The notes beneath the pieces are model-generated. The model was not told where the DNA came from, did not search any database, and saw only the letters and a program-made list of their open reading frames with translations. Made by a program: the position numbers and the translations under genes. From positions 101,576 through 165,575 of the forward strand of contig JAQYUZ010000040.1 in assembly GCA_033819885.1 (NCBI GenBank): a stretch of 64,000 bases of DNA, written 5' to 3'. The stretch comes from Microbotryomycetes sp. JL201. Lineage: Eukaryota; Basidiomycota; Microbotryomycetes. Shown piece after piece: positions 1-64,000 of the stretch (its first letter is position 1; each line of letters opens with the position of its first letter).

Positions 1-1211
1 TCCTGACCCAGTTGATGCCGGCGGCAGCAATGTTGGCAAAGTCCTCTTCCGTCTGCACCGGGCCGGTCAGCGAGCGTGACTCGGAATGAAACAGTCAGCG
101 AACTGACTATGAATGTGTCGTAGTGCCGTTCGATTATTCTGCGCTTGCTCCAACCCAAGTTTTGACACAGAGACCACTCATCTGTCGCAGGCACCTTGGA
201 CTTGAGGTAGGGCTCGAACACGCCAGGCGTGATGAACGGCTCCAAGTTGAGCCAGCTGTGCATTCTGATGTCAATTCGGGAGTTCAATAAGTCCATAGGT
301 CTCTCCTCACCCTCCAAGGTTGACGCCCATGATGCGCTGTTTGGAGTAGTCCCATTGCGCTCCAAGAGGAGGCGTGTAGCTCTGTGCTTGAGCATCAAGA
401 CTGAATGGCGTCGAGTTCCAGTGGCCTCCCCTTGAGCACGGTGCGACAGTCAGCCCTTTGGCGCTCTCAGAACATCCTCTTGAACTCACAGCTCATTGAT
501 GTACACAAACTGTTTCCCTGTTGCTGTCGTCACAACAGAGCCGTTGCCTCCACTGGTTGGTCCTTCTGGCCTTGATGCACCTGTCCAAGCCTTTGCCTGT
601 ACTTTCCACTTGTCGATCGTTTCGGACCACTCGTTCGGGCTAGTTGCTGTGCGTGCAGACACAAAAGCCATGCAGATGACGGTGGCGGCTAGCGCGATGT
701 AGAACGATTTCAACTTGCGACTGATTCTGGCCTTTGTGGTTGTCGCCGGCATCAATCTTGGTCTGAGTGAGCTGTCGAGCATTGGCTGCAAGTGCTCGTC
801 CTCGTCAAAGTCATCCCTGCTGTATTCACGTTGCTTCCCTCTCGAAGTGGCAGATCCACCAGGGACGTTGACGATAAAGTCTCGGTCGTCTATCGGGGTT
901 GCACTGCCTGCCGTGTCGTCAAACAGGAGCTTGCGATGCGCGGCGCTCGGGCCTCGGGCGCTTGACGCGTGATCGCGAGCGGCCGGCGATGAAGCAGACG
1001 TCGTGCGGCGGTGAGGCGTCCCTGAACAAGATGAGAAGGATAGCCTGGGCGTGTCCATGTCGCGCCATTGCGATGTCGAGCCTTGTCGCGTTGAAGCTCG
1101 CGAAGTTGCAGCGACCGCGTCAAACTCGTCGGCAATTGACCGCGGTGACACGAGGTGCGGTGGATACGTGGATCCAGACCTATCAATCGACCTCGAAGGC
1201 GAGCCGTGCAT
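1..1211 (-). CDS. Membrane-anchored glucan 1,3-beta-glucosidase (GH5), 3'-truncated by the window edge
   Basis: Four exons are visible: 1211-490, 430-311, 255-108 and 52-1 (continues outside). A long Ser/Thr/Arg-rich cytosolic N-terminus is followed by one hydrophobic segment near residues 180-200 (FYIALAATVICMAFVSA), giving a type II membrane protein. The spliced catalytic part reads GVNLGGWLNLEPFITPGVFEP and then TEEDFANIAAAGINWVR, the conserved start of exo-beta-1,3-glucanases that act on the cell wall. All introns are GT-AG and 52-60 nt. It is a paralog of the complete gene at 50602-53460 and shares its intron positions around NLGGW and the TEEDF exon. The catalytic glutamates lie beyond the window, so activity cannot be judged. 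The ATG at 1211 is the first in the long open exon. Confidence 0.9.
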
Positions 1212-1494
1212 CGTGGGGCTTCCCGCAGAAGATCGGGCAAAGCTTCTCCGCAGCAGGTGCCGGGAACGCCGTGTGCGGACTGTAGCAGTCGCACGTCCGG
1301 TGATGTTCGTGAAGTAATTGTCGTGATGCTCTCAATTGACGGACATACGGCGCAGTCGAGCGTTGGTTGGGGTCAAGTTGAGTGAGAGACCTGGGATATC
1401 TACGAGATTCAAAATATGGTGTAATCGGGACACTCATCTCACAGTGATCTACTCATGTACTGACACGCTATTTCATTATTTAGTGCAGCCACCC

Positions 1495-2885
1495 TCACCG
1501 CTTTTTCCTCTGCGTCAATGTTTTGCCGCTACGCGAGTCAGAAACTAGTGCCTTCAGCCATTGATTCTCTGCCGCAAGCTAGGAAACAAAAATCGCATCA
1601 GTCAGCTTCCAGGGAAGCAACGCCGAGGTTCTAGACCCACGGAAGCCTTTTCTTGCTCAAGCTCCGCCACTTTCTCTCGCAAGCTGAGCGAAGATTGCAA
1701 CAGCTGTTGATCTTTCAGTTTCTTCTTTGCTCGAAAGCGAGCTGGAGAGGGTCAAATCAGTGGCACGTACATGCCTCGTTTCGACAATCGCTCACCTGAA
1801 GCCAACGTGTTGCGCATGCGCTTGTCTTCTTCAATTTCTTCCACTGTACCGGATTTGAGCGGAGGTGGCCGCAGCTCATTCAAAGAGTCAAACAACTGAT
1901 CAGCCGGCACTGAGGGGTCTCTGATGATATGCAGATCCGACTTGACGCCTTGTTTGGGCGAACTGTCGGCAGTCGAAGTGGCGTAACTGTTGCTCGAGAC
2001 GCTGGCCGCACGACTGGCACGTCTTGGACGTATCAAAGATTTTGATGAAAGCTCGCTGGAATTGATGCCAGTTTCGTATGAAGTCGATTGCGTCAAGCCC
2101 GGCCGGACCGCCGCTAACGTCGATGTCGCGCTACTTGGACCCGTGCCGTCATTTGACGGCACCTGGGCGAGGCCGAAAGTAGTGGAGAGCGTGTCTGTTA
2201 CGTCAAGTGGAACCGTTTCTGGCGCCAAAGAGTACAAGTGGGACCAATCGAACCCTGAAGAGCTTGGAGACAAAGGCGTCGGCAACGGCGTTGACAGCAT
2301 TGTTTGTTGGCCAGAGCTATAAATTGGAGAGTCATTTGTACGAAACACTGTCTGAGACCAGCTGTTGAGCTGCTGCTGTGCCTGCGCAAACTCTTCCGCG
2401 GAGCCGCCGGTCAGCCAGTTCGGTGAGTCGGTGGTTGCTACTGGCACTGCGCTCGTTTGGCCACGAGCTGGATCTTCGCCTGCTGTATTGCTGGCCGGTC
2501 TTGCAATATCGAGCCCGGGATATTCATTGTAAATGTGCGAGCTGGCCGGTTCGACCTCTGGCAAGACAATCTGCGCGTGGCCGTTCGCCTGTGCTGCTGA
2601 TCTGACGAGAGCTTGCTGTCGAGTGACCAATGCTTGAAGCACTGCTAATTGCCGCAAGTTTTCTTCCAGGCTGCCCGCCGATGATTGTCCGGTCGGGAGT
2701 CGGGAAGCATTCAACTGAGTTCCGTTTTGCATGAGGTTTGCAACAGCACCGTCGACCCGGTTATTCGGGTTTGCCACGACTGTGCCTAAGGCCTGGCGAG
2801 TACGAAAGCCGGACTCTTTTGCTCCAGTCGCCGAGTCGGACTTGGAAGCAGTTCTTTGGTGGCGCTGCCCGGAAGACATGCCCAT
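1495..2885 (-). CDS. bZIP transcription factor, Cys3/ATF4-like
   Basis: Exons are 2885-1796, 1741-1641 and 1578-1495. Exon 1 encodes a Ser/Thr/Gln-rich disordered region of about 360 residues. Splicing out 1742-1795 joins it to the basic region KRMRNTLASARFRAKKK, the signature of the fungal Cys3/ATF4-type bZIP class (the known pattern is NTxASxRFRxKKK). Heptad leucines follow. The second intron (1579-1640, GTGGGT...TTTCCTAG) restores LAAENQWLKALV, the usual end of the zipper. Family role: nuclear dimeric DNA-binding regulator, in known members of sulfur or amino-acid metabolism. The specific target is not visible here. An unspliced reading ends in a false stop at 1752 and loses the DNA-binding domain entirely. 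Confidence 0.88.
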
Positions 2886-3214
2886 CAGACGTATAGGCGC
2901 CCGCGATTAGCAAGAGGACAAACTCACCTTTTGTTCAAGCAGGCTGATTACACGACAGGGTAGCGCGCTTGTTCCAGGGTGCCCTCCTGTGGCTTAGCCT
3001 CGTTGTCGATCATTTTGACGCCACCGCGATCACGCAAGCGACCAAAACGATCACTCTCGAAAATACCAGACAGAATGTTAAACAGATTGTTTCCACGTGC
3101 CCAGCCACTCAAACAAGTCATCTCAGGCTGTGATGTATTGTATTAATATGGTATGCAGAAGTTGCAAAAAGTCACGTGACAGTTGGTTCCTCCTCCCCTT
3201 CCGCCGCGTGCACC

Positions 3215-4281
3215 ATGAGGGTCGCCCGTCTCCTGCAAGCCGGAAGTCGGCATACCATGAAGACACGTATCGGACTGAGAAAAGGTCCTCCGCGAGCTCA
3301 ACGCTCGTTCTGGTCTGGAACATCGACCTCGGCGGCAGCATCGCCAGCCACGGAACTGCTTGGATCTAGCGCTTTGCCTCATGTATCTGAGACGCTCTTG
3401 CCGGTCATACTGGCAGTCGTTCTTGCGTCAACGGCAACCGACGAGGACGACGAGTCCGCCGCGAAGCAGGACCCTTGGACCGTGCGAGCGACTACCAAGG
3501 GCCAAGGTGCCTTCGCAAGCAGAAACATACGTAAAGGCGAACTCGTGATCACAGAACGGCCTGTATGCATCTGGCCTCAGGGACTGTCGGAGCAGCAAGC
3601 TCGAGAATTATTCGAACGGATGGACGAACCATCCAAGCGAGCCTACATGGCTTTAAGTCGGGATGACGCTATTGCAAAGGACTTGGACGACGTAAGGGCG
3701 ATCAGGGCGACAAATGGTTTCGCCGTGCAATTGCCGCTTGGTCTCGGCACGGCTGCCATGGTGTTTCCACGGATTGCTCGTCTCAACCACAGCTGTACCC
3801 CTAATCTGTCGCAGGCCATGAATTTTTCAACCTTGCGCATGGAAGTTTACGCCATCACGGACATTGCGCCGTCCGAAGAACTATCCATAGAGTATCTACC
3901 ACTCGTTTGCCACACGCGGGCCGAGCGTCAACAGGCACTGAAAGAGTCCTTTGGTTTTCCGACGTGTCTGTGTCCAGTATGTGTTGCGCCAGCAGAGCAG
4001 GTCGAACAAAGTGACAGGCGAAGGCGAGAAATAAAGGCGATTGGTGACTCGCTAAAAGACGGAAGGCGGGACAGGGCCGGTACAATGGCCAAACTCGACA
4101 GAATACGAGTCCTTTTGGAACAAGAAGGTTACAAAGGTTTGCCCGAGTTTGGTAAGATTTCCCTCGAGTCAGGCTGCGGCTGCAGCTGACGATTCTCTGC
4201 GATGACACAGACGACACTTCTCTATCCAATGCTTACGCCGTTTACGCGACAATCCGAGCTAGGGAGGAGAGGCCGACGTAG
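3215..4281 (+). CDS. SET-domain protein with mitochondrial-type leader
   Basis: Exons are 3215-4151 and 4211-4281, separated by a 59-nt GT-AG intron. The first ATG, in the context caccATGagg, opens an Arg/Ser-rich, acid-free leader (MRVARLLQAGSRHTMKTRIG), then a hydrophobic stretch (LLPVILAVVLAS). The SET domain starts near WTVRATTKGQGAFASRNIRKGE, includes RLNHSCTPNLSQA (the SAM/active-site NHSC motif), and ends with a Cys-rich post-SET segment (CLCPVC). The second exon adds DDTSLSNAYAVYATIRAREERPT, a typical continuation of fungal SET proteins. Probable role: lysine methyltransferase of unknown substrate. A mitochondrial location is inferred from the leader only. It is divergent from the bZIP gene across about 330 bases. 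Confidence 0.85.
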
Positions 4282-4543
4282 CGGGATTCAGATGGCCTGA
4301 ATGCGCGAGCCTTGCAATTCCAGCTTACGGATGTCGACATCACGGGAGATGGGGCGCAGAATGCAAAGTAGTTCGTTCGTGATTTTTTGTTACGCATTTG
4401 CATTCGTTCCGCCCTCAGCGCGAGGTCTGACGCGCAAACAATGGCAATTTGCGGAGACGAATGCGCGCCGACGCCGAGAACTTTGTGGGGCCGACAACGA
4501 ACCACTGGCAAAGCTCGCTCTGGCCCGCTGGCAGCCTCACAGT

Positions 4544-6813
4544 ATGCTCTCGCTCACAGAGGTGCGCAAGCGACTCCCAAAGGCGGACGTCGCGCAATTG
4601 TGGCCCGTGCTTGTCCTCGTTGCGGTATTTGTCGGCTTGCGCAGCGCGTGTTCCGTTCTCCGTCAAGCTCTGCCGCCTTCGTGGTACCCTGGCACCGCAA
4701 AATTAGACGAAGCAGGCACTGCCGTCGATGATGAAGAACGGAAACGCGAGCGGGAAGCAGATTACAAACCGTGGACGCGCCAAGGCTGGGCTTCCAAGGT
4801 CAAGAATTACGACTTTATCATTTGCGGCGGTGGCACGACAGGCTGCGTGCTAGCTTCACGCTTGTCCGAGGATCCCAAAACGTCCGTGCTCGTCCTCGAA
4901 GCTGGGCACGCAGGCGTCCTGCAAGTCTTCTCAAGGATTCCAGCCACATTCTCGAAATTGTTCAATCACCCGACGGCCGCTTGGGGATTCGAGTTTGAGC
5001 CAAGTGAAGGAGTCCGTGGCAGGCGTCTCATGTCGCCACGAGGCAGGATGCTCGGCGGATGCAGCTCCATCAATGCAATGATGAGCCACAGGTGTGGGCC
5101 AAGCGATTTTGACGAGATCGAAGATCTCACCGGATACAAAGGCTTTGGCTGGTCGGACCTTGTACCATGCTTTATGCGGTCAACAAAAGTGAATGATGGC
5201 TCAACGTGGAAAGTCCAACGCTACAAGGATCAAGGCACGTCTGGACCTGTCAATGTTGGTTACTTTCCAACTCTCAACCAGTTGAGCAGCGCATTCATTG
5301 ACGCGTGCGAGTCGGTGGGGCTCACAAGACGTGACTGCGTCAACACGAATGACAATGACAAAGGCACAATTGGGACGACGCGTATCGCTACTCTGATCGA
5401 CAAAGGCTGTGAGCTGACACGCTACTCGAGTGCGTGGTTATAGACACTGACAAGCCCAACGCTGTCCAATCCCGGCTCATTCCCTTGCGACTCTGCATTC
5501 AGCCCGAGTGTCCACTGCCACAGCGTATCTGACTCCAGAAGTCATTGCTCGTCCAAACTTGACCGTTGTCGGCGGCGCCACCGTGACTCGCATCTTGTTC
5601 TCGGACGACGAGACCCCGAGAGCCGTCGGCGTCGAATACACGCCGCTTGATCGTCCATATCCATCCGTCACTGGCTTCCAGCCGAAACAATTGTATCGCG
5701 CAAGCGTCAAGCGAGACGTTCTCGTCACCTCTGGTTCCATCGGCACGCCTCATCTCTTGCAGGTTTCGGGCGTCGGCCCAGCCAAAGAACTCGAACGTCT
5801 CGGCATCAAGGTGGTCAGTGATGTGCCTGACGTGGGCAAACACCTGAAAGATCATTTGGCTACGGGCATGTTCTACGTCGCTCAAGAATCGACCAGCTTG
5901 CAATGGCTGTCTGATCCCGTCAAATCGCTATCCGCCCTCGTCGAATGGTTGCGCTACCAGACCGGTGCTCTGACGACGAACATTGCAGAAGCGGTCGCTT
6001 TCTTGAGGTCAGACGACGAGAAGCTGGCAAAGGCGACTGGAGTGCACAGGCCGGCGGACGTGCCAGACTTGACTTCTCGTCACGTCGGTCCGGACATTGA
6101 AGTCATCTGCGGCGCCACTGCGTTTGCACGTCACGGCACGTTGCCTGCTCCGATGAACGGTACCGACAAGGACTTTTTCGCGATCGCGCCGATCTTATTG
6201 AGACCCAAGAGCGAAGGTACCGTCACAATCAAGTCGAAGGATATTTTTGTCAAGCCGGTCATTGATGCCCAGTGAGTCCAGATGAACAGCTTGTCAAGAG
6301 CCAGTCTTGATTTCTCTCGTCAGATTCTTGAGTCACGAACAAGACGTCAAGATGCTCATGTATGGGACCAAGCTCTGTCAAGCTGTGAGCCTTACTTGCT
6401 TCTCTCTTGAAGCGTTTCCGAAAGGGTTTTCCTGACGTTTAAACCAGATCGCCGCAAGCGCGCCACTCGCAAAACTGCTTATCAAGCCGTTCAATCCACA
6501 CAATGCACCACAATGGCCCACATTTCCCTTCACCTCGATCACAGCTGCCAAGGACCAAGCTTTTACGGACGAAGAACTTGGTGAATGGGTCAGACGTCAC
6601 GCTGAAGTTTTGTACCATCCGGTCGGAACAGTTCGACTTGGACCATTAGACAAGCAAGGCTGTCTGAACGAACGATTGCAAGTACACGGTACACACGGAC
6701 TGAGGGTCTGTGATGCCAGCATATTTCCGGAACAACTGTCGGGTCATCCGATGATGCCGCTCATCGCTATCGCCGAAGCTTTTGCTGAACGTTTAAAAAA
6801 CGGTCAGGCTTGA
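4544..6813 (+). CDS. GMC oxidoreductase (choline dehydrogenase-like), membrane-anchored
   Basis: Exons are 4544-5408, 5503-6271, 6324-6384 and 6447-6813, all with GT-AG introns. The N-terminus has one hydrophobic segment (VAQLWPVLVLVAVFVGL), then the FAD dinucleotide-binding fold FIICGGGTTGCVLASRLSE, the GMC signature region around GRMLGGCSSINAMM, and the second signature SGSIGTPHLLQVSGVGP. The last exon carries the catalytic VLYHPVGTVRLG and SGHPMMPLIAIAEAF, giving the His-His pair typical of the family. Family reaction: FAD-dependent oxidation of an alcohol or choline-like substrate, here unknown. An in-frame upstream ATG at 4301 exists, but it is only 19 bases after the SET gene stop. The ATG at 4544 places the membrane anchor near the N-terminus. 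Confidence 0.88.
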
Positions 6814-7050
6814 ATCCGCGGGAGCGTTCGACATTGTTGCAATGCGTAGTTTCAATCTTTGAGGCAATGTGCTCTTTGCGAGTTCGATATCGTCTCATGC
6901 ATGTGAATCAGCTTGCTTGGAGCTCGCTCGCGAATGGAAACTCTTGAAATTGTCATCATGTCACCATCGAGCAAGTGCACAACTACTGGCAATTCCTAAT
7001 AGCGACGTCTAACCGATGATCTAACGACAAAATCTGATTAGAAGCGCATT

Positions 7051-8634
7051 TCACCAGCTGTACACGGCACTCACCATCTTGCCATCTCCTTCTTCGAAAC
7101 CGTACTCCGGCACCTCGAGATTAAGTGGGCTGCGTGCGAAAGAGCGTCGTCAGCACGAATCGCATTGACTACGCAGCGGCTGTGGCTCGAGGAAGAGCGC
7201 GGACGCGGCCCTGCGCCCATCATTCCACTGTGCGCGCAGATAGGATACTCACGCGGGGCCTCGTCGAATGCGTCCAGAGATGTCGTAGTGAGAACCATCT
7301 GAGAGTAACAATGATGAGCTGATCAGCGCAAGCGCCCGTCGAGCTCGGAGAAGCACAGCTCACGGCAAGGGCAGTACCATCCTCCGTAGTCGCCAGCTTC
7401 GCCGATGGGCACGCAACCCAAGTGGGTGCACACGCCGAGCATGACAAGCCTGTTTCGGTAAATCAGCGTGGGTTCCGTAGAAGGAGAGCGCTGCACGTCA
7501 TGTTCGGACACTTACCACTCTGGTTTCTGCACACGATCAGAATCGGCCTGTGGATCTCGCAACGACTTGACGTCGACAGCGTTGGCCTCCTTGATTTCGT
7601 CAGCCGTCCTGTGGCGAATGAAGACGGGCTTGCCTCGCCACTTGATAATGACGTTCTTGCCTTCTGGGATCGTCGACAAGTCAACCTCGACTTTGGCCAA
7701 TGCCAAGACGTCTGATGATGCCGACATGTTGGTCAAAAAGTCGGCAACAGTTGACTTTGCGCCGGCAGCCGAGATCAAACCCATCGAGCCGACAACAAAG
7801 TACGAGAATGCGCGTCCAGATGTCTCGGAGGTGCCCTTGGTGTAAGGTGTAAAGTTGGGAACCTGTGCGGACGCTGACAGCGACTTTGATGACGTCGACA
7901 TGAGGCGTTGTTGGAACGGACGAGCGGGAGGAGCTGCAAACAGTGGTCAGTCGGGTATTCTCGCGATCGAACAGCGCTCAACAGCATTGCTGTAAATTTT
8001 GCCAGGCCGCCGAGTGATCTACGCCGCGTGTTACAGTATATGACGATGTTCGATCGCTGCGCGCATTCATTGGACGTTCGGTGGTGTTGCCGACGTCGTG
8101 AACATCGCGCAGCTATGGCATCGAAACTGTCCAGGCACAGAGCGAGCGGCTTTGAGGATGCGAGGACGCGCTGTCGATGTCGCGGTGCACTCGTTGTCGT
8201 GCATGAGCTGTTCCGGCGGCGCCCGCGACGAAAGACGCAGACGGTCGATGCTCGCCGAGTGCGGGCACGCACGCGGATTCTGTCATGTCACAGGCCAGCA
8301 AGCAATAGTGTCGAGCGGCCCTGGGCAGTGTTTGGGGCGCTGTAGGCTCGATGTGTACGACGAGCGGGCGGCTGACGGGGCCAATCGCGACTCGTTCGAA
8401 AACGGACGACTCACCATTGACGTGTGAGCGGGCGACGAGGCCAGCGACGCCGACATCTGTCCTGGCAGACCACTTGGGAATGCGGTCGAACGCCGTGCGT
8501 GCCTCACCGTCGGCGTGAGCGTGTGCATCGTGGCCGGCCGAGGCGTGCAGGTTCAAGCCGCGCGCGACAGGCACGCCACTGGCCAACACGCGCGCAGTCG
8601 GAGCAACATTGATCGCACCGCGAACGACAGACAT
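7051..8634 (-). CDS. RIP1: Rieske iron-sulfur subunit of cytochrome bc1 (complex III)
   Basis: Core exons are 7933-7516, 7449-7364, 7298-7253 and 7129-7051. The spliced protein has the membrane helix [20 protein letters not shown] and the 2Fe-2S ligands CTHLGC and CPCHGSHYD, the latter split by an intron, then [17 protein letters not shown]. It transfers electrons from ubiquinol to cytochrome c1 in the inner mitochondrial membrane. The ATG at 7901 starts close to the mature protein, but the reading frame is open back to an acceptor at 7934. A candidate first exon at 8634-8415 ([20 protein letters not shown], presequence-like) ends at a GTGAGT donor in exactly the phase needed, across a 481-nt intron. 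The C-terminus is ambiguous: read-through ends at 7051 ([10 protein letters not shown]), while a 41-nt intron would move the stop to 6983. Confidence 0.9.
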
Positions 8635-8904
8635 GCTGAGCTGCGTCAGGAATGGGCGGGAGGCGTTCGACTGCAACGACGACGAATCCAAAAAACCCGC
8701 GAGATCAATAGGAGGCTATGCACGGCCATCTCAAGCTATGCACAGACGGCCAGTGTTTGCAGTGTATCAATTGGAACTCCGTGCATTCCTAGCTCCCATT
8801 TACTGCCTCGCAATTTGACCGCGATGACAGCGCCGTAGCCTCGCAGCGCGTCGAGACGCGCGTGTCCTCCGCGTCTAGACGCATCAACGCCTACACGCTA
8901 CGTC

Positions 8905-9930
8905 ATGGAGACGATCACTAGCACCTGGAACAAGCTGAGCGGGTCAGAGACGGCACAGGCTGTCAATCCGATGCAGTTGGTCGAGCAAGACAAAAGTGCT
9001 TTCGAATTCCTGCAACTCACGCGCCAGCAGCGACTGATTTGCTTCGGTGCGTCCTTGAGCAATTTCCCATTGAGTATCAGCGCCATCATACCGCCTTTGA
9101 GCGCGGCCAACGGCGACACAATCTCAAGGGGCCCAAGCTCCTCGCACAGCCAGCCCTGGAACAATATAGACGTTTTGGATGCAGCTAGGCTGCTAACGAA
9201 TTCTTTGAATCAGGCGCATGCATCGTTGGCGGTTTCGCCATTTCCCTGCTTGGATCGATCCTCTTCATCTTTGGGCAAATCGCCACTTTTGCTCGTCAGG
9301 CCCACTGCACAGCCTCGATCCTGTCGGCCAGACCAATTGATCTGCTCTCGTGCACAGTTCTCTACACGATTGGTGTCATCGTATCGCTAGTTGGAACAGG
9401 ATTCTTGATTGGGGCAAGCAACTTCGAGCGGTTCATAATATCTTTGACCTTACTAATACGGTCCCAAGCGCAGTTCAAAAGACAATGGCAGCTCATGTGG
9501 GACCCAGTCCGAGCGACTGCGGCAGGTCAGTGTAACCGTTGATGCGCAAGCCGTGGCGTACGCTGAATCGGACACCTCACACAGCCATCTTTATACTTTG
9601 CATCGCATTGGTCGTGAGTAACACGTTCGTGACAGTCATCGGCTACAGTCGCTCATGGGTCCGTCTCGCAGTTTGTCTTCGCTTTCGCCATTGAGATTGA
9701 GCGAGTTGTCTTGAATTTGCTTGATGACGAGAGACTGACCCCGATGCATCTGCGTTTGAAGCGTGCTCGTCATCGTATTTGCCGTTGCAACATACGTTGC
9801 ATACGCATGGTACTCTCTAGTGAGTAGCGCAAAGCAGGGGACGGCTCGTCAGAATATTGACCCGGATTGCACATGTTAGTCGTACATTCCTTATGCGAGA
9901 GCTTTGGCGAAGAAACTATGGCCCTGGTAG
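8905..9930 (+). CDS. SFT2: SFT2-type vesicle transport protein
   Basis: Eight exons: 8905-9046, 9214-9294, 9358-9413, 9474-9525, 9585-9613, 9672-9700, 9762-9819 and 9880-9930. The spliced protein reads LTRQQRLICFG, then hydrophobic helices ACIVGGFAISLLGSILFIFG and LLYTIGVIVSLVGTGFLIG, the loop FKRQWQLMWDPVRATAA, two more helices, and the ending AWYSLSYIPYARALAKK. This four-helix layout and the YSLSYIP ending are those of Sft2, a Golgi protein that aids fusion of endosome-derived vesicles. Two introns need GC donors (9414-9473 with GCAAGC and 9701-9761 with GCGAGT). The first is a multiple of three and open, so its retention would add 20 residues. It is divergent from RIP1. Confidence 0.85.
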
Positions 9931-10036
9931 TCTACTTTTGTTGTTTTACCCATTCCTGCAATTTCCTCTGTTGTGACTTTAGACCACGCCTTGTCTTGCG
10001 CCCGTCTTGTTGTGCCCTCGGCCTCCCTCCAGAACC

Positions 10037-10668
10037 ATGTCTGCACGTTATTGCGTCACTTCACTTTCTTCACGAGCTTGGTCGACATTGCTGCACCAAT
10101 CACCTGCATCCTCAACGGCGTTTGCGTCGACGAGCAAGACACTTTTACCTTGCTTCACGCGCGCCGCAGCTCGACATGCACACACCCATTGCTCCGCGAG
10201 ACCTTACTCGACTCGGCCTCCTTCTGCATCGGATCAATCAGCTGCAAGACCGACCAAACCGTCCAGCTATTTTGTTGCCCGGACAAGAAGCGGCAATTTG
10301 CCAGTGTACACGGATTTGAAAGGATCAGGAACAGGATCATATTGCTTGACATTGATCAGAAACGTCGATGGAGACTTGGAAGTGAGTCGATAGATTCTCA
10401 GGCGGTCCTTTGTTCGTGGCCGTGGTCGTCCGTCCGTTAATGACAGCGCGCGTGTATTCTTGGTTTTATTGTCTGTTCCGTCCCTCAGGCACTAAGGAGA
10501 GACGTTGCGACGTTTCTCTTTACAGACGACCCAGCTGCCGAGCCATCTAAAGCCTCACTCAGAGCTGCACTCGATCAAGTTCAACTCAAGAATCAAGCTC
10601 GTCAACTAGTCATCAAAGGTGATTACAGTCGAGAGCTGAAAGAATGGCTTGCAAGTTTGCACTTCTAA
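10037..10668 (+). CDS. IMG2: Mitochondrial large-subunit ribosomal protein mL49 (Img2)
   Basis: Exons are 10037-10381 and 10499-10668. An Arg/Ser/Ala-rich mitochondrial presequence of about 70 residues is followed by the Img2/mL49 core: SSYFVARTRSGNLPVYTDLK, LTLIRNVDGDLE joined by splicing to ALRRDVATFL, and the terminal VIKGDYSRELKEWLASLHF. The family is a small protein of the mitoribosomal large subunit, required for mitochondrial translation. Length (about 170 residues with leader) fits. The start ATG at 10037 lies in the context gaaccATGtc. It is convergent with the R3H-SUZ gene, whose stop is about 130 bases downstream. Confidence 0.87.
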
Positions 10669-10797
10669 GTCGCAAAGGCTGGAATGATAATGCAACAACA
10701 AAGGTTTCTTTCGATTTTTGCCACGCCACGAAAGAGTGAGAGAAAAGAGACAGAGGAAAAGTACTGCAAGAAAGAAAAAGAAAAAAGCAAAACGTCT

Positions 10798-13700
10798 TCA
10801 ACCCATATTGAGCCGCTGCATATTCCTATCCAACGACTGATGTCTTGCTCCCGCTTTCTCATTAAATTGCCCTCGACCGGTGCCACCCGCATTGTTTTTC
10901 GTCGTTTGGGGAGTTCGAGGTTTGTTTGGATCGAATAAGGCGGTTGATCTCGGTGGAGGCCGTCTCAAGTCTGGTCCAGACATGATTGGACCCGAACCCG
11001 ATGGTGGAACAAAGTACATTGGCATCGCCGGTGTCTGACCGTGTTGGACGACTTGATCCATCTGATTTGGGAACATTGATGGACCCATTCCGAACGTCGG
11101 ATGGGGGTAAGGCACGGACGGATGTGGATAAGGACCTCCTGCAAACGAAGGCGGTGGTGGCACCGGGGCCCATGCGGTTGGGCGTCGTGAATGAGGTTCG
11201 ACGAGATACGGACCGCTTTGTTCTGGTGGAGCATGTCCAGCTGTCATACTCGACGATTGCCAAGCAGAGACAGATCCAGGTCCGGACGAAGGCATACGCT
11301 CGGGCGGGGCCGGGCCGCGCACGAGTCCTTTGAGGTGACCTCCTCCTCCAGCAGAAGAAGTGGACATCGAACCATCCTCTGACGCGGCCGAGGCCGAGCC
11401 GAAGGACGAAGCTCTAGATTTTTTGCTACCAGCCGTCGAGCTGTTGCCGCCCGACGAATGCCTCGACACCCACGTCGGTTTCGCAGGCAAGCTCGGGTGA
11501 GGCTTCGCTCTTATCGTTCCTGAAACGGACTGAAGAGCCCCGGTCTCGTCGTGATCATTGGTCCCGTCGTTCTCGTCAGATTTGACGCTAGCGCGCTCGC
11601 TCGCGTCGCCGCTGCTGAGCTTGGACCCCGCTTCCTCATCTACGTTCGAGTTGCCAATAACCGAATTGACCGATTGACTAGCCGAGTACGACGTTCGCTT
11701 GATCGGTACACGGTGTGGCACATGTCCGCTCGAGCTTGATCGCGTGCTCGCCACCGAAGTCGAGGACTGGAAAGGTCCGCCGACGCATGCGGCGCTGGTA
11801 CCACCACCACCACTACCGCCACCGCCACCCGACGCATTGCGACTAGAAGTCGACCCTTGCGGTACACCGACGACGCTGCCGTCTGCGAAACGCATCAAGT
11901 AGGTCGAGCTTGTCGACCCTCGCTCTGATGGAGTCGAGCTCCGACCGTGCTGCGACGATCCGACAGAGCTCGTCGACAGAGCCGGAGACGGCAAGGGCTG
12001 AGATCGTGACCAAGATTGCTGTTGATGTTGGGTTTGCTGTTGCTGCAACACGTCCCCGTGCGAATTTCCCAGCGGCGGAAATGCGGTTATGGAGGCCGGA
12101 TGCGGATAAACCAGTGAATGAACAGGAGACGCGTTGGGCCCAGTGCTGAAGGTTTGCTGCTGTTGGTAGACGTACGTTTGTCCGGCATACTGCTCGTGCA
12201 CTTCGGAATACATGTACCCGCTGCTCCAGTCCGGAGGTTGATCAAAAGGTGGAGCCGAAGGTCGCAGGTAAGGCGCTCCGAATGACGACATGGACGTGGA
12301 TGTTGACGGACCATATGTCGAACTGCCTTGAACGCCAGAGTGTACGCTCGAAAATGACGCCTCGGAAGGCGGTGCCCTCCCGCCCACTGACATGGCTGCA
12401 CTACTCCGAGAACGGGTCGAACCGGCCGAGTTCGGACGCGTGATGACAGCAGGCGAAGTCGTGCTCGTAGGTGATTCGGTCACGGACGACGGAGGCTTCG
12501 GCTCATCCTGCTGGCTGAAAATGCGGTCCCTAGCCTCTTTGTACGCCGCCTCCCTCTCTTCCAGCGTCATGTCTTTCCTACTCTTGAGCGCTCTGGGGTC
12601 GTCTTCCGCAGCGCCTGTAGATGACGAAGCTGACGACGTTGACCGGGGGGGACCCGACCTCGGCAGGATCCTGAGAATCTGCGGCGACTGTGAGGCAGTT
12701 TCTGCGACATTTATAAGTGCAGGCGACACGGACGAAGATGTAGCGAGCTGCGGGGGCGTCGATGTGCCCGAGTGAATACGTAATGGACTCGACGAGGTCG
12801 AGCTGGTGACTAAATTGTCGTCTTGCACCGGTGGTGGCACGAATTCGGCCAGTTTGTGGTCGGGCCTGCAGAATGTTGAGATCAACAGGATGCTTGGAAT
12901 GGGAAAGGTGCAATACTTGCATTCTAGTCCGGTCCGATTTGACGAGGACTACCATGCCAGGCGATGCTGCTCCGGGTGTGATAGCCCAAGACGCCACTGG
13001 CGCTGCTTCGACTTCTCGGATGATTCCAAATACATCCGCCAAGCGATGCAGCAGTAACCGTTGGTACGAATTGAGATTTGGCGGAAAGTAGGGCGGAGAC
13101 AGTGGCAACCGCGTAGCGCTGCATCGCAAGAGCTCGTTCAGCGGCACGTTCGGACATTTCCAAAGCGGAAACGCACGCGTGGCTAGCAACGAAGCGTTCC
13201 ATTTCCGTTTCTGCTCTCAGGAGAAAGATGCGATCGCGCGTGTGGCCAAGCGCCGTCAGCAGCACTTGGTCCAGTTTTGGCGGCGAACGAGTTTTGCCAG
13301 CTTGGTCCGATGCTCCGACACCACCTGTTTGATCGCCAACGAGGTTCTGCGAGTCGTTAGCGACATCGCTCGTTGTTCCGTTCGACTGCGCAGCGTCGTC
13401 TGTCGCGCTTGTACTATGGCGTTTCGACCTGGTATCGACCGTGAGAAGTTTACTTTCACTACTCGCGCGATGCAAAGTCGAGTGTGAGCCGTCCGCGCCG
13501 TCATGTGGTTGCTCCCCGCCGTCGTCCTCGAGGGTTGGCGTTGATGAGGCCATGGCTGACGCCGGTCGCCTCAGCAATGTCACTTTGCGCAAGTTTGTGA
13601 CGTGGTGAGCCGGTGTGTCCCCAGCTAGGGCGGTAGTGTTGGCGGGCGAGCCGTTTGTTCCGTCGTCCGATGGCCGCACAGCGATCGTCTCTCGGCGGTC

Positions 13701-13877
13701 AGCGTTCGCCGAGCTGCTCGACGCCTCGTGAGCGCCAGTTTGCCCGTTTTGATGCGCTCGAGGGTCGATTTGTGCTGTTGCGGTTGGCGTATCGCCCGCT
13801 GAGCCGAGTCGTCCGGGCTCGAGCTCGGGCGACGACGTTGGTCGCCCGCCACGGCCAACTGCTTGTTCGCCAGACAT
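10798..13877 (-). CDS. R3H-SUZ domain RNA-binding protein
   Basis: Exons are 13877-13177, 13118-12921 and 12865-10798 (about 990 residues). A disordered N-terminus leads into the R3H domain: LDQVLLTALGHTRDRIFLLR, then ERFVAS, joined across a 58-nt intron to LPLSPPYFPPNLNSYQRLL and HRLADVFGI. The second intron has a GC donor (GCAAGT at 12920) and restores DRTRMPDHKLAEFVPP, the usual bridge to the SUZ motif (KDMTLEEREAAYKEARDRIF, near 12590). The rest is Ser/Pro/Gln-rich with Gly runs. R3H plus SUZ proteins bind single-stranded RNA; targets here are unknown. An adjacent GT donor (GTATTG) would give an alternative frame that omits SUZ and stops at 12578. Confidence 0.85.
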
Positions 13878-14248
13878 CGCTGGCGACAGTCAGAGGCGCG
13901 AGCCGGACCCTGCGCACGGATCAGGTCACAAGCTGACGCACCGGCGCGATTCGTCAACTTTGACCCAAAAACTCCGCAGCACAGCCGGAAAGCGCACAAC
14001 CTTGTATCACAATCACATTCAAAGCGACCGAAAGCTTTCAGTTGTAACAATTTGTGGTCCATCGACCTGACTTGATTTCCGAGTAATACGTCCATGTGAA
14101 ACAAAAAGCGACTCTCTTAGGCGCGCTTGGGCCTCTGCACCAAGTTGAGCAATCGAATCGGATACAAGTGCAAAAGAAGCGACAGAGATATACGCCAAAC
14201 AAAAATAATGTACAGAGCTACTTCATGTCACAAGGCCAAGTTTCATGC

Positions 14249-17200
14249 TCAACCATCAATCGCGCCACCACCTGTCCTCGTAATGATCAATCCCAAACCA
14301 CTGCCACGCGTCTTGACGGCGCCCTCCTTTTCCAATTCTTTCAAAACTTCACCGAGCTCGCCGTCGTCGACTGGTACCGAACTTTGATCTGCCAAAGTCT
14401 TTTTCAACTCTGTCCGCTTGATGCCGTTCGGTTTGGCGTTGATCAACGAGACCACTTCACGTCGCAACGCTCCCAGCATTGACCTTTGTCTGGAAGATTG
14501 TCCACCGAGCAAGTCCAAGTCAATCAGACCCGTCACAGGGTCCGTAGCAGATTCCTTGAGCGCGTCGCGGATCAACCGGTTCGCTTCTTGAACGTCCTGC
14601 ACTTCGACATGCAACGAATACCTCATTCGAGCATGCGCTTCAGACAAACGGATCATGGACTCGAGCTGTCGGGTCGTTGCCGTAATGCGTCGGCTAGACG
14701 TGCGAGCGTCGGCGCCAAGGTTGCGCATGTCGACGTACGCTTTGACGAGCGCGTCGGAAGCTTCGCCAGTCAAAACAGGATGAATGTGGTTGCGCGCCCA
14801 CGAAATATATGCTGACAAGTCTTCAACTTTCTGTAAACAATACAAACGGGAGCTGATCAGAACAGTCTCTCAAGATTTCGAGGGCGGTGCTGATGCGCTC
14901 ACCATGATGTCTGTGCCAGCAGTCATCGGTCGATCTTCCAAATACAGAGAAACCAAGTGAGACGCCAGCCGTCTATCGTTGGCTTCGTCAATCCGGTCCA
15001 AGACGAGATACAGCAAGTCGAAACGTGAGATCAACGTCGGTGGCAAGTCAATGTTGCGCGTGATTGGCCAGTTGAGATTGTACTTGCTGCCGACAGGATT
15101 GGCTGCCGCCAAGATGGAGGTGCGCGCATTCAGAGTTGTAATAATTCCAGCCTTGGCAATCGAGATGGTTTGTTGTTCCTGAGCAATCCGGCGCGCACTT
15201 GTTAGAGGACAGGGTTCAGCCAACCATGACTGATTTTTTGGGCTCACCATAACTTCGTGCAACACACTTCGAGTAGAGTCGGACATCTTATCAAACTCGT
15301 CAATGCAGCAGATGCCGCCATCAGACAAGACGAGCGCGCCACTGTACGGAAGACGGCTATCAGTCGAGCACGACCAATCAGACCACCGCGTACCCACCTT
15401 TCAAGAACAAGCTGCTTCGAGTCGGGGTCGCGTGTCACATACGCCGTCAGACCAACGGCGGATGAACCTTTGCCGGAAGTGTAAACGCCACGTGGCGCAA
15501 TCTTGTGCACATACTGCGTTCGCGATCAGACGTAAGTGAGAGAGCTTGCATGCAGCAGACGTTCGCGGCTGAACGACTGACCTGCAAAATCTGCGACTTG
15601 GAGGTACCGGGATCACCAACGAGCAACACGTTGATGTCGCCGCGATACCTTGGCCCGCCGCCTCCGCCACCTTTCGCGATGTTCTTATTCGTGCCACCGA
15701 ACAGTTGCAACAAGATGCCCTTCTTAACGTCGTCCATCTCCCAGATTGAAGGCGCCAACGACCTTGCCAAATAGTCGTAAATGTCTGGTCTCCTCGATAT
15801 TTCTACCAAACGCTCCTTGAGCTTCGCTTGAACGGTCGCTTCTCGGTCTTGTGCGACGTTATTCTCGTCGTCCATGTCCATCTCGTGTGTAGGCTCATCC
15901 TCAGTCTCTCCACCGATACCGATCGTGCCACGTCGATCGTCTGCCAACCTCGTTGACGAATCGACGCCCATGCGACGCTTGTCCGTTTTGCGCACATGTA
16001 CGACGTCAAGGTACGTCTTGAACAGAGACTTGACGGTGCGTACACGTGGGTTGATGCGAACGGTGGCGGACCGGAAGATACCGGTCAACGAAACACGGTC
16101 TCCCGGCTTGATAGAGTCGACGAGCTCGTCATACAGACACAGCGAGACGGTATGGGGCGTTTGACCGTCAGGAACGGCGTCTGAGATCATGTGGGATTAG
16201 AAAACGCCTATGGGGCCGTCGATTCACGGCGCCTGCTCACCTGGCGTCTCTTGTAGCCTGACAACTTGACGGTCTGCAAACTCGCATCGGTTGTGAACCA
16301 TATTCATCGAACCGACTTGACCGCAAACTTCTCGTGGGCATTTCTCGGGCTCGGCAATCTGCCCTCGATCAATCTCGACCGTCATCGAGTGCGAGCAAAC
16401 ACCACATCGGAAGAACGCTGGGCACGACAAGCATCAATACTTGTGCTGACGAGACAACAGCCGAGCAATACTAGACTGACCAACTTTCATATCTGGGATG
16501 ACGGCAGTTGCGCGAATCGCAAGACCTTTGATGCATACAATCTTGTCGATGTCTTGCGGATTCAAATCGCGCAAATTCACGTGGCGTTGTCCGCCAAACG
16601 GACGAATTTTAAAAGTTGCTGCCTCCATCTGTTCAGCGCGCTGGTTGTTTTCGGCACGCTGGGTCGCATTGCCCAAGTTTTCGTACGCAAAGTCGAGCGC
16701 GGCGTCCTTGAGAACTTGATCGAGGATTGGCACGACTTCATGGGGATAATTTTGCAAGTTGCGGTACAGCTTGCCAAATTCTTTGTCCTTTTTGGACACG
16801 TCGAGCCCTTGCCTCTCGCGGTGCCTGAATGCGAGCAAGTCAATCACGTCCAAGTTCAGATTGGTCTGGCCAGTGTCGCGCATGCGCTCGAGATAATGCT
16901 GGTAAATTTTCCTTCCTGGTGCCTCTTTGGCGTACGCAAAGTCGACAGCGGCACGCTCGAGCTCGTCTTGAGCTTCGGCAAACCGTTCGGCATCGTAAGT
17001 TTGACGATCCTCGGCCCTGAAATCGTCCAAGAACCATCTGAAAGCGCTCATAGTTGATGCAATTGTCACGTCAGTGCCCCAAATGACGGTTACGGCCTCG
17101 TTCTCTTCTTCGTCTTCCATGTTTTCGTCCTGGCCGTTGCCACCGACGCCGCCTGCAATCGAGGATGTCGGCATCTGATCTCGCTGGCGTCCACCGGACG

Positions 17201-17860
17201 CGGCGGACGACGTTGGTAGGCCAGGACCATTCTGTCTGTTCCGAGTGGCGGATGAGCGATGTTGTCGGATTGGCGTTAGAGGGAGGCCCGAATGGATATC
17301 GCCGCGATGAGCCCGTCTCGGGGTAGGTGAGCCTCCTTCGGACCTTTCGGGCACATGAGGACAGTCAGGTTCTCCAAGCCTCGTTTCGTATCGATCTCGC
17401 GCTTGCTGCGGCTTACCCAGGGAAAAACAAGGGCGAGTCGTCGCGGTTCTGGCGCGAAGTGCCACCGGCAGGATCGGACGAAGGTCCTCCTGCCGAGCTG
17501 GCTCCTCGCGCGCCAAAAAGGGCTTGTTGCCGCAGACTGTTTGCTGGGCGCGATGCTGACGACGACGGGAATGGCAGTGGAGACGACCCTGCGAGAGGAG
17601 CAAACAGTCAATCAATCTGCGGACGGGCCGGGCGACTGTAGCTTGCCTGCTGGTGCGTCGCTGTTGAACAAGCGACGTCGGTTCAGATCTGCTTGAGAGT
17701 TCTCGTTACCATGTGAAGCGTCCGATGAAGGGTGTAGGCCGCCTGCGCTGCTCGAAGGGAAAGCGAGCGGCGAGGACGCGCCCATCTCGGCCTGCTGCTG
17801 GCCCGCCGTGGGCTGTGATTGCTGTTGTACATCGTCCAAGTCCATATGGTCGTCGTCCAT
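14249..17860 (-). CDS. MCM4: DNA replication licensing factor MCM4
   Basis: Nine exons: 17860-17647, 17589-17417, 17343-16481, 16417-16241, 16180-15582, 15513-15398, 15341-15248, 15178-14903 and 14830-14249. The N-terminus is Ser/Pro-rich with [15 protein letters not shown], typical of Mcm4. The zinc finger reads [12 protein letters not shown] ... CPREVCGQ. The AAA core has Walker [12 protein letters not shown], Walker [10 protein letters not shown] and the arginine finger region [16 protein letters not shown]. It is one of the six subunits of the Mcm2-7 helicase that unwinds replication origins. The second exon ([11 protein letters not shown] ... DDSPLFFPG) lies in a frame of its own and needs a GCAAGC donor at 17646, with less conservation to prove it than for the other GC introns. 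Confidence 0.95.
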
Positions 17861-18331
17861 GGCGGCTGTGAGTATGCCAGAGTCAGCAGTGCGATCAATG
17901 TCGTGCGGCCGTCCGACGCGTCGTCAATTCGCCTGGGCTGCACGCGAGCAACAGATGCCTGACAAGGCCAAACACGACCTTGAGCAGTGGGCTGCTCAGT
18001 TTGAGGCATGGACTCGGTCTCACCTGCGTTGTACCCGAGAGCTGAACGTATTCGGCGAGCGTCAGAAGGATGGAACACGCGCGGCGGCGGCGGGCTCGAC
18101 ACGCGACGCGACGCGTAAATGCCGACAAAATACCTTAATTGTCAAATGCGATTCGTTTTCTCGTTCGCAAAAATCAGCAGGGTGCTCTGGATGATTAGAT
18201 ACGCTATAACAGGCTGGAACAAATGTGGCTGCACGAGCCTATCAGCAAGCAACCCAATGGGGAAAGTACTCGCTGGGGAGGTTCGACGTCCCCAGGAGCT
18301 CGTTGCTTCCGTGCCAAACTAGCAACGATCA
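17861..18331. promoter_or_regulatory. Divergent intergenic region MCM4 / GDSL esterase
   Basis: About 470 bases separate the two divergent start codons. It must contain both promoters. I see no clear TATA box, repeat or conserved ORF in it. Confidence 0.4.
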
Positions 18332-20130
18332 ATGAGAGCGAGGCGGCGGCTTGGGGCAACCATTGCCGCCTGCACGTGCTTGCTCCCTGGCACTGTCAGG
18401 AGTCAAACACCCGGCGTCGTTCAACCAAACGTCACTCTTTCGCAGATTCAGCACATGTATGTTCATAGGGACAGACGTTGCACCCATTGGATGACTTGTA
18501 CTGACTTCACGGTCGCACGTCGGATTCAAGCTTTGCGTTTGGAGGTGCGTGTACAGCCTTCAGTCAACACTCGGCATGTTTCAGCTGACAACGCTGCGAT
18601 CCGCACAGACTCATACACTGCAACTGGCTACGATCCAACAAAGGGCTTGCTCAATATCCCGCTTATCGGTGGGGTCAGTCCGCTTGCCTGTGGTCCGCTT
18701 TGCCACCGTAGCTCATGTAGCCATTCCGACCTTGGCTGCAGACTAGCTCCGGAGGCCTCAGTACGTCCTTGGTGTGAACGACATGTACTCGAGCGCCATT
18801 CCCGTTGACTCATGTTTCCATTTGTACGCAGATTGGCTTCAGTTCATCGCAACAGGAAATCCTGCTACTCAAGCATCCTTCTTCTCGTTTGCACAGTTTG
18901 GTGCAAACACGAATGCTTCCGTCATTTCAATTGAAGACAGCACAGTGCCTGATTTAGTCGACCAGGTCCGACAATGGCAACAGTTCTTCGTGCCACCACC
19001 GGCAGCCGTACCGTGGACAAGCCAAAACTCGCTCTTTGCCGTGTGGGCCGGCATCAACGACATTGGCAATGCGCTCGTCAACAATCAGTCATTCCCTGAC
19101 GCGCTGCCTGCTTTGTCGAGAAGCTATGCCGGCCAAGTCGACGCTCTATATCGTGCCGGGGCACGCAATTTCCTGTTCCTGACGGTTCCTGCCATTGAAA
19201 AGTCACCATTGATCTCGGGCTGGGGCAATGATGCAGTCGAGATTGTGTCGAACAACATTGGCATTTTCAATGACGCGTTGACAGAATACTGCAATGGCTT
19301 ACAAACCGTATATCCGGATGCGTTTTACGTGCTCATTGATTCGCGACCGGTCTTTGATGCGGTACGTCCACGCTGAGGCCTGCCAAAGGACAACAGACAC
19401 TCACGTGAATTGTAAAAGATCTTGGCCAGTCCTCTACAGTACGGGTTCACCGATACGACAGAGTAAGCTTTGCTGAGCATTCGAGAACGACATAAGCACT
19501 CAGTCTGTTGTCGCCAGCGCATGTCCATTGTACGACTTTATCGACAACGATCCAAATTTGTACCTGCCCTTGTGTCCTTGGCCTCTACCTCAATATTTCT
19601 GGAGGAATGATTATCATCCTACATGGCGTGTACATCAATTACTTGCTACAGGTGAGCCATCGTCGTGATTTGACGGTTAATGATATCCATATTTCTCTGT
19701 GCTCAATTGACAAACAATCGCTTCAACAAACACAGTCGTCAAAGATCTGATGAGTCCTCAACTCGCCACAAACTCTCCAACACTGGTACCGACGACCGCT
19801 CCAGCGTTGTCTACTACGTTTACGATAGCCAGACCAACTTCAACAATACCTAGTTCGTTATTGACTAGTCGAGCGACAAATGCAGCTTCGATCGTCGCCG
19901 GCAGACCGATCGGAACTGGGTCAACAGCTGTCGTCTCGACAATGTCCGATAGTGCGATCGGCTCTGCCACAGAACAGGATTCTACCAGTTTGTCAAGGGT
20001 AGCTACCGGGTCAAACACTCAACCGACAGCCACGCCGACAAGTCAAAGTTCGAGTTTGCTAGAGAGTCTGTCGGGTTTGAAAATAGGGGTAGCTTGCACC
20101 ATCGCGTTGGTTTTATACTGGAGCTCATGA
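18332..20130 (+). CDS. GDSL acetylesterase (CE16-like), GPI-type
   Basis: Nine exons: 18332-18456, 18531-18544, 18609-18673, 18742-18760, 18832-19361, 19419-19462, 19518-19651 and 19736-20130 can be placed with GT-AG introns (eight listed; more would not be needed). The N-terminus looks like a signal peptide. Splicing the 14-nt exon yields IFAFGDSYTATGYDP, the GDSL block with the catalytic Ser; the 19-nt exon yields TSSGGLNW. Block III WAGINDIGN and the terminal DYHPT with catalytic Asp and His follow. A Ser/Thr-rich tail ends in the hydrophobic GLKIGVACTIALVLYW, a likely GPI-attachment signal, so the enzyme is probably wall- or membrane-bound. Family role: deacetylation of wall polysaccharides; the substrate is inferred only. 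The count of exons I support is eight. Confidence 0.85.
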
Positions 20131-20249
20131 TGCAGTATCTCATTTGCGGCTTTGCGACCTTAGATACGTCCCCGTGACTTTGCTCATGTTGCACATTCGT
20201 TACTTTTTTCCCTTTGTCGGCTCTAAAGAAGAATGGATCGGCCTGATTT

Positions 20250-21983
20250 CTATTGCTCTTCTCCTCCCTTGAGGTCAGTCTTTTTCAAGCCACCTTCCTG
20301 AGCAATCTTGAGGTATTCGAAAATCACTGAAAAGTCACGGTCCGAGAATTCTTTACGGTTCGTCAACGCATTGTACAAGGTCGTTGTCAGACCTCCCAGT
20401 GGCAATGGAGTGTTTGTCTGTTTCGAAGCCTCAATTGCTAGGTTGAGATCTTTCCGAAGCGGAAGATTTGGGTCAGTCCACGAGACTCAGATAGGAGCAA
20501 GCGAGCGGCTAACCTTTCGTCATGAGCTTTGTCAGAAATCTGGACGGGATGAGCGGTCGAAATCGGTGGTCAACGATAGCGCATCATCGAGAATGACGCC
20601 GAACGCGAACTCACCCGCCCTCGTAATTGCGATCTGCCGGTGGCTTGACCTGGGGCAATGCACCTGGTGCCGGATTATTGACTTCTGACGCCCAGCAGCG
20701 GCCAGTCTGTGAATCGCATCCATTGAGCACATCTTCTACACCTGCCCTGCCATCAGGCAAGAAACTGACCGAAGTATTGATAACGGACGCGAGCAAGTCG
20801 GGCGAGAGGCCAAGAGTCTGTCCCAGCAACATGGCCTCACTGAAATCGAAGAATGATGTAAGCAGCTGTCTACCGCGGAAGCTTGTGCAACCGAGAACTA
20901 ACGCTGTACCGGCCATCTCGATGCCGAGCAACAAGCTAGAGAAAAGTCTATCAGTCTTGATCGTTTGCCGGAATGCTGGCGAGCAGAAGCTCACTTGTTG
21001 CAGATCTTGGCGACCCTATGAGCGTCATAGCACACAGAAGCGAGAGTCAGCTCCAAGAGCAAGGACACGAGAGCGCTTGAGAATCGCTTACAGCCCGTTG
21101 CCCGATCCTCCGCAATGAATCGCACGCTTGCCCATCATCTGAAAGTATTTCTCGGCGCGTCGGAAGCTGTCACAAAAATTGTCAAATTACTATGTGATCG
21201 GATGTCATGTTCCACTGACGCCTCATCTGCACCGCCCACCATGAACGACAGGGTGCCCGAGGCAGCACCAGTGACTCCTGCAAGTCAAGTCGCTCAGCTT
21301 TTGCACGAGTTGATCGTGGCGGTTCTCGATCTCCTCACCTCCAGACACTGGTGCGTCAAGCATAGTGGCGCCAATGGCGGCCATCTGACTTGCCACGTCC
21401 TTTGCGATCGCCTGATCGAGCGTCGTGCTATCAATTAGCAATGTCTCTTGACGTTTTTCATTGTCCATCTCTTTCAATGCCTCCGCAATGCCATTTTCGC
21501 CCAAGTAGACCTCTTGCACGTGTGGGGACGAGGGCAAGACGGTGATGATCGTAGAAGCTAATCTTGCGACGCCTGCTGGACTTGAGGCTGGAATAACGTC
21601 CCTGCCCGAGTAGCTGCGCGTGTGCTCGTTCAAAAAATTGTCGACTGCCGGTTGGTGTGCGTCGTACACGACAAAGCTCGGCAAGGGAGGTTTTGACGAA
21701 GACGAGGACGAGGGGATGCTTGACTGCTGGACGTGCTGCTGAAATGCCTTGTTGACGACGTTTGCAGCCATGCCTCGTCCCATTGCGCCTGTGTGTCCAA
21801 TCGTCAGTGAGTGAGCATGTCTAACGTGCAGAGCTCAGGCAAAGATTCGCCCCGCCGCAAGCCGCAAGTGGGGCACACCGGCTCGTGACCATCCTGGTCG
21901 AACGGATCCGAGCACGTACCCAGTCCGATGAAGCCGATTGATTGGCTGCGGTTGGCGTGCAGCAGTAACCTGGTCGGCAGCAT
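20250..21983 (-). CDS. 3-hydroxyisobutyrate dehydrogenase, mitochondrial
   Basis: Nine exons: 21983-21920, 21788-21339, 21277-21220, 21166-21092, 21015-20995, 20935-20903, 20839-20615, 20539-20514 and 20449-20250. The start MLPTRLLLHANRSQ is presequence-like and runs into the NAD-binding motif SIGFIGLGAMGRGMA. The substrate motif DAPVSGGVTGAASGTLSFMVGG is split by an intron. The catalytic region is GGSGNGLVAKICNN, with the active-site Lys, partly on a 21-nt exon. The ending is LTKLMTKDLNLAIEAS. Reaction: NAD-dependent oxidation of 3-hydroxyisobutyrate to methylmalonate semialdehyde in valine breakdown. A polar insert (QHVQQSSIPSSSSSSKPP) and another between the VINTS and NYEGG segments make it longer than usual. 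Confidence 0.9.
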
Positions 21984-22374
21984 CCTGGACGATGAGCTAT
22001 TTGCTTGGCGCGCGAGAGCGACACAGACACAGAGAGCGGTCGGGCCGAGACTAGTTTGTGCTGGCCAATCAATTCAGATTTGCGCGGTTGACAGAAATGG
22101 CGATCTGAGCCAAAGCTACCTTGAAAGAGCGAGAACTAGCAAACGGAGGACAAACCTGCCGCTGCCGAGCAGCCGACGGCCGGACCGGCACGAGACTGGG
22201 TTGGTGTATCACCGTAATCTCGCGGAAATCATCTCCGTTCCGCCTCGTGTAAATATAGTATATGCAAGTAGCTCGAACTCGCAATGTGTTACGACGCCCT
22301 CTCCCGGCACGTGACTTTGGTCGACGTCACAGCGGAGACGGACGCGGCAGTTCCTTTCTTCTGTCTGGTGTCGA
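21984..22374. promoter_or_regulatory. Divergent intergenic region HIBADH / DUF4385 gene
   Basis: About 390 bases between two divergent starts. ORFs here carry no recognisable protein signal. It presumably holds both promoters. Confidence 0.35.
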
Positions 22375-23177
22375 ATGCCGCCAAGGTCGAAGCCCCGCGA
22401 ATTTCCTTTCTTCTTGCCATTCACACAGCTCGACCTACGGCAGCGACCAGACCTGTACCGGATCGGCAAGGGCGAGCAAGGTACGCACGCTCGCTCTCGT
22501 GCTACATCCGGTCTTGTTTGTTTGACAATGCATCGGCAATGCAGGCGTGCTGTCTGTCGAGCCATACAAATCAGAAATATTGCCACTCTGGAAGTTCAAG
22601 AATCCACAAGCAGCGACAGAGTCTTGTCGGGCGATCAGCGCCAAATTTCAAGAGTACAAGGCGCAACGAGACTTTGTCGGATGTGACATGGCACGCAAGT
22701 TTGTGCGTGATCAGATCCGCTTAAAGGACAGCGTAGCGGCAATTCTGCTGAAAAAGTTCAGACCCACAGATGCAAATGGGCTACACGAGATCGCGTCGTT
22801 ACGCAAACCACAAAGGTTTGTCCTCTGCTCGGACCCTTTGAGCCATGGGCTGTCCGACATGACCAACAGAACCACGTAAAACAGGCGGGAAAAAGTACAC
22901 GACAGATGCGTCGGGCAAACGAACGATGATCCCAAGGTTAGAGCTTGAAGACCAGGACCCGGACAAAGTCGAATCTGCTCGCATCTTTGCTGCCGGGCTC
23001 GAACAACTCAACGCAGACACAGTCTATGCCGAACTGAAACGAAAGCACTTGGACGAGCACGAGAGCAAAGACCTGGATCTGACAGGAATCCAAGTCATCA
23101 CAGGCGTGCCCGAGAAACGAGGTGGCGAGGCCAAAGGTGAGATTGGCAAAGCAAGCAAACGGGCTCGTAAATCATAG
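22375..23177 (+). CDS. DUF4385 family protein
   Basis: Exons are 22375-22480, 22545-22702, 22770-22815 and 22885-23177. The spliced protein reads LDLRQRPDLYRIGKGEQG, VLSVEPYKSEILPLWKFK, DFVGCDMARKF, then MQMGYTRSRRYANHKGGKKY, the pattern I recall for the DUF4385 family of unknown function. The 46-nt third exon lies in a different frame from an open reading frame that runs through it, so a naive translation gives a wrong sequence (GLHEIASLRKPQR). The Lys/Arg-rich C-terminus (GKASKRARKS) could be a nuclear signal. It is convergent with the quinone oxidoreductase gene, with about 80 bases between stops. Confidence 0.8.
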
Positions 23178-23258
23178 GAGGTATTTTGTGGAACACAACT
23201 TGGATTGGAACGAGCTTGTTGTATCGTACTTTTGCGCATCATTCTGACGGAAAAAGCT

Positions 23259-24713
23259 CTAAGCCACCTTGACAATCAGCTTGCCACTCGTCTTGCGGCT
23301 CGCTGCGACACCGGGCCAGCGTATCAGTCGGCATTCAATCGAAAGAGTATCGAATACTCTAAAACTCACTGATGTCTGATTGCGCCTGCTTGATGCCTTC
23401 GGTCGACAAGTCGTACTCTTTATGGACAGACAACTTGAGTACGCCCGACCTCAACAGCTCAAACAACTCTTCCGAATACGACTGGTACTCTTCCTTTGTG
23501 TGAACGTATTGGTTCAAAACCGGTCGACAAACCTTGAGATTTTTTGGGCCGAGCTTCAGCGGCGCGAACGGAGCGACTGGACCAGATGCGTTGCCCAATG
23601 TAACGATCGTCCCTTTTCTGTCATGAGAAGGACAGCCTCATACGTCAGCACGAGGGAGGTCAAAGGAGCCCAAGACGAAGAATACCTTCGAACGAGGTCA
23701 AAGTCCATGTCGAACGTGTCTTTGCCGACGCCGTCAAACACAGCATGCACACCTCGATCGATACCTTGCCCTCCAGTGATCTTGTATACTTCTTCGACGA
23801 CATTTACATCTCCAGAATACAAAATGACGTGATCTGCTCCGGCCTCTTTCGCTAATTTGGCTTTCTCCTCCGTGGATGTAGTACCAATGACCTGGGCCCC
23901 GAAATGTTTGCATAGTTGACACAACAGCAAGCCGAGACCTCCAGCGGCAGCTTGAATGAGAATGTACTGTCCTTTCTGGACGAGGTGAGCTTCTTTGACA
24001 AACGTCAAAGCCGTCAAACCTTGAACTAGAGCCGTCGCCGCTTGCTTTGTCGTCACGTCTTGAGGAAGTTTTTGAGTTTTTGCAGCATTGTTGAGGCAGT
24101 ACTCTGCGAATGATCCTCCCGACGTGTAGCCGACGACTCTGTCTCCGACTTTGAAACCATACGTCTGCTCGTCAACGTCTGGACCTACAGCGACGACGAC
24201 TCCAGCGGATTCTTGACCAAGAATCATGGGCATTGGCATTTTGTAGATGCCTCCTCGCATGTCTGGAACCCAACAAACGGGCCCGTGTCAGCGTCAAGAA
24301 AACTTGTTCCTGTGAATCATCAGCACCAGAACCGGCGACTTGCAAGTATCGATAAAGTTGACTCTGTCCGGACGCAATAGCCATTCAACGCGGCCGAAGT
24401 TTGGTATGTCAGCCAAATGTGATCCTTCGAGATGGGTGGGGTCGATCGCTCATCCGTTCTTGCTTGTGACTGACCCAGCGTATTCAACTTTGTACAAGAC
24501 TTGGCCCGGTCCAGGTTGAGGTACGTCGACGTCGTGCACTGAAATGACGTCCAACGAGCCTTGCTCTTTGATCTGACACGCTTTCATCGTCTTGGGAACG
24601 TCCATCGTCGACATCCAGGCCTTTATGGGTGATTTGAACAAAGTCTGCTTAGTGGACAAGTGAGATCTGACGAGCAAGAGTCGTTGTGCAGTTGTGGCCC
24701 GACGCGTGAGCAT
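23259..24713 (-). CDS. Quinone oxidoreductase (zeta-crystallin-like MDR), mitochondrial form
   Basis: Exons are 24713-24475, 24363-24344, 24262-23696, 23617-23370 and 23302-23259. The ATG at 24713 opens MLTRRATTAQRLLLVRSHLS, a convincing mitochondrial presequence, before KTMKACQIKEQGSLDVISVHD. The conserved VNFIDTY is encoded by a 20-nt exon ending at a GCAAGT donor and joined to MRGGIYKMPMPMILGQESAG. The NADPH-binding loop is AAAGGLGLLLCQLCKHFGA. Family reaction: one-electron reduction of quinones by NADPH. It lacks the zinc ligands of alcohol dehydrogenases, as expected for this class. An internal ATG at 24614 could give a cytosolic form. Confidence 0.88.
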
Positions 24714-24921
24714 CAACCAACAGGGCAAAGTGGGGCCGCCGCGAGCTGAGCGACTGCACCGCGGCCCGCCCAATCCGGGTCGGCCCGGTGATGTGTACTG
24801 CAAGAGCCCCATTTCGATACAACAAAGGCGTGCGGAAATACACGTGAGAATATATGTACAAATGAATTTGCTGCGAGATTACGCACAGACGGGCGGATAT
24901 CAGAATCGATAATGGAATCAT

Positions 24922-27882
24922 CTAGAACCCTGCCTCGGCGTTCCATCTCGCCAACTCGCTGTCAAAGTCGGTCACGTCAACTTTGCTGCCTCGACTGTCA
25001 CCGCCGTCTCCCTGTTCTTCACCGATCGTGTTGGACCAATCGCCAACAGCGTTCCAATCTTCGAGAGCGAACCCGAGACGATTCGACAGTCCACCGCTGT
25101 TCGCCGAATGAGCTTCCTTTGTCGTCTGCGTTGGATCTCCGAACCCATCAAAAGTGTCCCACAAGTAGTTTGACGGCAGCAACGGATCGGACATTTGGTC
25201 AATCTTTGGTCGATCCAAAGTCGGAACGGCATTCGACGACAACGCTGCCACAGAGTCAGTTTGAGCCCGTTGTCGACTGGAACTTGGAGCACTGCTCTCT
25301 GGAATTTTGCCTTCTGTTTCGTCTGACAAAGCCGGCACAGTGAACGAAAGCGGCGAGCCTGATCGTAACGGCGAACCAGCAACATTCCGAGGAGTCAAAA
25401 GCGGAGAAGTTTGTTTCTGAAAAGCCATCTCTCCCGATTTAGTTCTCTTGCGATGTCGGTCGCCTTCCGGTGGATGTAGACTGCCGTTGACGGCAGGGCG
25501 AGGCCGGTCTGCTGGCTCAACAACAGCTGGCCTACGAGTTGGTAAAGACTGCGTTCGCGATAGGGTGCTCGCCGAACTGTTGGTGACGACAGTCGGAGCC
25601 GAGCCGACTTCCGCGTTCTGAGCCCTGGACAGAGCTCGTTCCTCTTCCTGCCGCCGTGATAAGAGCGCCCGAGACCACATATTCTCGAACGGTGCGACCT
25701 TGTTCTCGTATAGCTGTTGTAGCTCCTTGATTGCTTGCTCCGTCGTCGGCAGGCTCAACAACGTGGCAATGTCGGCCCATCTCTTGTCCTGCGTCACCTT
25801 TTCGCCACCTTTGCCCGCTAGAACGACAGTTTGATATAGTTTGTACAAGTCGACGTGCACTCCACTGACGAGTGAAGGTAATGCCACATCGATCGTACTG
25901 CCAAATAGCGAGCGCAGACTGCTGTAGAAATTGTCAGCCGACAGCTGTGTAGTGTTAGTTGTCAGTATGCGCAAGTCAAGTTGAACAAGCCAGGCAGCAG
26001 ACCTGAGACTGCAACTGCGCCAATGTTGGCATCCCCGGCGTCTCATCCGCGAGTATAACGGTCGCCGGCCGGTTGTCTCGGCCGCGCGGAAGTGGCGCTA
26101 TCGACCTTGGTCTGTGGGCAAACGCACCGTCAGCATTGGCCGGAAAGCATCTGCCCAAAACATGAACACACGACGAAGCGGCTGAACCTGAAGCCTCGGG
26201 CGTCGTCATCATGTTTGTCGGCGGCGTCACGGTCGATTTGGTGTTGCCCAACGCTGTCGTTCCCTTGCTCGGACCTTCGGGCAAGTTTGTCAGCGGAATG
26301 ATGGGCGTGGAGTTTGATAATTTTGGCGGTTGAATGACAGGCGCCGGTGCTGGCTGGCTCGATTTGAGTGCTTGCACGCGTGCAGCAGCAGCAACTTGAG
26401 TTTTGAGTCCGGCAGGCATTGACACCGTCCTGTTCATTGGAGGCTTTTTCATAGCCTGAGGTAAATTAGTCGCTGCGGCATTGGAAGACCTGAGAGGTCC
26501 ATTATGAGCTACGCTTGGCATTGTTTTAGACGATCCGGACGAGCTCCCTGGTCGACCGTTAGAAGTGCCCGGCAGGTTTGACGGCGCAGAGTTGAACGCG
26601 AGTGCCGTCGGCGAGGACACGAATGAGAATGGTAAGTTCGGGGGAAGTGAAGATGTCGCAGGTGGCAACGCGGATTGAAGTCCAAGCTGCATCATTCCTG
26701 GACTCTGGCCCGCTGCAGACGCCATTGGTGGCTGAGGTTGGGGGAACGGGGGAGCTTGAGGCATCTGACCTAGCTGTTGCTGCTGAAATGAAGGCTGCTG
26801 CTGTTGTTGTTGCTGCAGAAGCCTGATTTCTGCAGCAACACGCTCGGGACCGCCACTAGCGCGCACGAACGCATGCGCCTGATTGATGAGAGTCTGCTGT
26901 TGATTCCTGCGTTGGAGTGTTATGAATTTTGTCAGCTGGACGTCGCGAGGTAGGGCGCAAGCGGTTGCCGAACGAACTTGATCAGCTCTAGCTCGCGCAT
27001 GTGAGGCGAGGCTATGCCACTTTGACCAGAGTTGCTCAGCACGGCATGTTGAAGCTCATTGATTCTCTGCTGGAATAATGTGACGCGTTCAAGTGTGATG
27101 ATGTGAGCTTGCAAAGCGGCCGGAGGCAGGCGCACGAAGGGTTGAGCGGGCCCGGATGGCGCAGCGAAAGCGCCTGTCGGCATTTGTTGTTGTTGCTGTT
27201 GTTGTTGTTGTTGTTGCGGTTGTTGTGGTTGTTGTTGTGGGGCCTGTGAGTGCTGCTGATTTGCATATGATGGATTCGGTGGCGGAGCGGGAGGAATGAC
27301 GGGGAGTGGCGGCATGCCTGAGAATGGCGACAAAGTGCCTTGCTGCACACCAATCTGATTTTGGAAAGCTGCAGATTCATGCATGCCATTGGGCATGGTT
27401 TGCAAATTTCCTACGATCCAGTTTGAGGCCGGGTGCGCCGGCAGACCTTGACCTTGACCTTGGAATGGCGACAACTGGAATGGCTGCAGATGCTGTCCAG
27501 ACATTTGCATTTGATGGGCAAAATGCTGGGCTTGGGTAGGCATGAGGCTGTTTTGCTGCTGTTGCGGCGGTCCAGCGCCGAGCACGGCAGCAGCATCGAA
27601 ATGAGGTGGGGGAGTGAGCACTCCCTGGGCGAGCATTTGATGAAATGCCGTCATGTCTCCTATCGCGTTCGGATGGGGCCCATGCGGTGGCTGAGGCGGT
27701 GGCAAGCCAACACCGAACCCTCCACTGCCGACGTCTGCAGGTAGGTACGCGGGCAAGAGCGGCGGAGGTTGGACCAGAGGCGCTGTTTGCTGCTGCTGCT
27801 GCTGCGCCTGTGTGTTCCACTGCGATGGCCATTGTGGCACGGCTTGGGCAGTGACCGCCGTTGGCGCCTGGGACGCATACAT
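24922..27882 (-). CDS. ARID-domain protein, SWI1-like SWI/SNF subunit
   Basis: Three main exons cover about 27882-27000, 26900-26010 and 25948-24922. The first two are Gln/Pro/Asn-rich with long glutamine runs. The third carries the ARID/BRIGHT DNA-binding domain: LSADNFYSSLRSLFGS, LYKLYQTVVLAGKGGEKVTQ, DKRWADIATLLSLP, QAIKELQQLYENKVAPFE. Gln-rich N-terminus plus ARID is the layout of fungal Swi1, the subunit of the SWI/SNF nucleosome remodeller that contacts activators. The first ATG in the open frame is at 27882; upstream sequence is open but has no ATG. The exact donor near 26940 is uncertain (a canonical GTTCGT donor at the codon for K in LELIK gives a 71-nt intron). Confidence 0.8.
27183..27242 (-). 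repeat. Polyglutamine-coding CAA/CAG tract
   Basis: Reverse-strand CAA/CAG codons encode an almost pure glutamine run inside the SWI1-like gene. The tract is likely length-polymorphic. Confidence 0.85.
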
Positions 27883-28548
27883 CTTGCACCTGGACACTTG
27901 ATCGCCGGAGTCACCCAAGCGCTGGGCAAGGTCTGGTCTATGCGTGAGTTTTGACGCCGGCGATGCGGCCTTTGCGGCTCCCTCGACCCAAAGGCGCGAC
28001 CTTGTCGCTCGCGAACCGTGTGGTCGCGTCCGGCGATCAGCTGACGGGCGTCAGAATACGAACTCTGTTTGCACAGGAGGACTTGCCGGAGTTAAAAAGA
28101 GGCGCTACAAAATTCGAGTCACACCTTGGCTGGGGAGTCTATTGAGTGAAAATATGGAAATGCACTCGGTCACAAACGACGTCATTGCACCTCGAGTTTC
28201 CGGCGCTCAGGCTTCAAGGAGTGACCAATTCAGTAGTTGGCGAGAACGAATGTCCCCCATGTAGATTTTCGGACATGTCCTCGTGCGCTCGCGCATCGAG
28301 TGGTGCATGCCCAGGCCGGGTGTATTCATCGCGTCCCAGGTATTTTCTCATGCTCGAGTTGGTGCGGTTAGAAGACTCTTGGGCTACAAGCACGGTGCAA
28401 CAATAATCCGCGTCCGGTCTGCAAGGGACTCCGGCTGTTGCGCTGCTGCCGGCCCGCCGCCGCCCGCGTACGAAAGAGCTTTGGGGCGCCACCAATCGAA
28501 GGTTTCCGACCGAGACCCGAGACTTGGGTTTGCACGAACCCACTTGCG
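27883..28548. promoter_or_regulatory. Divergent intergenic region SWI1-like / HAD gene
   Basis: About 670 bases between divergent starts. The HAD reading frame is open upstream to 28438, but MTIKAVIFDIGG at 28549 is the clear domain start. No repeat or RNA gene is seen. Confidence 0.4.
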
Positions 28549-29689
28549 ATGACGATCAAAGCCGTCATCTTTGACATTGGCGGCGTGTGCGTCGGCTCGC
28601 CGATCGAAGGCGTGCACGCTGCCGAAAGACGGTACGGCGTCCCTCACAACTATCTCAACGCATCAATCACGGCCAGAGGCAAACAAGGCGCATTCCAACG
28701 ACTCGAAAGAGGTGAGATCGGCCTCGACGACTTTTACGAGCAATTCGGGCGAGAAATGAGCGACACGGACACGGGTAACAAGGCGTACCGGGTTTACTGC
28801 GAACGGAGACACCAACTTTGCCCACAAGACTTGCCAAACAAGCTTCAAATTGATGGCAAAGAGGTGCGCGAACACTCATACAAAAGAGGAACACTACCGT
28901 AAAACCAACTGAAGTGGGTCAAAATATGTTCTAGATGTGGTCACTCATGATGCAGCCGGCTTCAGAGCCCGACCGTGAAATCATCAACGCCATCAACGCA
29001 CTCCGAGGCAAGTCGACTCCCGTCGATAGGCTTGCTCGACCAAAGACTGATCGCTTGCCCTTACCAAATCGATGACGAGCAGCTTCGGGCCAATTCAAGA
29101 TTGCAGCACTGACAAATAATTTCGCCGTTCCTGGTGTGCCCAAACCTGCAACTGATTCCAACACTGGCAACCAAGTCGAACGGCCTTCCCAAATGAAACG
29201 GCCCATCCCTTTTGAAGAATTGAAACGGTCCTTGCATGAAAGTCGCAAAGATCCAAACAATGCTGGAGCTCCCAACGAGATGCTCAAGAGCTTATTTGAC
29301 CTGTTTGTCGAAAGCTCAGTCGAAGGGCTCAGGTGAGGACCGAGACTTTGCTGTCCGTTTGCTTTTTGCTCATCCGGCCCCTCGGCTTGAATGAATAGGA
29401 AACCGGATCCTAAATTCTACCAACTAGCCCTAGAAAAGTTGGATGTCAAGCCGGAAGAAGTCGTCTTCCTCGACGACATTGGCCATAACCTCGTCGCTGC
29501 GAAAAAACTCGGCATAAAGACGATCCGTAAGTCGAGGTCGACGTCATTAATATGAACGTGCGGAATCCTGCTGACCTTGCGTCGTCACAATCAACTAAAG
29601 GTGTCGAGTTGGGAAAGTCGGCTCAGGCCGTAGCCCAGCTCGAACAAATCGTCGGCATCCCTCTCAAACAAGACGGATCCAAGTTGTAG
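28549..29689 (+). CDS. HAD-superfamily hydrolase (epoxide-hydrolase N-terminal/ACAD10-like)
   Basis: Exons are 28549-28863, 28935-29007, 29083-29332, 29399-29526 and 29601-29689. Motif I is VIFDIGGVCVGSP, in which the usual second aspartate (DxD) is glycine, as in epoxide-hydrolase-type HADs. Motif II lies in FKIAALTNNF, and motifs III/IV in RKPDPKFYQLALEKLDV and VVFLDDIGHNLVAAKKLGI. The third intron boundary (29008-29082) needs a GCAAGT donor to restore INALRASGQFKIAALTNN. Probable role: phosphatase with unknown substrate. The missing second aspartate suggests a non-standard or weak phosphatase. Confidence 0.83.
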
Positions 29690-29829
29690 TTGTACTCATT
29701 GAATCGAATGGAAGAAGGACATTGTTGTTCGATGACAAACACACGGAAAAGAAAACGAAGAAACATTATTACATTGATTTACAAAGTCACCTGTCACTCC
29801 AAAGACAGACTCGACCATGCAGTGACCGC

Positions 29830-31668
29830 TCAAACTCTGCGGGATGCGGCCTGACCCATCTTGAGCTTGTTTTTGTACGACCGAATCTTTGTGCCGCCAA
29901 CGGCGACACCTTGACTCGCTAATTGACCGCCAATCTTCTCGGCCCTCTGATTAGGATCAGCCGGCGGAGCGACTTTGAAACTGGCCGACAACTGAGTCGG
30001 AATCCTAGCATGACGTCTGGCGACTGCTCCACCGCTCGCGCCTTGAGAAGCTTGAGCGCGTTTCTCTTGCTGAGCTGCGTAATCATACGCTCCATAACCA
30101 ACATTCTCGTCATCAAAGTTGGGTCTTTCGCGGTCCGCCATCGTCTTTGACCTTCGAATGATGGGTCGCATCCAGTCGGCAACGAGCTGATTCGCCATCC
30201 TCGCAATGTAGGGTTCTACTCGTTTACATTTCGTGTAGAAATAGACAATCTTGCCGAGGCCAGAAGATTTGAGCGCCGATGTTTCGATCGAAAACTATTT
30301 GCGTGGGTGCCGGTGAAACAGAAACGCGCTCACGATTCGTCAACATCGTCAAAGAGGATGAAAGCTTTACCGGTCGGGCGCTCACCGTTCGAAGAATCTC
30401 AAACAGGGACCGTTGAATGTTGACAACGGGCAATGACTTGTCGGGCAATGGCTCGAGCCATTTCCGGATCGCCTCTAGCGCACCAGCTTCGATCAATGGC
30501 TCGGCGAGTGCCGTTCTGTTGAGCCGGGTCAATCAGGCGTCGGCTCCAACGGTGAAACTTCCGGTCAAGCGCTCACTTTTGCATCATCTCCACGACGCGG
30601 GGCAGCAACCTGAGTTTGTGAACAGCATATCTGCCTTGTTCATTGTCTTCAACATCTTTTTCTGCCGCCTCCAGCATGTCGACGCGCAATTTCGCGACGG
30701 CCTCGTCGTTCATCATTTCAAGGTCCTGAAGAGATATGAGCAGACAAGTCAGGTATTTGTTCGCAAGCCCGAAAAGAAAACATGTTTTCGAAGAATCGCG
30801 ACATACGTCTTCGTTGGCATTCTTTTTCTTCTTGCCGCCAGCGCGCTTTGGTTTCTTGATGATTGCCTCGAGTTGGGCGTCGAGGGCACGACGACGAGCT
30901 GTGATGAATGCGGACAGGGCGCAGGTGAGACTTGACCTTGTACAGGAGAATCCCCGCAGCAGACATACCGACTTCTGGATCGACCTGTTCCTCTACCTGT
31001 TCTGCTCGTTCTTTCGTCTTTTTCCTCTTCCTGGGATCATGTGCGCTACTCGGTCAATTACAGTGTATTTGGAGCGCCTCTGTTGATAAAATCATATCGG
31101 CATAAAGCTCACCTCTTTGGTTCAGCTGCTGTGGCCGCCGTCTCCGTATTTGATTTGCGCTTGCTAATCTTGAGTTTCCGTATGTCTTGTTCCCTGTACT
31201 CGTCGTCGTCGTCATCGCCATCTTTATCGCTGTCCCGTTGCTCGTCTTCGTAGTCAGCTTCAGCCGCAGTTGCAGCCGAGGTAGTGGCCGTCAATGCGTC
31301 CACTTTTGGTCCGGTGGGAGAATGCTCCGGCTGTCGTTTGCGAGCATGGGATTCTTCTGTATGGAACGGGCGTGTGAGTATGCCAGTTCAGAGCGTCGGT
31401 GGTGCATGGCAAGCTGCAATCGCCAAGGGCACGGCGCAACTGACCGTTGTCCGAGTCGTCCAAGTCTGACAGGTCAGAATCTCCACCAAACTGCGCCAGA
31501 GCCCGGCATTGTTAGTGGAGCAAGGTCGTGCCGGGCGATCAGCGGACATACAATGTCGTCCTCGAACGCTGCGCCATTGTCGCCGGCTGCAATGTGATCA
31601 GCTGCATGCGACAATGGTCCGCCCGAGCCTGTTACTGTAGTCTCGTCATGTCGCGTGTCGTCCGACAT
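29830..31668 (-). CDS. IWS1: Transcription elongation factor IWS1/Spn1
   Basis: About eight exons. The N-terminal part is acidic: FGGDSDLSDLDDSDN, then DEDEQRDSDKDGDDDDDEYRE-like runs and a Lys/Arg segment KRKKTKERAEQVEEQ. The TFIIS N-terminal-type helical domain follows: DAQLEAIIKKPKRAGGKKKK, DLEMMNDEAVAKLRVDML, YAVHKLRLLPRVVEMMQKT, LIEAGALEAIRKWLEPLPD, ETSALKSSGLGKIVYFYTK and VEPYIARMANQLVADWMRPI. The C-terminal tail includes ARIPTQLSASFKVAPPAD. Iws1 binds Spt6 and RNA polymerase II and acts in transcription elongation and mRNA processing in the nucleus. The start is the ATG at 31668 (MSDDTRHDETTV). It is convergent with the HAD gene. Confidence 0.9.
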
Positions 31669-32434
31669 TTGAGAGGCGGCAAGATATCGGAGCGAGCAGC
31701 TACAGAGCTCCGGCGCCGCGAGTGCGAGCCAGCAGCGGACACTGCATCGCCTGCCGTCCAAGAGGGCGAAATTGCCGATGTAACAAGTTGCACAAGTTTC
31801 TGTTCAGCAATCTGTCACTGCAGCGAGTTTGCCACCCACCGGTTGAGCCCCCCTATCTCGATGCCCTTTTAAAAGTAGAGTATCGGATATTAATACATTG
31901 ACTTGAAGACCGGTGTGCAAGCTGCTCGGTGGCCCGTTGAGATGCGAACGGGCGTGTTGATCGTTTCGTTTCACGGCGCACTTGCAGATTGCGCAGCAGC
32001 TCCTGGCACCCGGGCCCTTGAGCGAGTCCGCGCTGCGTTGACCCACTCAATCTGCCCAAAAGCAAGCGCTGAACGGTTCGGCAGCACACTCTTTCGTGTG
32101 TTGCTGCTCCTGCGTGCCTATCGTACCATCTGTGCTCGGTCTGCGCGGCACGCCGAATCCCGAATTCGCAACAGGCACGCACGCCCTCACAGTGCACCTT
32201 TGGGGGACTACCGCCGGCTGGCGGGAACACAGGGAGGCTTCAAGTGATATCGTTGGCCGACTGCACTGTCCTCAAGGGCTTGCGACCAGCCGAAAACGGG
32301 CACAAGCTGGCGCGCAATTCATTTGGTTGGGCGATCACTTGACAAGCGCACAATACGCAACATTATTCGGCTAGAAAAGAGACTGCTTTCAGATTATTCC
32401 AGCCGTAATACAGGCCACCCCGTCAGGACGCTCA
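31669..32434. promoter_or_regulatory. Divergent intergenic region IWS1 / disordered-protein gene
   Basis: About 770 bases with several open frames on both strands, none with a recognisable domain or consistent splice signals. I see no gene here. Confidence 0.4.
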
Positions 32435-33910
32435 ATGGCTGTCAAATCTCCGCCGCAAGCAAGTCGCCGCACCACACGCCGCGCTCACGCACCTCCGCCC
32501 GTGTCGACAACAGCTCGCGTCGCCAGACCCGTCACGCCAGCCACAATGTTTTCAGCAACTTCATCAACCCCTGGACTGCCTCTCCCAGACGGGCTGACTA
32601 GAGCACGCACCGCGCCGCCGAGTCCGCGGTCTGATCTTCATCTGTTCGGGAGGCCAGACGCCACGGCGCTGCAACAGGCTTTGTGCTCGGACGAGTTTAT
32701 CAAAAGGAAAGAAGGGAGACGCAAACGCGGCGCAGACGAAACACGAGCAGATGTCATCCACGGCATCGATGACGCCAGCAGCAACAGTACCAGGTGTCCG
32801 GCAACGAGGCAAGCCCACCACCGCTCATCCGCGCCCTGCGTCAGGACAGGCTCAAGCACGTCGACAACGAGCGTGAATTCAATCTCAACGCTCCACTGCC
32901 CCGAAGCATGCTCGTCCGCTCGCTCGCGCTCGCCATTTCGAGAGCACCGCCAATGCGCCACCATGGATCGACCACGCTCACCGGCGAACAAAGTGCTGTC
33001 ATCATCACCAATGGCACTACCGAGACATTCGGCGCTCACGACACCCTCACGCACTTCATCCACGTCATCCTGTCCAGCCACGCTGTCTCTCGCGCCCGTT
33101 ACGACTCTCGCCGTCGCCGTTGAGGTGCTTGGCGAGCTCGACGTTCGAGCTCAGGTCAACGCGACCGAAGTGCTCAGCGAACTCCGAGATTCTCGCCCTG
33201 CGTCTGAAATACTTGACGACAACGTTGCGGATGAGGTGAGCAGAAGGTGTCTAGGTCAATTTGAAAGAGCAGACGGCTGACTCGTCCTCGCCACTGGTCT
33301 GCAGATTATTCTTTCTCACGTCGATTCTGACGTCCTGCCTGACGAATTTATCGAAACGCCAACGAATTCAATTTCTTCTGTCCCGCAACAGTTGCTCGAG
33401 GCTCATTCGATCCAATCGACGTCCAAACCAAACATCAAACGACGTCAAAGCGCGTCGCGGTCCATCAGCCCGCTGTCCCCGATCGAGCCATGTCAGCCAG
33501 TCCTGTCCTCGCACAAGTCGTCAACGTCGCCGCGCTCGACGAGCAATCCATTCACGTATCCATCGCCCGCACAGTCATCATCTCGTTCGGCATCTCGGTC
33601 TCGTTCAACGACGCTGAGCTCGGTCGCCGACAAGTCTAAGCAAGAAACCGTAGAATCTAGCACGTGCGCAACCCGCCATCACCGCACTTCGTCCGCACAT
33701 TCCGCATCTTTAGCAGCAGAACAGCAGCAAATCAAACCAATCGAGCACGCTTCAAGCAACATCGCTAGAAGCGACGTCCTCGACCCGAAGCCAGTACGAC
33801 CGACTCTCTACTCTTATACGAGCTTCGAGGACTCGTTCGGATTGGAAGCGCCTCGCACGCCTGAAGGCTCACCCAAATCGAAGCCCTCAAGTTGGTGGAG
33901 TCGATCATAA
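32435..33910 (+). CDS. Uncharacterised Ser/Thr/Pro-rich disordered protein
   Basis: Exons are 32435-33235 and 33305-33910, joined by a 69-nt GT-AG intron that keeps the frame (NVADE|IILSHVDSDVLPDEF). The product is about 469 residues, dominated by Ser, Thr, Arg and Pro, with repeated RSR/SRS and SP sites. One stretch (TLAVAVEVLGELDVRAQVNATEVLSELRDS) could be helical. The tail ends SYTSFEDSFGLEAPRTPEGSPKSKP. No catalytic or membrane segment is visible. Many SP and TP sites suggest a phosphorylated regulatory protein. I do not recognise the family. Confidence 0.6.
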
Positions 33911-34632
33911 TCGCGCATTCCGCAAGCATCCCCCTTTCAGCCATCATTTGACGACATTATTCATTTCTTTTTAACGACCTTTTCTCTCTTTGTTCTTAGC
34001 CTTGACGATTGGTCATCCTCGCTGGGTGCGCCTTAGAGATGCCTTTTTACGCCGTTGCGTCCGTTCTCTCGTGTTGCTTTTTGTTATTGGCCTGTTTGTT
34101 AGTTTCTCGCTGCCATACTTTTTGTTTGTCTTGTCAAGCGGGTTTCATGCTCCAACTCTCAAGAGGGATAAAATGCACGCAATGTCGTCTCACTTCCAAC
34201 TGTGCACACACGGCGTCGAATGTACAACTCGAGATCGCTGAGCGCTTTCGCAACCAGGTTCGATTCGTTGCTCGACCTCCCCCTGATCACCATCCATCTC
34301 CTGCAAGAGATTTGCGGTCCAGTATCGCACATCTATATTCGACAAGGTACAAGCCTACCGACTTGCGACTCGCCCAGACGAGTGTGGAAGAAGCACGTGA
34401 CGTCGTTTCCACTCGTCACGACGACCGTCTGACACCGTGCACTCATCGCACGAACAGCGTTGACTTGATCTTCAACACACTCCATACCAATCGAGACTGT
34501 TGTGCTACCGCGTTACCCGGAAAGGTGTAGCTTCGACGCTCTTCGCAATCCCGACCCACGCAAGACTCGCACTGTCATTGTATACATAATTTGCGGTGCA
34601 AGACCCGAGACCGTCGTGGTTATTTGCACACA
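33911..34632. other. Gene-free stretch between the disordered protein and MET8
   Basis: About 720 bases holding the 3' end of one gene and the promoter of the next. A pyrimidine-rich tract with hydrophobic pseudo-ORFs lies at 33990-34240, but nothing convincingly coding. Confidence 0.35.
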
Positions 34633-35541
34633 ATGTCGTCATCCTCATCGTCATCGTCGTTTGCCCCGGTCGAACCCGGCGCGTCCTTGATCCTTGCATG
34701 GCAGATCAAAGGCAAACGCGTGCTGCTCGTCGGTGGAGGACAAGTCGCCGCAGGTCGATTGTACGCTCTATTGAACGCCAACGCGATCGTTACACTCATT
34801 GCGCCCTCTGCAAATTTGTCCGACGAAGTTCGCCACCGTTTGAACGATCCAAACCTCAAAGACGTAATCGAGTACAAGGATCGCAAGTTTCAAGGTGAAC
34901 AAGATTTGCAAGATGTCGACATGTGTTTGACGGCGATTGACGAACCTGGACTGAGCTCTGAAATCTGTTTCATGTGTCGAGCAAGACGGATTCCGGTCAA
35001 CGTCGCTGACGTTCCACCTGAATGCGATTTTTATTTTGGTTCGATCGTGAGAAGAGGTCCTTTGCAAATCATGGTCTCGACGGGTGGCAAAGGACCTAGG
35101 ATCGCGAATCGAATCAGACGTACGATCGAAGACAGTTTGCCGGACAATGTAGGAGACGCGATAGAGAGCGTCGGCAAATTGAGATCAGAGTTGCGCAAGG
35201 TGGCGAATGGCAAAGACAAGGAGACGATTGACAGGCGAATGGATTGGATGATAAGGGTTTGCGACAAGTGGTCTTTGCAACAGCTTGCAGACATGGACGA
35301 TGACATGAGACGTCAAGTGTTGGACGGCTGGGAGGATGGCGTCGCAAAAGGGTTCAACGACATCAATGGTGGTCTCGTGGGCAAAGTCGTCAGCAAGCTC
35401 GGCCTGGACCAGTGTCCTGCTAGACAGGTCCACGATGGTCGTGCGACGAGATGCCCATTCCTGCTTATGAGCACAGGCTTCTTGTTGGGCGCAAGCGCGG
35501 CTGGTGTTGTTGCCGGTGTGCTCGCGCGCAGGTGGAGGTAG
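34633..35541 (+). CDS. MET8: Siroheme synthase MET8 (precorrin-2 dehydrogenase/ferrochelatase) with C-terminal hydrophobic tail
   Basis: A single exon encodes about 302 residues. After a Ser run, SLILAWQIKGKRVLLVGGGQVAAGRLYAL is the Rossmann NAD-binding start. CLTAIDEPGLSSEICFMCRA, VNVADVPPECDFYFGSIV and RRGPLQIMVSTGGKGPRIAN are hallmark Met8 segments. The helical C-terminal domain includes RMDWMIRVCDKWSLQQLADMD. The enzyme oxidises precorrin-2 and inserts iron to give siroheme, the cofactor of sulfite reductase. An odd feature is the end FLLGASAAGVVAGVLARRW, a hydrophobic tail that could anchor it in a membrane. It is one of the few intronless genes here. Confidence 0.92.
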   Translation: MSSSSSSSSFAPVEPGASLILAWQIKGKRVLLVGGGQVAAGRLYALLNANAIVTLIAPSANLSDEVRHRLNDPNLKDVIEYKDRKFQGEQDLQDVDMCLTAIDEPGLSSEICFMCRARRIPVNVADVPPECDFYFGSIVRRGPLQIMVSTGGKGPRIANRIRRTIEDSLPDNVGDAIESVGKLRSELRKVANGKDKETIDRRMDWMIRVCDKWSLQQLADMDDDMRRQVLDGWEDGVAKGFNDINGGLVGKVVSKLGLDQCPARQVHDGRATRCPFLLMSTGFLLGASAAGVVAGVLARRWR

Positions 35542-35791
35542 CATTTCGTGCAATTTGAGCAGACTGTCTCAAAGGGACTTATGAAACAAGAAAGTATTGC
35601 ATGCTGGTATCTCTTTGGACTTGAGCGATAGTAGATGCGGCTGCCCTGCCGAATCGCAGCTTCTTCCGCTTGCTCCGTCTCCTCTTACCCCGTCGCCTTG
35701 GCCTAGAAAGCGACGATTGCGAGGTTGCACTTGCTTCGTGCATCTTGTGTGTCTGCAGCCGCCACGCTCGCCAGCTTGCTGCACTTTGACC

Positions 35792-36563
35792 ATGCTCGGT
35801 CTCAAAGCCACGATGGTGCGTGCATCTGTCAACAAGCAACCGCCGTCAGCCCACTGCAAGCTCATTCTGCTCTTCTACGCTTGATTTGTTGCTATAGGCC
35901 ATCATTGACAACTCTGGCGCGCTCGTCGCAGAGTGCGTCAACGTTCTCAAGACAAAGACCGGCCACGGCATGGCTCGGATAGGTATGTCGACAAATTCTA
36001 CTTTTCTTTTGCCCTGTACCCGTGATCTCCCCCGACTGTGCCGAGTGTCACTCCTCTGCGTTTGAGCCCTTTTTCCCCGAGCGGCTTCGTTCTCGCCGCG
36101 CGCCAGAATCCGAGGGGCCCGAGCTTACCATTCGTCTGTCTCCGTCTCTCCCTCTCTCTCCCCTTCTTGACGTGCTTAGGAGACGAAATCGTCGTCGTTG
36201 TCAAACGAGCAAGACCTCAAGCGACGACAGGAGCTGCTGCATCCGCATCCTCAAACGCTCAAAAAGTTCGGCGTGGCGACGTCAGAAGAGCTGTCGTCGT
36301 TAGGACAAAGTACCCTACCCGCAGACCGGACGGCAGGTACATCAGGTTTGACGACAACGCGGCAGTCTTGATCAACAACAAGAAGGAAATGATCGGAAAC
36401 AGGATCGGAAGCGTCGTCGCGGCAGAACTCAGGTCGAGAGGTTGGGGAAAGATTGTGTCTTTGGGCGAGTCTGGCTGTTCTACTGCCTGATCACATTGGA
36501 CATCGGGACTTGACGGCTGACTCGTTCCATCAACTTTTCGGTGCAGCTCCAAAGGTCGTGTGA
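35792..36563 (+). CDS. Mitochondrial large-subunit ribosomal protein uL14m
   Basis: Exons are 35792-35815, 35898-35982, 36180-36474 and 36547-36563. The protein begins [26 protein letters not shown], the L14 start, and contains [42 protein letters not shown] and [13 protein letters not shown]. The last 17-nt exon gives APKVV and a stop, matching the usual L14 ending KIVSLAPxV; this requires a GC donor (GCGAGT at 36475). Without it the frame runs to a spurious ESGCSTA ending. An insert of about 15 residues ([15 protein letters not shown]) is present. It is a core protein of the mitoribosomal large subunit. Confidence 0.9.
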
Positions 36564-36667
36564 TGCGGAACGGCTGCTATGGTAGATCGAGATCCTCGTG
36601 TTGTACAACCTAATGCCATTCCAGTCTGATTCATCCCAATTTACGTTCCATCTGACGCGAAATTCGT

Positions 36668-39600
36668 TTACAATTCCTCTTCGCCCCAGTGTTCAAAGTC
36701 AATTTTTGGCATCTTTGCGTCAAACAGTCCGGTCGTGAACGACAAGACGATGATGAGCACAATCACGAATCCCATGACAGCTTGCATCGGACCATCCGAG
36801 ACGTCTCTGATTGACACGTCAACTGTGTGAACATACCCAGGCTCGAGCTTGACGTGCAAGATGTAAAGCGTTTGCAACTGAAAATCACGTCGACGAGAGC
36901 GAACAACAGAAACAAGACAATCAGCTTTCGCGCATGAAATGGTCCAGATTGCCTCTGTTCTCACATCTGGATCGTATTTCCATTCACCGTCAGACACTCT
37001 GACAACTAATTTGCCCTGCCTGTGAGCCTTGCCAAATACTCGTCTCGGCAAATGAATTTCAGTCTCTCTCGCTTTCGGTTCAAAAGCAACGACCGGGGGA
37101 CTATCGACCGTCGCTTGCTCTTGTTTGATTCGAGCACCAAATTTCAAAGGTGAAAAAGGGTTGGCGTACCGCAGTTTGTACTTTCTGCGCAAACGAGAGT
37201 AGGATGTCGACAAGGGTGTGCCAGCGACTTTGCACGCAAAGGGTCTCTGTGCAAACCAATACGAGAAGAAAGGGAAGATCAGCTTGACGACAATCAAAAG
37301 TTTTGAGCGCGCTGACGCACGTCAAAGCCATCCAGAGCTCGTGCGCCAATGTTCAACTTGTCCGCTTCGCTATTGGTTACGTCGGAACCTTGTCGCTCGA
37401 CTTCGGACCGACTGAATATGCTGAAATCTTCCGCGTTCCATGCGTCTCCAAACTCGTGCTCGTTCAGCGGATTATAGTGCCACAAACTAGGAGCCAATAT
37501 TTCGAGTATCAGCACAGACCGAACAAATCAGGTACGACGGCTTGGACCAACTTGTAGGAAACGAGGTTTTGCTCAAGTGCGCTGCAGATCGAGTCCATCA
37601 TGCGCTCTTGCCACGTGTAGTCGCCAGTCTCGAAAGCCTTCTTTCCGTTCAAATCAAAAGGCACTCCCGTTTCGCCGAGCACGATAGGCACCTCGCCTAT
37701 CTTGCGATATGCGGCCTGCACTATGTTACGGATCTGCTTCTTGTAGCTGAGAGGGTGCGAGTCAGGCGATTGTGACCGTCGAGTCTTTCATGCAACGTCA
37801 ACAGCATCTCACTTTTTCGTAAGGCCCCAAGGACCAAAATACAAGGCCTTGAGCAGGAACATGCCCTGCGTGTATCCATGCAATTAGAAGCGTGCCTTGT
37901 GCGACTCATGCTTGTTGCACTCACTCTCGATAGGCCTTGGACGTTGGCAGACATGTGACCGAGCGACTTGCTGAACAACGCTTGCAAGTCATACCAGTGA
38001 GGCGCGAAGACCAAGTTGCCTGGCCGTTCAGAGATTGGCCACGAAGGCGCAAACTGTACGTACAAATCCTACATCAGCTGAACAACAAGCTGCTGTGTAC
38101 AAGTGGGGTCGGGCTGACCTCATTCGGAATCGGCTCGATGAAGGCATTCCAATCTTGTCTGACCATTTGCATCCTCTCGCTGAACGCTCTGCAAAATGGC
38201 CAGTAAAAATCGCTATGGAGAAAGGAATGGGTCAAAATTCTCGCAATTTCACGCCAGGCTGTGCTCATCATTGCGCTTGCCTGTACCACTCGACTTGCTT
38301 GCCCGTCTGCGGATTTCGCTTGAAGTACTCGTTTCTGAGTGAGACAGCTTCACCAAAGTCTCCCTTGCTTTGTTGCCATTCCCAAAGACCGTGTTGCTTC
38401 CAAATACATTCCATGTCTTGCTGCCAAGCGGTCCGGCCGTTCGGCGGAGACAGAAGAACTTGGTGAGTAACAGCCTGTTCAGGAAGGAAAGCTGCACATA
38501 AGCAATTTCAATTCGGCGCGAGCGAGCAAGACGAGACGAACCGTGACAGGAAACCGCGGACCATAGTGATCTATCAACACTGGATGGCCAGAACCAAGGG
38601 CCCACCTGGTTTGGTTATCAATGAGCACGTCACTTCGAGGGCGATCGGCACAATCTCACGATTGTAGAGCTGTTGGGAAGTACCCAATAGCTAGGTCCGT
38701 GTTGAAATTGAAACCGTAAGGTGATAGGAGATCAATATAACCTCGATGCGGTTCGTTCATGACCTGTCGCGACCAAGGTGAGCAGGTGTTCGTCATATTT
38801 CTAGCAGATCCCGACCTCACTTCAAAACCGATGACGGCGTCGCAATCTCGCAGGTGTGTTGCCAGAGCTTCAAAAGCTCCAATCATTGATTGTTGCAAGA
38901 ACTGTTGAAGCCCGACCTGCTCTCCGTCTTGCGCTCCTCGACCCCAATCGCCTTTGTGTAAACTTCTCGCGACGGTGCGCTTGGGTGCAAAAGTATCACC
39001 TGCCCAGAACACAGTTGCCATCGTTGCCGCCGCTAATTTTGTGTATCCGCTCGGCCACACCTTCGGTGGAGGGTCATGCGGCTCCAAGTGTAAGTTGTGT
39101 GCGTGTGCGGCACCTGTAGCTTTGAGGTTTCGAATATCGAATCCTGCCAGCTCTAGCGTCCATGTCGGCGCGCCCGAACCTCCGGTGTGCCGCGACCAGA
39201 CGTCTTGGTGGGGGTCGACATAGCACACGATACCGTATTTTGGAAATAGTGATACGAGATCGCGCAAATACTGCATGTAATCGGTATCGTAGATGCCGCT
39301 GCGAACGAAAGTCATTGTGGCGTCGGCGATCATCCGGAGGGGCATACAGCACTCACGGCCCTTCGTGTTCAAGAGCTTCCCAGCACACAACTAGCCTAAT
39401 GAAGGTAAGTCCCCAATGTCGTAGACGTGACAAGTGCTCGTGTCTAGACGACGCGCAGAGACAAAGATACGGTCAGCGTTTTGATTTGGGTTGTGGACTA
39501 TTTCACGATTCAAGACTGACGCATGGTCTAGCGGAAACGGCCTGTCTATAAAGCTCACGTGCTCGTGATCAAAGAAACCTTCGCTGAGGTGGGTGAACCC

Positions 39601-39942
39601 GTTCGGTTTCGATGGCAGCTTGTTGAGGCCCGAGAGCGACACGCCTCGCAGCAAGACTGATCGTCCGTACCTGTCCTGCAGGTAGCGCGACTCTGCGAGG
39701 TTGACGACATCTGCACGCTCGAACGAACACGCGCATGCGCCAGAGCTGCCGACTGTGTACGATTGTGGCAGCGACGGATGCTCGTGTATGGCATTTGCAG
39801 CGTGAGCAGCCGTCATGCCGTGTGGTTCAAGGTCTTGAATCGATGGCCAGGGTGCCGAGTATGCGCGTATATGAGGTGTGGATGACAAGTAACAGAGCTG
39901 TTTCGTTCGTGCCAGCGCTGCGCACGTGCTCGTCATCATCAT
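36668..39942 (-). CDS. GH5_12-type glucosidase (steryl-glucosidase/endoglycoceramidase-related), membrane-anchored
   Basis: About ten exons. The protein has DRYGRSVLLRGVSLSGLNKLP, RLRHWGLTFIRLVVCWEALEHEGPG split by introns, FPKYGIVCYVDPHQDVWSRHTGGSGAP, the acid/base VMNEPHRGYIDL (near 38755) and the nucleophile VLGETGVPFDL (near 37670). The C-terminal beta domain ends in a hydrophobic segment AVMGFVIVLIIVLSFTTGLFDA. This layout is that of fungal EGCrP-like enzymes, which cleave ergosteryl-beta-glucoside or glucosylceramide; which of the two cannot be told from sequence by eye. The start at 39942 is the first ATG of the open exon. It is transcribed in tandem after the CHY zinc-finger gene. Confidence 0.88.
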
Positions 39943-40068
39943 CGTGAAGATTATGGGCTGAACCTGCTGAAATATGCATCGTTGCAGAATCTGTTCATCT
40001 GCAGCATGGATTAGACTTGTTACAACAATGTCAGAGTGGCAGAATGAAGCACCCGGCCGCCTCGGAAT

Positions 40069-40740
40069 CTATCCAAGCTGCTCCAAGAAAGCGTCAATGT
40101 CGCTCGTGTCAATCTGCTTTTGCCGATCGTCTTTGACCATTCTGCGAAAGCAGGGTGTGCGACAGTGAGCATCGCACGAAACGGTCGAACTACCGGTTGG
40201 GCGCCAGGGTACCGTACCTAGAGTCCACGCGGAGGTCCTCTGACTCGAATCCGACGACCTGATGGGGTATTTTGGCTTCAATGACCTGTACATGATGTCA
40301 ATAGCTTTTTAGTCCAGTTCTTGCGCGTTTGCCACCGATGGGCAGCTTGAGGTGCTCACAAAGTGATTGTCACAGTGCGGACAGTATTCGTCGGAATCTT
40401 CAAACGTTGTCATGTCTTTTCGGAAAGCCTTCTTGCACTTTTTGCACAGAAAGACCATCTCGTTTGTCTTTGCGAGAGGATGATCCGATTGCTCCGCGTG
40501 ACACTCTGAGCACTGCACGATTTGAGCACGCACGAGTCAGCCCTCTCGTTCTGCACAGCCTCGAAATCTGTTTCCGTTTCAGGTGGGCACGCCAAGACTT
40601 GCATCGAACCATTTTTTGCAGCATTGGGCGCGAATTGCAGCTTGGACATTGAGAATGTGCTTGCCTGAACCATGTTCGAAGGTCAGATAGGCCAGGAATG
40701 GGCATGCCGCTCTGAGTGGTTGTGCGAGTGACATACACAT
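40069..40740 (-). CDS. CHY zinc-finger protein
   Basis: Five exons: 40740-40737, 40664-40603, 40512-40360, 40285-40218 and 40141-40069. The first coding exon is only ATGT, ended by a perfect GTATGT donor; splicing gives MCKHILNVQAAIRAQCCKKW, the family's N-terminus as I recall it. A GCAAGT donor at 40602 then restores WFDCSECHAEQSDHPL. Further Cys pairs are CKKCKKAFRKD and CPHCDNHFVIEAK. The product is about 119 residues with a zinc-binding fold; relatives include Hot13-type proteins, but its role is not established. The acidic helix DTSDIDAFLEQLG forms the end. It is divergent from ERG26. Confidence 0.85.
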
Positions 40741-41112
40741 GGTTGTCTAGAGGGTTGCGACGACACGAACGCGTCGCGTCGCCCGGGCCTCACGAGATTG
40801 ACAAACGGCAACAGTTGACGACAGGGCCTTGCTGATATTATCCTTGAGAGTTGAGTTATCGGATCAGGCTTGTCGAGGTGTTTCGATGGAAGGTTTTGGT
40901 AGCGGTAATGAACGCAGAATCGCCGACCGGCCCTTTCGACTTCACTTCGCTTGGCAACCCCACTCCCAGTCCATATACAAACGGGACGACATCGTGTTTG
41001 CTGGCTTTGTGGACCTCTCTCGACAGCAAGCAATCTCAATCAGTCCGCGCATCTCGGTCTGGCGTGGTTGATTCAACGGGTGCGCTGAGCGCACTCGTCT
41101 TAACCGCAAGGC
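40741..41112. promoter_or_regulatory. Divergent intergenic region CHY gene / ERG26
   Basis: About 370 bases between divergent starts. ORFs crossing it on the minus strand have no protein signal and are better explained as chance. Confidence 0.4.
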
Positions 41113-42510
41113 ATGACCTCTGGCGCGGCAACAGAGAGCTTTGCAGTAATTGGGGGCGAAGGTTTTCTCGGACAGCACCTCGTTGCCGGCTTGCAGCAGG
41201 CTTATCCGGAGCACCAGGTTTCCTCGCTCGGACTCACGCAGCGCACTTTTACGCCAGGCTACAGATTCTTCAGAACAGATATCACGGATGAACAGTCTGT
41301 AACAGAATCTTTGAAGCTGTCGGGGGCAACGACCATCTTTCACACGGCTTCGTCGCACGGAGACGCTTCGGCAGAGACTTGTCGCAGCATCAACGTCAAA
41401 GGCACCCAACACATCGTCGCAGCATGTCAACAGATAGGAATCAAGAAACTAGTCTTCACTAGCACAGTCACGATTGCTCTTGGTGAAGGCGAAAGTCTCA
41501 CCAACATTGACGAGCGATTGCCACCAAAGGAAGACAATAGCAACCCTTACGTGTCGACGAAAGTGAGCGCACCGCCCTTACAGTGCGAGTCGATGAGCTG
41601 AAAATTGCCTTCTGTTGCATGCAGGCTATCGCCGAGCGGATAGTGCTCGATGCCAACGGCCAACATGGCTTGCTCACGTGTTCTATCAGACCAGGTGCCA
41701 TCATCGGGTCAGTAGCGAAATGAAAATTGATATTCAGCCGCCAAGCATCTCTGATTATTCCTCTTTAGACCGGGCGAACGTCAGGTCATTCCAGGATTCA
41801 TCAGCGTCCTCAAATCACGCCAGACTACCGTCCAGATGGGCGACAACACCAACCTTTTTGACTTTGTGCATGTCAAAGATGTTGTGAATGCTCACATCTT
41901 GGCCGCTGAAAGATTGGACAAACCGCCTGTACCCGCAAATGCGTTTGACGTGCGATTACCGCCGATACAGGCGGCAGTCGTCAACCGTCACCCACCGACT
42001 TCGAAGACTTCCGACCAGTCGCCTCCTTTTTCATCTTCATCGGATCCACCGCTACATGCTCACAGGACTCGATTCAATCAATTCTCTGCAATCGATAACT
42101 CGACCAGTCCAGGCGTTGCAGGCCAAGTCTTTATTATCGGTGGTGGCGAGCCTATTCCCTTCTGGACATTTGCGCGGGCAGTTTGGTTCGAGTACAATGG
42201 GCACGTTCCTTTCTTCACCTTGCGATTGCCAGCATCGGCGGGTATGGCAATCGCACAAGTCGCCGAGTGGTACGCTGCTATCGTTGGTATTCCGAAAGAG
42301 AAGCTAGGTATCTCAAAGGGTAGGATGCAATACGTCCTAGGTCACCTTTACTTTGATTTGGAAAAGGCATGTGCAAATGCTGAAAACCAACGTACCGACT
42401 GAAGCTAATCCAAGCAATGGCAACGACAGGCAAGACGCGTGCTGGGCTACGAGCCGCAATACTCGGTCATTGATGGTATTCGAGACTCAATCAAGGTGAG
42501 CGAGCTATAG
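41113..42510 (+). CDS. ERG26: Sterol-4-alpha-carboxylate 3-dehydrogenase, decarboxylating
   Basis: Exons are 41113-41562, 41625-41707, 41769-42366 and 42430-42510. The Rossmann motif is FAVIGGEGFLGQHLV. The short-chain dehydrogenase site is NPYVSTK followed by AIAE, the YxxxK being split by the first intron. FDFVHVKDVVNAHILAAERL is typical of 3-beta-HSD family enzymes. A GC donor (AAG|GCATGT at 42367) restores DLEKARRVLGYEPQYSV. An insert of about 40 residues (HPPTSKTSDQSPPFSSSSDP) interrupts the domain. Reaction: NAD-dependent oxidative decarboxylation at sterol C4 in ergosterol synthesis at the ER. The final codons may instead be spliced further (GTGAGC at 42496), which would change only the last few residues. 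Confidence 0.9.
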
Positions 42511-43594
42511 TTACAAGCCGAGCGATGCAACTGAGGGAGAGTCTCGCAGTGGATCAAACAAGAAGAGGCGAAACACAGAAAGTGACGCGCTTGTACAGTA
42601 GAGCTTAACAACGTATGAGATCGCAGACCACATGATACCCTCTTGCTCGCGGAATGGTGTAGCAGTCAGGAATATCTGGCGGACTCCCACCACATTTCAA
42701 ACTTTGGCAAGACATTCTGAACCACAATGTCAAGTCCATGGCATAGTCACGACGATCCAGAACGCACAGCTCCTGTTTCTACCTCGATGAGCTGGTGTGC
42801 TGTCGTCGGTATTCTACATAAAAAACACGTCAGCGATACATTTGAATCACGGCGGCAACGAAGCGTTGTAGTATTGGACATCAGCGGGTTGAAATTGTTA
42901 TCTGTTCATTCAACCAAGAAGTCTCTGCATACGATCTTTCTTCCAACCGAGCAGTTGCGGCACGTCCAAAGCGCGCGAAACTGCTTTTTTTTTGGGTTTG
43001 GAATGAAGCGTGTACACAGAGCCCTTCTTTCGAGAGTCAAGAATCAGACGATGACGGCTCTTAGGTGTCTTTGATAGATATCTTGCATCGTCTGTCTGGT
43101 GTAATTGAGGTAAAAGGACGACTGACACGTGGCAAAATCCTGCAGCAAACGACAATCAATAGTCGATGAAGGAGAAAGAAGGTCGAGAGCCTTTCGTCCT
43201 CATGACCAAACGTTCTGATCGCATTCGGATTCGGAGAAATACAATAGTGCACAGGACGCGTGACTCGAGGAGTCTCGCGGACAAGAGGCGCGACCGGAGA
43301 CGAGCAATGCGATCTGACGCAAAGTTCGGAGTTCTCTTCTCCGCACCGTGGGTCTGCGCTCCGGGCAGCTTGGCCAACATCATCACCATGAACCATGTGA
43401 TAAGCAAGCGAAAATTCTGCACTGACTTCATAATCAGACACTCGCTCTGTCTGTCCTTTTCGATTGCCGCAAGCCCGAACTAAATCTCATTTCACAAGCA
43501 GCTACACAACGTCAAGCTTTGCTTGTGTCTCATATGCACGATTTCATCAGAAGAGAAATAATGATCGTTCCGGGCGACGTCAATGGTCGGATCA
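42511..43594. other. 1.1 kb stretch between ERG26 and ALG3, no certain gene
   Basis: The two flanking genes converge here. A minus-strand frame at 43431-43156 begins with a signal-peptide-like sequence (see separate entry). A second minus-strand frame (43155-42910) is Lys/Arg-rich. Neither matches a family I know. Confidence 0.4.
43156..43431 (-). CDS. Candidate small secreted protein (doubtful)
   Basis: The frame of 91 codons starts MKSVQNFRLLITWFMVMMLAKLPGAQTHG, which looks like a signal peptide, followed by GAEKRTPNF with a possible Kex2-type KR site. The remainder is Arg-rich and not obviously folded. A GTCAGA donor after NFA could start an intron. No homology is recognised, and the frame could be chance. 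Its position alone between two convergent genes does not prove it. Confidence 0.25.
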   Translation of the reverse strand: MKSVQNFRLLITWFMVMMLAKLPGAQTHGAEKRTPNFASDRIARLRSRLLSARLLESRVLCTIVFLRIRMRSERLVMRTKGSRPSFSFIDY

Positions 43595-45363
43595 TTACAT
43601 CTTTTTCCTGTCTACAGAGTCTGCCATTTGTACTCTCCGGTCGAGGAACGTCCTCGGCTCGTCATAATAGACTCCAACCAACATGAACGCGTTGGCAAAC
43701 GTGAGACCCAGACTCGACTCTTGAGTCGAAGGAAACTTTTCCCAGCCAAATTCGACCGCTGCGAAAATGCCAAGTCTGTGGACGTTTGCGGCCCAGAGTC
43801 AGCGACTCTAAGGGAAAGGCTCGCGGGTGAACACGGTCTTCACCTTTGGTAGACGTCGTATGGCGTGTGCCACAAGAGGAAGGCTACTTGATGGGCGTAC
43901 CATGTGTAGAATTGGTAATGCAGTGACCTCGAACACAAGATGCCGACCAGATTTGATGTAAACAAGATGACGCACAAAGCTGGCGCATTCAACAATCAGT
44001 GCCTCGACCCAAGATTGACGGCAAAGTCGCAAACTTACAGTCGGCTGACAATGGCTGGCATAGTGGCGCTTGAAAAGGCTTCGTGATGGCTTCCCGGACC
44101 AGATCGAACACGGGCTTGCCTGACCTATCGCTCCAGCTTGAACCAAAAAAAATCAAAACGATGAGGTGTACGATGAGCAGGAGCCCACTGAGTTCCGGAG
44201 ACTCGAATGCCGCCTGTCCAAGCCATCGCCAATTGACCGTCCATTCCCACAAGAACTCTCTGGAAAAGTTGAAAGATGTACTGAAGTAGGTCGAAAGACC
44301 ACTCGATGATGACGCGAACGGGAGAGCGACCACGAGTTGGACGAGCGCGACCGCGGTCAGGTGGCCAAGCAATTGTATGAAGCCGAGCGAAGTAGTCCAG
44401 ACAAATACGAGACCTGGTAGGAACAAGAGAAGATTCATCTTGACAGAGAGGGCGAGGCTGGAAATATCAATCGCTTGTCAACTCCCAGGTTCGCATCCGA
44501 TTCTCCTCGGGACTTGCGCATAGACTATCGTTCCCGTAAACCATGTCCGCCTTGATGTTCTTGCTGTTGTCCAGATATAGAGTGCGATGTAGAAAAGCAG
44601 CATGGCCACGCAGTCATTGAACATACGAAGCACGTAAAGAGAATGCAGTCGCTTGGAAACGCAAAGCAGGACTAGAGTCCAGGATGGCAGCTGTGCAGCC
44701 TCCGGTGAGATTGACGCGATTTTATTACGGTTACCAACGCCTCACCGTCCCACACCGTCGAAAGATGCCAAAAACCAGAGCCATGGTGGCAACGTAAATC
44801 GCCGCAAAAATGTATTGTGCCGTTCTAAGATCGCGTCCTTTGTCTGTAACAGCGTACAAGGCTGCGTAGATGTACAGGAACCCGGCGGGATAGCTACTCG
44901 TATCGACACTTAGTTATGTGGTCGCTCGCGCCTGCACAACGGCTCACACAATCGGTCCACTGTCTCCATGTATTCTGCTGTAATCGCGTTCACCATTAAG
45001 AAACATGCGCACTTGTTGCATATATGTCGAATAGTCGATCTCCGTGTCTGCGCCAGAAGAATGCACATCAGCAGATCCAATCTTTGAGCTCGGGCCCCTC
45101 GACCACATGGGCCTCCGCTTCCGAGAGGTGCTTGTCGTTCCAAGCGACTCACACTTGACAAATTGAATGATGAACAAGCAAAAGAGTGATTCTGCCACGA
45201 GCAGCAAGAGCGCGACGGTCGAGAACCAGCGCTCATCGGTCAACACGCTCACTGCCGACTTGATAGAGCGCGGTAACGATGTTACAGGCGAGTCTTCATA
45301 CTGCTGCACCTGATCTTTGTCCAAATTCCGGTTTGGAGGCTTGCGAGCGCTTGTTGGTGGCAT
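43595..45363 (-). CDS. ALG3: Dol-P-Man:Man5GlcNAc2-PP-Dol alpha-1,3-mannosyltransferase
   Basis: About seven exons encode a multi-pass ER membrane protein. After a polar N-terminus ([10 protein letters not shown]) comes a helix ([21 protein letters not shown]), then the family motif [14 protein letters not shown], restored by splicing, GDSGPIV joined to [15 protein letters not shown], and [18 protein letters not shown]. The C-terminal part spliced from three frames reads [24 protein letters not shown] and [17 protein letters not shown]. All are hallmarks of Alg3, which adds the first Dol-P-Man-derived mannose in N-glycan assembly. The last exon ends at 43595. An in-frame ATG 33 bases upstream is a possible alternative start. 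Confidence 0.9.
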
Positions 45364-45482
45364 GTCCAGAGCTAGAACTCGCAAACTTGGACGCACTCGT
45401 CCAGCTGATCAACGGAAACAGATGAATGCTGCAGCTGATGATGTTTGCGATGCCAAATTTGAGTTATATCCGCAAACTTCAG

Positions 45483-48400
45483 CTAGGCAATCCAAGGCAC
45501 TTGGGCTATTCCGTTTGTCTGCAGTGGCACTGTCCAACCTCCGTGCTCCCTTCTTACGCCCGCATCGGCTCCAGAAAAAGATGTCGACAAGTCATCCGTC
45601 AACGCTGCTGGCCCATCATTACTCATGGATACCTGGTATGAATACGCAGGCAGCTGAGCTGATTCCAGAGTGTTGAGTCCTCCCGGAAAGCCAAGGCCCC
45701 AGTCAGAACCTGCACACATCGTCAACCGGTCAATCCCACGGGCACATCCATAACTACAGCCTGACACCGCTCACCTGAGCTTGTGAACGTGTTGAGAAAC
45801 TCTTGCGGCAAGTCCAGGCCAACTGGACTGTACAAAGGAACGTTCGCGGACTGGCTTGGCTGAGGCGAGTGCGACTGCTCCGATCCAGGCGTGGCAACGG
45901 CTGAGCCAGGCCAGTGTGCTGATCGCGCTGTAAATTTTTTTGAATCGTACCTTTTGCCGTGTAATGACGATGACAAGGGTGTCGTGGCCGGTCTTTTGAC
46001 TCCTCGTTCACTGGACAACCCAATCGGCGACAATCCAAGTCCAGCTCGAGCAGACCGCAATTTCTCCTCCTCGAGCATCAAATTGGCGACGAGCGAAGCA
46101 CCCCGGCTCGCGACTGCACTCGTCTCTTGCATTCCTTGCAACGCCTTCAACGCTCCTTTGACTTCGTCTCTCATGTCATCAGCCTTGTCTCCACCCGCTT
46201 CCAGCACCATCAGAGTAGAGGCGGATGCCGTACTACTCCTTTGAAACAGGTCCAACAGCACGACGCAAGCTGCTGCTGAGATGTGGTAAGGGATCGTCCA
46301 CAGCCGAAACAAGTCGTCACCGCATCGGGCGGCCTCGCGAAGAATCGTGCGCGACGCCGTGATGGCTCGTCGACGAGAGGACTGATAACGAGGATCTTGG
46401 AACGCTCGATGGAGGAACGGACGATGAAGCGTAAGGACTTTGTGATTGGAAGAGATGACAAAGGTCGAGCTGCGACGACGTGTCCTCGTCAGCAATCGTC
46501 AACGCCACCGTCGCCTTACAGCCGAAATGTCGTGCACAGAACCTACCGGACCCAATCAATACATGCTGGCATACCGTCAGTTGGACCGTTCGGATGTAAC
46601 CAAGCGGGGGCACGCTCGAGTATCTGCGAAAGCCGCTCATCGACCTGCAATAAGAACTCGTACGAAGGCGATCCCGCGTGCGTGTCCAGGTGCTCGAAAG
46701 TGCTCTGTAAGCACCTAGCGATTTGTATCCAGAGCAGTAGCTTAGACACGACCGTGTATTGGCCGACCGGCCTGTTCATGACTTGACCCAGCAACAAGTC
46801 TTCATCGCGCATATTACAAGGTAAAGGCGTCGTGACCTGTGTCGGCTGAACCATGTACGTTTTCCTGTACGCTGTCCCGAACCAATCTTGAGTGCACAAC
46901 GTCCAAAAGACTCGTTTACACATTTCGCGTTTGATAAGGGATTCGACGCGCACGTCGGCCGGATCGTTGGTCGTGGTCAGGTCCCACTCGGTATCAGAGC
47001 ACATGCGATGCAGGCCGAGCTCCTGAGCACTAGATATGCCTGCCGTCAACAATGTCGGGATAAGATTCGGTCCCCTAAATGGAGAGAAAAAGGGAGGGCG
47101 CCAAATTCAGCGTGAGACGAGCATGCTTGGACATTCCGAACAAAATCCTCACGCTGCATCCTGACCAGAGACCACCAAAATCGCGATCGCCTGTAGAGAG
47201 TACAACGAATGATTCTGCATAAAGTTGGCTCTGTGCAAGCACACCATAGAGCAATCGAACCATTTCTTGGCGAGCGAGTTTTGCTCTTCTGCCCTGTCGA
47301 AATTAGCTTGTCTTGATCAAACATTCCTCGATGGGTGCTCACCATTAGAAAAGCTTATGTATGCATCGAGAACCGGGTGCCAGTTGGCAACTCCAACAAC
47401 GAGCACAGCAAACACGATGGCCAACCAAGATGGGTCGACAAGCGAAATTCTCTCTTCGTCGTTGATGGACCAGAACTCGCTCAATTCTCGCTTGAAAGTA
47501 GGTGCATGCAGCGCTCCATGGTGCCAGCCCAATGCATTGACTGAGTGCATGATGATGGGCTCTGCAATTTTTCGCTCGGGAAAAGCCGCTGCGAGCGATT
47601 CCAAAGTTGGATACTGCAACAGAGGCATCGGCGGGATCTGCTGCGTCGCATCCTTTCTGATGCTCGTGAGACGCCGTCTCGCGTAGCCAATCTCCTGAGC
47701 TGGGTCATGGCTTCTCAACGCTTGTTGAGGGCTATTTGTGCTCGTTGTATCAAAGTTGCGATGTCGGCCGAGTGCGAGAAACTTTTTAGAGAGTGATGAG
47801 CGTGGTATCATCCGGTGTGACTAATGAATGTACGTACTTCGAGCGCCACTGATGCTTCAAGCTCTTGTTCAGCTTGCCTGCCCTCCTCGCCGCCGGCACT
47901 AGACAGGGATGGCGCTTTGGAGGATCTCAAAGATTCGAACGCATAGTCGGACTGCAGCAGACCGATTGACTGAGGCAAGTCGGGCAGCAGTGGCGACAAG
48001 GGCAGGGGCTGAAACTCAAGCGAAGGCTCTGTGGACTTTCCTTGCAAAGTCGATACCAGCAAGCTCTCGAGGTTCGCAATACGGTCTCTTAACATATCTG
48101 TCGTCACTTTGATGTCCGTGAGCTGTCCAAAAAGCTGATTGTTGTGAGGCAGTGTCTTCGTTTGTTGCGCTGATTGTGGCGCGACTGCTGAATCTGCGGT
48201 GCTTTCGCTACCAGGGAGTGTCGTCAAGGCGTGCTGCAACGGTTGCGACTAGTCCACTCACGCCTCCTTCTTGATTCCCGCCGTCAACTCTTGCTTGCAC
48301 AGATGTGATTTCCCTGAATGAACATATTCAGCGAGAATTGAGGCGATGGACCATGAGCGGCTGACCTCGTTTGATACACTGCGAGCATGGTACAACTTTG

Positions 48401-48667
48401 TCGCTGCTCGGTGCAATGCATGTGAGTGAACTTCCTGATACACGTACAGCAAGCAGGCATCGACGTACCACTTGGTCTTCTGTTCGCAGCCGACATTCTG
48501 ACTAAGTTCGTCCGATGCAGACTCTTGGAGAGATGCATGCTTACTCTTCTGCTACACTCTGTGCACGACAAGGTTTGCCTACTCGACTTCTTTCTTGTGG
48601 GTGCTGCGCTGGGTTCTTCGGCAGTGAGCGAGCTGTCGATTGTCGGATCAAGCGACAGACTCGACAT
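45483..48667 (-). CDS. Zn2Cys6 (Gal4-type) transcription factor with fungal-specific regulatory domain
   Basis: Exon 1 (48667-48545), an 11-nt exon (48479-48469) and exon 3 (48403-48366) splice to LSCTECSRRKTKCDKVVP, then CSQCIKRGKSHLC, a complete six-cysteine binuclear zinc cluster. A Leu-rich coiled segment follows (DMLRDRIANLESLLVSTLQ), then the fungal-specific TF domain, recognisable as LTAGISSAQELGLHRMCSD, REMCKRVFWTLCTQDWFGTAYRK and LDERL-type helices. The C-terminus is polar. It is a nuclear DNA-binding regulator with unknown target genes. The gene is in tandem with ALG3, and divergent from RPB9 across about 310 bases. Confidence 0.87.
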
Positions 48668-48974
48668 GATACTTGGCGGGTTCCACAACCAAGCTACTGC
48701 GCATTCACAAACGACGTCGCAGGTGAGTGGGTATGCGACGAAACGACACCAGGTTGTCCGGGACCAACGGACGAGCTTATCGTGCGGGATATCTTCCGAC
48801 TTCCGCAGCAATGTGTGTCGGTGCAGTGAATCGCAACAGGTCCTGAGGAACGCTTGCTGTTTGTGACAAACTAAAGTGTCGACTCTGCCGCAAATTCTCT
48901 GGGTCACAAAACCAAGTCACGATAAATGGGCACTGCGAGCGCGTTCGAGCGTCTTTGTGTGTCTCGCCGCGCTC
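48668..48974. promoter_or_regulatory. Divergent promoter Zn2Cys6 factor / RPB9
   Basis: About 307 bases between divergent ATGs; no repeats or RNA genes seen. Confidence 0.4.
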
Positions 48975-49750
48975 ATGGCATCCATCCGGTTCTGCGACGA
49001 GTGGTCAGTCACAGTGATGCCGACGTTGATGGGCACTCCCTGATATGATGATCCGGTCTGTTTGCTCGTGTCGCAGCGCCAACCTGCTGTACCCGAAAGT
49101 GAGACGGCCAATGCATGTACGTGCACGGCCGCGTACTGACCAAGTGGGTGGGATTGCGGCATGCAGGAGGACAAGGTCAACCATGTGTTGCTGTACGCCT
49201 GCCGCAACTGCAACTTTGTTGCAGAGACAAACAACCCGTGTGTGTTCAGGCACGACTTGATTGTCACGACAAAGTCAGTCTCCGCACACAGACCCTGTGT
49301 TTTGAACGATGTACTCAAGCAAGGGCGTGTCTCTCGAACAGGGAAACGGCGGGCGTAACTCAGGATTTGGAGACAGATCCGACGCTGGTGAGTCTCCGCG
49401 TACACGGGGTCGAATCAAGACTACGAACATCAGCGTGACCCTTTTCATATGTGCTCTTTCCCAGCCACGGTCAACAATAGAGTGTCCAAAATGGTGAGCG
49501 CCGTTCAGTGGGTCGAATGAGCCAGCCACTGAAACCCATGATCGCGCAATGCAGTCACAACAAAGAGTTGGTCATCGTGGAATCCATCAAACGGGAGGAC
49601 GTCCTTTCTAACTCGAGATTTTTTACATCGGTAGTGCCGTGTTTTTCCAAGATCAAGCGCGACGAATCGACACAAAGATGGTGTTGTTCTACGTGTGCAC
49701 AAGGTCGGGCTGCGCATGGCTCTTGGTGGACGATGAGTGCCCTCAGCTGA
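48975..49750 (+). CDS. RPB9: RNA polymerase II subunit RPB9
   Basis: Seven exons: 48975-49003, 49077-49098, 49167-49273, 49342-49387, 49465-49493, 49555-49566 and 49635-49750. The spliced protein is about 119 residues, close to the usual 122. The first zinc ribbon is MASIRFCDECANLLYPK ... LLYACRNCNFV. The second is STIECPKCHNKDAVFFQDQ ... MVLFYVCTRSGCAWLL. A 12-nt exon supplies HNK. The conserved DLETDPTLPR lies between the ribbons. Rpb9 sits on the polymerase II lobe and affects start-site choice, fidelity and elongation. No exon is longer than 116 nt, so an ORF scan sees only fragments. Confidence 0.92.
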
Positions 49751-50601
49751 TTGTTCCATACTATGTGTTCAGATGCCACAAGACATTCCAGGACCCGGTT
49801 CTGACTGCCAGGCGATGACAGACTCGCCACCAAGGGGTTGGTCAGAAACGGGATTGAGTGCACGAAAGAAAGTTCCGAGGAATTGTTGTAGCAACAGTGT
49901 GAATGTAAAGCAGTCATTGCAAGTCAAATGGTTTGGGTTGGAGAACGGGTTGGCCCCCTTTGCCGCAGTCGTCATTGTAGTTTGGGCCGAGAGTTTTCGA
50001 CGGACGCTTTTGTCACTGTGCAGTCTAGCCCAGCAGGCTCGGCATAGTCAATTGCGAGCAATTCAGCAACACTTTTACGCGCCTGAGTGAACAGCGCGAG
50101 TCGTGTGAGTCCTTGACGACAGCCGCCCGAGCACCGCCGCGACTAAACGGTCGCACACGATCGTGCACGCGTGCCTTGCGAAGCCGCTTGTGCGCTACTG
50201 GTGCCTTTCGCTCGATGCGGGCCTTCTTTTCGACTCGTGTGTTGTCCTGTGTATCCTCGCTAACGCCGCGAGCCGGCTGTTGCCTTTTCCATTGCGCTCA
50301 GCTGCTGCCGCGCCTTCGCCGCCTTTCTAGCTCGCTACAGGCCTGTGACGGCGCTCCCTCCCTGAGGTCACGCCGCGGCAAGACTCGAGTGGCTGACAGA
50401 CACGCCTCATCGACATCAGCTCCCGTGAGTTGCTTGTCGTTGCATTCGGAACCGACTCGTCTCGTCTCGTCGCGTCGGTCCCGTCGGCGGAACGTGCTGA
50501 ACCCGTTCGCACCTGAAACACGTCCGCGTACGCCTCGCCGTCACACTCCACTGACACGCGTCGTAGTACCAGCTCATCGCTCTAACCGGGCCAACATCAT
50601 A
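49751..50601. promoter_or_regulatory. Upstream region of the GH5 gene
   Basis: About 850 bases. From 50113 the frame of the GH5 gene is open and in phase with its ATG at 50602, so an Arg/Ser-rich N-terminal extension of 163 residues is possible. The start MSYPPTHDAARRV at 50602 is preferred because the extension looks like low-complexity leader sequence. Confidence 0.4.
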
Positions 50602-53460
50602 ATGTCGTATCCGCCGACGCACGACGCTGCAAGGCGCGTGCAGGACGACGAACGATTCAACTCGCGCTCGTCCGCGGATTTGTACGCAAGCGTGCCGACG
50701 CAGGACGCGTACGATCACCCACCGACTCCGCCGCATTTTGTCGACGACAATCACTATCCGATCAGGAGGGACTCGACGATGGGCTCGTTTGGCATGGACA
50801 GCTACCGGGATCCGTACGGAGCTCAGCCTTACGGCGGCTCGACCACAACATCGTTCGCCAACCTCGCAGATTACGACGGCAGTCAGATGGCGCTCAACAC
50901 GATCGGCAGAGACGGCGCTCAACAGGGAACGTATGGAGACAAGTACGAGGATGAGGCGTTTGACGGCGTCGCCACCCCCAAGCAACGAAACCTGAAACGA
51001 GGAGGCGCAAATGCGGGGGCGGGCGGGTTTTGGTCTAGATTGTCAAGCAAGGGTAGGAAAATGCTCATTATCGGAGCAATTGCCCTCTTGCTCGTCATCG
51101 TTATCGCTGTCGCCGTGCCTGCGGCCGTCGTCACTACAAGTCGCGACAAGAACGAGTCGGTTGATAGCAATCAGGAAGGCTCTGCAAAGTCCTCAAGCCA
51201 TTCAATCGTCGCATCTGCACCTTCAGGAGTCCCCACGGGTGGCTCGGATGGCGGCGACATTGATTGGAGAACGGCGGCCGTAGGTGGGGACGGTTCGACT
51301 GTGTACATGGAGGATGGCTCGTCCTTTATCTACAACAACACATTCGGTGGTTTTTGGAACGCTATTCCGTTCAATGATTCCGCCAAGGCACAAGCCGATA
51401 TGCCCGCTTTGAACGAGCCGTGGGACTACAGTAAAAATCTCATCTCCGGCGTCAACATTGGCGGGTGCGTTCTTTCGAAGTCTTGTCTCCAAAATTTGTC
51501 CCTCATTTAACGATGGCGTGTCCTTGATTTCAGATGGTTAACGATCGAGCCATTCATTGTGCCCGGTCTTTTTGAGCCGTTCAATCCTGAGACGGGTTCC
51601 GATGTGTACGACGCAACTGTGGTGGACGAATGGACTCTGTGTGAGGCTCTAGGCTCCAACATGACAGCTGTCATCACAGAGCATTATGAGACGTTCATCG
51701 TAAGTTGTTTCAGCTTTATATCTCAATCGCCGCTTGCCGACTAACCTCTCTTCTTCCATAGACCGAGAAGGATTTTGCCCAGATTGCGGGTGCAGGTCTG
51801 AATTGGGTCCGTATCCCGATTCCGTGGTGGATCATCGAAGTGTACGATGGCGAGCCATTCCTGGCCAATGTCGGATGGACCTACTTCCTTAAAGGTCTCA
51901 CTTGGGCCCGCAAGTACGGTCTCCGCGTCAATCTCGATTTGCATGCCGTGCCTGGCTCTCAAAACGGCTACAATCACTCGGGCAAGCAGGGTTCTATCAA
52001 CTTGCTCAACGGTGTCATGGGCATTGCCAACGCGCAACGGACGATGAATTACATCCGCACCTTGACAGAGTTTATTTCGCAAGATCAGTACAAAAACTTG
52101 GTGCCAATGTTCTCGATTCTCAACGAGCCATATGCTGCGACGATTGGGGTCGAGACGCTTCGCACTTTGTGAGTGGCAAGGCTTTGTCAAGGCGTTTTGT
52201 CTGTACTCACTTTGTTTTCACTGCAGTTACTATGAAGTTTACACAATGGTACGCGAGATCACCGGATACGGCGAAGGCAACGGACCGTGGATCACCTTCC
52301 ACGATGGGTTCACGGGCACTCCCGTCCGATCTGTCGCTCAAGGCGGCTGGCTCGGATGGTTGCCTGGTATGGATCGAGTCGCCCTTGACACGCATCCCTA
52401 CTTGTGCTTTGCCGAGCCAAACAACGACGGCATCACGTACCAAGCCGCGAAGGTGAGAGATCCTACCGAATAGGAATCCCGTCACGGTGACTGAATAGCT
52501 GCAAAAACTCGCAGCCTTGCTCGTATTGGGCCGGAGGTATGAATCAAACTTCAGAACAATTTGGCTACTATATGGCTGCCGAGTGGTCGCTTGCTTGTAA
52601 GTTGCCGTGGGTCGCATGTTCATCCGAAGTAGAGACCGACACGGGCATTTGTTTCCCTAGTCAACGATTGCGGCAAGTGGCTTAACAATGTCGGCAATGG
52701 CCAGCGCTATGAAGGCACCTACTATGTCCCTGGCAACACGACAGCTCCAGAATTTGCGCGCGTCGGCAGCTGCGAGCCTTGGACTGTAAGCTTGGACGGG
52801 GAAGTAACAGTCCCCGAAGTTTACTGACATGTGCGCATCCAGAATTATCCTGCGTACAACCAGTCCACAAAGGACGGCTTGAAGCTCGTTGCCGCCGGCC
52901 ACATGGACGCGTTCCGTAACTGGTTCTATTGGACTTGGAAGATTGGCTACAGTGACGTGCTTGGCATGATTGCCAATCCGGTTTGGTCGTATTCTTTGGG
53001 ACTGCAAGAAGGATGGTTGCCCGAGAACCCTCGCGAGGTCGTTGGCGCATGCACGTCACTCGTGTCCGAAAACGGATTTACTGTTTCGTTCTCGACCAAT
53101 CCGGCTCCGACACTCTCGCCTTGGATGACGGGCGGCCAAGGTGCTGGCACAATTCAAAACACCGCCATGCTGAGCTCATACACGCAATGGCCGCCTGCGA
53201 GCCTCGGCACAACACCCGTGTCCAACTTGCCAACGTATACTCAGACTCAGGACAGGATCACGCTGCCCGTTAGCTCGGCGACTTCCTATCCGAGTGGGTA
53301 CTCTACTCGAGTGTCGCCTGGTGATGGTTGGTTTAACAATCAAGATTCGAGCGATTTTTACACTCCAGTCGAAGGATGTAGCTACCCTGACCCGTGGAGC
53401 GGAGTTGAAGCGACGAGTGCGTTAAGACTTCCGCGGCCAGGTGACACGTATTTGTGCTGA
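50602..53460 (+). CDS. Membrane-anchored glucan 1,3-beta-glucosidase (GH5, EXG-D type)
   Basis: Seven exons: 50602-51474, 51534-51699, 51762-52168, 52227-52452, 52515-52596, 52661-52785 and 52843-53460. A polar N-terminus is followed by one trans-membrane segment (KMLIIGAIALLLVIVIAVAVPAAV), a linker and the catalytic domain: SGVNIGGWLTIEPF, GLRVNLDLHAVPGSQNG, acid/base ILNEPYA (near 52122) and nucleophile MAAEWSLA (Glu at 52581). The tail is Ser/Thr-rich. Exo-beta-1,3-glucanases of this kind trim wall glucan from the outer face of the plasma membrane. It is the complete paralog of the truncated gene at the left edge, which lies on the opposite strand. Confidence 0.93.
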
Positions 53461-53892
53461 CGTTCCTTTTTTGCTCAGTCCCACGGAGTCAGTGCCAGGG
53501 CGATGGCGCTCGAGCAAAGCGCACCGCCACTCCGTCCCGCCGGACAGTCGACTTGCCACCGACCATCACTCCGACTCCGGCGCCTCGCAGGACCTGAACA
53601 GATCGATCGAAATGGACAATTTTGCTTTGACTATACAGACACTGCTTTTTAGATTACCTGCTCTACTTCTTTTTACGACCCCTTTCGTTGCCGCCGACAC
53701 CATTAGCGGTGACCACTTGATGACATGATCTTCCTTTCACTCGTAAATAATCAATCATTTTATGCTCCTGCAATACGCGATACTGTCTTGTTTCTGCAAA
53801 GTAGGCGGTGCGGGCCTTTTTCACGTGACGACGTATCCTCGTCGTCGTCGGCTATGCCCTTGGCCTCGTTCGTCATCGGTTTGAAGACCACA
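53461..53892. promoter_or_regulatory. Intergenic region downstream of GH5
   Basis: About 430 bases. The next gene's frame is open from 53725, with ATGs at 53725, 53854 and 53893. No other feature is seen. Confidence 0.35.
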
Positions 53893-55590
53893 ATGGCGGC
53901 GACACAGGAGTACAAGCGCGAGACGCAGAGCACAATTGTGGAAACTGACACGATTGTTGAGCCTCAAGATGACGGATCGACAAAACCTCCCGGGTGGACA
54001 AAGACGTACAGCAGATTGACGCAAGCACTGCCAACGGCCGTGTCTAGTCGATTACCGACGACAGACGAAGCTCAAGCTCACGTCTCTACACTCAACACCA
54101 AGTTTGAGCAATTCAGTCAAGCTTCAAAGACAAAGTATGACGAGTTGAGCGTGGCATCAAGGGACAAGTACGGAGAGTTGAGCACGGCGTCAAAGGACAG
54201 ATACGACAGAGCGAAACAGCAATACAGGGCTAGCAAGCTCAATCCAGACCGAATGTTTGACAAGTGAGTGACAACTTCTACGTGTGTGTGTGCGTGTGTA
54301 GGAGCGATGGGATTCGACAGTTGACGTTCGCCACTGTGCGCCTGCACGGATAGGGCTTGGTCTGTTACGAACGAGACCAACATCGCACTCAACGTGTCGT
54401 TGAATCAAGTTGGTCCATTACACTACCAAGTTTTGCTGCCCAACGAAACGTTTGAACGAAGGGTGCCCAACCTTTGGTACTCGCTCGAACTCCGACCATG
54501 GACGGGACCGGGTACGGCTTACAACAGCTGGTCCGTCACATGGCCCATCTTGGCTGTTGCGGGTCCTACAGCTGCTGCGACGTCACTCATTGCGATTCCT
54601 CTGGTGGCGCTGTTTGCCGGAGGAACGGCTATGGCTTCATTGACGAGCGCAGGTAGCGCCGCGGCGTCAGGAGTAGCTAGCGCTGGCACTGCTTTGACGG
54701 GCGCTGGTGCCAAAGCAGCTCGGTTGGCAGCTGGAGCAGCGGCTTTGCCTGGTGGTGCAAAGATCAAAAACAAGCTCGTCGACGCAGCTAGAAAAAACGT
54801 CGTCGGTGAGGACGGTCAGGTCGTTTTCACAGACAAGCTCGTGAGGTACTTTGCAAAAGACTCTTCGAGCGGTTCGACAGTCAGACCTGTCGATCTTGAA
54901 GCAGACAAGCACAAGCGTGACAAGATTCAAGAGGTTGACGTGACGGGTTTCGAGTTGGAAAAAGTTCTCAAGTGCGAGACTGGCACGGCAAAGGTCGACA
55001 AGGTTTTGCAAAAGGCTTTCGAGAGCTTGTCTCTCAAAGAAAAGCGAATCAAAACCCAAGACAATCCCGTGTTGAGAATCACGGGAGGACCAGAGTTGGA
55101 GGAGCGAGAAGGGAAGCAGGTGCTTGTGTTTTACCCTTTACTCGTTGAACAAGTCGTCGACGTTGGCGTCGAAGTAAGGTCACGCTACGTGGTTGTCCAA
55201 CAGCGGCCGTCAGACTGACTTTTTCTCTTAACTTAGCCTGTGCCACCGAATGAAGTGCCACCGACTTTGGACGAGAGCGCGTTCTTGAGGGACGCGCGCG
55301 TCGTGCCTACGGTGAAGCAAGCCGAAGTGGCCGTGTCAAAGGCACCAACTCGGTCTCAGCTGGTTGACAAGGATGAGCAAACGCGCGACGGCACCTCCGA
55401 GACAGCCGCCATACCAGAGTCTGCCGAGGACGAGATTGACAGCGTCGTGGCTGACGCAGTTTCAAGCGTGGCCAGTGATGACGAGGACGTGAAAGCCCAG
55501 CAGGAGCACCATGAGCGGCGCGAGAGCGAGGAGCAAGCGGCGCCACCGCCAGCTGCGACTGGGAAAAAGAGTTGGTTTTCTTGGAGGTGA
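53893..55590 (+). CDS. Uncharacterised protein with LEA-like repeats and Ala/Gly-rich core
   Basis: Exons are 53893-54263, 54354-55173 and 55237-55590 (about 515 residues). The N-terminal third holds imperfect repeats of the form SKTKYDELSVASRDKYGELS, predicted amphipathic and LEA- or perilipin-like. The centre has a conserved-looking segment (AWSVTNETNIALNVSLNQVG, LHYQVLLPNETFERRVPNLW) and then a hydrophobic Ala/Gly-rich stretch (WPILAVAGPTAAATSLIAIP ...). The C-terminus is acidic (ESAEDEIDSVVADAVSSVAS) and ends KKSWFSWR. I do not recognise the family. A lipid-surface or membrane-associated role is only a guess. Confidence 0.75.
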
Positions 55591-56299
55591 CATCACTTGC
55601 TGTAATTTGATTTGACTTGATCGACCACGAATGTGAGCGCAAAATTGCCAGAGTACAGGTATGCTGCGGATGCTGAGCGCCGCCCGCACGTGTGGGTCCA
55701 GGCACGTTTCCGTCCGCTGTGCCCTGCCCGCATCGCCGTTTCGGGCCCGTCTGCTGACTCGACGCTCGAACTGTTGAGCTTGAGTACGCGAACACAAGGC
55801 CTTGTCGTCTGTGCGGACGTCAGACGAGGCAGCAGAGCCGAACCGTTTGACGACGACGCTCGGCGCAGACGCGGAATCGACGTAACGCAGCAGTCGACGA
55901 CAACTGCAGTTTGACACGAGCGCGAAGTATTGGAAAGTGAAAGGTGCAATTGCGCCCAGCGGGTAAGTGCCTGCGTTTCCGATCATGTCGCTGTGTGTAT
56001 GCGCGTCCCGCAACATTGTCTGTGCTCGCCGTGCGCGCACGCGCAGTGTCGATCATCGTCAAAGTGCTTTGCTCCGTTCGCTGTCTCTTGCATTCTGACT
56101 GCTGGTCGGACGACGGCGACGGTCAATTGGGTCGCGCAGACGCAGCTGTAGTCGTCTGCTTGGTCTTCTGCGTCATTTCCTCCAAGCCTGACTCTTGCTT
56201 GATCGGATACAGACCTACGTGACTTCGCGGTCAAGGAGCCTGTCGCGTGGCCACCGAGCAGGGAAGCGCGCATCAGGAGCGCGGTGATCGCCACACTCC
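55591..56299. other. Gene-free stretch before the PHO80-like cyclin
   Basis: About 710 bases. Several overlapping ORFs on both strands look like chance frames in GC-rich sequence. Presumably the cyclin promoter. Confidence 0.35.
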
Positions 56300-58794
56300 A
56301 TGTCCACGCCAGCTTTCGCACCCGGACTCGTCTCACATCTGCCGATCCACTTGGACACGTCATCTGCATCGGCCAGAGCATCACCGGGTGGCGACAAGGT
56401 TTGGAACCAAACCGGCGCAAGCTTGCAAAAGCAACTGCACGCCACCAATCTTGCACAAACGAGCGAAGATCGCCAGCCACCACAATACTCGCCTCAATCG
56501 GCAGCCTCATCTACAGCGTCATCATCGACAGACTCGACATCGCCCCGCTCGGACGTGCTCGCCAACAGTGCGCTTGGCAGAGGCAGTCTCGGACTGACCT
56601 CGTCGCAGGCGACTTTGGGCTCATCCAGCAGCACGGCGACCACAGCATCCCCAGTAAGCAGCGTGAAAGGCACCCTGTCAGAGACTGTTGAATGCATCGC
56701 GATGGACGAGGACGCTACAAATGCCACCGTGTCGTCTGCAAGCTTGGCGACCGCAACAGATAGACCGGGCAGCGCAGCGTCGCGAGCTATGGCGGGTTTG
56801 TCTGTTCAAGAAACGGAGTCCCCGCCGAGATCACAACTCAAAGTTGACACGAGCGACGAGATGACGGCAACGGCTTCGGGCAAAATTCGGCGAGCATCCG
56901 TCCTCAGCTCATCATCGGCACAACATCCGGAAGAAGGTGCTTGGATGTCCGGCAGCAAAAGCGGACGAGACGCTCTGCCGGCACGCAAAAAGGCCCCACG
57001 CATGGGCAGCTTTGAGGCTCGATCAGGGACAGACGGATTTGGAATGACGAGAATGGACCAATCGCAAGCACCGGTAGCCTCATCGTCACGGACCAGCTCG
57101 GAAAGCGGGAGCAGTCGGCAACAGCGGGTGCCAAAGGGCTTAGAAGTGCCGATGGCGGCTGAACCTATGACTTTGCCGGCGGCACCGCAGGTCCCGTTAC
57201 ACCAGCAGCAACAGCAACAGCAGCAGCAACAGCAACAGCACGTCGACATTGTGAATTATCCGTCGACCGAGCTACTCAAACTGCTCGCCTCACTTCTGGA
57301 ACAAATAGCTCACGCCAATGATGCTCTGCACCAACGAACTCAGGCTTCACGGTCCGGCTCGAGCTCTCCACGGCCGCCGGGAGCATACTCGAACGAATCG
57401 ACGGCGTCCTTCCATACTGGAAGATTCGATGCAGCTCCGCTAAATTCGCCCTCGACGCCTCGGTACAGAGCAACGAACGACAACCGGGAAGACGAAGCTG
57501 AGCAGCAAGAGATGCCCGTCACGCCCGGCGTCGACTTGTTACGAGAAGTTGGTGTTGGAGGAGGCGTTCAAGGATTCATGCCGAGCTTGGGCGGGACGCA
57601 TCAGCCGCAGCCTTTGTCGCGACGGCGGGGGAGCAGTTTCCTTCGACGGCGCGAAGATGGGCCGTCCCCGAGCATCTCACGACGAACGAGTACGGCCATG
57701 GTTGAGGTTGGACCGACTGCCGCATCGTCCGCACATTCAAGCTCATCGTCGGTCCATACTCAGAATGCTCAAGCAACAGCAAATCAGAGCCATTCAGGCA
57801 CGCCATCGCCAGACACGCCTTTGACTGCTTTATTTACAGCATCATCTCAAGCTCTATCGAGTCCGTCGGCAACATTGTGTTTCCATGCCAGAAACGTGCC
57901 AGCGATCTCGATCGAAGCATACCTTCTTCGTATACTCAAATATTGTCCGACGACGAACGAGGTCTTTTTATCGCTCTTGGTTTATTTTGACCGAATGGCC
58001 AGAGTTGGACTGGAGGCTCAAAGAGCAGGGATCGCCCCCGTCACATCAAATTCGAGGGGCCCTTCTTCGTCGAGCGGCACTACTGCAGACACGGCGTCAA
58101 AATTGTTTGCGATCGACAGCTTCAACGTGCATCGGCTTGTGATTGCGGGGGTAACAGTTGCAAGCAAGTTTTTCAGCGACGTGTTTTATACTAATTCTCG
58201 CTACGCCAAGGCAAGTTCATGTCCCAGCCTAGCCGGACAATCATAGAAGGGGAATCAGCTGACTGTTTGCGCACGCTCCTTCCCCAACAGGTCGGCGGAC
58301 TGCCTCTGACAGAATTGAATCAACTCGAATTGCAATTTTTGCTGCTCAACGATTTCAGATTGGTCGTGCCTGTCGACGAATTGCAACGGTACGCCGACCA
58401 ATTGATCTTGTTTTGGGTCGGTCGCAACAACAGTCCCGCCGATTTGCAACAACCACAAACCGTCACGTCTGGCGTGCCAACTAACCAAATCGATGCAAGC
58501 CGACCTGAAACGCCTTTGGCTCAACATGCTTCCCACGCTCCTTCTGCAGCAACCTCTCCGTCCACAAATTTGACAACTCCAGTCACAGCGGAATCAGAAC
58601 ATGTGAGACCGAGGTCAGTCAGGAGTCAGCCATCAAGTTCGGGCACGAGCGTCACTTCGACCGTCACGCCCGGGACCCCGGCCTCTGCAAGAGACTTCCC
58701 ACCGGATGACGACGAGACCAATGACCAGTACCAAGACATTGACACACAAGCTGGAAAAAGCACGACGAACAGTGAAGCCATGGACCAAGATTGA
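56300..58794 (+). CDS. PHO80-type (Pcl family) cyclin
   Basis: Exons are 56300-58210 and 58291-58794. Roughly 500 residues of Ser/Thr-rich disordered sequence with a 12-Gln run precede the cyclin box: VPAISIEAYLLRILKYCPTT, EVFLSLLVYFDRM, IDSFNVHRLVIAGVTVASKF, then FYTNSRYAK joined across a GC donor (GCAAGT at 58211) to VGGLPLTELNQLELQFLLLN. This matches the Pho80/Pcl class, which partners Pho85-type kinases in phosphate and growth signalling; which process is not shown here. The C-terminal tail is polar. Unspliced reading would stop within the intron and lose half of the box. Confidence 0.9.
57203..57238 (+). repeat. CAG/CAA tract coding 12 glutamines
   Basis: The run lies inside the PHO80-like cyclin, just before its structured region. 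It mixes CAG and CAA codons. Confidence 0.9.
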
Positions 58795-59061
58795 ACCTTT
58801 TTTGTTTTCTTTCTTCTATACAAAATTTTTTTGGCGCGCGTGCTTGCGCGCTTTCGAGTGCATGTAGCATTGTTTGTTGCTTCGTTTGCAAGAGTGTTCG
58901 ATAAGACGGCTTGAATTCCATCCAATTCATTATTTCGGCTCTGTGTACGAATAAACTGCGCAAGGCACAGCTTTGATTGGATTTCATCATGGACACGGAA
59001 CCAAGGAAGAGTATTGGTCATCGCGTGTGCGAATTTGCAGGCCGAAGAATGTTCTGTGCAA

Positions 59062-62000
59062 CTACTCTTCATCGTTGTCATCATCGTCATCGATGGCGAT
59101 CTCGTCCGCATTGCCAGCTTGCGCCTGCGCCTCCTGATTGCCCTTGATCTGAGCGCTCTGGTCAGAGGCTTTGACGAACGCGCTTGCCATGCCTGATCCT
59201 TTTGCCTGATTCTCGAGCGCAGCCATGGGATCGGCGCTCGCTTCGGCGGTAGCGTCGTTGACGGCTTCTTGAGCGGCTTGACCTCCTGCTTGGACTTGAG
59301 ACATTTTTGCGGACAGGTACGACGCTTCGGTGTTGAATGCGGCCTGAACGGCTCGCTTGATGCGCAGATACTGTAAAGCAGACATGTTTAGTCACGAATT
59401 CTCGGCAATGTTGGCAAAGTCTTTGGTACGACGCACCTCTCGGAACGTGTCTTCGGATCCGTGCTCAATCTCGAAATTGTTCCATGTGGACCAGAATTCT
59501 GGATTCGTCTGCTCGCAAAAGGCGTCAGCTTCATTTGCATGAACACCCGCAAGACGACTGACTCTTGGATCGCAGAACTGCGACGCGTGGGCGTAGATTG
59601 ACCGAGCCCGATCGATTTCACCCAATTTCCGTTCAAGCGCAGCATATCGAATGCACATTTCTGCCGTTTGCTTGTCTGGCAGTGACTCGATTGCGCGCTC
59701 GTAGATAGGTCGAGTTGCCGGAAGACCAAAGTTGGCGGTCGCTTTTGCAATGTAATACGTGTACATCTGTTCAGCGCAGTCGTCAGTCACCGTCACCCTT
59801 TCGGAGACTGGTTTATGTCGTTGGGCCTACCTCCATCTTGTCCTTGAGGTCGACGGCGTTGACAGCACGATCATAGACGGCCATGGCGCGCTTGGCCAAG
59901 CCATGTTCCTCCTCTAGATGCCCGTACAGCAAGTACAAGGGCTTTGCAAACTTGGGGGGGCAATTCTCGAGCGCTTGCTCAAACAAGTCGCGCGCCCGTT
60001 CGATCTTCTCGCCGCCCTGTGGTCGCAAGATAAGTGTCACTTCTGACAAGGTAAGATTTTCGTGAGACTCACGTATCGCTTAATGAACTTGGACAGGTAG
60101 GCGTTCCATAGCTCAAAGACAACAGGGTAAGTAAACAAGTCGACGCCTCTTTCGTAAACCTTGAACGATTCTTCCCAGTATTGGTTTTCTTCCAGAAAGT
60201 TGGCATAGTTGATGACGACTTGGGCGTTTGCAATCTTGAGTTCAAACATCTTGTCATAGACGGCCTTTGTCGTCTCGACGGTGCCGATCGACTCTTCCAA
60301 ATCGACGTAGAACGACCAGAGCTTGAGCGATTTGAATAGGCGAGTTTGCGAGGACAAGCTCTAAGAAAGGTCGCCGTGTCACAGCTAGAAACATAATTGT
60401 GACTGAACTCTTCTCACCTCGTCGTGATAACTGATTTCTCGCCACTTTTTCGGAATAGCAGTGGCTCGCTGCATAACTTTGATCGCTTCGTCGTAGTTCC
60501 TGAGTGAGGCTTGGTCAGATTCCATTACATGGCACCCGCAGATTCCAACTTACTCGTTTCGAACCTCCATCTCGGCCCACTCTATCCATATTTCCGCGAG
60601 CTCGTCCACCCGCTTAAAGGGCACCTTTGTGGCTTTCTCGAAAATTTTGCGAGCTGCCGAGACGTCCGGCTCGGCTTCCGAGGAGACACCGCCTTGTTCG
60701 TAGAATTTGGCAAAGTGAATCCAAAGCGAATGTAGTTGCGAGGTCGCCTTTCGCGGGTCAATCGTCTTTGTGGCCTGAGTATAAGTCTCGGCGACCTGGA
60801 CATAAGGGTCAGTCAGAGTCAACAATACGCATGGCTCAAGTTTTCCCCACCTTTTCATCGTCTGTGCCGTGCAAAGCTACCCGCTTCTCCCATTCTTGGA
60901 CGTCATTTGGATTCCGTCTCAACAAAACCTCGTTGACTAAAAACGGTCGCCTGTCCATCAACTCTTCAAATTCTTGCATCCTCGCGTCGATTTCTTTCTC
61001 GTCATCTTGCACGTCCTCCTCGTCTGCGTCGGCAAGGCCTTCCATCAGGCTCGAGATGTAACTTTCCGAAAACTCCGCATAAGCATCGAAAATTTGCGTA
61101 AAGTCGCGAAGGGTGACGACAGTGTTGATGCCTTCCTCGAACAGTTTCCGAGCGCGATCGAATTCTCCCCGCTTGATCCAGTACGTCGCCAAACCGGTCC
61201 AGAGTCGTCCAGCCTGATCTTTGAAAATGGCAATGCCTTCGGTCCTCACAATGCCTTCCACGTCAAGCAGGCTGTCCGAGATCGGATCCTCCAACTCCAC
61301 GTTTTCGGTAGCTGCAGTCTCGCCAGCCGTTCCCTGCCTTCCTTTTTTGACGACGGCTGAGGCGCTCGCGTCAGCCGATCCATTCAGTTGCTGCGCGGCT
61401 TTTTGATCCCGCTCGGCTCGCAGCTTCTCGGTCTCGTCTTCGTCGATTCCGACCTCTTCCGGAAATTTTTCGCACACGTCGAGCCATTCTGTCAAAAGCT
61501 GGTAGGAGGATTTGCCTTCTGGATCCTTGTAGGTCCCAGCTTGAGCTCTCCGGGACAAGTTGAGAAGCAGTTTGGCAGCTTCGAGCGGTTTCGGAGTCGA
61601 GAGCGACAACAGCATTCGCACGTAGTGGTGCGTGGGTGTCGGATCGACCTATGTTGCGAGATTCATGAGAGGCATATTTCGAGACGAAGAAGCAACGCAG
61701 ACGCACTTTGAGATACCTCCTCCACACTCGCACAGATGTCTCGCCACCGATTGATTCTGCCCATTTGAGATACACTCTCCAGATACGCTCATGCAGGGAG
61801 GGCGCCAGTGTCCGCAGAGCACGATCGAAGGTCCTTCGAGCGTGCGTGTGTGATAGAACGGACGCGCATGACGGGTGTAGGAACATGGTCAAATAGCTGA
61901 GCCAGATGCGCGGCATCTGTGGGAGGCGAAACGAGTCAGTCTGGCGGCCAAGCGTACAGATCAGACGTTGTTGGCTTACCGAAGGTAGCCACATAAGTGC

Positions 62001-62600
62001 CCTCTCGTGCACGGCAGCGAGAGCGCGCCATTCGTCCCAGCCGACGACGCCGTCGAGCGCGCCGTCCCATAGACCGTCAATATCCCGCTCTGCCGGCTCG
62101 AGCTCGTCGTATTCGCCCCTGCCAGCTTCCAAGAACTCTGTCATTGTCCTGCCTTGACCGTCCTGACCGCGCTTCTTCTTTGTCAACCCGAGTTTGACCC
62201 GCTCGCGCGCGTCGCCGAGCACGTACGCCGACCTGTGAGCGAGGTATTGTTTCCATAGCTGATAGTTGCGAGGCTGATGGTGCAGTGCACGCTCAAAGAC
62301 GTCGGTGATGAGCTGCAGGCCTAGGCGGCCAGCGGGCAGGCTCAACTTGTGACCGAGCACGGCGCGCTCAGCCTGCGTCGCCTGCCCACGCTCGCTCTTT
62401 TCAGTTTGTTCGACCTGTTCGAGCACGAGCTGGATGTGCTGCAGCCAGCGCGAGAGCTGCTGCGGGTTGCGCGCGAGGTCGTGCTCGGCCGCCAACCGCG
62501 TCGTCTCGACGAGCGCCGGCTGCGACGCAAACGTGGGCACTGGAGACGTCAGCGGCAAGTGCCGCTTCAGTTCGGCCAGCGATGGCATCGCGGCGGCCAT
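59062..62600 (-). CDS. SYF1: Pre-mRNA splicing factor SYF1 (XAB2), HAT-repeat protein
   Basis: About eight exons, transcribed from MAAAMPSLAELKRHLPLTSP. HAT/TPR repeats run through the protein, e.g. PRNYQLWKQYLAHRS, MPRIWLSYLTMFLHPS, LHERIWRVYLKWAESIGGE, GRLWTGLATYWIKRGEFDRA, RDFTQIFDAYAEFSESYIS, KLWSFYVDLEESIGTVETT and GDEDEAEQMYTYYIAKA-like segments. The ending (QYLRIKRAVQAAFNTEASYL ... IAIDDDDDNDEE) is that of Syf1. It is a scaffold of the Prp19/NTC complex in the catalytic spliceosome. Its presence in a window full of unusual introns is coincidental as far as the sequence shows. Exon borders in the 59-62 kb span were checked only in part. Confidence 0.9.
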
Positions 62601-62792
62601 CGTCGTCCGCCTGAGTTCGAGAGTCAAAACCTGCGATCGTGAGGCCCGTGCGGGACTGTAAGAATGTTCATTAAACGCACGGACAGCGGCGTCACACTTG
62701 ACATTGCACAAGATTACCTGGCTAGCTGTAACAATTCCCGCTATTATTCTGTCTTGCCCAGACGCGCTCCGATCGCGCAATCGCGGTGGCGT

Positions 62793-63410
62793 TCACAACC
62801 GGGGCGCGCGTGAAACATAATTGAGTCCTGGCTTTTGTGGCACTCCTGCTATTCCGTGTAGCCATGCGACCCTGTCCTTGGTATATTGCTCAACTCGCGG
62901 CTTGAGCAGGGTTTCGTGAAGGCGAAAGTCGTCGACAGTGCCTACACGCAGGATACTAACACCAGGAAAACCCGCTCCAACGCGGTAAATGAGCGTGCCA
63001 CATGTCGAGCAAAAGTAATTCGTCATCTTGTTGCCACTTTCGATCGTTGAAGACTGCCCATAACTTGAAAGTTTGTCTTTGCCTCGAATGTGGACGAGGT
63101 GTTTGTCTTGAACGATAAAGGCTGTTGTGAACACTGACGCCGTTAGCTTGCGGCAATCAGTGCAGTGGCACACGAATGTGTCGACGAGCCCAGGCTTCTG
63201 AGTCGACTACGGTTGACCAAAAGCGGGCACGAGTTAGACAACAGTGACAAGACCCATACATAGCGAGCTTACAAATTCTAGCTGCACTGATCCACAGAAA
63301 CAAGTTGCCGTTGCGCTCGTGGCTGTCGAATAGCCGTCTCGACTTTGACCGGCAAGCGGGAAATGCGAATCGGCGTCTTGTTCAAACTCTCGAGTCTTGT
63401 CGATCGACAT
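62793..63410 (-). CDS. GFA/CENP-V family zinc protein
   Basis: Exons are 63410-63273 and 63206-62793, joined by a 66-nt GT-AG intron. Zinc ligands are visible as CFCGSVQLEF, VCHCTDCRKLTAS and FCSTCGTLIYRVG, with the ending VGTVDDFRLHETLLKP, VEQYTKDRVAWLHGIAGVPQ. Proteins of this family include glutathione-dependent formaldehyde-activating enzymes; the true substrate here is unknown. About 183 residues, close to fungal homologs. Its start exon was identified by the matching Cys motif rather than by the longer ORF in another frame. Confidence 0.88.
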
Positions 63411-63961
63411 GACTGCAATGCACTAGGCTTCGAAGAGATGGAAACAAGGAGTCGAACCCGTGAGACGGACAGTTTTGATGACACAGGAGACCAGTCAGCA
63501 GACGGCCCTTTCGAGCTCAGTCAGCGTCAAGTGGAGCTTCACCGCGCGGACATGATGGTCGCAGATCTCGCGGAATACGACGCTCTCATGTGAGAATGTG
63601 AAAGCCGTATGAAGCAAGAAGGTTGCCGAAATCTCAGTGCAATACATCCATCGTTGTCATGTTTCGATCAGAAACACCCTTGGCGCTGCCCGATACGGCA
63701 GCAAAGAACTTTGTCCATCACACACACCAAAGTCCTCGTCCACGGAGTGCTGCTCTCTGTGAATTTATAACAATCGCTAGCGGGAATCGATTCGGAATTT
63801 GTGTGCGCAATCAGCCGGCCGTTTCGATTGGACCCAAAGCTCGACATTATGTACTCAAGAGTGACCCTCGTATCACGGACACTCTCACGCTTAACCAAAG
63901 CGTCATGACATAGCTTGACGTCGCGTCGACGTCTCGAGAGGAATCGCGGAGGAACTGCTTG

Positions 63962-64000
<39 letters not shown>
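63411..64000. other. Unassigned end of window
   Basis: About 590 bases. A plus-strand frame at 63623-63913 contains LCEFITIASGNRFGICVRNQ, which could be an exon of a gene interrupted by the window edge, but no donor or acceptor makes it certain. Confidence 0.3.
63965..64000 (+). repeat. Run of 36 G at the window end
   Basis: A pure poly-G run closes the window. It resembles a sequencing or assembly artefact at a contig edge rather than a telomere (fungal telomeres are TTAGGG-like). Confidence 0.9.

Follow-up and report, generated by a model that had tools for sequence, protein, structure and literature searches.

Frequency of GC-AG introns in the window

The 64-kb stretch of fungal DNA analyzed here (the window) raises the question of whether introns with a GC donor and an AG acceptor are truly more frequent in it than in other fungi and, if so, why. 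The first-pass annotation had proposed ten introns with GC donors and a share of several percent or more, against about 1% in most fungi. Our recount in 29 hand-curated genes of the window yielded 124 introns, 112 GT-AG and 12 GC-AG, a share of 9.7% (95% CI 5.1–16.3%) that bears out this estimate within the window; for fungi, a mean of 1.009% has been published (PMC7072748, Table 1). All ten proposed introns are among the 12, in open, family-consistent reading frames, and seven keep their coordinates, while three are displaced by 1, 1 and 10 bases. MCM4, R3H and ERG26 are the weakest of these ten sites. The two additional introns are located in ALG3 and in a sterylglucosidase-like gene.

Because the models were curated with knowledge of the finding, not blind, and the window was picked in the first pass for its apparent GC-AG richness, 9.7% may overestimate the true rate. 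When only introns within regions that match a known family or a solved structure are considered, 10 of 82 (12.2%) have a GC donor. The aligned ranges for this count were taken from the top-scoring stretches of the searches, with that of MCM4 delimited manually; ERG26 enters the count through a weak alignment (9 of 81 without it). A transcription factor gene at about 45.5–48.7 kb, in which the gene finder and manual reading gave GT donors only, was left out of the count, as not all of its junctions were fixed.

A home-made gene finder anchored at start and stop codons returned 16–19 GC introns among 146–182 in four settings, and over-called introns. Its GC calls in MET8 (35393–35476), a GMC oxidoreductase (5307–5363), the sterylglucosidase (36967–37072 and 37185–37233) and a GDSL gene (18338–18445) were among those rejected on reading, because they covered open or conserved exon sequence or had a better GT solution. 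The final count was taken from the hand-curated models only.

The twelve sites

In the descriptions that follow, a slash marks the junction. The SFT2/Got1-like gene contains two sites on the plus strand. At 9414–9473 (donor GGG/GCAAGC), the Got1 family scores 74.4 bits with the GC splice, 46.9 with the best-scoring GT donor and 56.6 with the intron retained; this is the sole site of the 12 at which retention keeps the frame open, at a cost of 18 Pfam bits. At 9701–9761 (TGA/GCGAGT), 74.4 bits compare with 48.1 upon retention, and there is no in-frame GT-AG pair within 45 bases. The intron of the uL14 gene (mitochondrial by its first-pass label) spans 36465–36546 (+, TGG/GCGAGT), so that its GC donor stands while the start at 36475 proposed earlier lay ten bases too far right. 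The splice produces the C-terminal KIVSLAPKVV and raises PF00238 to 147.3 bits, against 128.4 for the best-scoring GT donor. In the PHO80-like cyclin (58211–58290, +, AAG/GCAAGT), the GC splice gives NSRYAKVGG, aligned to NAHYAKVGG of PHO80, and PF08613 scores 150.9 bits, dropping to 111.5 and 122.9 in two GT alternatives. ALG3 (44458–44517, −, TGC/GCAAGT) reads ALALSVKMN across the junction; PF05208 scores 431.3 bits in this model and 404.4 when the GT alternative with the highest score is used. The CHY zinc-finger gene (40513–40602, −, GAT/GCAAGT) reads WFDCSECHAEQ, and its PF05495 score of 44.6 bits falls to 33.3 in one GT alternative. For the HAD-like hydrolase (29008–29082, +, GAG/GCAAGT), PF00702 reaches 53.4 bits, whereas two GT alternatives reach 44.5 and 48.1; the matches to two other HAD families, neither of which extends across the junction, score equally in the GC and GT models.

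Solved structures were used for three further sites. Removal of the quinone oxidoreductase intron (QOR; 24263–24343, −, CTT/GCAAGT) restores GVNFIDTYMRGGIY, which lines up with GVNFIDTYFRSGQY in 4rvu, and the site has no in-frame GT-AG pair within 45 bases; its GC donor was called correctly in the first pass, with the start one base off at 24264. The sterylglucosidase-like protein (38213–38280, −, CAG/GCAAGC) matches 8exd_A at 319.5 bits along 535 residues, the junction falling where the alignment has gaps; a GT alternative located 6 bases upstream, with a score of −6.1, changes WYS to C. The ERG26-like junction (42367–42429, +, AAG/GCATGT) reads YFDLEK/ARRVLGYEP in a weak alignment to 3wj7 (19.8 bits), and its best GT donor scores −8.0 bits. 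At the remaining two sites, the evidence for the junction is frame continuity. In the R3H/SUZ gene (12866–12920, −, AAT/GCAAGT), the frame changes between two open exons, which forces an intron, and no in-frame GT-AG pair lies within 45 bases; a SUZ domain (49.6 bits) is found downstream of the junction, and an R3H match, at 24.2 bits below the cut-off of 26.8, ends before it. In MCM4 (17589–17646, −, CAG/GCAAGC), where the GC donor is upheld and the start moves by one base from 17590, the frame change falls in N-terminal sequence not covered by the alignment, and the best GT donor scores −8.8 bits.

GT alternatives, decoy dinucleotides and sequence errors

If the gene models were wrong, nearby GT-AG pairs or retained sequence would represent the real structure. 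Nine of the 12 sites do offer one or more GT-AG pairs that keep the frame and have each end no more than 45 bases away, and the first SFT2 site is open when retained. Yet the best alternative GT donor found within 45 bases of any of the 12 sites scores −2.1 bits, compared with a median of 3.9, a 10th percentile of 1.5 and a minimum of −3.3 for the curated GT donors over seven positions; on the same positions, the scores of the 12 GC donors range from 3.3 to 7.2 bits, and none of the 12 sites has a comparable GT donor in frame within that distance. The GC model is also ahead by 5–39 Pfam bits of every GT or retention model scored, a comparison made in six genes with a selection of one to three alternatives each. 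Misplaced junctions are therefore a very improbable source of the GC donors. A control in which 61 of 112 GT introns had an equal-scoring alternative was not used; some of its alternative pairs keep the true donor and change the acceptor alone, and it is thus uninformative on donors.

Decoder runs with decoy dinucleotides served as a check on the curation. When 25 of the 29 genes were decoded, a run that left out QOR and ERG26 with two of the 12 GC introns between them, admission of GC gained 83.3, versus 3.7–29.0 for 14 decoys. With a decoder trained only on genes lacking GC introns and applied to all 29, the gain was 55.2 for GC versus 5.3–27.6 for the decoys, so that every one of the 14 other dinucleotides, given equal freedom, gains less than GC overall. 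This decoder recovered nine of the 12 GC introns exactly, missed both SFT2 introns and placed the CHY intron at 40506–40592. In two genes, an AT donor gained slightly more than GC (9.0 versus 6.5 in HAD, 8.6 versus 8.2 in the sterylglucosidase).

The GC donors were observed in the assembled sequence of one window, in which sequencing or assembly errors might have turned GT into GC. Random errors would be independent of the neighboring base and would not create a bias at +3, yet A occupies this position in 10 of 12 GC donors and in 27 of 112 GT donors (P = 9e-5); moreover, none of the 29 curated models has an internal stop. Base errors are accordingly the least credible of the explanations considered.

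Donor features and intron class

The GC donors comprise six GCAAGT, three GCAAGC, two GCGAGT and one GCATGT. Their intronic positions +3 to +6 match the U1 consensus at 3.5 of 4 positions on average, versus 2.49 for GT donors (P = 7e-6), whereas the exonic side (−3 to −1) is no different between the classes (P = 0.32). A closer match to the U1 consensus in the rest of the donor is a hallmark of U2-type GC-AG introns. The predicted energy of the U1 duplex is only marginally better for the GC donors than for GT donors mutated in silico (P = 0.065). The acceptor is CAG in 10 of the 12 GC introns, a CTRAY branch-like motif is present in 8 of 12 GC and 58 of 112 GT introns, and the median length is 65.5 for both classes. 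U12-type donors carry TATCC after the first base (ATATCC; PMC3033335). This class was ruled out since the donors lack that motif, 11 of 12 being GCRAGY and one GCATGT.

Taken together, the 12 sites are very probably real U2-type introns of the major spliceosome, with a frequency in the window roughly tenfold that of the average fungus. The sequence itself shows the junctions, the excess of such introns in the window and the stronger match at +3 to +6; the introns are presumably spliced in the cell. A C at +2 would disrupt one of the base pairs formed with the 5′ end of U1 snRNA, and this lost pairing is probably what the donors compensate for, through an A at +3 and an almost perfect AAGT or GAGT over positions +3 to +6. 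The introns would likely have originated by T-to-C mutation at +2, tolerated through permissive recognition of the 5′ splice site and preserved in introns whose donor is strong on its intronic side.

Origin and extent of the excess

An ordinary genome with 1–3% GC-AG introns could have yielded this window as a lucky draw, since it is a single 64-kb window, chosen for the feature. However, the binomial probability of 12 in 124 is 6e-9 at 1.009%, 4e-6 at 1.85% and 3e-4 at 2.97%, and the sites occur in 11 of 28 intron-bearing genes over 49 kb, a span that rules out one local cluster. A chance or local excess is hence improbable. A genome-wide excess would be an extrapolation from this one window. 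High G+C is an unlikely cause, as G+C is 54.5% at third codon positions (54.7% in coding sequence).

A changed splicing machine, with an altered U1 snRNA, U1C, Prp8 or U6 or a modified RNA, might accept C at +2 throughout the genome. This idea is in line with a GC-AG share that greatly exceeds the fungal mean while G+C is moderate, and with the 14 of 112 GT introns that have a GTCAGT donor, in which +3 is C. On the other hand, the compensation at +3 to +6 suggests that standard U1 pairing still matters, and the putative 5′ end of U1 is reported as unchanged in GC-AG-rich algae (PMC3033335). No snRNA genes were found within the 64-kb window. We regard such a change as possible, but doubtful. 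The same tentative standing applies to a genome-wide relaxation of 5′ splice-site recognition, with C at +2 in about one-tenth of introns at moderate genomic G+C, through a changed U1, U6 or Prp8 contact; if true, it would offer a fungal model for the loosening of the GT rule. Most likely, a known kind of intron is unusually common in this fungus. Because about one in ten introns of the window starts with GC, gene finders that expect GT would likely break the models of 11 of its 28 intron-bearing genes.

Comparison with other fungi, mammals and algae

The exon side of GC donors is usually strengthened in mammals; here, by contrast, positions −3 to −1 are not stronger than in GT donors. The introns resemble those of other fungi in their GC donor, AG acceptor and GT-AG-like length, the last a similarity given for 61 species in PMC3033335, and differ in being about 5–10 times more frequent in this window. 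Published GC-AG shares are 1.85% in Ganoderma lingzhi (PMC11590231) and 1.7% in Trichoderma longibrachiatum (PMC4324775), and the range given in one study of human fungal pathogens tops at 2.97%. In the portions of the literature covered by our search, no fungus near 10% was found, and the search found no paper on GC-AG introns in Pucciniomycotina, Rhodosporidium or Mixia osmundae. Searches able to detect only close relatives found no related locus in prokaryotic genome contigs (SYF1 protein segment) or viral contigs (ALG3 segment), and positions 15000–24000 of the window had no match in a plasmid collection.

Higher shares are given in PMC3033335 for the algae Aureococcus anophagefferens (39.6%), Micromonas pusilla (22.2%) and Chlorella sp. 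(7.7%); because Chlorella ranked third, no fungus among the 61 species of that survey, as presented there, exceeds 7.7%. In G+C, these three algae rank above all other species of the survey (69.5% in A. anophagefferens, 65.9% in M. pusilla), and their high GC-AG shares were termed an enigma in the same source. A fungus with about 10% GC-AG introns at 54–55% G+C would uncouple the effect from extreme G+C and provide a group in which to seek its cause. The window shares with the GC-AG-rich algae a proportion far above 1–2%, known here from one window, and differs from them in its coding G+C, where the algae have extreme genomic G+C.

Gene models and introns

The G+C content of the window is approximately 54% (51.0–55.8% by 4-kb block), the genes are densely packed, and its fungal character is marked by predicted genes for a Fungal_trans factor, a PHO80-like cyclin and a sterylglucosidase. 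Because the first gene finder over-called introns, its intron set was dropped in favor of manual gene models, drawn up from reading frames, splice motifs and matches to known protein families. The 29 curated models contain 124 introns and lack internal stops; they were built with the finding in mind, and the curation was thus not blind. A 30th gene, a transcription factor at ~45.5–48.7 kb (Fungal_trans, 29.5 bits) in which only GT donors were seen, was excluded because its junctions were partly unfixed.

The MET8-like gene (34633–35541, plus strand) is intronless in its model; the other 28 genes have introns. The longest of these, in the Rieske gene (7934–8414, minus strand), spans 481 bases, several times the median of 65.5. 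The gene for the spliceosome subunit SYF1 (59062–62600, minus strand; best solved match 9l5r_I, 747 bits) has nine introns, all GT. Two glucanase-like genes, at 2–1211 (minus strand) and 50602–53460 (plus strand), encode similar proteins and have at least two same-phase intron positions in common, within VN(L/I)GGWL between the two glycines and after TFI. No Rfam family reached its gathering score in the window, and a permissive search returned one weak miRNA match. Searches of prokaryotic and viral contig collections with SYF1 and ALG3 segments, respectively, sensitive to close relatives only, found no related loci. A run of 36 G (63965–64000) closes the window and resembles a contig or assembly end.

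GC-AG introns and their GT alternatives

GT donors open 112 of the 124 introns and GC donors 12 (9.7%, 95% CI 5.1–16.3%), in one window chosen for its GC-AG introns. All ten GC-AG introns of the first-pass annotation recur in the curated models. Seven keep their boundaries, namely those of SFT2 (SFT2/Got1-like; 9414–9473 and 9701–9761), R3H (12866–12920), HAD (HAD-like hydrolase; 29008–29082), CHY (zinc-finger gene; 40513–40602), ERG26 (42367–42429) and the cyclin (58211–58290); those of MCM4 (17589–17646) and QOR (quinone oxidoreductase; 24263–24343) were corrected by one base each, and that of uL14m (36465–36546) by ten. Two more were found in ALG3 (44458–44517) and the sterylglucosidase gene (38213–38280).

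For each GC site, the alternatives listed were GT-AG pairs that preserve the frame without introducing a stop and have both ends within 45 bases. Three sites had none and the other nine had 2 to 12; retention leaves an open frame at one of the 12. The best alternative GT donor scores −2.1 bits, and curated GT donors have a median of 3.9, a 10th percentile of 1.5 and a minimum of −3.3. Pfam scores, computed for a subset of one to three alternatives per gene, favor the GC splice in the first SFT2 intron (74.4 vs. 46.9 for GT and 56.6 retained), the second (74.4 vs. 48.1 retained), uL14m (147.3 vs. 128.4), ALG3 (431.3 vs. 404.4), the cyclin (150.9 vs. 111.5 and 122.9), CHY (44.6 vs. 33.3, the sole alternative scored not being the best-scoring donor) and HAD (53.4 vs. 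44.5 and 48.1, the scores of two other HAD families, whose matches do not cross the junction, being unchanged). QOR has no in-frame alternative, and its GC splice gives a contiguous alignment to 4rvu. The ERG26 junction lies within a weak alignment (19.8 bits) and that of the sterylglucosidase gene in an aligned but gapped region; the MCM4 and R3H junctions are unaligned.

A decoder was allowed GT plus one further dinucleotide at an equal small prior. With 25 of the 29 genes decoded, GC gained 83.3 natural-log score units through ten introns, all in the curated set, vs. 3.7–29.0 units and 2–5 introns for 14 other dinucleotides. With training confined to the 18 GC-free genes and all 29 decoded, the gain for GC was 55.2, and nine of its ten introns coincided exactly with members of the curated 12; the other dinucleotides gained 5.3–27.6 through 2–7 introns. 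Both SFT2 introns were missed and the CHY intron was placed at 40506–40592. AT gained slightly more than GC in the HAD and sterylglucosidase genes. Site by site, the decoder is not decisive.

Donor anatomy and possible causes

As first proposed, the GC donors are mostly GCAAGT (6), GCAAGC (3) or GCGAGT (2), with one GCATGT. Over +3 to +6, GC donors agree with AAGT at 3.5 positions on average vs. 2.49 for GT donors (P = 7e-6); the exon side does not differ (P = 0.32). GC introns resemble GT introns in length (55–90 bases), acceptor (CAG in 10 of 12) and CTRAY motif (8/12 vs. 58/112). Predicted U1 duplexes are weaker for GC donors (−3.6 kcal) than for GT donors (−5.7 kcal), and only slightly better than for GT donors mutated in silico (−2.5 kcal; P = 0.065). 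Among GT donor hexamers window-wide, GTCAGT (14/112), which carries C at +3, ranks third.

This anatomy fits major-spliceosome introns that would have lost the U1 pair at +2 and been kept where the intronic side of the donor was strong. Random base errors do not fit, as they would give GC donors the same +3 base as GT donors; A occupies +3 in 10 of 12 GC donors vs. 27 of 112 GT donors (P = 9e-5), among which G leads (61/112). Coding G+C is moderate (54.7%; 54.5% at third codon positions), and a survey of 61 species reports a weak link between G+C and GC-AG share outside its three richest genomes (PMC3033335). A changed spliceosome is one possible cause; the search for an snRNA of JL201 within the 64-kb window found none. 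In GC-AG-rich algae, the putative U1 5′ end is described as unchanged (PMC3033335).

Comparison with other fungi

The first estimate of several percent or more, against about 1% in most fungi, is borne out by the recount. Reported GC-AG shares are 1.009% as the fungal mean (PMC7072748, Table 1), 1.85% in Ganoderma lingzhi (PMC11590231), 1.7% in Trichoderma longibrachiatum (PMC4324775) and 0.02–2.97% in a study of human fungal pathogens (PMC6176087). The binomial probability of 12 in 124 is 6e-9 against 1.009%, 4e-6 against 1.85% and 3e-4 against 2.97%. Restricted to introns within stretches that have a Pfam or solved-structure alignment (21 genes; MCM4 and R3H excluded, ERG26 included via its weak alignment), the share is 10 of 82 (12.2%, P = 1e-8). 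The third-highest share given in the 61-species survey, 7.7% in Chlorella (PMC3033335), lies below that of the window; by that ranking, therefore, no fungus in the survey reached 9.7%.
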